IMG/VR virus record: IMGVR_UViG_3300044627_003686
Coordinates: 1 to 41,550 of that record
Source: a virus
Reading direction: 5' to 3' (one strand)
DNA length: 41,550 nucleotides
In this document: positions 1 to 41,550 of the stretch, in pieces
Position numbering within the stretch: the first letter of the stretch is position 1
Layout of the letters: every line of letters begins with the position of its first letter
Notes under the pieces: generated by a model
What the model was told of the DNA's origin: nothing
Databases searched by the model: none
The model's input: only the letters and a program-made list of their open reading frames with translations
Position numbers and translations under genes: made by a program

Positions 1-44
1 GTGGATCAGATCGGAGGCGATCCCCACGGGATCAACGGATCGAA

Positions 45-74
45 GCTGATACAGGTACAGGTGCAGCAGGATCA
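45..74 (-). repeat. Dispersed repeat, copy A
   Basis: Read on the minus strand, this matches the full-length form of the family, including the TGATCCTGCTG left part and the core CCTGTACCTGTATCAGC. It faces copy B. Bases 45-67 and 118-140 are a perfect 23-bp inverted repeat. Confidence 0.85.
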
Positions 75-117
75 TGGTTCCCCTTGCATGAACATGTCTC
101 AGAAGAGGGTCTTTAAT

Positions 118-145
118 GCTGCACCTGTACCTGTATCAGCGACGG
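118..145 (+). repeat. Dispersed repeat, copy B
   Basis: This has the complete core at 124-140, preceded by GCTGCA and followed by GACGG, as in copy F. It is the right arm of the perfect 23-bp inverted repeat with copy A. The 50 bases between the arms would form the loop. Confidence 0.85.
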
Positions 146-244
146 ATCTGGTGGCCGATGAGGATCGCGATGATCGGATAGGATCGGGGACGCGCGGCGC
201 CGATCGTACAGGATCGGATCAGATCGGTGACGCGAGCGCTTCGG

Positions 245-260
245 GTTGCGGATCTGCAAC
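245..260. promoter_or_regulatory. Near-palindromic operator-like site, left
   Basis: GTTGCGGATCTGCAAC has 5-bp palindromic arms, GTTGC and GCAAC, around GGATCT. Its exact reverse complement is found at 311-326, on the other side of the candidate promoter. Two mirror copies around a -10 box look like repressor operators, or like a transcribed stem. The binding protein is unknown. Confidence 0.45.
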
Positions 261-274
261 AAGGAAAAAACGAG

Positions 275-305
275 TTAATAGTGGGGAAGTACAAGAGGTT
301 ATACT
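275..305 (+). promoter_or_regulatory. Candidate sigma70-like promoter
   Basis: TTAATA at 275-280 and TATACT at 300-305 are separated by 19 bases, in a locally AT-rich patch of a GC-rich sequence. The -10 box is a 5/6 match to TATAAT and the -35 is a weaker 4/6 match. The candidate points toward the gene at 532 and lies between two matching palindromic sites, so it may be repressible. Confidence 0.4.
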
Positions 306-310
306 GAGCA

Positions 311-326
311 GTTGCAGATCCGCAAC
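311..326. promoter_or_regulatory. Near-palindromic operator-like site, right
   Basis: GTTGCAGATCCGCAAC is the exact reverse complement of the site at 245-260. It begins 6 bases after the TATACT box, so a protein bound here would overlap the likely transcription start. The two sites could also pair in RNA or cruciform DNA across a 50-base loop. Confidence 0.45.
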
Positions 327-531
327 GTCTCAAGGATCTCTTATAGGGAAACGAGCGGTGATCCCCACCCGCGTGCGCGAGGGCGGGCGTGAGCGGGCAG
401 GCGCGCGCGAGGGCGGGGATGCAAAAACGAAACAGCCGGGCGGCGTGCGTTCACAGGCGCCGCTGCTCACGATTGAGGACAGCGAACCAAACAGGCGACC
501 GTCACAGCGGCGCCTGCGCATGGAGGCTCTG

Positions 532-1578
532 ATGGGACAGGCACCGTTGAACGAGTACAGGATCAGGCACAGCGACCCCAAGGGAAAGTTCGATGATCTC
601 TATGAGATTGAACACCTTAGCGCTCAGATCGGGCTGCAATATGGCCTGAATTTGGAGATGATGCGCCGCACACCGTTTGGCAACCCGCGCAAGATCGCGC
701 TCATGGCCCGCGTCACGCAGATCGGCGGCAAGCGGGCGACGCTGGAGTTTCTGGAGTGGGCGATGCACAAGGCGCTCGAAGAGCCGGAATGGCTTGAGGA
801 TATTTGCTGGAATCAAGCAGACATGTACTTGATCCAGTCCAAGGCGGCGCTGCGCCAATACCTCACCATGAAAGAGGCCGCCGAGCGCGCCGCCCTCATC
901 GCCTCGCGCGCCGCTGCGGCTCAAGCTGCTCCCCTGCCCGAGAATGAGGGAGCCCCCCGCGCTCCGCGTGTCGCCCGCCCTGCCGAGCAGCACACCGCCA
1001 CGATGCCGCAGCCCGTTCGCAAGGGGAGCATCGAGTCATACCGGGGCGGCATCACCGCGCCTGTGCCGATCGAGCTGCTGAGGCTCGACGATGAGGAGTT
1101 CATCGAGTTCTTCAAGCGCCCCGAGTTCCTGCGCCTCCCCCACGACCCACATCAAGGCAACATGCTCTTCGGCTGGCTGGTGCGCCCGCCCGCCGAGCAG
1201 GCGATGGGCTTCCAACAGTGGGTCTACTACATGGTCGATATGCGGCGGCGCTACACCGGGCTGATCGCGTTTGACCACGCGCAACATCGTGCGTCACGCT
1301 GCGGCTGTGATGCCTGCTATCACTACCGCGCCCACGCCGACTCGATCGATCGGCTGCTCGCGCAGCCTGTGGTGTGGCGCCAGCGAGAGGCGATTGTGAA
1401 GACGGGGCTTGACGACGACTTTCTTGAGCCAGAAGATTACATCGCAAGCGGCCTCGACCCGGAGACGCGGCATTATACGCTCGAAGACAGGCGCCGCATG
1501 GATGAAGCGGCAGCCGCGTGGAAAGAGCGTGGTGCTGTGCTCTGGGAGGAGGCGAGGCTGAACCGTCCCCCCATCTGA
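532..1578 (+). CDS. Protein of unknown function
   Basis: This gene encodes about 348 residues, and I do not recognise the family. The ATG at 532 was chosen because GGAGG lies about 6 bases upstream. The frame is open back to base 1, but that upstream part is low in complexity, arginine-rich and crosses the repeats. The N-terminal third looks like a folded helical domain. It is followed by an Ala/Pro-rich linker and then a second conserved-looking part with a cysteine cluster, CGCDAC, that may bind metal. The C-terminal end is acidic. It opens a run of small phage genes ahead of the replication module, so an early or DNA-metabolism role is possible but unproven. Confidence 0.6.
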   Translation: MGQAPLNEYRIRHSDPKGKFDDLYEIEHLSAQIGLQYGLNLEMMRRTPFGNPRKIALMARVTQIGGKRATLEFLEWAMHKALEEPEWLEDICWNQADMYLIQSKAALRQYLTMKEAAERAALIASRAAAAQAAPLPENEGAPRAPRVARPAEQHTATMPQPVRKGSIESYRGGITAPVPIELLRLDDEEFIEFFKRPEFLRLPHDPHQGNMLFGWLVRPPAEQAMGFQQWVYYMVDMRRRYTGLIAFDHAQHRASRCGCDACYHYRAHADSIDRLLAQPVVWRQREAIVKTGLDDDFLEPEDYIASGLDPETRHYTLEDRRRMDEAAAAWKERGAVLWEEARLNRPPI

Positions 1579-1599
1579 CATCACCGCCGAGCCCGCCCC

Positions 1600-1962
1600 A
1601 TGACCAGCGCTTTTGCGCCCGAAGCATCGCCCACCTCCCCCGCCACCCCGCTTGAGCGCATCAGCGAGCGGGGGATCACCCCCTCGGAGCGCGTGCGTCG
1701 CGCGCAAGAGGCCGCGCAGGACTCGCTGATCGTCGGGCTTGGCCCCACCACCGTCCCCGGCTGGACGGTGAAGTGTGGCATTAGACAGGAGCTAGTGAAT
1801 ACGATAAGATGTGATGGTTGCTGCGCGTCGGATCAGTGGTCCACTGTGGCGCGCGAGCAGGTGAGGAGCCGCTGTCCTGTATGGCAGCGCTGGCGCCAAG
1901 CCAAGAGCGAGAACAAGGGCGTGCATCAGCCGCCTATCCCCCAGACACCACAGGAGCCTTAG
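1600..1962 (+). CDS. Small protein of unknown function with a cysteine cluster
   Basis: This encodes about 120 residues, starting at an ATG 21 bases after the preceding stop. The N-terminal half is rich in Pro, Ser, Thr and Ala. The second half carries a CDGCC cluster followed by another Cys, a possible metal site. The stop TAG directly abuts the ATG of the next gene at 1963, which supports translation. No clear Shine-Dalgarno site precedes the start. Reality of the gene is likely; its function is unknown. Confidence 0.5.
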   Translation: MTSAFAPEASPTSPATPLERISERGITPSERVRRAQEAAQDSLIVGLGPTTVPGWTVKCGIRQELVNTIRCDGCCASDQWSTVAREQVRSRCPVWQRWRQAKSENKGVHQPPIPQTPQEP

Positions 1963-2166
1963 ATGCCTACCCCCGATCACACGAGCAAGATGCTCACCGA
2001 GGACATGCCCGCCCCCCGCACCTCGCAGTCGCAGTTTGAGAGCCTGCGCGGCGGCGGCGCGAAGCCCCAGATGCTCACCGAGGAGGAGGAGCGCGAGGAG
2101 GAGCTTCGCAAGGAGCGCGAGGCGCAGGCGGCGCGGGGCGAGAAGCCGCGCGGCAACCGTCGCTGA
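1963..2166 (+). CDS. Small highly charged protein of unknown function
   Basis: This encodes 67 residues. The middle is a charged helix made almost only of Glu, Arg and Lys, and the tail is basic (Gly/Arg/Asn). The ATG directly follows the upstream TAG. AGGAG lies 6 bases before the ATG, a strong ribosome site. A repeated KMLTEDM/QMLTEEE-like motif occurs twice. Composition suggests a coiled or disordered accessory protein. I cannot assign a role. Confidence 0.55.
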   Translation: MPTPDHTSKMLTEDMPAPRTSQSQFESLRGGGAKPQMLTEEEEREEELRKEREAQAARGEKPRGNRR

Positions 2167-2175
2167 TCGCGCGCG

Positions 2176-2817
2176 GTGTTCAACACCCGTTCGCTCGGAT
2201 GCAAGGCGTGCAGCCTCGGAGAGAAAACCGAGCTGCGCGCCTTGTCCGTTGGTGAGCCGACCGCCGACATCATGCTCGTCGGCTGTGATCTGCGCTCAAC
2301 CCACCCCTTCTCTCCCGGCCTCGGCGGCCACGCCGCGCGCTACGGCGCGACCTCGGGCATCATCCCCGCAGGTGGCCCCTTCATCGAACGCTGGTGTGAG
2401 TCGCGCGACGTGGCGCCGGAGCGGCTGTTCTCCACCTACGCTGTGCGCTGCCTCGTCCACGCGATCGATGAGCGCCAGCCCGAGCCCATCCACAAACTCG
2501 AAGGCATCCTCCCCTGCCTGCAACACCACCTCTCCTTCGAGATCGAGCGGATGCAGCCGCAGGTGATCGTCTGCTTTGGCCCGATCGCCAAGGCGGCGAT
2601 CATGCTTTACTGGAGCTTCCCAGCCCGCTACACCGTGAAGGTAAGAAGCGGCGGCCACAACGCGCTCAAGGTTTCGCCGCCTGAGTGCTGGTGGCACGAC
2701 GCGACCTACATCTTCGACGCCCCACCCGTCAGCGCCCGCGCGTTGCTCGACGAGTCGCGGGTGTTCGCTCTGCTTGATGAGGCCATGCACCATGTCAGAC
2801 CACGACCCGAGCGCTGA
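2176..2817 (+). CDS. Uracil-DNA-glycosylase-superfamily (family 4/5-like) protein, probably degenerate
   Basis: This encodes 213 residues from a GTG start. The frame resembles iron-sulfur uracil-DNA glycosylases: CKAC at residues 9-12, then TADIMLVG, PFIERW, an RC near residue 92, LPC near 114, and QPQVIVCFGPIAKAAI. The four cysteines are placed as expected for the 4Fe-4S cluster. The first catalytic motif, usually GEAPG, is replaced by GCDLR, and the HPS motif near the C terminus is not visible. The protein may therefore bind DNA or uracil without cutting the glycosidic bond. It overlaps the next gene by 26 bases. The fold is fairly likely; activity is doubtful. Confidence 0.6.
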   Translation: MFNTRSLGCKACSLGEKTELRALSVGEPTADIMLVGCDLRSTHPFSPGLGGHAARYGATSGIIPAGGPFIERWCESRDVAPERLFSTYAVRCLVHAIDERQPEPIHKLEGILPCLQHHLSFEIERMQPQVIVCFGPIAKAAIMLYWSFPARYTVKVRSGGHNALKVSPPECWWHDATYIFDAPPVSARALLDESRVFALLDEAMHHVRPRPER

Positions 2818-3112
2818 ATCCGCCCCGATCGACCCCTCCGCTCCGCCCATGCCCCGGCCTGTCTCCCGCGCCCAGCTCCTCGACCACTGGATCGAGCCGC
2901 TGCCCGTGGAGATCCCGCCCATGAGCCGCTGGCACCGCTTCATGTTCGAGCTGTGGCTGGCGATCGCGGAGTGGCTGCTGCTGCTCGCGCTGCGCCGCCA
3001 GAGCGTCTTCTTGGAGAGCTGCGGCAAGCGGTGTCTGCGCCGCGCCTTCAAACATCAGCGCGGGCTGCTGCCGATCGCCCGCTCCGATGCCTTCTATAAG
3101 TTCGATCAGTAG
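2792..3112 (+). CDS. Small protein with one possible membrane helix
   Basis: This encodes about 106 residues. The ATG at 2792 is preceded by GAGG, and the gene overlaps the end of the UDG-like gene. After a Pro-rich N terminus, residues of about 50-72 form a hydrophobic Trp/Leu-rich helix (ELWLAIAEWLLLLALRR) that could be a single membrane span or an amphipathic helix. The C-terminal part is basic with two Cys. No family is recognised. Confidence 0.5.
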   Translation: MSDHDPSAESAPIDPSAPPMPRPVSRAQLLDHWIEPLPVEIPPMSRWHRFMFELWLAIAEWLLLLALRRQSVFLESCGKRCLRRAFKHQRGLLPIARSDAFYKFDQ

Positions 3113-3174
3113 CGCCTTGCCGCCGCTGTCCCCCGCTCTGCCGCTCGTCATCACCTGCCTCGCCGGAGGGCATC

Positions 3175-5040
3175 TTGTCCGATCGTGATCCTGCACAAAA
3201 GAAAGACCTGCACCTGTCCCTGTATCAGCAAGGCTTGAGCAGCACGCAGCGGGCCGTGGTGGAACATCCGCTTGAGGGTCCGGGCCAGCTCGTGATCGCT
3301 GGCGCTGGGTCTGGCAAGACGCGCACGGTGATGGCGCGCATCGAGCGGCTGATCAACGAGGGGGTGGACCCCAAGAGCATCCTCGCGCTCACCTTCTCGC
3401 GCCGCGCTGCTCAAGAGCTGCAACATCGTGCATACGGCCAGCTCAAAGAGGTCCAGTGGACGACGCTTCATTCATGGGGCAACCATATGCTTGAGGCGTC
3501 CAGCGGGAAGCGCATGACGGTGCTCTCCTCGTTTCGAGCTTGGCGCGCGTTCAAGGATCTGTCCTTCAACAACAACACCGGCTTCTCCTCCGGCCAGCTT
3601 TGGAAGGTGTGGCAGGCGCTCCAGAAGCTCAAGGCGCATCCTGTGCCGCCGTCAAATTGGCATGTCTGGTTTCAAACGCAGCGGGTGGAGCGCGCGCAGG
3701 TCGCCGCCGATCTCGCTGTGCTGTACGAGCGCCACAAGCGGGCGAGCGACCTCATCGACTATGACGACATGCTGTATGGTGCATGGCAGCTCTTGAGCAT
3801 CGCCTCTGAGCGCGAGCGTTTTTTGTCCTCCCTGCGCTACGTCTTCATCGACGAGGTGCAAGACCTTAACCCGATCCAGATCACCCTCTGCGACCTGCTC
3901 TCCTCTCAAGCGCAGATGTGCGCCGTGGGCGATCTGGCGCAGTCGATCTACTCGTTTCGGCACGCGGAGCCCGCAGCGGTGCTCCTCTACGCGCGCCGCC
4001 ACAGCCTCCAGCGCCGCCTGCTGCCCGAGAATTTCCGCTGTGGTCGCGCTATCACGCAGGCGGCCAACAGCCTGATCGATGCCATGAGTCGCGTCGTCCC
4101 GGTGTTCGCGGCGGTCCCTGTATCCAAGGCGCAGGGCCAGATCAGCGCCGAGGTCGTGGAGAGCCATGAGCGCGAGGCCGCGCGGCTGGTGGAGCTTGTC
4201 AGCGAGCGGCTGCTGCTCGGCCACAGGGCAGATCAGAACGCTGTGCTGTGCCGGACGCGCGCGCAGATGGCGCGCGTGGAGCACGCCCTGTCCGCCGCCA
4301 AGATCCAATACACCACGCTTGGCGCCGGGTTCTTCGACTCGCATGAGGTCCAGCAGTCGCTCGCCATGCTCAAGCTCGCGAACAAGCCCGAGCACATGAT
4401 CACCGTCGAAGACCTTGAGGCGTTTTCGACCATCCCGCCCTGCGGTCTGCCGACAAACTGGAAGACGCTCGTGGGGGATGGTGTGGGCGCCATCGGGCGC
4501 ATCGATCTGATCGCGCGGGCTCGGCGCATCACTGGCTGGCAAGGGCTCCAAGAGCTTGCGAGCCGCTGGCGCGCGGTGTCACGCCAGTCCAAGGGCGGCG
4601 CCGACGCTGCGCGCGGGCTCCAGAGCATTTATGCGCTTGCAGACCCCCGCCATTCGTGGCAGACTTTCTATCAATGGGGTTCGTTCACAGACGTGAGCGA
4701 GCCCGACGATAAGCGCTCCGACAACTTGGATGCGCTGCACGATCTGGCGATAGGCCGCACCGTCACGGATCTCCTCGACTCCCTCCCTCGCTCATCGTCG
4801 GGCGGCGTGGTCGTCGGCACCGTGCATCGGGCCAAGGGGCTCGAATACGATGCGGTGTACCTGCCGGGATGGTCCCAAAAGCTGTTCCCTCACGAGCGCT
4901 GCCCGCTCGAAGAGGAGCGGCGGCTTGCTTATGTCGCGATCACTCGCGCCCGTGAGCTTGTCTGGATCGGCGTGCCGCAGCATCGCAAGAAGGGCCGCGC
5001 TCTCGACCCCTCTCAATTCATCAAGGAGCTTGGGCTTTGA
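3175..5040 (+). CDS. UvrD/Rep-like superfamily 1A DNA helicase
   Basis: This encodes 621 residues. It is a 3'-5' DNA helicase of the UvrD/Rep type, acting in phage DNA replication or repair. All motifs are present in order: Walker A AGAGSGKT (42-49), motif Ia LTFSRRAAQEL, motif II FIDEVQD (224-230), motif III VGDLAQSIYSFR, motif IV LPENFRCGR, motif V GTVHRAKGLEYDAVYLPG and motif VI RRLAYVAITRARE. The length is slightly below the cellular enzymes. The TTG start is chosen because GGAGGG lies about 4 bases upstream. The N-terminal codons run through a copy of the dispersed repeat. Its stop overlaps the TTG start of the next helicase. Confidence 0.92.
   Translation: MSDRDPAQKKDLHLSLYQQGLSSTQRAVVEHPLEGPGQLVIAGAGSGKTRTVMARIERLINEGVDPKSILALTFSRRAAQELQHRAYGQLKEVQWTTLHSWGNHMLEASSGKRMTVLSSFRAWRAFKDLSFNNNTGFSSGQLWKVWQALQKLKAHPVPPSNWHVWFQTQRVERAQVAADLAVLYERHKRASDLIDYDDMLYGAWQLLSIASERERFLSSLRYVFIDEVQDLNPIQITLCDLLSSQAQMCAVGDLAQSIYSFRHAEPAAVLLYARRHSLQRRLLPENFRCGRAITQAANSLIDAMSRVVPVFAAVPVSKAQGQISAEVVESHEREAARLVELVSERLLLGHRADQNAVLCRTRAQMARVEHALSAAKIQYTTLGAGFFDSHEVQQSLAMLKLANKPEHMITVEDLEAFSTIPPCGLPTNWKTLVGDGVGAIGRIDLIARARRITGWQGLQELASRWRAVSRQSKGGADAARGLQSIYALADPRHSWQTFYQWGSFTDVSEPDDKRSDNLDALHDLAIGRTVTDLLDSLPRSSSGGVVVGTVHRAKGLEYDAVYLPGWSQKLFPHERCPLEEERRLAYVAITRARELVWIGVPQHRKKGRALDPSQFIKELGL
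3207..3229 (+). repeat. Dispersed repeat, copy C (inside helicase gene start)
   Basis: The core has one mismatch (CCTGTCCCTGTATCAGC). It lies within the first 20 codons of the UvrD-like gene, in a frame different from the AAPVPVSA frame seen elsewhere. A separate TGATCCTGCAC, resembling the left part of the full repeat, lies just upstream at 3186-3196. Confidence 0.75.
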
Positions 5041-7898
5041 ACCTGCTCGCGACCATCGCATCCATGATCTCGCTCCCGCTCGCCACACCGATCGTCTTCG
5101 GCCCCGAGGCGCACAAGCGCTTCGGGGCGACGCTGCGCCTTGAGGACCGCGAGATGCCGCGAACACCGTGGCATTATCGCCTGACGGCGCCCGTCTGGGT
5201 CATCGCGCCGCGTCAGGAGCAGATCGAAGAGGCGGATCTCCCGGTGATGGGCGCCAAGTTTGGCCGCTTCGGCAACCGCTCCATCTGCGATCGCGTCTGG
5301 ATCGAGATCGAGCACGCGACCCGCTTTGCCGACCACTACACCCTCGCGCTGCTGCCCGCGTCCTACTTTGACCCCAACCACGAGGACGATCGGCGTAACC
5401 GCATCCTGCGCGTGACACATGCCGAGGTGCTGCGCATGTGGATCGATGGCGCGCTGCTGGGCGAGCCCGAGCCCTCTTGCCTCATCATCTGGCGCCGCAC
5501 GGTGAACAAGATGCCCGGCGCGCTCATCTGGCGCGTCCGCAAAGAGGAGGACTTTGAGCGCGCGCACACCACGATGCGCACGCATGGTTGGCAGCCCTAC
5601 CTGATGAAGCTGCATGAAGCGCTCAAGGAGAAGCCGATCGTGCTGCCGACCGCGCTGGAGCCGCAGAAAGGCCGCCCGGTCGTCACGATCCCGCTGACGC
5701 GCCGCGACACGCACACCGCGAGCCTCGCAGAGCGCCCGCTGCTGCGCGCCTGCGTCCACGGCGGGGGGCAGAGCGTGATCTTCAAGCCCATGAACACCGC
5801 CGCGCGCACCCTCATCGAGAGCCTGCGCGGCGCCGCCAAGATCCCGATCATCCACTCCGAGACAGAGCCCAAAGTGATCGGCTACACGCAGACCGATCGG
5901 CTGCTGCTGCGCTTGAACATGCTCGCGCGGTATCCGCAGCTCCTCGACCGCAAGATCGACCACCTGCGCGCACAGGGCGCAGACGTGGAGGAGGCGCACG
6001 ATCTGCGCCCTTGGCTTGAGAAGCGCTTGCGTCAGCATCAGCGCCTCAACACCGTCCCCTTTGAGCAGACGGTCAGGCTGGAGGATGGGGGCTGGGATAC
6101 GCTGTATGAGGCGACGGGCGTTCGATCTGTACACCAGCACAATTACAACGATTTTGTGAAGCGAGCGACCGCGCTTCCTTGGAAGAAGTGGGGCTTCCAT
6201 AACGATGATCTGGCGCGGATGATGATCAAGGGCTCGGCGCTGTATGTGGCGGATCAGGGCACGGGCAAGACCCGCTTCACGCTCTCGCTGGTGCGCCTGC
6301 GCTCCGCCAAGCTCAACCTGATCGTGCTTGAGGCGCGGCTGGTGCAGGAGTTCTTGAACGAGGTGAAGGCGATCGGGTTCCCGCGCTCCGAGGTCCACGT
6401 CATAGAAGATGCGGAGGATGCGCGCCCTGAGAAGCTAAAGCGGATCAACCTCGTGGCCTACTCGCGGCTCGGGCGCGGCGTCGTCTCTGATTTCCCGCCC
6501 ACCAAGCGCCGCAACGCAAACCAGCGCCTCCCGCTGCGTGGGGCGTCACCGTCTGAGGGTCGCCGCCGCGCGCTCCCCGCCGACGCTGTGAAGGCTGGCG
6601 AGCAGAAGGGCAACGATGAGCCTTACAAGCGGACGCTCGCCCACGTCCTGCGCCAGACGCGGTTTAACACCCTCTTCTGCGACGAGGGCCACAAGCTCGC
6701 CAACAGCGGCGCCCAGCAGACGCAGGCGGTGGCGCTGCTGCGCGCCAAGCATGTGATCGTCATGTCGGGCACGCCGATCAAAAACTACCCTGACGGCGCG
6801 CTGGCGCTGTGGCTGCGCACCGCTGGCGAGCGCACGACGCTCTGTCCCTACTCGGACAACACGCCCATCCTGCTCGACCATGAGCACCGGGCGATGAGCG
6901 GGCGCAAGCGGTACATGGACCTGTTCGTCTCATACAAGACGGTGACGAGCCAGTTTACAGGCAAGAAGTCGCGGCGCAAGGTGCCGCTCATCCCTGACGA
7001 GTCGCTGGACCTGTGGCGCGACCAGCTCTCATACATCATGTGCCGCCGCTCCATGCACGAGCCCGAGGTGGCGAGCGAGATCCCGCTGCCAAAGAGCGAC
7101 ATCGATCACATCCTCGAAGACATGCACGATCACCATGTCAACTTCTATCACTGGTGGCTTGATCAGTTCTTCGAGTGGCTGCAAAACCAGATGCAGCTTG
7201 AGGCGGCTGGCCGCTCAGGTGGCGGCGCAGGTGCTATCTTCGCCCAGCTTGGAAAGCTCGATTTTGCGACCGGGTTTCCGCAGGCTCCACAGCTCCAGAT
7301 CCAAGGGGCGCCCGAGTGGGGTGACACGCTCACCACCAAACAGATCACGCTGCTCGACCGCCTGACGGTCACAGCGCCGCAAGGCTACAAGTCGATCGTG
7401 TTCGGGATGCACCCCGACTTTCTGGAGCTGATGCGCGAGGAGCTTGAGGACAGGTCGATCAAGACCGCGATGGTGCATGGCGCCATCACGATGACCAAGC
7501 GCAACGACGACATCAAGCGCTATCGAACCGATGATAACGTGAACGTCCTGCTGGCGAGCTTCGACGCGGCGAACACGGGGTACAACATCCCCGAGGCCGA
7601 CGTGGTGTACTGCTACGACTGGCCGTGGCAGCCGTCCACGATGGATCAGGCCGAGAAGCGCATGATCCGCCCCGGCTGGCTGACCGAGGAGCGCAAGGCA
7701 TCAGGCGCCCAGCCGATGATCAGGCGCATGGTGCAGACGGGTGGCCTCGACGAGTACAAGCGCCAGCTTGTATATCTCAAGGCGCAGGGCGCGGATCAGG
7801 CGATCAACCGCCAACAGGCCGAGTTTGACGCAGAGAGCTGGCTCGGATACCGCGACTTTTCCATCAAGATGCTGCGCGATCGCGGCTACAAGATTTAA
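5037..7898 (+). CDS. Superfamily 2 (SNF2/UvrW-like) DNA helicase or translocase
   Basis: This encodes 953 residues. The first 380 or so are of unknown function, and an SF2 ATPase core follows. Walker A is DQGTGKT (406-412), motif II is DEGH (549-552), and motif III is SGTP (577-580). The second RecA lobe, about 745-870, shows SIVFGMHPDF, AMVHG and the arginine-finger region QAEKRMIRPG. The order fits an SNF2-type remodeller or branch-migration helicase such as the T4 UvrW class. The TTG start has AAGGAG 8 bases upstream and overlaps the previous stop by 4 bases, so the two helicases are probably co-translated. A later ATG at 5064 is possible but lacks a ribosome site. Confidence 0.85.
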   Translation: MNLLATIASMISLPLATPIVFGPEAHKRFGATLRLEDREMPRTPWHYRLTAPVWVIAPRQEQIEEADLPVMGAKFGRFGNRSICDRVWIEIEHATRFADHYTLALLPASYFDPNHEDDRRNRILRVTHAEVLRMWIDGALLGEPEPSCLIIWRRTVNKMPGALIWRVRKEEDFERAHTTMRTHGWQPYLMKLHEALKEKPIVLPTALEPQKGRPVVTIPLTRRDTHTASLAERPLLRACVHGGGQSVIFKPMNTAARTLIESLRGAAKIPIIHSETEPKVIGYTQTDRLLLRLNMLARYPQLLDRKIDHLRAQGADVEEAHDLRPWLEKRLRQHQRLNTVPFEQTVRLEDGGWDTLYEATGVRSVHQHNYNDFVKRATALPWKKWGFHNDDLARMMIKGSALYVADQGTGKTRFTLSLVRLRSAKLNLIVLEARLVQEFLNEVKAIGFPRSEVHVIEDAEDARPEKLKRINLVAYSRLGRGVVSDFPPTKRRNANQRLPLRGASPSEGRRRALPADAVKAGEQKGNDEPYKRTLAHVLRQTRFNTLFCDEGHKLANSGAQQTQAVALLRAKHVIVMSGTPIKNYPDGALALWLRTAGERTTLCPYSDNTPILLDHEHRAMSGRKRYMDLFVSYKTVTSQFTGKKSRRKVPLIPDESLDLWRDQLSYIMCRRSMHEPEVASEIPLPKSDIDHILEDMHDHHVNFYHWWLDQFFEWLQNQMQLEAAGRSGGGAGAIFAQLGKLDFATGFPQAPQLQIQGAPEWGDTLTTKQITLLDRLTVTAPQGYKSIVFGMHPDFLELMREELEDRSIKTAMVHGAITMTKRNDDIKRYRTDDNVNVLLASFDAANTGYNIPEADVVYCYDWPWQPSTMDQAEKRMIRPGWLTEERKASGAQPMIRRMVQTGGLDEYKRQLVYLKAQGADQAINRQQAEFDAESWLGYRDFSIKMLRDRGYKI

Positions 7899-7908
7899 GG
7901 ATCACACC

Positions 7909-9471
7909 ATGCCCATCGTAACCTCGATCGACAAAGAGGGCCGCTGCTGGCTGGTGCTCCAGCCCCCCTATGAGTCTGGCAAGCCGCTGTATGTGCTGGA
8001 GCCCTCGCACATGTGGCTGATCCCTGAGCCCATCCACCGTCGCCGCCAAGGTCCGCGCCTGCTCGCGGCGCTCGTGCCCCACGCGATCACGGCGGATGCG
8101 CTGCGCGCGTCCTGCTCGACCACCGACGAGGCGGCACGTTATGAGGTCAAGCAGCTCGACGATCAGCTCACGCTGATCGCGCATCGCGAGGTGCTTGATC
8201 TGGATGAGCAGGGGCGCCGCCGCATGGTGTTCGTGCATGGCAGCTCCATCCCCGTCATCTTCGCGCCGCTGCTCGATCGCGCCGTCTCGCCGCCGTCATG
8301 GCCGCTATCGCTCATCCCGCGCAGCTTCCCCTCGTCGCTGACGGCGGAGCTGGCGCGCGTCGTCACCACCGCGCGTCATGGCCTGCTCTCGTGGCTGTAT
8401 CCTGTGGACGGGATCGCGCTCGACAGCGATCCCGTCTGGATCATGGATCTCGGCATGGCGATGCGCGCGGTGTTTGGCGTGGACGCTTCACAGCCCGAGG
8501 AGCGCGTCATCGAGGCGCTGCGGCGCTACGCGGAGCATTACGGCATGGATGATCCCGTGCCGCCGCCACCCGAGGAGACGCCGCTGGCGCGGGCGCTGCG
8601 GCTCGGCATTGAGGAGCAGAACGCTGGCACGACGGTGGAGCAGGCGGATCTGCCCCCGATCGCGCAGCCGTGGAGCTTCGAGGAGATGCAAGACAACGCG
8701 CTGACCACAAAGGACGGCAAGGTCTGGCGCGTGATCGAGCTGCTGCCGCCGCTGGCGGCCCGTATGAGCTGGTGCTTGCTCGTGGAGCGGGAGAGCAAAT
8801 ACAGCCCGCAGGCGCTCATCACGTTTGAGGCGTGGTGGGCGGCGCGCGGCAACGGCTGGCGGCTCGAACAGGCGCCGCTGATGGAGTCAGAAGAGCGAGC
8901 GGTACGCGCCGCCCACATCCCGCTCGAAGGCAAGACCGCCATGTTCTACGAGTTCACGCGGGTCGGCGTGGTGCAGGCGACCTACAAGCGCGACGGGTCG
9001 GCGTGGCGCATCGCAGAGATCCTCCAAGAGCGCCACTTCAAGGCGCCGCCGCCCGCCCCGGTCAAGCTCAACATTCAGCTTGGTCGCAGCCTCTCGGCGC
9101 TGATCAACAAGCAAGCTCCAGCCGCGCCACCTGCCCCGCAGCCCTCCAGCTCCGCAGCTTCGGCGCCTGAGCCCTCCCCCGCGCCGAGCACCACCGGCCA
9201 GCTTGATCTCGTCGAGGCGATTCAGCAGATCAGATCGGAGGCGCAGGAGATGGCCGAAAAACACCGCCAGCAGGAGGCGCAGCAAGCGCTCGAAGCGCTG
9301 CGACTCCTCAAGAAAAAGAGCCTCTTGCGCGGGACGGCCAACCAGCCCCTCGCGCCCATCGCCGCGCCGCCCGTCGCTTCGCCCTTGCGTGCAGCGCCAG
9401 CTCCGAAGCACAATGAGGACACCGCGCTGCTCCAACGCCTCGCGCGGCTGAACAAGACCCCCAAAAAGTGA
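7909..9471 (+). CDS. Large protein of unknown function with Pro/Ala-rich and coiled-coil tail
   Basis: This encodes about 520 residues from an ATG with AAGGA 8 bases upstream. I do not recognise the family. Residues 1-220 look globular and rich in beta and hydrophobic segments. A second globular part covers about 225-400, with several Trp. A long Pro/Ala/Ser-rich linker follows, then a short coiled coil rich in Glu, Gln and Ala near residue 450, and a basic end. The gene sits between the SF2 helicase and the helicase loader, so it may act in replication. Confidence 0.7.
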   Translation: MPIVTSIDKEGRCWLVLQPPYESGKPLYVLEPSHMWLIPEPIHRRRQGPRLLAALVPHAITADALRASCSTTDEAARYEVKQLDDQLTLIAHREVLDLDEQGRRRMVFVHGSSIPVIFAPLLDRAVSPPSWPLSLIPRSFPSSLTAELARVVTTARHGLLSWLYPVDGIALDSDPVWIMDLGMAMRAVFGVDASQPEERVIEALRRYAEHYGMDDPVPPPPEETPLARALRLGIEEQNAGTTVEQADLPPIAQPWSFEEMQDNALTTKDGKVWRVIELLPPLAARMSWCLLVERESKYSPQALITFEAWWAARGNGWRLEQAPLMESEERAVRAAHIPLEGKTAMFYEFTRVGVVQATYKRDGSAWRIAEILQERHFKAPPPAPVKLNIQLGRSLSALINKQAPAAPPAPQPSSSAASAPEPSPAPSTTGQLDLVEAIQQIRSEAQEMAEKHRQQEAQQALEALRLLKKKSLLRGTANQPLAPIAAPPVASPLRAAPAPKHNEDTALLQRLARLNKTPKK

Positions 9472-9480
9472 GCCCACCCC

Positions 9481-9831
9481 ATGACCAGCGATCAGAACAA
9501 CCCGCCCCAAGGCGCAGGATTGATCAGCGGCGGGGCGGAGCACCTGCCGATCATGGGCGAGCTGATCGATACGCCTGATGGGGAGGCGCTGGTGGTTTCT
9601 GTCACAAGCTCTGGTGATGTCATGTGGGATGCTGCCATGATGCGGCGCGTCCGCGCCCATACCGCAGGCCATCCAGAACGATTTGCGCTGCTGCACGTCA
9701 AGATGCTTGCAAGCGGCAAAGAGACGACATATCCTTCTTGGCAAGTCACGCGCCGCGCGGCACCCGCCAAGGGTCCGATCTGGCGCCAGAACCTTGTTGC
9801 CACTATTGGCGCGGGGTTCAATAAACCATGA
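9481..9831 (+). CDS. Small protein of unknown function
   Basis: This encodes 116 residues starting 9 bases after the previous stop. The N terminus is Gly/Asn-rich, followed by a likely alpha/beta domain containing LPIMGELIDTPDGEALVVSV. No known motif or membrane segment is visible. It is located immediately before the helicase-loader gene. Codon use looks like its neighbours. Confidence 0.6.
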   Translation: MTSDQNNPPQGAGLISGGAEHLPIMGELIDTPDGEALVVSVTSSGDVMWDAAMMRRVRAHTAGHPERFALLHVKMLASGKETTYPSWQVTRRAAPAKGPIWRQNLVATIGAGFNKP

Positions 9832-9876
9832 GCTGCGATGGTGGTATTGCAGCTCTTCACCCGCAAGGAATCGCGG

Positions 9877-10698
9877 ATGAACCTCGCTCAATCAATGGGC
9901 GTCATTGTGGAGAAGGATCTCCACAAGATGCGTCTCCCTGTTCACGTCCACACCGCGCGTCTGGCTCACCTTCGCGAGACGCCTTCGTTTGGCGCCATCT
10001 CAAAATATATCGCCAATATCCATGAGTTGAGCGCGAGAGGTAAGGGCGTCTGTATGGTCGGCCCGACGCAGAGTGATCGACTCACACCGTCTGCCATTCT
10101 GCTGCGCGCGTTCCGCGTCTACGGCGCCACATGCCTCTATGTACACGCCGACGATCTGCGGCCCTCCCAGAACCGCTCAGAGGTCAAGCTCATGGATCAG
10201 GCGCGCACCTCTCAGGTGCTCTTGCTCGACGAGCTTCCCATCATGCCTTCTCACCTCTCCGATCAGATCGTCTCCCTGCTCCGCCGCCGCCGCGCCTCCG
10301 GCCTGATCACGCTCGCGACCCTCTCTGTCATGGTCTGTCTGCTGGAGAACACCATGCGCGACGTGTACGCCGACAGCATGTACTTCCTGAGCGCGACCCC
10401 TGAGAAGGTATGGGTTGATCTGGAGCTGCCCGAAGCCTCCCGCGTGTATGCCTCCCCCATCAAGTCTTCTGCTGCTGCTCCTGTACCTGTATCAGCCGCG
10501 TCCCGAGGCGCCGCGTCGCTTGAGGTCGATGAAGACCTCGTGACACCAGCGCTCGCTGCTGCCGCCTCCCCTCCTCCAGCCGCCCCCTCCGAGGACAACG
10601 ATCGCGAGCTGCCGACGCCGCCCGCTGCGGTGGTGCTTCCGCGCCGCGCGCCCGAGCCCATCAAGCGCCGCCTGAACGATAAGGAGGGCGCCAGATGA
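9877..10698 (+). CDS. DnaC/IstB-like helicase loader with degenerate P-loop
   Basis: This encodes about 273 residues. The layout is that of an AAA+ helicase loader: a helical N terminus, then KYIANIHELSARGKGVCMVG, the P-loop position, a strand with CLYVHADDL, Walker B VLLLDELP (about 114-121), and a third strand with GLITLATLS. It is directly upstream of, and overlaps by ATGA, the DnaB-like helicase it would load. The P-loop reads VGPTQSDRLT and lacks the GKT lysine. The C-terminal 90 residues are an Ala/Pro-rich tail containing AAPVPVSA, encoded by a copy of the dispersed repeat. The ATG at 9877 is preferred over 9838 because AAGGAA lies upstream. Confidence 0.65.
   Translation: MNLAQSMGVIVEKDLHKMRLPVHVHTARLAHLRETPSFGAISKYIANIHELSARGKGVCMVGPTQSDRLTPSAILLRAFRVYGATCLYVHADDLRPSQNRSEVKLMDQARTSQVLLLDELPIMPSHLSDQIVSLLRRRRASGLITLATLSVMVCLLENTMRDVYADSMYFLSATPEKVWVDLELPEASRVYASPIKSSAAAPVPVSAASRGAASLEVDEDLVTPALAAAASPPPAAPSEDNDRELPTPPAAVVLPRRAPEPIKRRLNDKEGAR
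10471..10500 (+). repeat. Dispersed repeat, copy D (in frame in the helicase loader)
   Basis: The complete core lies at 10480-10496. It is read in the GCT-CCT-GTA-CCT-GTA-TCA frame as AAPVPVSA, within a Pro/Ala-rich linker where an insertion would be tolerated. Confidence 0.85.
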
Positions 10699-12053
10699 AC
10701 CAGCAGGGCACAAAGCGATCTGTGAAGCCTCCCAAGCTCGATGGGTCGTCTTCGGCGTCTATGACAGAGCAGTTTATGATCCGCAGCGCTGTTCACCAGC
10801 ATCGAACGCTCGAAGCGCTCACCGAGTTTGGGATCAAGGAGTGGATGTTGTCTGGCGAGGGGCGCGTCGCCTTTCAGGCGGTGTCACGCTACCTTCAAGC
10901 CAACGATGGGCTGTGGCCGCCCGAGCTTCTGATCGTGGAGATCATGGGGTGGCAGGCGATGCCGCTTGAGGATATGCCCGGCATCTCGCTGCGCCACGCC
11001 TGCACGATGATCGTGGAGGGTCACGGGCGCAGCCGCATGATGGAGGGCATCAACGAGATCGTGCGGCTGTTGAGCACACCGGCAGATCAATTCAAGCTCG
11101 CCCATGAGACGCTGCGCCGCATCTCTGACGAGGTGACGCAGGTTGTGTCGGGGAACGCCAACTCTGTGAGCCTCTACGACCTGTATCCGATCGCCGCCGA
11201 GCGCTACGAGCTGATCAGGAGCGGGGAGCTTGGCATCGACATGCCGTGGCCGACACCATCCAAAGCCTGCGGCGGCTATAAGCTCGGCCAGTTCTGCGTC
11301 TTGGTCGCGCGCCCGAAGTCTTACAAGACGTGGCTGCTGCTGCACACCGCGCTACATCTGCGCGCGAAGGGGCTGCGCGTCTTGTTCATCTCGCCCGAGC
11401 TGAACACGCGAGAGCTTGCTGGACGCGCAGCGTGTTGCGAGTTCAAGACCTCTTATGTACGCTACTCGTCAGGCTCCCTCACCGCCGCCGAACAGAAAGC
11501 GTTTATGAACGCTGCTTTCGGCATGAAGGGCAAGGGCGGCTTTGATGTGCGCGAGGATGCGATGCGCGTGGACAAGGAGAGCGTCACCGGGCTCGTGGAC
11601 ACGCTTGATCCTGACGTGATCGTGGTGGACTCGTTCTATAAGGCTGGCGAGGGGCGCGACAAGACCGCCCAGATCGTCGATGCCTCTGATTGGGCGAGCC
11701 GCTTGAAGAGCCGAGGGCGTCCGCGTCTCGTGCTGGTGACGACGCAGTTTAACAGAAACGTGGACGGCACCGAAGGCAGCGTGAACGGCGACAATATCTT
11801 CGGATCGGATGCGATCTTGCAAGACGCCGACATGATCCACGGTCTATGGGTTGAGCAGGAGGGCACCGTGAACATGCGTCAGCTCGCCATCCGCGACGGG
11901 CGCTGGCACCCTGACATCAGGATCAGGACAGACCTTGAGAAGATGTGCTTCGATGAGGTCGCGCCCGAAGACGGTCCCGATCCCGGATCTTCACAGCCCC
12001 CTCCCCGCGCCAAGAAGGATGTCGATCTGAGCTTCTTGGAAGATAACTTCTGA
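10695..12053 (+). CDS. DnaB-like replicative helicase
   Basis: This encodes 452 residues. It has the two-part DnaB plan: an N-terminal helical domain (about 20-150) and a RecA-like ATPase domain from about 185. Walker A is ARPKSYKT (205-212), followed by helix WLLLHTALHLRAKG. ISPE gives the catalytic Glu near 235, IVVDSFY gives the Walker B Asp near 312, and VTTQFNR is the Gln motif. The usual GRPGxGKT loop is altered to PKSYKT, but the Lys and Thr are kept. It would unwind the fork with the loader just upstream and the primase at 12877. The C terminus, FLEDNF, is acidic and could be a protein-binding tail. Confidence 0.85.
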   Translation: MNQQGTKRSVKPPKLDGSSSASMTEQFMIRSAVHQHRTLEALTEFGIKEWMLSGEGRVAFQAVSRYLQANDGLWPPELLIVEIMGWQAMPLEDMPGISLRHACTMIVEGHGRSRMMEGINEIVRLLSTPADQFKLAHETLRRISDEVTQVVSGNANSVSLYDLYPIAAERYELIRSGELGIDMPWPTPSKACGGYKLGQFCVLVARPKSYKTWLLLHTALHLRAKGLRVLFISPELNTRELAGRAACCEFKTSYVRYSSGSLTAAEQKAFMNAAFGMKGKGGFDVREDAMRVDKESVTGLVDTLDPDVIVVDSFYKAGEGRDKTAQIVDASDWASRLKSRGRPRLVLVTTQFNRNVDGTEGSVNGDNIFGSDAILQDADMIHGLWVEQEGTVNMRQLAIRDGRWHPDIRIRTDLEKMCFDEVAPEDGPDPGSSQPPPRAKKDVDLSFLEDNF

Positions 12054-12087
12054 TAGCAAAAACACCACGAAACTCACAGGAGATGCT

Positions 12088-12447
12088 ATGAGCGATCACA
12101 CACAGGATGATCTGAACCGTTGTGCAGCGCAGGTCGCTGCGGGCCTTATGGCGCGCGGCTGGGCGGTGCGCCGCGAGGAGGCGCTGCTGTCTTGCGGCAT
12201 TGGCGATATTTATATGCTGCGGCTCCAGATCCAGCCCAAGGATCTGCACATGACGATCGCGGAGCTTGTGACGCAGGCGCATGGCGATCTGTTGACCGTC
12301 TCGAAGGGTCGCAACATCGTGCCGGTGAAGCCCCACGCCCCCGCGCCCGAGGAGCGTGTGATCTCCGCCTCTCAGCGCCAGATCAGGGACGCCAAGAACC
12401 GCCGCGCTGCTCGCTCCGGGCGGCTCGGCAAGGGGGATGGTGTATGA
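12088..12447 (+). CDS. Protein of unknown function between helicase and primase
   Basis: This encodes 119 residues from an ATG with AGGAG upstream. The N-terminal 75 residues look like a small alpha/beta domain with SCGIGDIYMLRLQ. The C-terminal part is strongly basic and may touch nucleic acid. Its stop overlaps the next ATG (ATGA), so it belongs to the replication operon. No family is recognised. Confidence 0.65.
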   Translation: MSDHTQDDLNRCAAQVAAGLMARGWAVRREEALLSCGIGDIYMLRLQIQPKDLHMTIAELVTQAHGDLLTVSKGRNIVPVKPHAPAPEERVISASQRQIRDAKNRRAARSGRLGKGDGV

Positions 12448-12893
12448 CGATCAACCTCCCCACAAAGCCCGCCCACGCTGCCCTCCGCGCTGGCGACTGG
12501 CTCATGTATCACGGTGTCAGGTATGAGGTGAGCGCCGTTGTCGTCTACGCGGACGCCCGCGTTGAGGTTTCGACCGCCACAGGGCACGTCTTGACCTTTG
12601 ACGATATGGAGGACGCGGTGAGCGCGATCTACTCGCGGGTCGAGGACCGCCACAGCGAGATCGCTCTTGATCTGCGGGTCAAGGAGGCGATGCTTGCGAG
12701 CCAGCTTCACATGCACCTCATGGTTCCGGCCTCCGGGCCAGAGGCAGAGCTGGTGCAAATGGAGCTGATGTATGCGCTGATGGAGGTGCGCCGCCGCATG
12801 GCGTCGCGCGGCCAGCGCGCCTCCAAGGCGGCTCAAGTCGAGGTCGCGGACAGCCAGCCATTCAGCGGGGGCGGCGGTGTTAAGTCAAAATGA
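12444..12893 (+). CDS. Protein of unknown function, translationally coupled to primase
   Basis: This encodes 149 residues. The ATG overlaps the previous stop by ATGA, and the end overlaps the primase start by 17 bases. The first 60 residues contain a beta-rich SH3-like pattern (AGDWLMYHGVRYEVSAVV, then VEVSTATGHVLTF). A helical C-terminal half follows, with many Met, and ends in a Gly-rich tail. No motif fixes a function. Confidence 0.65.
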   Translation: MTINLPTKPAHAALRAGDWLMYHGVRYEVSAVVVYADARVEVSTATGHVLTFDDMEDAVSAIYSRVEDRHSEIALDLRVKEAMLASQLHMHLMVPASGPEAELVQMELMYALMEVRRRMASRGQRASKAAQVEVADSQPFSGGGGVKSK

Positions 12894-14052
12894 CATCTTC
12901 CATTATCTGTCGATGCTCGGCATACAGACATCGACCAAGATCAAGACCAACGGCAAGTGGATCAACTTCTCCTGCCCGCTCGCACCGTGGACACACGAGA
13001 AGGGGGCGGACAAGTCCCCCTCGTTCGGCATCTCGCTGACCGAGATCAGCGCGTTCTCCTGCTACGCCTGCCACCATCACGGCACCCTCTCTGACTTCGC
13101 CCGCCTGTACTGCGATCTTGCGGGCGGTGATCCGCGCGCAGCGATCGACTACTCCCGCGAGCAAGAGCTGCCCGCGATGCGCGACCGCGCCGAGCGAGCG
13201 CAGCAGATGCGCGGCAACGATCCGATGGCGCGCATGTGGGCGGCGTCGAGCGTGCGCGCCGCGCATGTGAAGGACTGGACGATCGACTTTGAACGCCCGC
13301 GCCTCTCGCCTCGCATGATCAGCCGGTACGATGTGGATGTGGAGCACCCCTACATCGTCAAGCGCGGCATCACGCCTACCACCGCGCAGGCGTGGGGGCT
13401 GCGCATCCAGCCCGACTACAACCGACGCGGCTATGACCGGCTCGTGTTCCCCGTGTACGACATCCAAGGCCACCTGCTCGCGTACAGCTCTCGCATGACG
13501 TGGGACAAGCCAACCTGCACCGCCTGCGATCACACCGGCGAGGATGTGTCGTGGGGCATGTGGCCTAACGATGACGGGACGGGCGGCTGTCCCAAGTGTC
13601 ATGCGTTTGTGCCTCCAAAATACATGCACAGCAAGGGCTTCACCCGTAACCTTTACCTGTATGGCGAGCACCTGATCGATCCGGCGAAGCGGGTGGGCGT
13701 GCTGGTGGAAGGCAACATGAGCCCGCTGCGGCTGTGGCAGCTCGGGGTAAAGAATGTGGTCGCAACCCTCGGGTCAAAGGTCGGCACAGAGCTGCCGAAC
13801 GTCCGCGACGAAACACCGGGCCAGCAGCTCTATCAAGCTGGCAAGCACTTCGATGAGCTGGTATTGATCGCTGACGTGGATCAGGCGGGCGCGAGCTGGT
13901 GCCGCACGATCCAGAGCTTTTATGACCAAGCGAGCCTTGGCCGCAAGCGCGTGCATGTGGTGGAGCTGCCGGAGGCGGGAACGGACCCGGCAGACATGCG
14001 CGTCACAGATGAGATGCTGCTCAAGCTCTTGCAACCCTTCAACGTCTGGTAA
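12877..14052 (+). CDS. DNA primase (CHC2 zinc finger and TOPRIM) with an extra zinc ribbon
   Basis: This encodes 391 residues and makes RNA primers at the phage fork. The N-terminal CHC2-type zinc finger has C33, H40, C62 and C65. The catalytic core shows the YDRLVFPVYD and YSSRM strands, then PPKYMHSKGF. The TOPRIM part has VLVEG with E278 and IADVDQAG with D333 and D335. An insert carrying CTAC (214-217) and CPKC (238-241) lies between the core motifs, looking like a second zinc ribbon. The GTG start is chosen because the next in-frame ATG is inside the zinc domain. The helicase-primase pair resembles T4 gp41/gp61 in role. Confidence 0.85.
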   Translation: MLSQNDIFHYLSMLGIQTSTKIKTNGKWINFSCPLAPWTHEKGADKSPSFGISLTEISAFSCYACHHHGTLSDFARLYCDLAGGDPRAAIDYSREQELPAMRDRAERAQQMRGNDPMARMWAASSVRAAHVKDWTIDFERPRLSPRMISRYDVDVEHPYIVKRGITPTTAQAWGLRIQPDYNRRGYDRLVFPVYDIQGHLLAYSSRMTWDKPTCTACDHTGEDVSWGMWPNDDGTGGCPKCHAFVPPKYMHSKGFTRNLYLYGEHLIDPAKRVGVLVEGNMSPLRLWQLGVKNVVATLGSKVGTELPNVRDETPGQQLYQAGKHFDELVLIADVDQAGASWCRTIQSFYDQASLGRKRVHVVELPEAGTDPADMRVTDEMLLKLLQPFNVW

Positions 14053-14066
14053 CACGAGGAGAGAAC

Positions 14067-14696
14067 ATGCCAGCCCATATGCCGCCGTCATTCAAGGAAG
14101 AGGTCGCCTACTACAAGCGAGCGCTTGCCTATGCGCAGTCGATCGATGAGATCGAGGTCCAAGCTGATCGCGTGATCGTGCTCATGGCGCCGTTTTTTCA
14201 GCACCGTGGACACATCCTGATGCCGATCCCCGAGGGCTTCGGGCTCCAGCAGGTTTGGCCGCGAACGGGCGTGGTGCTGCGCGTCGGCTCCAGCTTCGAG
14301 GCCAAGGCGGGGATACAGATCAAGCCGGGCGACGAGCTGCTGTTCAACAAGCTGTACGCGGTGCAGTTCTTCGGGTCGAGCAACCTGTTCGCAGATCACT
14401 CGCGCGGCACCGACAACAAGAGCGAGATGGGCTTCCTGCGTGGGATCGACATCATCGGCAAGATCGAGCATGACCTGCTTGGTAAGCTGGTGCGCTGGAC
14501 GATCCCCGGCCAGCCCGAGATCCCCGAGTTTGTGCCGTGGCCTGCGCAGCAGCAGGCGCGCGTCGTCGAGGAGTGCGGTGTGTATGGCGGGCTCGCGCGC
14601 TGCGAGCGCGTCGGCGCGCTGCCCTCGGATGATGAGCTGCTTGTGCCGTATAACTGGATGGTTCGCGATGCCAAGGGAGTGATCGCGACCTTCTGA
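14067..14696 (+). CDS. GroES-like beta-barrel candidate (co-chaperonin-like)
   Basis: This encodes 209 residues from an ATG with GAGGAGAG upstream. About residues 33-105 have the GroES sequence rhythm: ADRVIVLMAP, RGHILMPIPEGF, GVVLRVGSSF, IKPGDELLFNKLYAVQF. Known co-chaperonins, including T4 gp31, share the pattern of GxVxxVG followed by xxxGDxVxF. The C-terminal 90 residues are extra and not recognised. A phage chaperonin partner would help fold the gp23-like capsid protein encoded downstream. The assignment rests on pattern only. A small unrelated beta barrel remains possible. Confidence 0.45.
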   Translation: MPAHMPPSFKEEVAYYKRALAYAQSIDEIEVQADRVIVLMAPFFQHRGHILMPIPEGFGLQQVWPRTGVVLRVGSSFEAKAGIQIKPGDELLFNKLYAVQFFGSSNLFADHSRGTDNKSEMGFLRGIDIIGKIEHDLLGKLVRWTIPGQPEIPEFVPWPAQQQARVVEECGVYGGLARCERVGALPSDDELLVPYNWMVRDAKGVIATF

Positions 14697-14726
14697 ACCA
14701 TCGAACCCATCTCCGCGAGGTGCCCC

Positions 14727-14996
14727 ATGAGGAAGGTGAACCACCAAGACTTCTGCGAGCTGTCACCGCTCCAGATCCTCAAGGGCTGCGTCGCGGGAGA
14801 TAGGATCGAGATGAGGCGGCTCACGACGACGCCGGGACGCAAGCGCTCGGCGCCGAAGGCCAAGGTCGAGACGTGCATCATCACGGTGCGCGCGACGTGT
14901 GAGGATGGGCTTGTGGGAGAGCCCTACGACATCGCATGGTGCGGATGCTGCACGATGGGATGGTTCTTTGGCAAGAAACTCAAAGAGGAGACATGA
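14727..14996 (+). CDS. Small protein of unknown function
   Basis: This encodes 89 residues, starting after GCGAGG. A basic stretch (PGRKRSAPKAK) is followed by a strand-rich part, and the end has WCGCC, which could bind metal or form disulfides. Its stop is 1 base before the ATG of the deformylase-like gene, and the two are probably co-translated. The function is unknown. Confidence 0.6.
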   Translation: MRKVNHQDFCELSPLQILKGCVAGDRIEMRRLTTTPGRKRSAPKAKVETCIITVRATCEDGLVGEPYDIAWCGCCTMGWFFGKKLKEET

Positions 14997-14997
14997 G

Positions 14998-15678
14998 ATG
15001 GATCAGAACAACAAGCCCGCCGCGCCGCGCGACGTGGACAAGACTCACAACCTGCGCGATCTGTTGATCGATGGCCCGCCGCTGTTCGACGGCGACGAGC
15101 CTGATGAAGTGCTGGTGTGGCCGCACCCGTGGCTGCGGATCAAGAGCCTCCCGATGGGCGAGTATTACGCGACGGACGACGCGCCCGTCGCGTTCGATGA
15201 GCTGGTGCCGCGCCTGCTCAAGACGATGCGGCAGCGCGAGGCGATCGGCCTGAGCGCGATCCTCATCGGCATCCCTGCGCGCGTCGCTGTGCTGGAGTTC
15301 TCACCAACGGACAAGCCGGAGGACCGGGCACACATCGCGCTCATCGACCCCGAGATCAAGTCTATGAGCAAGAAGCTCATTGAGGTGGAGGTGGGCTGCC
15401 TCTCGCTCCCCGGTGTCACCGCCAAGATCAAGCGCCCTGAGTCGATCGTGGTGACGACGGGGCGTTTTGGGATGCCGGGGCGCGTCGCGCTGGAGGCCAA
15501 GGGGCTCGTCGCCGCGAACGTCCTGCATCAGATGGACCTCATGGACGGTGTGCTCTACTGGCAGCGTCTCTCCCGCCAGCGCCAGCGCTCTTTGCTCAAG
15601 CAGTATGAGCGGCTGGTGCTCGATAAGATGGCAGGCGAGGCGGCCCCGGTGCTCAAGCAAGCGCTGTCGGAGGTTTAG
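14998..15678 (+). CDS. Peptide-deformylase-like protein lacking catalytic residues
   Basis: This encodes 226 residues. Active deformylases remove the formyl group from nascent proteins, using a metal held by one Cys and two His. The fold is clear from AIGLSAILIG (82-91), VGCLSLPGV (132-140) and VLHQMDLMDGVLY (175-187) in the right order. The key residues are changed. The motif 1 Gln is Leu89, the EGCLS Glu is Val132, and HExxH reads HQMDL, so the catalytic Glu is Gln178 and the second His ligand is Leu181. Cys134 and His177 remain. It is very likely inactive as a deformylase and may instead bind ribosomes or other partners. The ATG at 14998 has GGAG about 8 bases upstream. Confidence 0.75.
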   Translation: MDQNNKPAAPRDVDKTHNLRDLLIDGPPLFDGDEPDEVLVWPHPWLRIKSLPMGEYYATDDAPVAFDELVPRLLKTMRQREAIGLSAILIGIPARVAVLEFSPTDKPEDRAHIALIDPEIKSMSKKLIEVEVGCLSLPGVTAKIKRPESIVVTTGRFGMPGRVALEAKGLVAANVLHQMDLMDGVLYWQRLSRQRQRSLLKQYERLVLDKMAGEAAPVLKQALSEV

Positions 15679-15680
15679 TC

Positions 15681-16316
15681 ATGGAGCGATCTGTCTACGT
15701 TATTTACAGAAATTGGCGTGGTTCTGTCGATCTGCGCCACATCATACCTCAGCATGTCGAGTGGGGCACAACCGAATACCACAAGGCGCCCGGCTGGCTG
15801 ATGACGGTGTTCGATCTGGATAGGGACTGTCAGCGGACGTTCGCGATGCGCGACATCCTGAACTTCGATGTTGGCCCTGAACACCCTGCTCGCTGTGATG
15901 CTACCAAGTGGGCGACGATGCGCGAGGCGCTGATGCGGCCTGTGGTCACGGTCGAGGATCAGGGCGTCCCCACCACAGGGCGCCAGCCAGTGTTCCCCGA
16001 GCTGCGGTCGCGGCTAGAGGTCTTGGTCGCTACCTACGCCGCCGACACCGCCTTTGCCTCCCATGTGCAACATCTGCTCGGGCGCGTGAACGAGCGCGAG
16101 GCGTATGGGGTCAACAAGTACAAGCAGACCTTGCTCACGCACGACGGGCGCGACAACGCCAAGGACTGCGAAGACGAGGCGCTGGATCTGGCGGTGTATA
16201 TGGTCAAGGCGGCCATGCAGGGCGAGGATCTGCACAGGCTCCAGCTCACGCTGCGCGCGCTGGGGCTCGTGCTGCACCGCCTGATCGGCTACCGCTTGAA
16301 CGACAAGGAGGGCTAG
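15681..16316 (+). CDS. WYL-like N-terminal domain fused to MazG-like pyrophosphohydrolase
   Basis: This encodes 211 residues from an ATG with GGAGG upstream. Residues 1-65 (YVIYRNWRGSVDLRHI, GWLMTVFDLDRD, FAMRDI) resemble a small WYL-like domain that I recall as sometimes fused to nucleotide pyrophosphohydrolases. The C-terminal half has YGVNKYKQTL, then a helix with DCEDEALDLAVYM, matching the metal-binding ExxD pattern of MazG-like enzymes that hydrolyse nucleoside triphosphates. It sits directly before thymidylate synthase, so control of the dNTP pool is likely. Confidence 0.6.
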   Translation: MERSVYVIYRNWRGSVDLRHIIPQHVEWGTTEYHKAPGWLMTVFDLDRDCQRTFAMRDILNFDVGPEHPARCDATKWATMREALMRPVVTVEDQGVPTTGRQPVFPELRSRLEVLVATYAADTAFASHVQHLLGRVNEREAYGVNKYKQTLLTHDGRDNAKDCEDEALDLAVYMVKAAMQGEDLHRLQLTLRALGLVLHRLIGYRLNDKEG

Positions 16317-16320
16317 GGCC

Positions 16321-17136
16321 ATGAGCGATACAGAGACGTTGATTCAGGACAGGCCGTATCTCGCGGTGCTCCAGCACACGATCGCGGCGGGGCATCCGAG
16401 CCCTGACAGGACAGGCACGGGCACGCTGCGCACGTTCGGCGCCCATATGCGCTTCGATCTGACGCAAGGGTTTCCGCTGCTCACCACCAAGCGGATCTTC
16501 TTCCGCGCGGTGGTGGAGGAGCTGCTATGGTTCCTGCGGGGGTCTGTGGACGTGCGTGAGCTGCACGCGAAGAATATCACGATCTGGGACGAGTGGATCT
16601 TGCCCGACTACACGATCGGGCACGGGTACGGCCTGCTGTGGCGCCAGTGGAACAGCACGGGCGAGGACGTGGACCAGATCAAAAACCTCATCGACGGCAT
16701 CAAGGCGGACCCGAACGGGCGCCGTCACATCGTCACCGCATGGGACGCGGGGCGCATCAAGCAGGCTGCGCTGCCGCCCTGCCACAGCTTTTGGCAGGTC
16801 GTGGTGATCGATGGGCGCCTGAGCATCCAGCTCCATCAGCGCAGCGGCGACCTGTTCCTCGGCGTGCCGTTCAACATCGCGAGCTACGCGCTGCTCGTCC
16901 ACATCCTCTCGAAGCTGACCGGGCATGAGCCGGGGGAGCTTGTGGTGAACATCGCTGATGCCCATATCTATCAAAACCATCGTGAGCAGGTCCACACGCA
17001 GCTCGCGCGCGTCCCGCGCCCCTCGCCTATGCTCACCATCGCCCCCTTCGAGCGTCTGGAGGAGCTGACGAGCGAGCACTTCCAGATCCACGACTACAAC
17101 CCCCACCCATCAATCCCCGCGCCTGTGGCGGTGTGA
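16321..17136 (+). CDS. thyA: Thymidylate synthase
   Basis: This encodes 271 residues, the usual length for this enzyme. It makes dTMP from dUMP using methylenetetrahydrofolate. The core is well kept: RTGTGTLRTFG (30-40), LLTTKR, EELLWFLRGS, the catalytic Cys154 in LPPCHSFWQ, then RSGDLFLGVPFNIASYALLVH, and DAHIYQNHREQV near the end. AAGGAGG lies before the ATG. It lets the phage make thymidine for its own DNA, working beside the MazG-like gene. Confidence 0.95.
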   Translation: MSDTETLIQDRPYLAVLQHTIAAGHPSPDRTGTGTLRTFGAHMRFDLTQGFPLLTTKRIFFRAVVEELLWFLRGSVDVRELHAKNITIWDEWILPDYTIGHGYGLLWRQWNSTGEDVDQIKNLIDGIKADPNGRRHIVTAWDAGRIKQAALPPCHSFWQVVVIDGRLSIQLHQRSGDLFLGVPFNIASYALLVHILSKLTGHEPGELVVNIADAHIYQNHREQVHTQLARVPRPSPMLTIAPFERLEELTSEHFQIHDYNPHPSIPAPVAV

Positions 17137-17256
17137 TCTGATTGTTGCGCTCCAGTGTGCTTTTTTGTTGCAAGCTGCACGCAGTATGTGCAACATCGGC
17201 CACAAGACAGGGCGTTGGCGTTTCGCGCCAGCGCCCACTATCACCAAAGAGGCATC
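17137..17256 (+). promoter_or_regulatory. Intergenic region with GTTGCA inverted repeat
   Basis: This 120-base gap after thyA has a run of six T at 17161-17166. It is followed by GTTGCA at 17167-17172 and TGCAAC at 17189-17194, an inverted repeat with a 16-base loop. GTTGC also occurs at 17144. The same GTTGC half-site appears in the operator-like pair near base 250, so a common regulator is possible. No strong promoter was recognised. Confidence 0.35.
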
Positions 17257-17877
17257 ATGCTCATCACACCGTCGCATCGCATCCTGCCATGCGAGCACTA
17301 CTGGTCGATGCTTGGCGAGGAGCAACGCAACGTGGTGCGAGAACAGTGGCGACTCCTGACCGCCGAGGTACAGGCAGGCGCGCGGGGCATCCAGCTAGAG
17401 CGCAACATCGCGCAGGCTCTCAAGGCGATGACGGCGCGCATGATCGACTTCCCGATGGAGGTCTTGTGCCACGGTGTCTCAAAGGCGGCGTGGCACAAGA
17501 GAGTAGATGATTCTGTTGTGTCTCCAAGCCCCGATCAAACGGAGCTGATGGCGACGCTGATCGATGTGCTCGGATGGGTGGATCTGGCCCGCGAGCTTGG
17601 CGACTTGTATATGAACAACCGCCCCATGCCGCGAGGCCCATCCCGCACGCTCTGGGAGATGAAGCACGGCCTTGAGAGCGCCACCGCGCGCGTCGAGAGC
17701 TGCATGATCATGATGCGGCGCCTTGAGCTTTCGACGCTTGGCTATGACTCGCTCACGAAGTCATGGCGGGCTGTTGAGGCGCGTATGGCGGTGGTGCGTC
17801 CCCAAGGTGATGCGGCAGAGGTCAAGAGCGCCCGCAAGGCTTCCAAGCAACAGCCCTCAGCGGCGGATGCACCATGA
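17257..17877 (+). CDS. Helical protein of unknown function
   Basis: This encodes about 206 residues. The ATG at 17257 follows AAGAGG; upstream codons in the same frame cross an AT-rich intergenic gap and look non-coding. The protein is mostly helical with many Arg, Glu and Met, and ends in a Lys/Ser/Ala-rich tail. Its stop overlaps the next ATG (ATGA). No family is recognised. Its position suggests a DNA metabolism role. Confidence 0.65.
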   Translation: MLITPSHRILPCEHYWSMLGEEQRNVVREQWRLLTAEVQAGARGIQLERNIAQALKAMTARMIDFPMEVLCHGVSKAAWHKRVDDSVVSPSPDQTELMATLIDVLGWVDLARELGDLYMNNRPMPRGPSRTLWEMKHGLESATARVESCMIMMRRLELSTLGYDSLTKSWRAVEARMAVVRPQGDAAEVKSARKASKQQPSAADAP

Positions 17878-18866
17878 CGGGCTGGGGCAAGAAGAGGAAG
17901 GGGGCCAAGCCTGCTGCTCCTGTACCTGTAACAATGGCGGCTGACATGGCAGAGGCGGCCAAGCTGGAGCCGATGACATCGACGCGGTGTCCCTACCACG
18001 CTGCCTATACCCCTACGCGCCCGCCCAAGACGGGCGGCGACGGCCAGACCTGTGAAGTGTGCTGGTGCATCTTCAACGCCCAGCATGACCTCCCAACAGG
18101 GAACCGCCTCCCCAAGAAGGATTACAGCGGCTATCAGCGCTTGAGCCGTTCCGTTCCGTTCGTGGAGAGCGCCCTTGCTGTGTTCGGCGTGCCTCGCGGC
18201 GCAGGTAAGCTCGACGATCTCACCGTCGTATTCCAGAAGCTCTTGCGAGAGAGCTTCACGCTGGAGGTGATGTCACTCGACCTGTCGATGCGATCGGCAG
18301 GTGTCGTGCTCGTCGGCCATCTCCCCGCTGTGTTTGACGGCCAAGCTGCGAAGCGCTGGCTGGGGCTTTCATTCACGACGGGCGCACCGCTCCCCATGCA
18401 CGCTTCTGATCAGGAGCGGCTTGCGAGGCAGCTCACGATCGCGACCGAGATCGTCAACGCATTTCGCCCCTTCAAGCACCGTGGGCCAGAGGGGGCGACA
18501 CCTGCTATATACTTGGAGGACCACATTTATCACGAGGAAGACAGCTCAAGAGCCCACGACATGTTTGAGCTGCATGGCATCGTGAAGTCGCAGTTGTACT
18601 TGACGTTCAAGCGTGTCCCTGCAAGGGTCAACGTAGGAACGGCGCCGCTGCACGTTCACCACAGCGGCACATGTCGCAAGGATTACGCGCGCGCGAGCTT
18701 CATCGCAGCGGGATGGGACTGGACCGCATCGCTCACAGAGGATGAGATCGATGCGTTGACCATCGCGCTGCTCCATGTCAAAAGACATCACCCGCGCGGT
18801 GTCGATGAGCGTCTGGCTCTGGACACCGCCTTCTTCAAGCACAGGAAAGCAAATGGCAGTCGATGA
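17874..18866 (+). CDS. RuvC-like (RNase H fold) Holliday-junction resolvase candidate
   Basis: This encodes 330 residues. An N-terminal cysteine and histidine cluster (CPYH at 39-42, CEVCWC at 60-65) may bind zinc. The catalytic part has the RNase H strand order of RuvC: VMSLDLSMRSAGVVLVG with D136, IYLEDH with E215, an ELHGIVK helix, and TEDEIDALTIALLHVK supplying late acidic residues D290/D293. Such resolvases clear branched DNA before packaging, which fits its place just ahead of the terminase genes. Near the N terminus AAPVPV is encoded by a truncated copy of the dispersed repeat. Confidence 0.65.
   Translation: MTGWGKKRKGAKPAAPVPVTMAADMAEAAKLEPMTSTRCPYHAAYTPTRPPKTGGDGQTCEVCWCIFNAQHDLPTGNRLPKKDYSGYQRLSRSVPFVESALAVFGVPRGAGKLDDLTVVFQKLLRESFTLEVMSLDLSMRSAGVVLVGHLPAVFDGQAAKRWLGLSFTTGAPLPMHASDQERLARQLTIATEIVNAFRPFKHRGPEGATPAIYLEDHIYHEEDSSRAHDMFELHGIVKSQLYLTFKRVPARVNVGTAPLHVHHSGTCRKDYARASFIAAGWDWTASLTEDEIDALTIALLHVKRHHPRGVDERLALDTAFFKHRKANGSR
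17910..17931 (+). repeat. Dispersed repeat, copy E (truncated, in frame)
   Basis: The sequence matches the family through CCTGTACCTGTA and then diverges, so the right end is lost. It is read in the AAPVPV frame near the N terminus of the RuvC-like protein, ahead of the folded part. Confidence 0.75.
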
Positions 18867-19785
18867 GTTCGAGGATCATGAGGCAGATGAGATCGGGGCG
18901 GACTTTGGCGGGCTCACCGTCGTTGAGGATGGGGCGCTCGTGGACCCCACCGCGCCGCTCGGGGAGAGCGAGGATCAGCGCCGCGAGCTGGCGCTGCGGA
19001 CAGCGCAGACCGTGCGCGACCTGCGCGCCCGCGATAACGAGCTGAACGTGGAGCTGGCCCGCTCGCTGTTCGAGATCAAGGCGTCGGCCCTCTACATGTA
19101 CATCACGAACGAGGCGACGGGGGAGCCCTACACCTCGTTCAAGGATTATATCGCAGAGGAGGTCAACTTCTCGCTGCGCCGCGCGGACTACTACGCCGCG
19201 ATCTACCGCTGGTTCGCCGTCCAGCACAGCGCCGACTTCCTCGCGCATATGGCGGTCGTGCCCTTCCATAAGCTCAAGGAGCTGGCGGGGCTCGTGGAGC
19301 CTGACACCGCCCAGAGCTGGATCGATCTGGCGCTCAACCCTGCGGTGTCCACGATCGAGTTCAAGGCCGAGGTGTCGAAGGCCAAGGAGAAGCTCAAGGG
19401 CGACGACAAGAAGGAGATGCCGATGGCGCCGGTGGGCGCGATCGCTGATCCCTTGAAGTCCGTCACCTTCAAGCTCAATCCCATCCAGCACGAGCGCGTC
19501 AATAAGGCGCTGGCGCTGGCGCAGACCTACGGCGGCACCGATGAGAAGGGCCAGATGCTTGAGGTCTTGGCCGAGTGCTACATCGAGCAAATCGAGTCGC
19601 AGGATCAGAACGCTGAGGACGAGGTGCCGCTCGTGACCAAGCTGCTAAAGATCGAGCGAGAGCATGGTGTGAAGCTCGTGGCGATCAACTCGGACGATGA
19701 GAGCGGCCCGCAGATCGTGCATGGCATGGCGGCGCTGCAAGCTGCGCTCGGGAACGCCGAGGATGAGGCGCCCGCCGAGGGGTGA
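18853..19785 (+). CDS. Possible DNA-binding protein of unknown function
   Basis: This encodes about 310 residues from an ATG preceded by AGGAAAG, overlapping the previous gene by 14 bases. The N terminus is acidic. Residues of about 70-130 (ELARSLFEIKASALY, SFKDYIAEEVNFSLRRADYYAAIYRWF) look like the helix-turn-helix-bearing segment of some phage and plasmid proteins. A Lys-rich linker and a helical C-terminal half follow, ending acidic. It is the last gene before the terminator at 19812, so it could be a regulator or packaging factor. I cannot name it. Confidence 0.55.
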   Translation: MAVDEFEDHEADEIGADFGGLTVVEDGALVDPTAPLGESEDQRRELALRTAQTVRDLRARDNELNVELARSLFEIKASALYMYITNEATGEPYTSFKDYIAEEVNFSLRRADYYAAIYRWFAVQHSADFLAHMAVVPFHKLKELAGLVEPDTAQSWIDLALNPAVSTIEFKAEVSKAKEKLKGDDKKEMPMAPVGAIADPLKSVTFKLNPIQHERVNKALALAQTYGGTDEKGQMLEVLAECYIEQIESQDQNAEDEVPLVTKLLKIEREHGVKLVAINSDDESGPQIVHGMAALQAALGNAEDEAPAEG

Positions 19786-19811
19786 CAGCGGCGGCGCTGG
19801 TGTGATAGATG

Positions 19812-19852
19812 AGAGAGGATGATGGTCAAGCCATCATCCTCTCTTGCTTTTG
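19812..19852 (+). terminator. Rho-independent terminator
   Basis: A perfect 14-bp stem pairs 19812-19825 with 19831-19844 around a 5-base loop, TCAAG. It is followed by TGCTTTT. It lies between the DNA-metabolism half and the virion half and would stop read-through from the upstream operon. Confidence 0.85.
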
Positions 19853-19890
19853 GTGGCTTGAGGGTCAAGACTCTCACAGGAGCGCAGCCC

Positions 19891-20676
19891 GTGTCAGACA
19901 GCGTTGATTCGTTTCGCAGGATACGCGGCCTGCTTTGCTACTCCACCGTCGTCTCGCTCATCTCTCAAGGCTGGGCTGCGACACAGATCGCAGAATATAT
20001 CCAACAGGACGCGGGAGAGTGTACAGACATCACGCTAGATTTTTTGGCAGACTTGCTCCAGAAGTTCATCAGGGGCCAGCATTATCAGACGCAAGATGCC
20101 ATAGAGCTTGACACCGTTGAGGGGGCGCCGCCTTCACCAAAGGTTGAGGATCGTGTCAAGGTGCATCTTGCGACGCTGACCTTTGATGATCTGCTCGGGA
20201 GCAAGGCCGAGGCGAGCGTCAACATTGAGCGCCAGATGCAGCAGGCGATTCATCTTCAAGAGTCGCGCATCGCTGAGATGGTGAACCGCGAGCGCGCCAG
20301 CGGCCTCCCATCGCGCGACCTGCGCCGCGAGATGGAGACGTATGTGGGGATGCTCACCCACCTTGACAACCACCGCCGTCTCTCAGGCCGCTCGGGGATG
20401 ACCACGGGCACGGCCAGCGCGCCGGAGGTCTTGGAGGCTGCACCGGGCGCAGCGTTCCCCAAGCAGGTCACGAGCGAGGTGGATCAGGCGCGCGCCACGC
20501 ACCTGCTGGGTGTGATGCAGAGAGTTCACAGCTCCAAGCTCGAAGTTCTCAAGCAGCTCGAAAGCATCTCGGGCAGCGTGAGCAACGGGCAAGGGATCGA
20601 CGACGCGATCTTGATCAACGAGACACCGCCACCGCCCGATCCTGATGATGCAGCGGAGGGCGGCGATGCCTCTTGA
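19891..20676 (+). CDS. Candidate small terminase subunit
   Basis: This encodes about 261 residues. The GTG at 19891 is chosen because AGGAG lies 8 bases upstream; the open frame extends back into the terminator, so earlier starts are rejected. The N-terminal part (SFRRIRGLLCYSTVVSLISQGWAATQIAEYI) resembles a helix-turn-helix DNA-recognition segment. The middle is helical and the end is acidic and Pro-rich. Its place directly before, and overlapping, the large terminase gene is that of the DNA-recognition subunit. No direct sequence match to T4 gp16 is apparent. Confidence 0.5.
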   Translation: MSDSVDSFRRIRGLLCYSTVVSLISQGWAATQIAEYIQQDAGECTDITLDFLADLLQKFIRGQHYQTQDAIELDTVEGAPPSPKVEDRVKVHLATLTFDDLLGSKAEASVNIERQMQQAIHLQESRIAEMVNRERASGLPSRDLRREMETYVGMLTHLDNHRRLSGRSGMTTGTASAPEVLEAAPGAAFPKQVTSEVDQARATHLLGVMQRVHSSKLEVLKQLESISGSVSNGQGIDDAILINETPPPPDPDDAAEGGDAS

Positions 20677-22744
20677 GAAAGACGCCGGGCGCTGGCGCAC
20701 AAACTTCACCGCCACCGATGAGGCGGGCAGCCAGAGCAAGCTGCTTGAGTCGCTGACGCCCGAGGAGCTGGAGCTGCTGATCGCCTTCGAGAACGGCGAC
20801 CCCGAGGCGCTGCGCAAGATCAGGGAGATGGAGCGCGCGGTGTTTCGCCACACGCCTGTCTCGATCGAGGACTGGCTCAAAGACCCATATTACTGCGGCC
20901 CTGACGGTGCAAAGCTGTATCCGAGGCTCAAGCAGGCGCTCATCGAAATTGTGAATGGTAGCTTCTCGGAGGTGATCTGCACGGGCGGCGTCGGCTGGGG
21001 CAAGAGCACACTCGCCTGTATGCTCGCACGATACATCATTTACTATCTCACCTGCTTTCAAGATCCTGCCACCGCTCACGGCCTCGGTGCCGGGTCTGTT
21101 GTGACGATCGCGCTGTTTTCTACAAAGCTCAAGCAGATCAAATACACGACATGGGTGAAGCTCAAGGCAGGCATTGAGAATACGCAGTATTTTAAGGACT
21201 GCTGCAACGTCCGCTGGCCTATGACTGGAACGGAAGCATATATCAACAAAAACATTCAGATATTGGCATCGCCCACAGACAGCGAGGCGGTGATCGGTAC
21301 AGACCTCTACATGGCGATCATGGATGAGGTCAACTTCGGGCGCAACACCACAGCGGTCGAGGAGAAGGCGAGCATCAACGCCACGTCCACGTTTATGACG
21401 ATGGGCGAGCGGATCTACCTCTCGATCGTCAAGCGCGTCGCCAGCCGCTTCTCATATCGCGGTCACGTCTCCGGCAAGGTGGTGGTGATCTCGTCCAAGA
21501 ACGACGAGAGCGACCTGACCGAGAAGCGCGTGCTGGCGGCCAAGCACACGCCGTCGATCTACGTTGCTGATTATCTCTCGCACGAGATCAAGCCTGCCTC
21601 AACGTCGTCTGGCAAGATGATGCGTGTCTTCTTCGGCGGCGCGCACCGCAAGAGCCGGATCTTGGCCGATGATGAGCCAGATCCGCCCGAGATAGCGGGC
21701 GATGAGGGGGCGATGGTGATCCATCTGCCCGCCGAGATGCGCCCAGCGTTTGAGCAGGACATGGTGAGATCGCTGCGCGATCTTGCTGGCGTTTCTGTCC
21801 CCAACTACAAACATTATTTTAACGAAAGCACCAAGATCGACATGATCTTTGATGGTCGCCAAGACGGCCATCCTTTTTACAGCGACGAGTGGATTTGCGG
21901 CGACGAAAAGAACGTCAAATGGGACGAGATATGTTCGAGCAAGTATGAGCGCGTCGCGGCTGGTGTTATCGAGAAGGTGTTTGTTCCGAGGATCAACCCT
22001 GACATCCCAAGGCATGTGCATATCGACCTGTCGAAAAAGAAAGACTCCACCGGGCTCGCGATCGCTCACGTCGCGAGCTATGTGGAGATCCCCTTCTGGG
22101 ACAACGACGCGCAGGTCATGGTCAAGGAGGTGCATCCGTTTATCTGGATAGACTTTGTGCTGGCGATTAACGCGCCCGCAGGCGGTGAGATCGACTATGA
22201 CATGATCCGCTCGCTGCTCTACGAGTTCAAGAACCACGGCTTCAAGTTCCGGCTCGCCACCGCCGACTCATACCAGTCGCATGACCTGCTGACGCAGCTC
22301 CGCAAGAAGCTGTGCCCTGCCGAAGAGCTGTCGATGGATCGCACCATCCGCCCCTATGAGGTCTTGAAAGCGGCGGTGCATCAGGGCCGCGTGTCCTGCT
22401 ATAACTACCCCCGGCTCAAGCGTGAAATATCGCGCTTGCAGTACGACGCGAAGCGCTTGAAGGTGGATCACCCTCCGAATGAGGGCTCCAAGGATGGTGC
22501 TCTGGAGAGCAAGGACGTGTCCGATGCTGTGGCAGGCGTGACGATGACCCTGACAGAGTATGCGAGGACGGGCCAGAGCGCCGTGGACCCGTCGATGGTG
22601 ATGGCGATGCAAAACCAGCAGGCGGCAGCGTCTCCGATGGATCGATTTATTGATGTGCAGACTGGAAAGCCTGTGCCGTCGCCCCAAGTCAACAATTCGC
22701 CTTGGTGGACTGCCAACGGTGGGCTTCCATTCTTGAAAGGATAA
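20666..22744 (+). CDS. Terminase large subunit (gp17-like packaging ATPase and nuclease)
   Basis: This encodes about 692 residues. The motor pumps DNA into the prohead and cuts it. Walker A is TGGVGWGKST (106-115) and Walker B with the catalytic Glu is MAIMDE (216-221). The C-terminal RNase H-like nuclease begins at HVHIDLSKKKDSTGLA, and later acidic residues are seen in TADSY and KDVSDAVAG. The start at 20666 is favoured by GGAGGG 5 bases upstream; 20645 also lies in frame. It overlaps the small-terminase candidate by 11 bases. The length is longer than T4 gp17 (610 residues). Confidence 0.92.
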   Translation: MPLEKDAGRWRTNFTATDEAGSQSKLLESLTPEELELLIAFENGDPEALRKIREMERAVFRHTPVSIEDWLKDPYYCGPDGAKLYPRLKQALIEIVNGSFSEVICTGGVGWGKSTLACMLARYIIYYLTCFQDPATAHGLGAGSVVTIALFSTKLKQIKYTTWVKLKAGIENTQYFKDCCNVRWPMTGTEAYINKNIQILASPTDSEAVIGTDLYMAIMDEVNFGRNTTAVEEKASINATSTFMTMGERIYLSIVKRVASRFSYRGHVSGKVVVISSKNDESDLTEKRVLAAKHTPSIYVADYLSHEIKPASTSSGKMMRVFFGGAHRKSRILADDEPDPPEIAGDEGAMVIHLPAEMRPAFEQDMVRSLRDLAGVSVPNYKHYFNESTKIDMIFDGRQDGHPFYSDEWICGDEKNVKWDEICSSKYERVAAGVIEKVFVPRINPDIPRHVHIDLSKKKDSTGLAIAHVASYVEIPFWDNDAQVMVKEVHPFIWIDFVLAINAPAGGEIDYDMIRSLLYEFKNHGFKFRLATADSYQSHDLLTQLRKKLCPAEELSMDRTIRPYEVLKAAVHQGRVSCYNYPRLKREISRLQYDAKRLKVDHPPNEGSKDGALESKDVSDAVAGVTMTLTEYARTGQSAVDPSMVMAMQNQQAAASPMDRFIDVQTGKPVPSPQVNNSPWWTANGGLPFLKG

Positions 22745-22749
22745 AGAGC

Positions 22750-24501
22750 ATGGGCATCTATGATAGGGTCGTGAAGAGGCTGCGCTCGGTGTTTGGTGCC
22801 CGCGCCGAGCAGATGCGCGAGATCAAGCAAGAGCAGCAGCCCTACAACTGGAATAGTTGGGGGTTTAGCTCTGCCAGTCTCTACAACACGCCTTATGACC
22901 AGTACAGGCGCGCGCTCGCCCGCGAACAAGACCTCCTCCTGCGGATGCAAGAATACGAGGAGATGGACACTTATTCGGACATCACCACGATGCTCGACAC
23001 CTACGCTGACGAGAGCACGCAAGATGATGCGCTGCGTTCGCTCAAGGTGTGGGCTGAGAGCAACGATGAGACGATCGCTGGTGACGTGAACATGATGCTC
23101 CACGAGCAGGTCAAGCTCGACTCCTACCTGTGGAGCCTTGTGAGGTACGCGCTCAAGTATGGCAACAACTATGAGCGCCTGTTCCTGACACCAGAGCGGG
23201 GCATCATCGCCACGGAGCCGCTTCCCGCAGGGCTCACGCGGCTGGTGTTTGATCCGTTCGGCATCCAGATCGGCTTTGTGGTGTCCCCAACGCCCACGAT
23301 GCCCGTGGAGCCCGATCAGCTCGTGAAGCTCGTGGAGCAGCGCCGCCAGCACTCCAACCTCAATTTTTATGGATATACTCGCTTCCTGCCGATCGTGGCG
23401 TTCGAGGAATGGGAGGTCGCGCACTTCAAGATGCCGGGCGGCGACCGTATGGACCCCTATGGTGAGTCTTCGCTTGAGCGCATCCGCCACCTGTGGCGCC
23501 GCCTCGCGCTCATGGAGGATGCGGCGGTGGTCCACAAGCTCACGCGCGCCCCGTCGCGTTACGCCTTCTATGTGGACACCGGGGAGTTGTCGGGCCTGCA
23601 CGCGCTCCAGTATGTGCAGCGCGTCCGCGACCAGATGAAGCGGCAAAAGGTCGTCGGGACAGATGGCAAGATCAACACCGGCTACAATGCGTTGTCCCCT
23701 GACGAAGACTTCTTCATCCCTGTGTCGCAGGATCGCGGCGAGAGCGTCAGGATCGACACCATCTCGGGCGCCGACTATCAGGCGATGGACGACATCAAAT
23801 ACTTCCAGCAGAAGATAGGGCGGGCCTCGTCGATCCCCAATTTTGCGAGCGACAATCAGGCGAGCGAGCGACCGCTGGCGAATACCGATGTCCGCTTCGC
23901 CTCGCTGGTGGTGCGCATCCAGTCGATGATCAAGCAGGGCGTCAAGCGCATGGGCGATGTCCACCTGCTCGCGACGGGCCGCAGCCCGAGCGATCATCCG
24001 TATCGGATCATGATGGCGGCGCCGAGCGCGATCTTGGAGCTGGCGCGGATCGAGGTCTTGAGCGCCAAGGCCGACATCATGTCGCGTCTCCAAGAGAACA
24101 TCAGCGTTCGTTGGATGCTGGTGCAGCTCTTTGGCTTCTCGGATGATGAAGCGATCTCGCTCATGGTGTCACGCCAAGAGGAGCTTGATTGGGTCATCTC
24201 GCGCGAGATCGAGCGCGACTTCGAGCGGGAGAAGCGGCTCAACAGCTTGCGCGAGGATCTTGGCATGGAGGGTCTTGTGGACGCTTTCGGCAAGAGCAAG
24301 ATCATCACCGAGCTGAAGGACTCGCGCGGAGCCTACGGCATCACAGAGCGCGAGTATGTACAGGGCCGCGACAAGATCACCGCCGAGGACGGCTGGCGCA
24401 AGATCCGTAAGACCGATCCTCTGCTCGCGATCCGCCTTGAGGTGCTGGGCGAGCGGCTGCACAGGCTGCACGGCGAGTCGCGCTTCAAGCAGGCGGCATG
24501 A
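22750..24501 (+). CDS. Portal protein (gp20-like)
   Basis: This encodes about 583 residues. The portal is the dodecameric ring at one capsid vertex through which DNA enters. Recognisable gp20-like parts are TYSDITTMLDTYADE near 78-92, LVRYALKYGNNYERLFL, GDRMDPYGESSLERI, the APSRYAFYVDTGEL strand, and a helical stretch IKYFQQKIGRASSIPNF. The ATG at 22750 follows AAGGA. The stop TGA is the first three bases of dispersed repeat copy F, and a terminator follows. Confidence 0.9.
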   Translation: MGIYDRVVKRLRSVFGARAEQMREIKQEQQPYNWNSWGFSSASLYNTPYDQYRRALAREQDLLLRMQEYEEMDTYSDITTMLDTYADESTQDDALRSLKVWAESNDETIAGDVNMMLHEQVKLDSYLWSLVRYALKYGNNYERLFLTPERGIIATEPLPAGLTRLVFDPFGIQIGFVVSPTPTMPVEPDQLVKLVEQRRQHSNLNFYGYTRFLPIVAFEEWEVAHFKMPGGDRMDPYGESSLERIRHLWRRLALMEDAAVVHKLTRAPSRYAFYVDTGELSGLHALQYVQRVRDQMKRQKVVGTDGKINTGYNALSPDEDFFIPVSQDRGESVRIDTISGADYQAMDDIKYFQQKIGRASSIPNFASDNQASERPLANTDVRFASLVVRIQSMIKQGVKRMGDVHLLATGRSPSDHPYRIMMAAPSAILELARIEVLSAKADIMSRLQENISVRWMLVQLFGFSDDEAISLMVSRQEELDWVISREIERDFEREKRLNSLREDLGMEGLVDAFGKSKIITELKDSRGAYGITEREYVQGRDKITAEDGWRKIRKTDPLLAIRLEVLGERLHRLHGESRFKQAA

Positions 24502-24533
24502 TCCTGCTGCACCTGTACCTGTATCAGCGACGG
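24499..24533 (+). repeat. Dispersed repeat, copy F (at the portal stop codon)
   Basis: This is one of the longest copies, matching from TGATCCTG through the core (24512-24528) and GACGG. Its first TGA is the stop codon of the portal gene. A terminator follows 22 bases later. Confidence 0.9.
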
Positions 24534-24555
24534 CCCTGACACCGCTTCCCGCTTG

Positions 24556-24595
24556 AAAAAACGCTCCCCCTCATCGTCGAGGCGGGGGCGTTTTT
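24556..24595 (+). terminator. Rho-independent terminator after the portal gene
   Basis: AAAAACG with CCCCC pairs with GGGGG and CGTTTTT, with a two-base bulge on the left arm and a loop of about 13 bases. The stem ends in a T run, the standard intrinsic terminator form. It would separate packaging genes from capsid genes. Confidence 0.85.
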
Positions 24596-24698
24596 GTTGA
24601 ATCTGCCACGCAACATCTTGCACAACAGCCCGCGTGATGCCCGCGAGCCTTTGCGCACACCGGGCTTTTCTGATCACGCACCATCAAGGAGAGCCACG

Positions 24699-25319
24699 AT
24701 GGGCAAGGACTGCGGTTGCGGCTGTAAGGGTCGCGGTGACTGCGAGGAGAGCAACGAGATGGCAGACAATATGGAAGAGGCCCGCAATCGGACGGTCGTT
24801 CGTGGCGGCAGGTTGATCCGCACCAAGCGCACGAGCATGGCAGACAAGCAGGCGTCGCGTAAGTATTACCGCCGCAACAAGCGCAAGATCGCGATGCGCA
24901 ACCGCAAGCGCGAGATCAAGCCCGAGTTCCGGCGCAATCAGCGCGCCAATGAGCGCAAGAAGCGCTCGCTCGGGATGGTGGAGGATGTCGGCTCGCTGGT
25001 GGAGTCGATCCATCAGAGCCTCAACGGCGGTGATGACGTGTACATGGAGGACGAGGAGATGATGGAGGCCGAGGAGATCGTGGTCGAGGATCTGGATCAT
25101 GCGCTGGAGCTGCTGGGCGAGCAGCTTGAGGAGGCCGAGGAGCTGGCAGAGGAGTTCGAGGGCACCGATCTGGGGGAGATCATGGAGGCGCTGGCGGACG
25201 GCATCGCGGAGCACATCGCGTCGATCGAGGAGGGCGAGATCGATTCGATGGAGGCCGTCGTGGGCCTCATCGAGTCGGGCGACACCATCCTGAACGTCGC
25301 GGACTCCCTCATCGAGTGA
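24699..25319 (+). CDS. Charged Cys-rich prohead-core-like protein
   Basis: This encodes about 206 residues from an ATG with AAGGAGAG upstream. It starts with DCGCGCKGRGDC, then a very basic part of about 60 residues rich in Lys and Arg, then an acidic helical C-terminal half. It lies between portal and protease, where T4 has core proteins gp67 and gp68. A role in the prohead core or scaffold is inferred from place and composition. The N-terminal CGCGC could bind metal. No family is recognised. Confidence 0.6.
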   Translation: MGKDCGCGCKGRGDCEESNEMADNMEEARNRTVVRGGRLIRTKRTSMADKQASRKYYRRNKRKIAMRNRKREIKPEFRRNQRANERKKRSLGMVEDVGSLVESIHQSLNGGDDVYMEDEEMMEAEEIVVEDLDHALELLGEQLEEAEELAEEFEGTDLGEIMEALADGIAEHIASIEEGEIDSMEAVVGLIESGDTILNVADSLIE

Positions 25320-25367
25320 TCGAGCCCCCCAGCCATAAGACCCCCACCCATTGAGCGTGATCCTCAA

Positions 25368-25649
25368 ATGAAGCACACCATCAAGATGATCGAGGAGGCT
25401 TTGAGCCTTCAAGGCGGCCATCTTGAGGAGGGCGACAAGCAGGATGTGCGCGAGAAGGGTGGGGGTCTGCGCAAGCGGCGCACCGCATACAGCTCTGGGA
25501 GGAGAGAGCTGTTTGGCTGGCGCCGCAAGCGTCCCGGTCTGCACAGGCAGGACATCACGGGCGTGGTGAGCAAGACGCGCCGCAAGAAGCCTCGCCGCAT
25601 CCTGTCGCGCCTTGGCTTATCAAGCAAACACCGTTGGCGTAAATACTGA
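25368..25649 (+). CDS. Small basic prohead-core-like protein
   Basis: This encodes 93 residues. It begins with an amphipathic helix (MKHTIKMIEEALSL) and then becomes very basic, with several RRK and KKPRR clusters. It lies just before the protease gene, at the position of T4 gp68. Strong basic charge suggests contact with DNA or with acidic core partners. The ribosome site is weak. The function is inferred from place only. Confidence 0.55.
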   Translation: MKHTIKMIEEALSLQGGHLEEGDKQDVREKGGGLRKRRTAYSSGRRELFGWRRKRPGLHRQDITGVVSKTRRKKPRRILSRLGLSSKHRWRKY

Positions 25650-25667
25650 GTTTGAGCGAGATAAAGC

Positions 25668-27545
25668 ATGACGACGCAGCTATTGATCGAGGAGTTTGGC
25701 CCCGTCCGTTTTCAGCTCGTGGAGAGCGACGGCGGCGGCTTGGTGGCCGAAGGGGAGTTCGGCTACTGCGACAAGCCCACGTCCAATGGGCGTGTCTACC
25801 CCCGCAAGATCATGGAGCGCGAGATCGAGCGTCTGCGCCCCAAGATGGAGACTGGTGCGCTGTTCGGAGAGCTGGATCACCCCGAGGATGGGAAGACCAA
25901 GCTCCAGCGCGCCGCCATGATCATCGAAGACATGCGCATCGCGGGCGATGGGCGGGTGACAGGTCGCTTCCGCGTGATGGAGGGCACGCCGAACGGTGAC
26001 ACGTTGGCAGCCATCGTGCGCGCTGGCGGCAAGGTCGGCGTCAGCTCGCGCGGCATCGGCTCCACGGTCACGGAAGGCAGCTCGCTCGTGGTGCAAGAGG
26101 ACTTCCGCCTGTTCGCCTACGATGCGGTCGCGGAGCCTGCGGTGTCGTCGGCGCTGCCTGCCTTCAACGAGGGCGGCGGGCGTCGCGGTCGCGGCTCGCG
26201 CGGGATGCGTGAGGACCACGATCACCAGCAGTCGCACAACCAGCGCTCTCAGCCGCGTGCGTCGCAGTCCTCCCCTCGCTACCTGTCCGATCGGGAGGTC
26301 GATGATCTGATCGAGAGCGAGGATGACGTGTTCGCCCCGCACTCCATGCTCCAGCTCGTCGAGAGCATCACCAAGAGCGGTGCGAGCAACAGCGCTGCGG
26401 CTCGCGAGCTTGCGGAGGCCCGCAAGGAGCTGGCGGAGAAGAACCTGCTGCTCCAGCGCTCCGCCTCAAAGCTCGTGCAGGAGCACGATGAGCGGGTCGC
26501 GCTTGAGGAGGAGCTGGCGCAGGTCGAGGAGGAGCTTGATCAGGTCAGGAAGCAGCACGATCTGACCAAGCACACCCTCTGGACGGCCACCACCGAGGCG
26601 CTGATCAACGCAGCGCTGCCGCAGATCCACAGCGAGTCGCGCGAGCACTTCCTGCGGCTCATCGGCAAGCCCACGCCCGGATCGTCTGTGCGCGACCTTG
26701 AGAGCCGGATCAACGTCCAGCTTGAGGAGTTCGAGCGGACGGGACGCGCGGTGCATCTCGACGCCGACCTGTTCCTTGAGCGCACCGAGCTGCTGGCGCT
26801 CGCCGGGCAGAAGTTGTCCGAGCTGGAGGAGGAGGTGCAGCGCGCCCGCTTTAGCGACGACCTGCTGGCCGAGTCGGCGGATGAGCTGACGCGCCTCTCT
26901 GCTGCCGCGCGCGAGTCCGAAGGGCTGCGCACCAAGCTCGCAGAGGCCGCTGACATGCTGACGCGAATGTCTCGCGAGGCCAAGCAGCTTGAGCGCCGCG
27001 CCACCAAGGCCGAGGAGGGCTATGCAACCTTGAGCGCGCACGTCGAGCTGCTTGAGGGGCGTGTTGAGAGCGCCGAGAAGTACAAGCGCAAGCTCGCCGC
27101 GACGGAGATGGACAACTTCAAGCTCCAGCGGTGCCTGAGCGCGCAGTATCCGAAGCGCATGTATGAGGCGCTGCGCGATGCGGACACCAAGGAGCAGATC
27201 ACCGAGGCGGCGGACACCTTCTTGCGCACGACGCGCGCTGCGGCTGCTCGCGAGGAGGGCACGGCAGCGCGCCCCCCGCAGCTCGCCGGGACGGGCACCT
27301 CTCAGCATATGCCGATGACCGAAGAGAACGCGGTGATCCAGCGGATGCAGCAGATGTCGGTGCATCGCGGCAAAAACAGCGCGGGCACCTCCAGTTTTGT
27401 TGAATCCGCCGCGACCCCCTCCCTACAACACAAGCAGCAGGGCGGTGCGTCCGCATGGGACGCTCATTCAGCCGCCGCCGCTACCAACGAAGACCCCATC
27501 GTCGCCCGAATGAAGGCGATGCAGGGCCACAGAGGCAAGGCATAA
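25668..27545 (+). CDS. Prohead protease fused to a coiled-coil scaffold-like region
   Basis: This encodes 625 residues. Residues 1-170 are a T4 gp21-like prohead protease: GELDHPED gives His71, and VGVSSRGIGS gives the catalytic Ser at 126 or 127. A flexible Gln/Arg/Ser-rich linker follows. Residues of about 210-520 are long coiled coil rich in Glu, Leu and Arg, as expected of an internal scaffold. The end holds two copies of a short motif, VIQRMQQMSVHRGK and IVARMKAMQGHRGK. T4 keeps protease (gp21) and scaffold (gp22) as separate genes. Here they appear joined, so the scaffold would be cleaved from its own protease. Confidence 0.8.
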   Translation: MTTQLLIEEFGPVRFQLVESDGGGLVAEGEFGYCDKPTSNGRVYPRKIMEREIERLRPKMETGALFGELDHPEDGKTKLQRAAMIIEDMRIAGDGRVTGRFRVMEGTPNGDTLAAIVRAGGKVGVSSRGIGSTVTEGSSLVVQEDFRLFAYDAVAEPAVSSALPAFNEGGGRRGRGSRGMREDHDHQQSHNQRSQPRASQSSPRYLSDREVDDLIESEDDVFAPHSMLQLVESITKSGASNSAAARELAEARKELAEKNLLLQRSASKLVQEHDERVALEEELAQVEEELDQVRKQHDLTKHTLWTATTEALINAALPQIHSESREHFLRLIGKPTPGSSVRDLESRINVQLEEFERTGRAVHLDADLFLERTELLALAGQKLSELEEEVQRARFSDDLLAESADELTRLSAAARESEGLRTKLAEAADMLTRMSREAKQLERRATKAEEGYATLSAHVELLEGRVESAEKYKRKLAATEMDNFKLQRCLSAQYPKRMYEALRDADTKEQITEAADTFLRTTRAAAAREEGTAARPPQLAGTGTSQHMPMTEENAVIQRMQQMSVHRGKNSAGTSSFVESAATPSLQHKQQGGASAWDAHSAAAATNEDPIVARMKAMQGHRGKA

Positions 27546-27547
27546 AG

Positions 27548-29119
27548 ATGAAGCATCAGTTTGGAGCTTACGGCGCTCGCACCGCCGCAGCCAATCTCTT
27601 CGAGGCGGGTCTGCCGTCCATCCGCAACAAGGCGTATGTCGCCCCGCTGGTCGAGAGCCACGGTGCGCTGCTGGAGGCGACGCTCAACCCCAAGTACCAC
27701 AACTATGAGAACCTGCTCGCGTCCTCCGCGATGCTCATGGAGAACACGGTGCGTCACTGGGGTGCGCAGGAGGCTGCGAAGAACCCCGGCACCATGTCCG
27801 CCATGCTCACGGAGAGCGGGTCGGCCACGACCACGGCGAATCTGGATTCGTACAAGCAGACGATCTATCCGCTGCTGATGTCGGTGTTCCCCAACCTGAT
27901 CGCCAACGAGATCGTGTCGGTGCAGCCGACCGCCGGGCCGCAGGCGCTCATCTACTACCTGAGCGCCGAGCACTCGAAGGCCAAGGGCTCGACGGCTGCC
28001 GGGACCGACATCCACAAGGACTACGACTACTCGTACTCCTCGGAGCTGGTGAAGAATGAGGCGTTGCAGGTCGGCAACGGCACCGACTTCGGCGGCGCGG
28101 GCGCGGTCCTCAACAGCTCGCTGGTGTACACCCCCGTCCTGCCGCGCCGCGAGCAGACGGGCTCCCCCGTGATCGAGGTGCTGATCGAGGAGGTCAGCGG
28201 CTCGGGCACCGTCGTGCAGTCGGCGCGCGATGACGGCGCTGGCGGCTTTGTGTTCACGCCCGCTGGCGGCTCGACGAGCGGCGCCATCGGCTACGGCACC
28301 GGCCAGATCAGCAACTTCAAGTTCCAGAACGCCCCCGCGCTCAACAACCTGATCCGCGTGTCGTATCGCTACGATATGGAGGGCAACCAGAATCGCCCCA
28401 CCATCTCGCTGAACACGCGCTCGGTGATGGTGGAGACGGAGGAGTATAGCCTCAAGGCCGAGTGGAGCATCGAGGCGATGCAGGATCTCATCGCGCAGCA
28501 GGGCATCTCGGCTGAGGCCGAGTTCATGGCGCTGATCGCGGACAAGCTCCAGCTCGACATCGATCGCACCATCATCAACGACATCCACCAGCAGGCGTTG
28601 TTCTCGACGGTGTGGAACCGCGCGGCGATCCCGTCCGGCGTGGCGGAGCTGGACTACCTGCGGACGCTGATCACCGTGATCACGCAGCAGGGCGCCCAGA
28701 TCCATCAGGCGTCGGGCCGCGCGCCCGCCAACTTTGGCATCGTCGCCCCGGTTGTGTCGGGCATCCTCCACCAGCTCAACACCCACGGCGACTTTATCCC
28801 CGCCGCGCCGGTCGAGGAGCGCCCGACGAGCTACGGCCCCCGCAACTCCGACTTCGGCATCTTCAAGGTCGGCTCGCTCGGCTACCGCCTGTCGGTGTAT
28901 CAAGATCCGGGGTGGGCGCCGAACCAGATCCTCCTCGGCCTGCGCGGCTCGGACTATCTGGACGCCGGGTATGTCTGGGCGCCGTATGTCGCGCTGTACA
29001 TGACCCAGACCCTCCAAGACCCCTCGGACGGCAAGCACAAGAAGCTGTTTATGTCCCGCTCCGCCCGCAAGATGCTGCGCCCGGAGTATTACTCCAAGAT
29101 CAGCATCCTCAACCTGTGA
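27548..29119 (+). CDS. Major capsid protein (gp23-like, HK97 fold)
   Basis: This encodes about 523 residues and forms the shell. The gp23-like core includes YPLLMSVFPNLIANEIVSVQP near 107-127 and, later, KAEWSIEAMQDLIAQQG and LQLDIDRTIINDI, close to T4 gp23 in pattern. About residues 190-276 hold an inserted beta domain with DDGAGGF and GAIGYGTGQISNF, whose motif recurs in the tail sheath. The ATG at 27548 is 3 bases after the previous stop. A strong hairpin follows the gene. N-terminal cleavage by the protease upstream is likely but the site is not known. Confidence 0.92.
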   Translation: MKHQFGAYGARTAAANLFEAGLPSIRNKAYVAPLVESHGALLEATLNPKYHNYENLLASSAMLMENTVRHWGAQEAAKNPGTMSAMLTESGSATTTANLDSYKQTIYPLLMSVFPNLIANEIVSVQPTAGPQALIYYLSAEHSKAKGSTAAGTDIHKDYDYSYSSELVKNEALQVGNGTDFGGAGAVLNSSLVYTPVLPRREQTGSPVIEVLIEEVSGSGTVVQSARDDGAGGFVFTPAGGSTSGAIGYGTGQISNFKFQNAPALNNLIRVSYRYDMEGNQNRPTISLNTRSVMVETEEYSLKAEWSIEAMQDLIAQQGISAEAEFMALIADKLQLDIDRTIINDIHQQALFSTVWNRAAIPSGVAELDYLRTLITVITQQGAQIHQASGRAPANFGIVAPVVSGILHQLNTHGDFIPAAPVEERPTSYGPRNSDFGIFKVGSLGYRLSVYQDPGWAPNQILLGLRGSDYLDAGYVWAPYVALYMTQTLQDPSDGKHKKLFMSRSARKMLRPEYYSKISILNL

Positions 29120-29160
29120 GTGAATGGGCGGCGAACACCGCCGCCCGCCGCTCGTGAGAA

Positions 29161-29194
29161 CAGAAGCCAGCCTGCGTCATCAGGCTGGCTTCTG
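29161..29194 (+). terminator. Perfect hairpin after the capsid gene
   Basis: A 14-bp perfect stem (29161-29174 with 29181-29194) closes a 6-base loop, CGTCAT. No long T run follows, only CCATTAAAAG, so it may be a terminator, an attenuator or an mRNA stabiliser. Capsid genes need high and separate expression, which would suit this. Confidence 0.7.
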
Positions 29195-29261
29195 CCATTA
29201 AAAGTCCCTATGATTGCGCGCGAGGATGCGTCAGGCGCCATGATGCGCGCTGTGGTGTGTC

Positions 29262-29302
29262 TTTGAGGTGGTGGAGCGCGGCAGGTACGCCGCGACCTCA
29301 AA
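29262..29302 (+). promoter_or_regulatory. Structured leader hairpin upstream of the gene at 29327
   Basis: TTTGAGGT (29262-29269) pairs with ACCTCAAA (29295-29302), and CGCGGC (29277-29282) pairs with GCCGCG (29289-29294). This leaves a 7-base bulge on the left arm only. The structure ends about 10 bases before the GAGAGGAGAG ribosome site. It could tune translation or mark a processing site. Confidence 0.45.
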
Positions 29303-29326
29303 CAACACGACGAGAGGAGAGAAGGC

Positions 29327-30283
29327 ATGTCGAGCAAGAAGGTGGTGCGTCGTTTCAGGCTGCGCGAGGAGCACGCGCAGGGAGAGAAGGTGCTGGAGCT
29401 GGGGACGTACACCGTGGATGGTCCGCCGCGCGTGACTCTGAGCAAGAAGAACCCGATCGTGGAGGGTGACGGCTACGCGCAGTATGTTGCGAGCGGGCAC
29501 CTGATCGAGATCGAGCCCCGCATCGAGACGATCGATGATGATGGTGCTGTCGCGAGCGCCCCGCGCGCCCCCCGCCACTTTGAGCTGACCGCCGAGGCGC
29601 GCAAGGGTGGCAAGGAGTATCGGATCGGCGGCTATGGCGCTGGCGAGCCCGTCCCGGTGGTGCTCAACGCAAAGAACCCGCGCGTGGAGGGTGAGGGATA
29701 CGCGCAGTATCTCCAGCTCGGCTTTTTGCAGGAGGCGATCCCCCCCGCTGATGTGCGCCGCGCCGCGCGTGCGTTGATCGAGGGCACGGCGAAGATCCCT
29801 GCGAACCTGCCGACGCCGCTGGAGCGCGACATGGCCCGTATCTCCGCCGCCGAGCCTGCGCCCTCCCCGGTGTTTGAGAGCGCTCCCATCATCGCTGAGA
29901 TGGTGAACGAGGGGCTGCCGCCCGCTGCGGACCTGCTCAAGATGTCGCGCCCCGAGCTTGAGGAGCTGGCGCGTCGGCGCGGCGTCTGGGAGGAGGTGCC
30001 AGCGACGGGCAAGGGTGAGTATCGCACGCGCGAGGATCTGCTGCGCTTCTTCGGGCAGGATGTGGCCGACCCCGAGGAGCCGCCCGAGGCACCGCCGCTG
30101 CCCCGCCCGACGCAGATCAAGCAGATGAGCAAGGATGAGCTGCTGGCGCTGGCCGTCAAGCTCGACCTGCTCGACGCCATTCCAAAGACGGGCACCGCAG
30201 GCACGCACACCGTCAAAGACCTCAGCACGTTCCTCGTCAACCACGTCCAGCAGCTTGAGGCGGATGGCGAGCTTGAGGACTGA
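29327..30283 (+). CDS. Late protein with two pairs of duplicated domains
   Basis: This encodes 318 residues from an ATG with GAGAGGAGAG upstream. Two halves are each internally duplicated. First, LSKKNPIVEGDGYAQYVASG and LNAKNPRVEGEGYAQYLQLG are matching beta-rich segments near residues 38 and 113. Second, LLKMSRPELEELARRRGVW and IKQMSKDELLALAVKLDLL are matching SAP/Rho-N-like helical segments near 205 and 265. Such helical domains can bind nucleic acid. The gene follows the capsid gene, so a head decoration, internal or completion role is possible. Its stop codon is the first TGA of repeat copy G. Confidence 0.65.
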   Translation: MSSKKVVRRFRLREEHAQGEKVLELGTYTVDGPPRVTLSKKNPIVEGDGYAQYVASGHLIEIEPRIETIDDDGAVASAPRAPRHFELTAEARKGGKEYRIGGYGAGEPVPVVLNAKNPRVEGEGYAQYLQLGFLQEAIPPADVRRAARALIEGTAKIPANLPTPLERDMARISAAEPAPSPVFESAPIIAEMVNEGLPPAADLLKMSRPELEELARRRGVWEEVPATGKGEYRTREDLLRFFGQDVADPEEPPEAPPLPRPTQIKQMSKDELLALAVKLDLLDAIPKTGTAGTHTVKDLSTFLVNHVQQLEADGELED

Positions 30284-30314
30284 TCCTGCTGCTCCTGTAC
30301 CTGTATCAGCGGCG
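30281..30314 (+). repeat. Dispersed repeat, copy G (at a stop codon)
   Basis: This is a full-length copy with an intact core (30294-30310). Its first TGA is the stop codon of the gene at 29327, as with copy F at the portal gene. A long hairpin follows 35 bases later. Confidence 0.9.
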
Positions 30315-30348
30315 TGACGCAGCCCCGGCGAGCGAGCGCTGTTGCATG

Positions 30349-30390
30349 AGAGGCGCGCGCGAGAGCATAACAGCCCTTGCGCGCGCCTCT
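30349..30390 (+). terminator. GC-rich hairpin
   Basis: AGAGGCGCGCGC (30349-30360) pairs perfectly with GCGCGCGCCTCT (30379-30390) around an 18-base loop that contains GCATAACAG. No T run follows. The hairpin follows repeat copy G and a TGTTGCATGAG motif. It could end or process transcripts. Confidence 0.55.
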
Positions 30391-30433
30391 CTCATGGTGC
30401 GATCTGCGATCTGCGAGAAGTGAGGCGAGAAGT

Positions 30434-31492
30434 ATGGCCCTGATCTTTGAAGCACTGGAGCCCGGCTGGACGCTCGTGGGCGCTGCCCCGACCTACCGTG
30501 TGCGCTTCATCGACGATGTGAGCGGCAACCCCACCGCGCCCACGTCCGTTGACTCGCTGGAGGTGTTGGATGCAAGCGGCGCGCTGCTGCGCGTCTTGGT
30601 GCCGCCCGACATTATCACGCCTGCGACGGGCTATTATCAGACGAGCGACATCACGATCGACACCCCCGGCCTGTACGCGCTCCGCTGGAGCTGGACGGTG
30701 GGCGCCGACGAGTTCAAGGCGGTCACGTCCTTTGAGGTGATCAACGACCCGCGCGGGCTCGTCGAGGTGCAGATGATGCGCGACATCATGCAGCGCCTCG
30801 GCAGCGCGTGGCTTGAGGTCGAGCTGCCGAACGGCACGCTGCGCCACTGTCTTGACGACGCGAAGCGGTGGTATACGATGCAGTTTCAAGACCTCATCCG
30901 CCACCCGCTCACGCTTGTCCCCGGCACGCAGAAGTACCAGCTTCCCCCCGACTGCTTTTTCGTGGTGGATGTGATCTTCCCTGTGAGCATCGCTTATGCA
31001 CCAGCGCCGTTCGCCGGAAACTCGTTGTATGGGATCGCTGGCGGCGGCGCGATGGCGATGCCGGGCGGTGTGGTCACGGGCCAGACCTCGGACGGCTTCT
31101 ATTCGAGCGCTGTGCAGTCTGTGCAGATCGCGGAGATGGGGCGCCGCATCTTCGGACGCGAGCCGAGCTGGGAGTGGTTGAAGCGCGAGCGGCGTCTGTA
31201 CATCTATCCGAAGATCACCACGGGCGGCCAAGCCTATGTGGACTATGCTTCGATGACGGTGGATACCGAGAACATGACGCCGGACGAGCATCACTTCATC
31301 CTGAACTACGCGATCGCGGTCGCCAAGGAAGTGCTCGGGCGCATCCGGGGCAAGTATGGCGGCTATCCGGGCGCGGACGGTGACAGGACGCTCGACGCGG
31401 GCGAGCTGCTGGGCGAGGCTCAGAGCGAGAAGCAAGCGCTCACGGAGCGCCTGCGCAAGTTTGCGCCGCAAGGCTGGATCGTAACAGGGTGA
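30434..31492 (+). CDS. Neck/adaptor-like protein with N-terminal Ig-like domain
   Basis: This encodes about 352 residues from an ATG with GAGGCGAG upstream. Residues 1-100 look like an Ig-like beta domain (TYRVRFIDDVSG, PGLYALRWSW). The rest resembles phage head-to-tail connector proteins: a helix with HCLDDAKRWYTMQF, then PGTQKYQLPPDCFFVVDVIFPV, a segment with REPSWEWLKRERRLYIYPK, and a helical end EVLGRIRGKYGGYPG. Place between capsid and sheath supports a neck or connector role. The exact T4 counterpart (gp13 or gp14) is not fixed. Confidence 0.6.
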   Translation: MALIFEALEPGWTLVGAAPTYRVRFIDDVSGNPTAPTSVDSLEVLDASGALLRVLVPPDIITPATGYYQTSDITIDTPGLYALRWSWTVGADEFKAVTSFEVINDPRGLVEVQMMRDIMQRLGSAWLEVELPNGTLRHCLDDAKRWYTMQFQDLIRHPLTLVPGTQKYQLPPDCFFVVDVIFPVSIAYAPAPFAGNSLYGIAGGGAMAMPGGVVTGQTSDGFYSSAVQSVQIAEMGRRIFGREPSWEWLKRERRLYIYPKITTGGQAYVDYASMTVDTENMTPDEHHFILNYAIAVAKEVLGRIRGKYGGYPGADGDRTLDAGELLGEAQSEKQALTERLRKFAPQGWIVTG

Positions 31493-31497
31493 TCAAG

Positions 31498-32262
31498 ATG
31501 CGCAAGCGTGTGAATGTGCCGACGTGGGCTGTGGAGGAGCTTCAAGATGTGGTGTTTGAGGGCTGGGCGCTTGTGAGGGTGCGCGACCTTGCCGAAGGCC
31601 GCTCGTTGCTCGTCTATGAGGCTGTGGATGAGCGCGAGCCCCCGCGCGAGCTGGAGGTGGACGCTGACCCGGACAAGGCGGTGCTGTCCAAGCTGGACAA
31701 GGACGCGCTGTCTGTCGCCGTGGCGACGCGCACAGAGCCGCGCGAGGACGATGTGTATGTGCTCACCGCGTCGATGAGCTATCGCCCCTCCAATGGCAGC
31801 GTCACCTATCTGCTGCCCGCCCAGCGCCTCCAGCCCGGCGACAAGATCCGCGTGCGTCAGAAGCTCTCAACGGGCGTCTGGCTGTTCGACATCGCCTCGG
31901 GCTCAAGGCGCGGCATGTTCTTCACCGTCGCGCGTGCCGAGTGGGACACGCTCAAGGAGAAGCTGCGGATGGATTCGCCCGGAGTTGACGATGCAGCCAC
32001 AGCGCAGGCCGACAAGGGAGCGAGCGCACCGGGAGAGGCCAGCGTCAGCGACGCCGACCGCAACTCCTCGCCGCTCGCAAAGTCGAGGTCATATATGCGC
32101 GTCACCAAGAAGCTCCCGACGCTGCCTGTGCCGAAGAAGTTTGACAGCTACTTCTCTGCACCGCTCGCGAAGCGCCCGCCGCCTCCTCGCGATGGTGAGG
32201 GTGATGAGAAGGGCGGCGGCGGCAGCGGCGGCGGGTTTGGCGGTTTTGGCAGGAGGCGTTGA
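31498..32262 (+). CDS. Late protein of unknown function with Gly-rich tail
   Basis: This encodes about 254 residues. The ATG at 31498 is chosen because AGGGTG lies 6 bases upstream; a GTG at 31489 overlaps the earlier stop and is inside that ribosome site. The N-terminal 150 residues look like a beta-rich domain with LVYEAVDERE and RPSNGSVTYLLPAQRL. The C-terminal part is disordered, with basic, Pro-rich and then Gly-rich stretches ending RRR. No family is recognised. It lies in the neck gene cluster. Confidence 0.6.
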   Translation: MRKRVNVPTWAVEELQDVVFEGWALVRVRDLAEGRSLLVYEAVDEREPPRELEVDADPDKAVLSKLDKDALSVAVATRTEPREDDVYVLTASMSYRPSNGSVTYLLPAQRLQPGDKIRVRQKLSTGVWLFDIASGSRRGMFFTVARAEWDTLKEKLRMDSPGVDDAATAQADKGASAPGEASVSDADRNSSPLAKSRSYMRVTKKLPTLPVPKKFDSYFSAPLAKRPPPPRDGEGDEKGGGGSGGGFGGFGRRR

Positions 32263-32816
32263 TGAATCGCAATTTGTTCATGTGGTTTGAGCTGCCGCGC
32301 GGTGTGAAGGCGCATCTGCGGGCGAACGCGGCCAACGGCCTGACCAACCCGGATGGTGATCTGCACATCACAGCCTTCTATGAGAAGGATGTGGACGCTG
32401 AGAGCGCCAAGCGGTTTATGTCGTCGATCAAGGCTTTGGCGCAGAGCTGGCAACCGATCCGGGTGGCGACCACGGGCGCGGCGATCTTCGACGGTGCGGG
32501 CGACGGCGGGCGCTTCCCGCTCATCTACCTCATCAACGCGCCGGGCCTTGAGCGCTGGCGCGTGGCGATCATGGATGCGTTCGAGGATGCGGTGGGGCGT
32601 GATGCAAGCCAGCGCTTCGGGTATATCCCGCACCTGACGTTGACCTATGTGGAGCCGGACAAGGAGCTTGAGCATGGCTGGGAGCGCGACATGGTGAGCA
32701 TGGCGCCTCCGCCTTGGATGATGCGCAAGATCGGCGTCAAGTGGGGTGACAAGGCGCTCATGCTGGAGCTTGGGACACCGGGCTGGCGCGAGCTGCAACC
32801 GGGCGAGGGCGCATGA
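32262..32816 (+). CDS. 2H phosphoesterase (LigT/Acb1-like fold), candidate counter-defence enzyme
   Basis: This encodes 184 residues with the two HxT motifs of the 2H phosphoesterase superfamily: LHITAF (H35, T37) and PHLTLTY (H124, T126), spaced as in the family. These enzymes act on cyclic phosphates or 2'-5' linkages. Within this superfamily T4 gp57B (Acb1) degrades the cyclic nucleotide signals of CBASS immunity, while LigT-like members act on RNA ends. Which substrate applies cannot be read from sequence. AGGAGG precedes the ATG, which overlaps the previous stop by 1 base; the end overlaps the next gene by ATGA. It is unusual to find it inside the neck genes. Confidence 0.75.
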   Translation: MNRNLFMWFELPRGVKAHLRANAANGLTNPDGDLHITAFYEKDVDAESAKRFMSSIKALAQSWQPIRVATTGAAIFDGAGDGGRFPLIYLINAPGLERWRVAIMDAFEDAVGRDASQRFGYIPHLTLTYVEPDKELEHGWERDMVSMAPPPWMMRKIGVKWGDKALMLELGTPGWRELQPGEGA

Positions 32817-33439
32817 GCCTCAACCAGCGACCAAAGATCCTCACCTCTGTCCCAAAAGAGGTGATGCTCCAGATGCGTTATGTCTGGGAGCACACGTTGC
32901 TCTCCTCCTCGCATCCAGCGGGCTCCACCACGCTCTCATCTGTGCCGCTGTATCCGAAGACGCAGGTGTCAGCGGGTGAGGCGCGTTCGGATCGCAACGT
33001 GGGGATGCCCGGCATCAACCCCCCCGCTTCGCTCGGGCTGCGGATCTGGCGCGCTGGTGTGGAGCGGGTGGACCCCATCTATGGTCAGCCGATCGGGCAG
33101 GAGTTCGAGGCGCCGTATGTGACGATGGGCGTCTTGAAGTATGATGCGACGAGCAACCGCGACCTGTCACAAGGCGAGTGGGGTCAGCAGCTCTCAAACA
33201 CCGGCGAGCTGCATATCCCGTATTATCACCACCTGATCAATCAGCTCCCGATGCCACAAGAGGGTGATCTGGTCGAGGTGTGGGCGCAGAGCTGGGAGCT
33301 GCTGGGGACGTTCTACAACATCATCAAGGTCGATCCAGCAGGCCGCATACAGGGCGGGCCATATTACACCCGCTGGCAGCTCCAGCTTGAGCGGCGCGAG
33401 GAGTTCTTACCTGAGCGGCGGCTGCTCGGCTGTCGCTGA
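32813..33439 (+). CDS. Probable neck or connector protein
   Basis: This encodes 208 residues. The ATG overlaps the stop of the phosphoesterase gene (ATGA). A conserved-looking segment has EGDLVEVWAQSWELLGTFYNI and a C-terminal YYTRWQLQLERREEF, which resemble head-tail connector proteins of other myoviruses. The tail end is arginine-rich. Its stop TGA lies within repeat copy H. A neck role is inferred from place and this pattern. Confidence 0.5.
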   Translation: MSLNQRPKILTSVPKEVMLQMRYVWEHTLLSSSHPAGSTTLSSVPLYPKTQVSAGEARSDRNVGMPGINPPASLGLRIWRAGVERVDPIYGQPIGQEFEAPYVTMGVLKYDATSNRDLSQGEWGQQLSNTGELHIPYYHHLINQLPMPQEGDLVEVWAQSWELLGTFYNIIKVDPAGRIQGGPYYTRWQLQLERREEFLPERRLLGCR

Positions 33440-33455
33440 TACAGTTACAGGAGCA
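33434..33455 (-). repeat. Dispersed repeat, copy H (minus orientation, at a stop codon)
   Basis: On the minus strand the core reads CCTGTAACTGTATCAGC, with one mismatch. On the plus strand the repeat's TGATAC end supplies the TGA stop codon of the gene at 32813. Hairpins follow at about 33480 and 33503. Confidence 0.8.
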
Positions 33456-33571
33456 TCATGTTGCGGGCGTGATATGTTGCATGAGCTGCGCGCGTCATGG
33501 CATCACCGCCTTTGTGAAGCGGTGAGCCTTGTCATGGCGCCGCAAGAGACACCACCAAAGGAGCAGCGAGC

Positions 33572-34123
33572 ATGAAGCGGCGCCATCAGTACGACGATGA
33601 GATGGATGAGATGGATAAGGTCGAGGAGGGCGAGGACTGTGGCTGCGAAGACCCCGACGACTGCGACTGCGAGGAGGCCGAGGAGGAGGTCACACCGCGT
33701 CGCTCGATGAAGGAGTCGCGCAACGCTCGCCGCACGTCCGGCCAGCGTCAGCTCTCGGAGAGCAACGCGCTGCTGGCTCACGCCAACGCGCGCAGCGCTC
33801 GCTACCTGATCGCGTATAGCGGGCTGGTGAACAGCGCGCTCAACGAGTCGCAGCAGATGGCTGTGATCGAGCGCCTGCACAACGCCTACGACATGTCGAT
33901 CAAGGAGTGGCAGGAGTATGTGAACACGACCATCGCGGCCTATGAGCGCGGTGATCGGCGCGACTCGATGTTCGAGTGGCGAGGCTCGGAGCCGCGCGGC
34001 ACCGCCAAGCCCCTGCACGAGTCTGTCCACGTCGCGAGCACCCCGCAGGCGACGACGGGTGACACGGCGCTCGACAACACGCTGATGACCATGCGCCGGA
34101 TGCAGCGTCGCGGCAACCCCTGA
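33572..34123 (+). CDS. Acidic Cys-rich late protein of unknown function
   Basis: This encodes 183 residues from an ATG with AAGGAG upstream. Residues 1-45 are very acidic and contain DCGCEDPDDCDCEEAEEE, which recalls the CGCGC start of the core-like protein at 24699. A helical middle (SNALLAHANARSARYLIAYS and AVIERLHNAYDMSIKEW) and a flexible end follow. It precedes the gene at 34125 by one base. The function is not recognised; metal binding by the Cys clusters is possible. Confidence 0.6.
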   Translation: MKRRHQYDDEMDEMDKVEEGEDCGCEDPDDCDCEEAEEEVTPRRSMKESRNARRTSGQRQLSESNALLAHANARSARYLIAYSGLVNSALNESQQMAVIERLHNAYDMSIKEWQEYVNTTIAAYERGDRRDSMFEWRGSEPRGTAKPLHESVHVASTPQATTGDTALDNTLMTMRRMQRRGNP

Positions 34124-34124
34124 G

Positions 34125-34937
34125 ATGATCGACTTCCAGCTCATCGGTGACTGGAAGGGCGCCTCAAAGCGGCTCGCATGGATGCGCAAGCACTGGCAAG
34201 AAATTGCCCGTGTGCTCGTCCGGCGAGCCGTCTTGTCTCTGGCCGAGGAGGCAGGCTTGAGGGAGCCTGAGATCACATTCATCAAGGTGCAGCGTGAGGG
34301 CGGGCGCAGCGTGAGCTATGGCGTCGCCGTGGAGCCCACGCTGGAGGAGGTGAAGATCGGCAGCCTCCGGGGCAAGGTGGTGTTTTTGGAGCTGGAGCGC
34401 GAGCGGGCATCGCGCGACCTGCTTGAGATAGCCGCTCATGGTCCGTGGGTCGTGAACGCGCTGCCGATGTTGCCCGCTGCCGACTTGGGGCATCTGGTCG
34501 TGCGCGAAGGCGGGATCGACGAGCTTGAGGCGGTGCTGCTGCGCAACAAGCGCTTCTTGCGAGATCGCCCGCTGCTCATCTCGACTGCGCAGCGCGGCAT
34601 CCTCGCGACGATCAACCTCACAGAAGCCACGTCCCCGATGTTGCTCCCTCCTGATCGTGAGGTGCGTGCCGAGGAGGACAAGGCGTACAACCTGACGCGC
34701 GGCGAGTTTGGTCTTGGCGACAAGATCAACAGCGCGGTGTGGCGCCCCGCGCTCATGCGGCTGATCCAGCAGCGCCTCGATCTCATCCTTGAGGATCTGG
34801 TCGATGACATCGCGGATGGTGCAACCGACCTGCTCGACGAGGAGGATCGGTTTGAGGACCGCAGCGAGCGCTGGCTCAAGTCCACCCGCTCGTTTGCCCT
34901 GATGTTCAACGAGGAAGAAGAGGAGCCCAACCTATGA
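34125..34937 (+). CDS. Late structural protein of unknown function
   Basis: This encodes 270 residues. The N terminus (DWKGASKRLAWMRKHWQEIARVLVRRAV) has the look of HK97-gp10-like tail-completion proteins, but the rest does not confirm this. The C-terminal part is helical and then acidic. It lies between head and tail genes and overlaps the next gene by ATGA. A tail-completion or neck role is inferred, with low confidence. Confidence 0.5.
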   Translation: MIDFQLIGDWKGASKRLAWMRKHWQEIARVLVRRAVLSLAEEAGLREPEITFIKVQREGGRSVSYGVAVEPTLEEVKIGSLRGKVVFLELERERASRDLLEIAAHGPWVVNALPMLPAADLGHLVVREGGIDELEAVLLRNKRFLRDRPLLISTAQRGILATINLTEATSPMLLPPDREVRAEEDKAYNLTRGEFGLGDKINSAVWRPALMRLIQQRLDLILEDLVDDIADGATDLLDEEDRFEDRSERWLKSTRSFALMFNEEEEEPNL

Positions 34938-35734
34938 GCCTGACACCGCCGCCCGAGCCGCTTTATGGCAACATGCCCTCTGGTGAGGGCTCGCTGCTGC
35001 TGTCCGCCTATGACGCCGCGATGTTCGAGGCGCTGGGCGCGAAGCTGCTCCCCTTCCCGAACCCTGCTGACGAGCCGCTGCTCAGGCGCCCGCTCCAGCA
35101 GGTCTTGATCCCCGGTGTCTGCGGCCCCGGCCACAAAGACCCGACCGATCCGCATGGTCGCGTGGTCGTGGTGTTCCAGAACCCGGAGGACATCTACAAC
35201 CGCTATCTGCTGCCCGGCCTCCGGCTCAACCGCAGCGCCATGACCACAGACACGCAGCGCCTCTACCCCACCGGGCTTGGCTGGCAGTATCGCGTGCCTG
35301 TGACGCGGGGCACCGTGCCTGTCCATGTTGACGGCGACGCCTCCGCGCCATGTGGGCCGCCAGAGGTGGCGCTGCGCCCGTGGGCGAACCCTGAGAACCT
35401 GACCTATGACATTGAGGTGCGCGCGCGATACCAGATCGAGGCGCAGCGCTTGCTCGACTATGTGCGCTACCAGCTCCCCGAGCGCGGTGCGATCCGGGTC
35501 TACTCGACCGATGGCACAAGCTCGCTGTTCACCTATTATCGGCAGGGCATTTCGGAGACGAGCGAGCTTGCGGGCTCGCTCAACCGCCACACGGGCTTCC
35601 TGCTCACCTATGAGGTGCAGGCCGAGATCGACGAGCACGAGGAGCAGACGGCCAAGACGCTCATCAAGACGCCGCAGCTAAACTCCCAGCTCAAGACGGC
35701 CACGCGCCGCTCGCGCGTGATCCGCGAGTGGTGA
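34934..35734 (+). CDS. Possible tail terminator-like structural protein
   Basis: This encodes 266 residues. The N-terminal part is Pro-rich. The C-terminal half has a pattern that I associate with phage tail terminator or connector proteins: LTYDIEVRARYQIEAQRLLDYV, then RHTGFLLTYEVQAEID. Place directly before the sheath cluster agrees. It starts at ATGA overlapping the previous stop. T4 gp15 would be the analogous protein, but I see no direct match. Confidence 0.45.
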   Translation: MSLTPPPEPLYGNMPSGEGSLLLSAYDAAMFEALGAKLLPFPNPADEPLLRRPLQQVLIPGVCGPGHKDPTDPHGRVVVVFQNPEDIYNRYLLPGLRLNRSAMTTDTQRLYPTGLGWQYRVPVTRGTVPVHVDGDASAPCGPPEVALRPWANPENLTYDIEVRARYQIEAQRLLDYVRYQLPERGAIRVYSTDGTSSLFTYYRQGISETSELAGSLNRHTGFLLTYEVQAEIDEHEEQTAKTLIKTPQLNSQLKTATRRSRVIREW

Positions 35735-35764
35735 TCATGGTGTTCAAGAACGAAGGCGCACAGG

Positions 35765-35794
35765 TTGAATGGCGGCATGGCGAGCCGTTATAAA
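35765..35794 (+). promoter_or_regulatory. Candidate promoter upstream of the gene at 35846
   Basis: TTGAAT (35765-35770) and TATAAA (35789-35794) are separated by 18 bases. The boxes match TTGACA at 4/6 and TATAAT at 5/6. It stands out in a GC-rich sequence and lies about 50 bases before the ATG at 35846. It is a plausible sigma70-type start for the tail operon. Confidence 0.4.
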
Positions 35795-35845
35795 GGCGTC
35801 TCGGAAGCACAAGTCGCTCGAAGCGGGCGACGTGAGGAGAGCACC

Positions 35846-36358
35846 ATGTCAAAGTTTCGCGTCATCTCGCCAACACCGATCACCCTCAACTTGCTCAACG
35901 GCAAGACCATCTCAGCATCCAAGCGCATGATCGTGGAGCCCATCAAGGACAACTTGTTCGAGACGGCGCGCAAGAAGGGTTATCTGGTGCCGCATTATCC
36001 CGAGCACATGCTCCAGATCGCACCCTCCGAGGCGCCGCCCGCGCCGCCCGCTCCCGCACCCGTCATGGATGTGGTTGCTGCTCCTGTACCTGTATCAGCG
36101 ACCGTTGAGTCTGCTGAGGTGGTGGATGAGGAGGGCGACAAGGAGGAGGCGAGCGGCAAGGATGAGAAGGCGCCCGAGGAGGTCAGCGTCGAGAAGCTGG
36201 AGCTTGCGGCGCGCACCAAGCAGGCGCTCATCGCTGGCGGCTACACCGTCGTCAGCCAGATCAAGGCCGCCTCGAACGAGGAGCTTGAGGCTGTGTCTGG
36301 CATCGGCTCAAAGACCGTTGACCTGATCCGCGCGGCTGTGGCTTCGCTGGATAACTGA
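35846..36358 (+). CDS. Late protein with C-terminal helix-hairpin-helix (alpha-CTD-like) domain
   Basis: This encodes about 170 residues from an ATG with GAGGAGAG upstream. The N-terminal 55 residues (SPTPITLNLLNGKTI, VEPIKDNLFETARKKGYL) look like a small beta-rich domain also seen near phage structural genes. A Pro/Ala linker encoding AAPVPVSA from repeat copy I follows, then an acidic stretch. The last 50 residues (ARTKQALIAGGYTVVSQIK, SNEELEAVSGIGSKTVDLIR) match the helix-hairpin-helix pattern of RNA polymerase alpha C-terminal domains. DNA or RNA polymerase contact is possible, but unproven. Confidence 0.6.
   Translation: MSKFRVISPTPITLNLLNGKTISASKRMIVEPIKDNLFETARKKGYLVPHYPEHMLQIAPSEAPPAPPAPAPVMDVVAAPVPVSATVESAEVVDEEGDKEEASGKDEKAPEEVSVEKLELAARTKQALIAGGYTVVSQIKAASNEELEAVSGIGSKTVDLIRAAVASLDN
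36074..36103 (+). repeat. Dispersed repeat, copy I (in frame)
   Basis: This is an intact core (36083-36099) read as AAPVPVSA in the linker between the two domains of the gene at 35846. The flanking GACC matches copy J. Confidence 0.85.
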
Positions 36359-36370
36359 TACAAAGTAAGG
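36355..36370 (-). repeat. Weak degenerate copy of the dispersed repeat
   Basis: CTGATACAAAGTAAGG resembles the minus-strand form CTGATACAGGTACAGG with a few changes. It overlaps the stop TGA of the gene at 35846, as copy H does at its gene. It lies next to the sheath ribosome site, so chance similarity is also possible. Confidence 0.3.
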
Positions 36371-36380
36371 AGATAGCACG

Positions 36381-39050
36381 ATGTTGCTCACGAATCCCGG
36401 TGTATACCGCGAGGAGGTCCGCCGTGACCTCCGCGTCCTGCCCGCGCTGTCCACCGCGAATCTCGCGCTGGTCGGCGCCTTCTCCAAGGGGCCGGTCGGC
36501 CAGCCCACGTTCGTCGCGTCAGATGCCGAGTTCAAGCGCATCTTTGGCGACTTCACCGCTTTGTCGCGCGCGCCGCTGGCGTGGGCAGCCTATGCGTTGA
36601 ACGGCGGCCAGTTTGGCTACATCCTGCGGCTTGCGCCCTCGGATGCCGAGACGGCTGTGGCCTCCTTCGCGAAGGCTGCGGCGCCTGTGACCCTCGCCAC
36701 GGCTTCTGGCGGCGGTCCTGTGGCGGTGAACCTCGCTGCTGGCCCCTCCCCGCTCAACAGCCTGCCGATCAAGCCGGGCACGGTGACGATCCAGATCGCT
36801 GATGTGAAGCAGGTCAGCTTGTTCAACACGGGCGTGACCTACGCGATCGCGGCCACCTCTGTGAACCTGACGCTCGGCAACCGGCTGGTCGTGCCGGGGT
36901 CGTTCTCGACAACGATCGACGGCGACTCCTACACCGACGACGGCGCGGGCGGCATCGAGCAGGGCGTCACCCCCTCCGGCACGATCGACTATGAGACGGG
37001 CGCGGTGTCCATCACGCTCACTGGCCCCTCGGCTACGGCGGGTTCTGTGATCGTCGGCTACCAGTACAACCTGTCCTCTAAGGTGAGCGGCGAGGTCGCC
37101 GCGCAGGCCGTGGCAGGTGCGACGGTCTATCATGGCAAGGTCGCCAACGGCGATCTGCTGACGAGCGCCGACAACGACTTCATGGTCTTCTCGTGGACTG
37201 ATGCTGGCGACGTGGCGCGCACCGCTGAGGTCGATGATCTGGGCGCTGTGACGGGCGATGCGACGGGCACGGTGGATCTGGCCTCGGGCGAGTGGACGCT
37301 GTTCCTCGGCGTGAACACGGTCAAGGTCGGCACCGCGATCAGCGTCTCGTACTGGCACAACCGCTACATGACCGCGACCGATGATGGGCTCGGCGGCTTC
37401 ATCAACGGGACGGTCCCCGCGCTGAACCTCGCCCAGCCGCGTGCCATCAACTATGAGACGGGCGCCATCTCGTTCACGACCAACACCGTCGCGCTGACGG
37501 GCTCCCCTGTGCGCGCCTTCTACTCGCAGGCTGTGCAGGCGATGGAGGCGCGCGATCCGGGTGCCTCGGGCGACGATCTGCGCGTGCAGATCACGCCGGT
37601 CAACTCCTCGCTCAACCGCTTGACCGGCCAGTATGCGCTGTTCAACGTGTCAGTGCAGGAGGAGAACGCGGGCGATGCCAACTTCACGCAGGTCTGGGCC
37701 ACGACGAACGCGGTGAACCTCGACGATGTGGCGAACGCGCGCCACATCGCGCAGGTCGTCAACGATGACATCACCGGCGCGCAGATCGTCTCGATGGCGA
37801 TCCCCGCCGACGATGCGATCCCCGATGGGTTGCAGGGCGCCACCGACACGCAGGATCTCGGAGATGGGACGGGCGCGGCGGTGGAGATCCTGTCGCAGCT
37901 CTACCTGTTCGATGGGCGGATCGTGCCGGGCTCTGTGCGCATCGCGTATACGAGCGGCGGTGTCGCGCGCTCCATCGTGGACAACAACCTCGGCGGCCTG
38001 ACGGGCGATGTGGATGGGGGCTCGACGGCCTCGATCGACTACACCACGGGCGTGCTCCAGTTCACGCCGGATCAGGCGCCGGACAACTCGACGGCGGTGG
38101 AGGTCACGTTCGCCTACCTGCCGCTCACGAGCCTCGCCACGACCGACTTTGAGGGCGGCGAGGACGGCAGCGCGTTGTCTACCTCCGATGTGGTCGGCCC
38201 GACGCTCTCCGCGATCGATGGCGGTATCTACGGCCTGAACAAGATCGAGGAGATCCCGCTCATCCTCGCGATCCCCGACTTCGCTGGTGTCGTCGCCGTG
38301 GAGCGCGAGGCGATCGCGTATGCCGAGCAGCGCTTCGACACGATCGTGCTGTGCTCGCCGCCCGCAGGTGTGACGCGCGATCAGGCGATCGAGTATCGCC
38401 TCTCGGCGCTGGCGTCCAACTCCTCGCGCGCGGTGATGTACTGGCCTTGGATCAAGGTCCGCGACCCGCTCTCGGGCGCGACGGTCACGGTGCCGCCGCA
38501 TGGTCATGTGGCTGGCGTCTGGGCGAAGACGGATCAGGTCGAGGGCATCCAGCAGGCGCCCGCAGGCACCGTCTTCGGGCGGCTCCAGTTCATCGAAGGC
38601 GTCGAGCGCGTGGTGAGCAAGGTGGATCTGGGGCTGCTCTCGCAGGTCGGGATCAACTCGCTGTATCGCCCGCCGCGCCAGCCGCTCGTGGTGTACGACT
38701 GCCTCACGCAGTCGGATAACATCGACTTCCGCTTCCTGAACGTGCGCCGCGTCAAGGACTATCTTGACATCCTCGTGGCGGAGGCGCTGGGCGATCTGGT
38801 GTTCCGCAACCTCGGCCCGACGCTGTGGTCGATCGCGACGCAGCGCATCCGCACGGTGCTCTCGCAGGCGTTCCGCAACGGGCAGCTCCGGGGCACGTCT
38901 GAGGCGCAGGCGTTCGAGATCAAGGTGGATGGCGAGAACAACCCGCCAGCGGTCGAGGAGGCGGGCGAGCTGGTGTGTGATTGGGGGATCAGTCCGGGCC
39001 GCCCCGGTCGCTTCATCCGCTCGCGCAGCCGCATCCTCGCGGTGCAGTAA
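36381..39050 (+). CDS. Tail sheath protein (gp18-like) with four inserted beta repeats
   Basis: This encodes 889 residues, about 230 more than T4 gp18. It forms the contractile tail sheath. The N terminus PGVYREEV and the C-terminal core (WSIATQRIRTVLSQAFRNG, then CDWGISPGRPGRF) are typical of sheath proteins. The extra length comes from repeated beta modules at about 130-230, 250-327, 328-383 and 505-580, each with a form of DDGxGGxxG...IDYETGAxSxT...VxYxY. The same module is in the capsid protein. They would sit on the outer face. The ATG follows AAGGAG. Confidence 0.93.
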   Translation: MLLTNPGVYREEVRRDLRVLPALSTANLALVGAFSKGPVGQPTFVASDAEFKRIFGDFTALSRAPLAWAAYALNGGQFGYILRLAPSDAETAVASFAKAAAPVTLATASGGGPVAVNLAAGPSPLNSLPIKPGTVTIQIADVKQVSLFNTGVTYAIAATSVNLTLGNRLVVPGSFSTTIDGDSYTDDGAGGIEQGVTPSGTIDYETGAVSITLTGPSATAGSVIVGYQYNLSSKVSGEVAAQAVAGATVYHGKVANGDLLTSADNDFMVFSWTDAGDVARTAEVDDLGAVTGDATGTVDLASGEWTLFLGVNTVKVGTAISVSYWHNRYMTATDDGLGGFINGTVPALNLAQPRAINYETGAISFTTNTVALTGSPVRAFYSQAVQAMEARDPGASGDDLRVQITPVNSSLNRLTGQYALFNVSVQEENAGDANFTQVWATTNAVNLDDVANARHIAQVVNDDITGAQIVSMAIPADDAIPDGLQGATDTQDLGDGTGAAVEILSQLYLFDGRIVPGSVRIAYTSGGVARSIVDNNLGGLTGDVDGGSTASIDYTTGVLQFTPDQAPDNSTAVEVTFAYLPLTSLATTDFEGGEDGSALSTSDVVGPTLSAIDGGIYGLNKIEEIPLILAIPDFAGVVAVEREAIAYAEQRFDTIVLCSPPAGVTRDQAIEYRLSALASNSSRAVMYWPWIKVRDPLSGATVTVPPHGHVAGVWAKTDQVEGIQQAPAGTVFGRLQFIEGVERVVSKVDLGLLSQVGINSLYRPPRQPLVVYDCLTQSDNIDFRFLNVRRVKDYLDILVAEALGDLVFRNLGPTLWSIATQRIRTVLSQAFRNGQLRGTSEAQAFEIKVDGENNPPAVEEAGELVCDWGISPGRPGRFIRSRSRILAVQ

Positions 39051-39055
39051 GCAGC

Positions 39056-39087
39056 GCGCCGCGCCGCTCGTGTGAGCGGCGCGGCGC
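39056..39087 (+). terminator. Perfect GC hairpin after the sheath gene
   Basis: A 14-bp stem (39056-39069 with 39074-39087) has the tetraloop GTGT and starts 6 bases after the sheath stop codon. No T run follows, so it may stop transcription partly, or protect the sheath mRNA end. Confidence 0.65.
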
Positions 39088-39150
39088 TCGCGAGTGTCAA
39101 GACAAGAAGGTTCATAACAGGGCGCGACGCGCGCTCTATCGGAGATAGAC

Positions 39151-39714
39151 ATGGCTCGTGGAACACAAAAGGACTTCTTGCAGGGGCACCGCTTCTTTGT
39201 CCGCTGCAACTCGGAGCAGGGTCTTGACCTGCTCCAGCCCCCGCTGGCCGAGGCCGACCCGCGCGGTGGTCTGGCGGGCTTCAACTCTGTGACGCTGCCG
39301 GACCTCTCGCTTGAGGCGGTCGAGTATCGCGACGGCGTGTCGATGTTCACCGCCAAGCAGGCTGGCTTCCCGCAGATCGGTGATCTGACGATGCAGCGCG
39401 GCGTGATCCGCAACGACTCGGCCTTCTATGAGTGGGCGATTCGTGCGTATCGCGGGCAGGGATACCGCGCCGATCTCACGATCCTCGTGTTCCCCGCCGA
39501 GGCGCTGATCGGGCGCGAGTTCGCGGGGCGCAACGCGCTCTTTGACGAGTCGCTGGCGACCAAGTACATCTGCTATGAGTGCTTCCCCACCAACATCGGT
39601 GCGTGGAACCTCGACGCGACGGGCGCCGACATCTTGATGCAAGAGGCGACGTTCACCTGCGAATACTTCACGAAGATCCATCCGGGCGAGCCGGACACGA
39701 CGACCCGCTTCTGA
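39151..39714 (+). CDS. Tail tube protein (gp19-like)
   Basis: This encodes 187 residues. It stacks to form the inner tube of the contractile tail. The pattern FNSVTLPDLSLEAVEYRDG near residues 54-72, GDLTMQRGVIRNDSAFYEW, and the C-terminal ATGADILMQEATFTCEYF strand fit gp19-like tubes. It follows the sheath gene, as in T4. GGAG precedes the ATG and a hairpin follows the stop. Confidence 0.85.
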   Translation: MARGTQKDFLQGHRFFVRCNSEQGLDLLQPPLAEADPRGGLAGFNSVTLPDLSLEAVEYRDGVSMFTAKQAGFPQIGDLTMQRGVIRNDSAFYEWAIRAYRGQGYRADLTILVFPAEALIGREFAGRNALFDESLATKYICYECFPTNIGAWNLDATGADILMQEATFTCEYFTKIHPGEPDTTTRF

Positions 39715-39722
39715 TCGATCCC

Positions 39723-39753
39723 CAGCGCTGCGCGACACTCTCGCGCAGCGCTG
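39723..39753 (+). terminator. Perfect hairpin after the tail tube gene
   Basis: A 13-bp stem (39723-39735 with 39741-39753) closes a 5-base loop, CACTC, 9 bases after the tube stop codon. It has no T run but is too long and perfect to be chance. It may limit read-through or stabilise the tube mRNA. Confidence 0.65.
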
Positions 39754-39781
39754 AACACCGCCTCGCCAACAGGAGCTTGAG

Positions 39782-40648
39782 ATGGCGCGATCTCGACTGT
39801 GGGATCTGTATCAAAATCACAAGTTCCATCTATTCGACATCACCGAGTCCACAGCGCTCACGTCGTTCCTTGATCGACGTGACGCGCTGCTCGGGCTCGG
39901 CGGTGCGATCTCGGGCCTGCGCGCGCCGCGTCAGGTGCTCTCGCCCCAATACGCCTTCCAGAGCATCACCGCGCCGAGCTTGACGCTCGACTATGAGGAG
40001 ATGAAGTCTGGGACAAACCCGTTCAAGCGCCACGTCCCCACAGACGCGGAGGTGGACCCGCTGACGCTGACGCGCGGCGTGTTCATAGGCGACTCGGACT
40101 TCTACGACTGGATCATCACAGCGGTCTATGGCCGATCGGTGTACCGCCGCAAGCTGATGCTTGTCCAGCTCTTCAACCCTCCCCCGACTTTTGATGTGGG
40201 CGCGCTGGGCACGATCAACCCCACGGTGTCATGGGTCCAGCTCGTCGGCGGGCTCGTCACGACCACAGCAGAGAGTGAGGTGGCGGGCGGCGCGGCCAAG
40301 GCGCTCTCATCTGCCGCCGCCGCCGCCGCTGTCGCCTCGACGTTTGCCGCAGGGCTCGGCGCTCAGGCCGCGAGCAACGCGATCAACAGCGGGCTCAACA
40401 GCACGGTGCTCGGGCTCACGCCTGCCGACATCCTCGCGGCGGTGACGGCGCGCGTGTGGGTGCTGCATGACTGCGTGCCTGCGTCATACAAGTCCACGTC
40501 AGACTTTGACGCGAACAGCGCCGACATCGGGCTCCAAGAGCTTGAGATCCGCATGGAGCGCTTTGAGGAGTTCACGATGGACACCAAGCCCATCACCACG
40601 CCGCTTGGCTCCACGATCGCGGGCGCCGTCTTGAACGGGCTGACGTGA
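39782..40648 (+). CDS. Second tail-tube-like protein with Ala-rich insert
   Basis: This encodes 288 residues. Parts align in pattern with the tube protein: FQSITAPSLTLDYEEMKSG, LTLTRGVFIGDSDFYDW, and a C-terminal LQELEIRMERFEEF. It is about 100 residues longer. The extra part includes an Ala-rich segment (SSAAAAAAVASTFAAGLG) that is hydrophobic. It could be a tube initiator or a tail-end cap placed at the baseplate or neck. The ATG has GGAG upstream. It is probably a paralogue of the gene at 39151. Confidence 0.65.
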   Translation: MARSRLWDLYQNHKFHLFDITESTALTSFLDRRDALLGLGGAISGLRAPRQVLSPQYAFQSITAPSLTLDYEEMKSGTNPFKRHVPTDAEVDPLTLTRGVFIGDSDFYDWIITAVYGRSVYRRKLMLVQLFNPPPTFDVGALGTINPTVSWVQLVGGLVTTTAESEVAGGAAKALSSAAAAAAVASTFAAGLGAQAASNAINSGLNSTVLGLTPADILAAVTARVWVLHDCVPASYKSTSDFDANSADIGLQELEIRMERFEEFTMDTKPITTPLGSTIAGAVLNGLT

Positions 40649-40671
40649 CCCCCTCCCCCGCTGGTGTGAAG

Positions 40672-40887
40672 ATGAAGACCTGCTCTTGCCGTGCCTGTAC
40701 CAGTATCAGCGACCGATACGAGAGCGCCACGACGACGGCCAACCTCTCTGCCTACCCTGTTCCGATCGGCGGCGCCCCGCTGCGCAACACGTTCTCTGAG
40801 CCGATCGCGATCGTGAGCCGATCCGCCGCGCGCCGACGCCGCAGGCAGGAGCGCCAGCGGCGTCGCGGAGAGCTGCCCGCTTGGTGA
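40672..40887 (+). CDS. Small basic Cys-containing protein of uncertain reality
   Basis: This encodes about 71 residues from the ATG at 40672. The N terminus has CSCRAC, part of which is encoded by repeat copy J in an alternative frame. The middle (LSAYPVPIGGAPLRNTF) looks like a real protein, and the C-terminal part is very rich in Arg. The gap between the tube-like gene and the next gene would otherwise be empty. It may be real but small. Confidence 0.4.
   Translation: MKTCSCRACTSISDRYESATTTANLSAYPVPIGGAPLRNTFSEPIAIVSRSAARRRRRQERQRRRGELPAW
40691..40714 (+). repeat. Dispersed repeat, copy J
   Basis: The core has one mismatch (CCTGTACCAGTATCAGC, 40694-40710) and the trailing GACC of copy I. 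It lies 43 bases after the stop of the second tube-like gene. Confidence 0.75.
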
Positions 40888-40997
40888 TGTGGGGAGGTTG
40901 ACGATCGCGTGTGATCCAACGTAGGGTCTTTAACCGATGTGGCTGCGCATGATGATGTGACGCGCCGCGCGGGATCTATCCAACGTGAGGAGACACG

Positions 40998-41550
40998 ATG
41001 AGCGATCAAGGTGAGATGCAGGGAGATGGGGTAGAGGTGCCGCCAGCAGCGCCGCCCCGCACCGCTGGCAAGGTGGAGATCGACACGACAAAGCTGCCCG
41101 CGACGCAGCTCTTTGGCATGGTGCATCTGCCGCGCGGCGTCATGGACAAGGATGGCGTGCTGCATCGCGCTGTCTCGATCAAGCAGATGAGCGGCAAGCA
41201 CGCGGCGTCGCTCGTGACGGGCGGCAACTTCGACAAGAACCGCCTGCTCAACGTGCTCTGCGACTGCTGCGTCTCGTTTGGCGACTACACCGCACCTGCC
41301 GATGCCAAGCAAATCCGCGAGATGTTGACCAGCGACGTGCTGATCGTCGAGCAGCAATATCTCCTCCTTCAGCTCCGTCAGCTCGCGCTTGGCCCGGTGT
41401 ATGACTACACGGCGCGCTGCCCGAATGTTGATCGCTGCGAGCATGTGGGCGAGTATTCGGTGAACCTGCCCGACCTCACGTTCACAGGCGATATGGATGG
41501 CTCCCCCGTTCGCGTGATGGATTTTGAGAACCAAGACGGGAAGGTGTGGA
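40998..41550 (+). CDS. Tail assembly/gp26-like protein, cut by the window end
   Basis: At least 184 residues are visible and the gene runs off the end. The ATG has GTGAGGAG 5 bases upstream. After an acidic Pro-rich start, the pattern HRAVSIKQMSGKHAASLV, a helix with LLNVLCDCCVSFGDY, then LLLQLRQLALGPVYDYTARC and DRCEHVGEYSVNLPDL suits a baseplate or tail-assembly protein of the T4 gp26-like group, with Cys residues that may form a zinc ribbon. The place after the tube genes supports this. Part of the protein is unseen. Confidence 0.55.
   Translation, partial: MSDQGEMQGDGVEVPPAAPPRTAGKVEIDTTKLPATQLFGMVHLPRGVMDKDGVLHRAVSIKQMSGKHAASLVTGGNFDKNRLLNVLCDCCVSFGDYTAPADAKQIREMLTSDVLIVEQQYLLLQLRQLALGPVYDYTARCPNVDRCEHVGEYSVNLPDLTFTGDMDGSPVRVMDFENQDGKVW

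Follow-up and report, generated by a model that had tools for sequence, protein, structure and literature searches.

The window analyzed here comprises the whole of one IMG/VR record (41,550 bases with 63.6% G+C, classified as a linear molecule and a probable fragment), and it raises the question of why a phage would carry the same short sequence at ten places along its genome. The window encodes a distant T4-like myovirus, with a portal, head protease, major head protein, tail sheath, terminase, helicases and primase, and all 40 genes predicted by a simple codon-model script lie on the plus strand; as the window and the records of its relatives may all be incomplete, gene content is described below for the records as they stand. 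The initial annotation had reported the repeat as ten copies, eight pointing one way and two the other, and had offered a mobile or copying element, a protein-binding site, or a recombination or packaging signal as explanations.

Both the copy number and the eight-to-two split between strands were borne out. A search with the 17-nt core, allowing up to three mismatches, finds ten matches, at 45 (minus strand), 124, 3213, 10480, 17919, 24512, 30294, 33435 (minus strand), 36083 and 40694, the weakest being 17919 with three mismatches. One hundred dinucleotide shuffles of the window give a mean of 0.07 core matches and a maximum of 2, compared with the 10 in the real sequence, so the repeat withstands the same-composition control that had been proposed for it. 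Alignment of the ten copies reveals a conserved unit, TGCTGCWCCTGTACCTGTATCAGCGAC, of 27 nt that spans positions -7 to +19 relative to the core, and conservation stops sharply at both of its edges. The start positions first given for the copies were right to within a few bases, the offset arising in part because the unit extends to 7 nt before the core. Scored against a matrix, the copies reach 32.5–43.2 bits, while the next-best placements in the real sequence, mostly shifted alignments of these ten copies, reach at most 12.4 bits, and the maxima in shuffled sequences are 12–16 bits. The unit contains three successive, mutually similar hexamers (TGCWCC, TGTACC and TGTATC); it is not a clean palindrome and has no 16-bp palindrome with central CG or CA of the ParB/Noc type. 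The copies and the hairpin beside copy 6 are as follows.

42-68, minus strand: copy 1, core exact; pairs divergently with copy 2 at the left end, which is non-coding and rich in GATC
117-143, plus strand: copy 2, core exact
3206-3232, plus strand: copy 3, one core mismatch; near the N-terminus of a UvrD-like helicase ORF
10473-10499, plus strand: copy 4, core exact; within a C-terminal extension (at a DnaC-like position) absent from orthologues, where it is translated as AAPVPVSA
17912-17938, plus strand: copy 5, three core mismatches; in a gap or an N-terminal extension ahead of a RuvC-like gene
24505-24531, plus strand: copy 6, core exact; starts 3 nt past the portal stop codon
24562-24594 (approximate), plus strand: intrinsic-terminator-like hairpin downstream of copy 6, conserved in relative L043
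30287-30313, plus strand: copy 7, core exact; starts 3 nt past a stop codon and is followed by a strong hairpin
33432-33458, minus strand: copy 8, one core mismatch; antisense to the genes and overlapping the end of ORF 32813-33439 at its stop codon
36076-36102, plus strand: copy 9, core exact; within an unconserved linker of ORF 35846-36358, where it too is translated as AAPVPVSA
40687-40713, plus strand: copy 10, one core mismatch; 38 nt past a stop codon, in a 350-nt gap

The distances between copies (3.1, 7.3, 7.4, 6.6, 5.8, 3.1, 2.6 and 4.6 kb) are irregular; the 6–7 kb interval noted earlier describes only three or four of them and does not amount to regular spacing. The description of the copies as lying in coding, intergenic and regulatory DNA was correct but understated their bias toward non-coding DNA: most of them lie between genes, and none of 20,000 random placements was as extreme. 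Comparison with related phages shows that the four copies within predicted genes occupy segments that are absent or unconserved in orthologues; copy 3, for example, is read as LHLSLYQQ at an N-terminal insertion of about six residues missing from orthologues. Translation gives AAPVPVSA or AAPVPVT for the copies at 10473 and 36076, and for that at 17912 under an early gene start; the copy at 3206 is read in another frame, a possible small Cys-rich ORF at 40672 would read copy 10 in the third, and the rest are non-coding or antisense. Because the copies are read in three frames, lie in both orientations and also occur in non-coding DNA, a shared coding constraint, which had been raised as a possible cause, does not explain the repeat.

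Several other features of the window lie near the copies. The left end (1-360), which could be an origin or control region, is non-coding and holds 18 GATC sites in 360 nt, roughly four times the window average, together with 16-nt near-palindromes (GTTGCGGATCTGCAAC and GTTGCAGATCCGCAAC, at 245 and 311) on either side of an A-rich stretch. The window holds only three instances of the octamer TTGCATGA (84, 30342 and 33477), each of them within 60 nt of a copy of the repeat and two in a longer, similar 52-nt stretch, numbers too small to interpret. ORF 35846-36358, directly ahead of the tail sheath gene, contains a helix-hairpin-helix resembling the C-terminal domain of RNA polymerase alpha (PF03118, E 4.7e-7).

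The sequence of the element seems to be confined to this phage species or genus. Across 2.9 million viral contigs the core was found in 42 stretches, with one match each and in unrelated contexts but for a single relative, a 4.6-kb contig that is 94.7% identical over the terminase–portal region. This contig, the only close relative to cover any copy, retains both the copy behind the portal gene, in which a single, variable position differs, and the hairpin downstream of it. Single-protein searches with the capsid and DnaB returned no close relatives, and the window sequence is absent from relatives whose capsids are 38–44% identical. Among 84,980 bacterial and archaeal species genomes a 23-mer of the element is absent and a 20-mer has two matches, which is near chance; the element is therefore not a host site in any of these genomes.

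Although these distant relatives lack the window motif, most have a dispersed site of their own. Repeat searches of eleven large records from the same T4-like clade, made without the window motif, revealed a lineage-specific site in nine, present in 2 to 28 copies and, with its flanks, mostly a 16–18 bp palindrome with central CG or CA; the same search found no clear dispersed site in the other two (G001 and G009). The sites are listed below with copies counted at up to one mismatch for G003, G011–G014, G002 and G008.

G003 (185 kb): GCACCCGGGTGC, 11 copies
G011: GCAATCAATTGC, 11 copies
G013: GCAAGCGCTTGC, 9 copies
G012: GCAAGCACTTGC, 9 copies
G014: GAACTCAAGTTC, 28 copies
G002: GTCCACATGGAC, 4 copies
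G008: GCAATCGTGTGC, 12 copies
G010: GGACCGCACGGTCC (CGGACCGCACGGTCCG-like), about 12 copies at up to three mismatches
G016: the G011 site, 2–3 times
L204 (a short contig beyond the eleven): GCAATCGATTGC, six times

The relatives' sites are placed much like those of the window. All seven relatives tested show enrichment in gaps, with sites often touching stop or start codons. Random placement was as extreme in 1 of 20,000 trials for G003 and 3 of 20,000 for G002, and in 5,000 permutations it was so in none for G008, G013 or G014, in 9 for G011 and in 86 for G012. The portal stop codon is directly followed by an element in both the window and G003, with unrelated sequences; this coincidence could be due to chance, as a rough estimate, not computed, puts one shared junction at about 0.4. 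Strict positional orthology of the sites is not supported, since the portal junction is the only position in common with G003 and the sites of G008, the best-covered collinear relative with 24 collinear orthologues shared with the window, lie at other places. With W = A, the left arm of the window element (CTGCACC) equals the G003 half-site, a suggestive sequence match that may link the two. We infer from the shared clade and placement that the 27-nt element is kin to the relatives' palindromes. In other viral contigs, the G003 element has only single, unrelated matches.

The relatives' records also contain further repeats and insertions. In G003 (L129–L138, for example at 168190 and 182308), about 13 early-type promoters carry the palindrome GTGCACAGCGTGCAC in the spacer that separates TTGAC from the -10, in many cases with AGGAGGTAGCGATG after it; the palindrome looks like one operator common to many promoters. 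Promoter-like motifs are also repeated in G002 (CACTACAATTGTTGACC, six times, 10070-41890) and G001 (CTCTTGACAAACCG-like, 9157-45600), and in G011 (L257–L264) another dispersed motif, AAAGTTTCTTTG, recurs at about twelve positions. Portal genes with intein-like inserts are found in L044 (11209-13782) and G001 (66493-69417). A small serine recombinase (PF00239) is encoded at 74857-75531 of G003, and one dispersed G003 site lies 78 nt past its stop codon.

Taken together, the element is probably recognized by a sequence-specific DNA-binding protein that the phage itself most likely encodes, as one member of a genome-wide set of such sites. Among the explanations first offered, protein binding is the best supported because the element has a sharp boundary, its placement is harmless, no duplications were seen flanking the copies and the relatives have differently spelled sites; a mobile element is unsupported, while a recombination or packaging signal is neither supported nor excluded. 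The anatomy of the site points to binding by a protein, and the window element and the relatives' palindromes presumably serve the same function, although the window element, with its 27 nt and no clean palindrome, may be a different kind of site. On this protein-binding explanation, about ten copies would be kept genome-wide in inter-gene gaps and tolerant protein segments, providing landing sites with a spelling particular to each phage that would shift as the protein changes. The bound protein would act on the whole genome, either stopping or dampening transcription at gene junctions in the manner of stoperators, or organizing, anchoring or segregating the DNA in the manner of ParB or Noc, or by some mix of both modes.

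The form of this explanation based on transcription control, by analogy with stoperator-type immunity, is possible but doubtful. In such a system a prophage repressor would bind asymmetric, co-oriented sites at gene junctions and block elongation, and the position of copies directly past stop codons and the separate consensus of each relative are consistent with it. Eight of the ten copies point along transcription, but the 8:2 split alone is not significant with so few copies, and the palindromic sites of the relatives make orientation meaningless there. Furthermore, the window record, a fragment, has no match to PF01381 (HTH_3 repressor) or PF00589 (integrase), no tyrosine integrase was found in G001–G003, and T4-like phages are usually virulent. 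Organization of the phage DNA by a ParB- or Noc-like protein is likewise a tentative reading, drawn by analogy, in which the sites would nucleate protein spreading on or bridging of the DNA for segregation, compaction or membrane anchoring. The relatives' genome-wide palindromes of 16–18 bp resemble parS and the 16-bp Noc sites, and PF02195 (ParB_N) proteins occur in seven relatives (G002, G009, G011, G012, G013, G014 and G019), one of those in G011 reading like a full ParB. Several of the PF02195 proteins, however, have no evident HTH and two are fused to an apparent methyltransferase; the window element is no such palindrome; PF02195 was not found in the window record, a fragment, nor ParB_N in those of G003, G008, G010 and G016, which contain palindromes and may be incomplete; and a search for AAA_31 ParA in G000–G003 was negative. 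The window itself offers one candidate for the site-binding protein.

18856-19785, plus strand: candidate site binder, a conserved, clade-wide protein with weak resemblance to DUF3102; an unproven lead only

Relatives of this protein are encoded in G001–G003, G008–G014 and G016, usually upstream of terminase, with a PF02195 gene directly downstream in G002 and G009. It has no relative in the PDB, its only family match is the weak one to DUF3102, and a profile alignment to the G011 ParB failed, leaving kinship with ParB unsupported. An AlphaFold model made without an alignment has a pLDDT of 40 and is too poor to use. The G011 member of the family (73039-75252) carries an intein-like insert.

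Three alternatives remain. Promoters for a phage-modified or phage-encoded RNA polymerase would account for the mostly shared orientation of copies and genes, the divergent pair at 42 and 117 and the scarcity of sigma70-like promoters in the window, and a TTGACA-type promoter is present at the post-portal junction in G001, G002 and L052. We nevertheless regard promoters as unlikely. A terminator-like hairpin closely follows copy 6, another copy runs antisense to the genes, and within gaps the copies lie on the side of the stop codon; conservation ends with the 27-mer, with no -10-like block beyond it, and the sites of G003 and G014 are too close to start codons (2–14 nt). There is similarly little reason to favor a short selfish or copied repeat that persists where it is harmless, as REPIN or RPE do. 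Consistent with copying, the placement in gaps, extensions and linkers is insertion-like, and a left flank beyond the unit, TGATCCTGC, is common to three or four copies, including those at 42, 24505 and 30287, with 32 nt (CATGATCCTGCTGCACC...) identical between the first two. The element itself, however, lacks terminal inverted repeats and a hairpin, no flanking duplications or transposase were seen and it has not spread to other phages or hosts; moreover, a near-intact core between differing flanks needs selection or very recent spread. Least probable is an RNA element, such as a signal for antitermination or processing that works at the level of the transcript. The bias in orientation and the hairpins downstream of three intergenic copies would suit such a signal, but two copies are on the minus strand, an Rfam scan returned no match, the relatives' sites are DNA palindromes, and mutations in the GCTG/CAGC arms are uncompensated across copies. 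A tRNA scan of the window was likewise negative.

A bolder version of the protein-binding explanation, which we put forward as speculation, is that the clade shares an address system in which sites with species-specific spelling are read by a clade-conserved protein and mark phage DNA as self, the window site having evolved from a palindrome into a longer, one-way site. The reader might be a protein of the 18856-19785 family, joined in some phages by a ParB-type partner, and the marking would serve organization, segregation or transcription shut-off; the whole is conceivable, though rather improbable. We know of no genome-wide, species-specific sites of this sort from large virulent-looking phages, and a limited search of the open-access literature found no published report of them. 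If bound, the sites would reveal by what means these phages mark their DNA in the cell, arrange it or switch it, and they are ready baits for finding the binding protein. As most relatives have a spelling of their own, changes in the site could be matched directly to changes in the protein.

How does the element compare with known systems? REPIN and RPE sequences have terminal inverted repeats or a hairpin and occur in many genomes or with a transposase, whereas the window element has none of these properties. The centromere sites of phage N15 and the c1 operators of P1 are another parallel, being a few dispersed genome sites bound by a phage protein, SopB or C1, although no counterpart of either protein was found in the window. 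The bacterial parS site is a palindrome with central CG or CA, the basis of its likeness to the sites of most relatives, which are likewise genome-wide palindromes of about this form; unlike bacterial parS, the relatives' sites are phage-specific, and the window element is non-palindromic. Noc in turn binds a 16-bp site, the NBS (PMC8429893), and such sites are reported to be scattered around the chromosome (PMC4331003). Stoperators are dispersed, asymmetric and oriented one way, with a consensus that differs between subclusters (PMC6550527, PMC9283540). Those of the cluster A mycobacteriophages L5 and Bxb1 resemble the window in that many short, phage-specific, asymmetric sites lie mainly at gene junctions; they are 13 bp long and have a known immunity repressor, whereas the element here is 27 nt (with palindromes in the relatives) and belongs to a T4-like myovirus in which no repressor or integrase was seen. 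The SPBRE of Bacillus phage SPbeta lies in promoter regions, while copies in the window hug stop codons, one ahead of a terminator-like hairpin, and four are in genes or extensions. Like the window element, however, SPBRE is a repeat at several intergenic places, and after its discovery in silico it was recognized decades later as the binding site of MrpR (PMC10516654).

Follow-up and report, generated by a model that had tools for sequence, protein, structure and literature searches.

A free-standing 2H phosphodiesterase gene between the head and tail genes of a contractile-tail phage, with a candidate role in counter-defense

Does a 2H phosphodiesterase gene that lies among the virion genes of a phage encode an enzyme directed against host immunity, an enzyme that acts on RNA, or a part of the particle itself? 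The question is raised by a 41.5-kb virus record, analyzed here over its whole length (hereafter, the window), from a phage that has a contractile tail and a T4-like major head protein; the record is classed as linear and, as is often the case for such records, may be a fragment. The earlier note on this DNA had taken the gene for a candidate anti-CBASS enzyme related to T4 gp57B/Acb1 or, alternatively, for an enzyme that processes RNA ends.

Genomic setting and reading frame of the 2H gene

The structural genes of the window follow the order terminase, portal protein (22702–24501, plus strand; phrog_213, 2.8e-35), head maturation protease (25668–27545, plus strand; phrog_207, 2.6e-39), T4-like major head protein (27455–29119, plus strand; phrog_138, 3e-43, and tblastn matches to T4-like major capsid proteins), Ad2 or SU10-adaptor-like head-tail adaptor (30437–31492, plus strand; phrog_211, 2.8e-13, and PF24175, 5.6e-4, below the cut-off), the 2H gene (32262–32816, plus strand), several unmatched genes, the sheath protein of the contractile tail (36381–39050, plus strand; phrog_23, 3e-47) and two tail tubes. 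The replication genes are located upstream of this cluster. The window also encodes a peptide deformylase and a thymidylate synthase (14899–15678 and 16321–17136). In the tail sheath protein (889 aa), the main match to the sheath family spans residues 491–885, and the N-terminal half yields weak matches or matches to families without an assigned function. The tail-tube-like genes are arranged in tandem (39151–39714 and 39782–40648), and both match phrog_4542.

The 2H gene encodes a protein of 184 aa and starts with an ATG, an alternative TTG start being possible at 32259. The Shine-Dalgarno sequence AGGAGG (32251–32256, plus strand), read directly from the sequence, is located 5 nt 5' of the ATG. 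The stop codon of the upstream gene (31489–32262, plus strand; 257 aa), TGA at 32260–32262, shares its A with the ATG of the 2H gene (TGATG, a 1-nt overlap), and the 2H stop is overlapped by the ATG (32813) of the downstream gene (32813–33439, plus strand; 208 aa), as ATGA, so that the 2H gene is likely to be translationally coupled to both its neighbors. The GC content by codon position (0.64/0.46/0.82) is in line with that of the neighboring genes. Together with the PF13563 match and the family profile score described below, these features indicate that the open reading frame is real, as the earlier note had assumed, and the overlaps it reported on both sides are present.

The assignment of the gene to a neck cluster, made in the same note, is supported. 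It derives from the position of the 2H gene between the Ad2 adaptor upstream and the tail sheath downstream, both of which are found where expected, and neither of the two genes that touch the 2H gene matched any family; these flanking genes presumably encode neck proteins.

Predicted fold and a family of phage 2H domains

The 2H protein matches PF13563 (2_5_RNA_ligase2; E = 2.4e-10, 41.1 bits, the gathering cut-off being 27) and, weakly, LigT_PEase in the Pfam scan; the PADLOC defense models and NCBIfam yielded no match to it. The two HxT motifs characteristic of the superfamily read H35-I-T37 and H124-L-T126. In profile alignments, both coincide with the motifs of cyclic phosphodiesterases (CPDases), the match to the solved structure 5h7e reaching E = 1.4e-13. 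An AlphaFold model built from an alignment of 82 sequences is confident (pLDDT 91.5) and adopts a 2H fold in which predicted strands 35–41 and 124–130 start at the HxT motifs; it supersedes a poor single-sequence AF2 model (pLDDT 43). The best structural matches of the model are the D. radiodurans CPDase (Z 15.8), T. thermophilus TT0787 (15.4), human Usb1 (15.2) and E. coli LigT (15.0), followed at a distance by FBB1 Acb1 (11.2), a score lowered in part by the shorter length of Acb1. Designed "Cake" repeat proteins, which appeared among the PDB matches of the single sequence, were discarded as artefacts of repeat summing. Thus, the motifs and the superfamily named in the earlier note are borne out by the Pfam match, by the alignment with the catalytic motifs of solved 2H enzymes and by the predicted fold.

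Close relatives of the 2H protein were found neither by tblastn in phages or plasmids nor by peptide patterns in viral_contigs or genome_contigs. Its best PHROGs are phrog_2659 (3e-9), phrog_14859 and phrog_18402, and the weak tblastn matches include proteins of Gordonia and Arthrobacter phages, in which the 2H gene sits between the head protease and capsid genes; gp20 of Kovu combines a 2H domain and an XkdF-type prohead protease domain in one protein. Searches with the 2H domains of Kovu and of a megaphage (tblastn) retrieved 67 and 44 records, respectively, nearly all from actinophages, with annotations ranging from RNA ligase, head maturation protease and MuF fusion to aldolase. The same 2H/XkdF-type protease fusion is encoded at L006:7575-8708 and in related Arthrobacter phages, with the GenBank labels RNA ligase, aldolase class I and capsid maturation protease.

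With a pattern for the first motif, at least 120 loci were detected in viral contigs; all those listed encode a member of the family, most of them within large open reading frames. Among 59 such frames searched against Pfam, the fusion partners were portal, MuF-like, prohead protease and capsid domains, in agreement with the PHROG matches, along with zeta toxin, Tad3, ART and NUDIX domains in one or a few frames each. Partners of the latter kind are typical of phage-host conflict proteins, and we therefore counted them in favor of counter-defense. For the stand-alone members, the neighboring genes that could be matched are mostly those for the portal and head morphogenesis. In one 509-aa frame (L071:2165-3691, minus strand), the 2H domain is joined to a Tad3 domain (PF25185, 112 bits), which Pfam names as an inhibitor of type I Thoeris; this is the only Tad3 fusion seen among the family members.

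A profile was built from 81 related phage 2H domains, with the window protein left out. Against this profile, the window protein scores 75 bits and T4 57B (Acb1) 15 bits, and 500 shuffled versions of the window protein score at most 4.3 bits. The identity of family members to the window protein is 13–29%, and several residues of the family consensus are missing from it, A38-x-x-E41-K42 replacing L-x-x-L-G, so that it is a divergent member. Placed by its sequence, the window protein is a stand-alone member of a large, LigT-like phage 2H family whose genes lie in head-assembly clusters. The 2H gene is not fixed in large phages with a related capsid, given that Agrobacterium phage Atu_ph07 has no match to PF13563.

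Both catalytic histidines were invariant in an alignment of sequences from five phages and then in the larger one, which comprises 82 family sequences; the threonines are retained in at least 80 of these. Such invariance at 13–29% identity points to selection on catalysis and weighs against a catalytically dead 2H domain that would serve only as a structural neck or head assembly factor. The fusion of relatives to many unrelated head proteins and the neck-cluster location of the window gene would suit such a factor, as would the presence, among the structural matches of the model, of the central domain of AKAP18, a 2H fold without known catalysis; on balance, we consider a purely structural role highly improbable.

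Candidate functions of the 2H protein

Arg130 of E. coli LigT is the residue that holds the product phosphate and the nucleophilic water (PMC5283653). This residue is located five positions past the second catalytic His, and Arg occupies the same position in the CPDase-type sequences aligned. In the phage family, the position holds Tyr in 74 of the 82 sequences, Trp in three and Arg in none; in the window protein, it is Y129, five residues past H124. The family was collected with a pattern for the first motif only, so that the Tyr signature is not a selection effect. A Tyr is present at this position also in the three Acb1 sequences compared, those of T4, FBB1 and BCSR5.

The RNA ligase families PF09414, PF09511 and RtcB were detected neither in the window nor in any of the nine actinophage genomes and 24 virus records (30–156 kb) scanned that carry the family; in the same scans, T4 was positive for both PF09414 and PF09511, and cellular controls were positive for RtcB. 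Because many of the virus records might be fragments, the nine actinophage genomes weigh more in this comparison. Apart from the controls, RNA ligase families were present only in the two megaphages.

These observations bear on the idea of an RNA-end-healing 2',3'-CPDase of the LigT/ThpR type, which would open cyclic phosphates produced by host anticodon nucleases or other RNases and so allow religation. The nearest profiles and folds are those of 2',3'-CPDases, and the Pfam family itself is 2_5_RNA_ligase2, but the Arg that contacts the product phosphate and water in LigT is replaced by Tyr here and found in no member of the family, the ligase partners are missing from the genomes and records listed above, and fusion to head proteins is ill-suited to a cytoplasmic repair enzyme. 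We accordingly regard RNA-end healing as distinctly unlikely. Of the RNA-end processing offered as an alternative in the earlier note, the plain CPDase type is thus weakened by the Tyr and by the lack of ligase partners, and an RNase stays in contention.

Such an RNase would be a virion-linked, Usb1-like enzyme that leaves 2',3'-cyclic phosphates and acts on RNA of the host or the phage, breaking it down or trimming it, either on entry or while heads are assembled. Usb1 ranks with the top structural matches (Z ~15), the CPDase Arg is absent, and Iyer et al. 2017 regard this activity as compatible with the joining of 2H domains to MuF or portal, in analogy with the fusions of RNases (PBECR) (PMC5512222). 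However, sequence identity to Usb1 is only ~11%, and the Tad3 fusion points toward signal-based defense; all considered, an RNase of this kind appears somewhat unlikely.

The replacement of Arg by Tyr, the absence of ligases from nine actinophage genomes and the single Tad3 fusion fit counter-defense or an RNase better than RNA-end repair. We tentatively favor the possibility that the window gene encodes a catalytically competent 2H phosphodiesterase that is co-produced with the head and neck proteins and directed against host defense, most likely by cleaving a nucleotide signal. Under this scheme, the protein would be produced along with the head and neck proteins through translational coupling and would probably be a component of the virion or of its precursor, inside it or at its surface; for the window protein, which itself is unfused, the virion association is suggested by the fusions in its relatives. 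The two HxT motifs would let a ribose 2'-OH attack the adjacent phosphodiester without the help of a metal, so that the enzyme would cleave nucleotides of the infected cell, the target being an immune signal that bears a 2'-OH, such as a cyclic oligonucleotide, a 2'-5' oligoadenylate or a related molecule. A CBASS signal is only one possible substrate, and no anti-CBASS specificity is implied.

Several considerations count against a role in counter-defense: the window protein is divergent within its family, the Tad3 fusion is a single case, an enzyme that is expressed late and is not packaged would miss the early alarm, and the fold of the window protein as a whole is more similar to RNA 2',3'-CPDases than to Acb1. 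A bolder proposal, which we deem unlikely, is that virion-borne members of the family are delivered along with the DNA, by injection or release, and destroy a nucleotide immune signal at the onset of infection. They would then be pre-loaded counterparts of Acb1 from a separate lineage, possibly with another substrate, of which the Thoeris signal is an example, given the Tad3 fusion. If the family does consist of packaged counter-defense enzymes, these would represent a common and overlooked means by which phages neutralize signal-based immunity from the very start of infection. The family is large, with the at least 120 loci detected by one motif, and is usually labeled "RNA ligase"; since Arg is replaced by Tyr and ligase partners are missing, the RNA-repair label can be tested by one simple assay.

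Much of this picture has been drawn before. Iyer et al. 2017 describe phage 2H domains that are fused to MuF or portal, or stand alone, and that are not linked to RNA ligases, and propose, as a prediction, that they act as RNases or degrade nucleotide immune signals (PMC5512222). Cleavage of signals by 2H enzymes has precedents in Acb1 (PMC9117128) and in the poxvirus LigT-like PDEs (PMC11410667). The fold, the superfamily, the head-gene context and both functional ideas are thus already published (PMC5512222; PMC9117128; PMC11410667), and the statement that RNA ligases are not associated with these domains, made by Iyer et al. (PMC5512222), is repeated here on new data. The present analysis adds the survey of the size and context of the family, the Arg-to-Tyr signature, the test for the absence of ligases, the Tad3 fusion, and a member that is encoded on its own in the neck region of a phage with a T4-like capsid. 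None of these points was found in the literature searched, which took in few subscription papers; in the same literature, we found no activity or assigned substrate for the phage head-cluster 2H family.

Comparison with known 2H enzymes

Acb1 (T4 gp57B) shares with the window protein the 2H fold, the HxT/HxT tetrad and the Tyr past the second motif, and the T4 57B gene likewise adjoins head-completion genes, so that the location of the window gene is neutral with respect to an Acb1-like function. These likenesses, and structural matches to Acb1 at Z ~11, speak for a genuine Acb1-family enzyme directed at CBASS. In contrast, PF23474 (Acb1) had no match in the window, whether proteins were scanned (E ≤ 1) or the genome was searched (E ≤ 10), whereas T4 57B, which also belongs to phrog_755, matches PF23474 at 2.7e-60; phrog_755, the Acb1 PHROG, reaches only 0.028 across 19 residues of the window protein, and the family profile separates the two proteins (75 bits for the window protein and 15 bits for T4 57B). 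We therefore find membership in the Acb1 family very doubtful. The closeness to Acb1 asserted in the earlier note does not hold up, given the silence of PF23474, the Z scores of 15–16 for LigT and the CPDases against 11.2 for Acb1, and the phage head-cluster 2H family as the nearest kin; judging from profile and motif comparisons, the window protein is probably best described as a distant cousin of Acb1 that lies outside its family.

The two proteins also differ in length and perhaps in their base-stacking and lid residues. Acb1 is an enzyme that degrades 3'3'-cGAMP, cUA and cAAA. It employs aromatic base-stacking residues, E141 and a C-terminal lid (PMC9117128). Of Y12, W74, F107, W147 and E141, none seems to have a clear conserved counterpart in the window protein except for an aromatic residue at the W74 position (F76), and an aromatic residue is present there in CPDases as well. 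W175 of the window protein was considered as a mimic of the lid residue W147 and dropped, the position being variable in the family.

A 2H gene of its own is found in the megaphage LR756511 (L003:5013-5588), just upstream of the portal gene, with a match to phrog_755 (4e-7). It was rejected as an orthologue of the window gene because phrog_755 fits it better than the window family does (12 bits), although the placement is parallel. The portal frame of this megaphage (L003:6203-8779) contains an apparent intein-like insert (CVAGDTLI ... VMHNC). In the portal of cyanophage Pam3 (PDB 8hds), residues 497–589 show a weak match to T4 57B (E = 0.063), with H-x-T and H-x-S motifs; this segment might be a 2H domain within a virion structure, the match being too weak to rely on.

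LigT and the CPDases (D. radiodurans 5h7e and E. coli LigT) are the nearest solved structures both by profile (1.4e-13) and by fold (Z 15.8); their HxT motifs align with those of the window protein, the Arg is exchanged for Tyr, and the identity is 13–18%. The actinophage 2H proteins of phrog_2659, phrog_14859 and phrog_18402, whose annotations read RNA ligase or head protease and which include gp17 of Gordonia phage Jambalaya and gp20 of Arthrobacter phage Kovu, belong to the same family by profile; they have both HxT motifs in common with the window protein and, in most cases, the Tyr after the second. These proteins are mostly fused to portal, MuF or prohead protease or encoded beside them, whereas the window gene is free-standing, between the adaptor and unmatched genes of the neck region in a contractile-tail phage with a T4-like capsid, and its product is ~20–29% identical to them. 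The 2H domains of phage polyvalent proteins described by Iyer et al. (PMC5512222) are fused to MuF or portal or stand alone; the window protein consists of a single domain.
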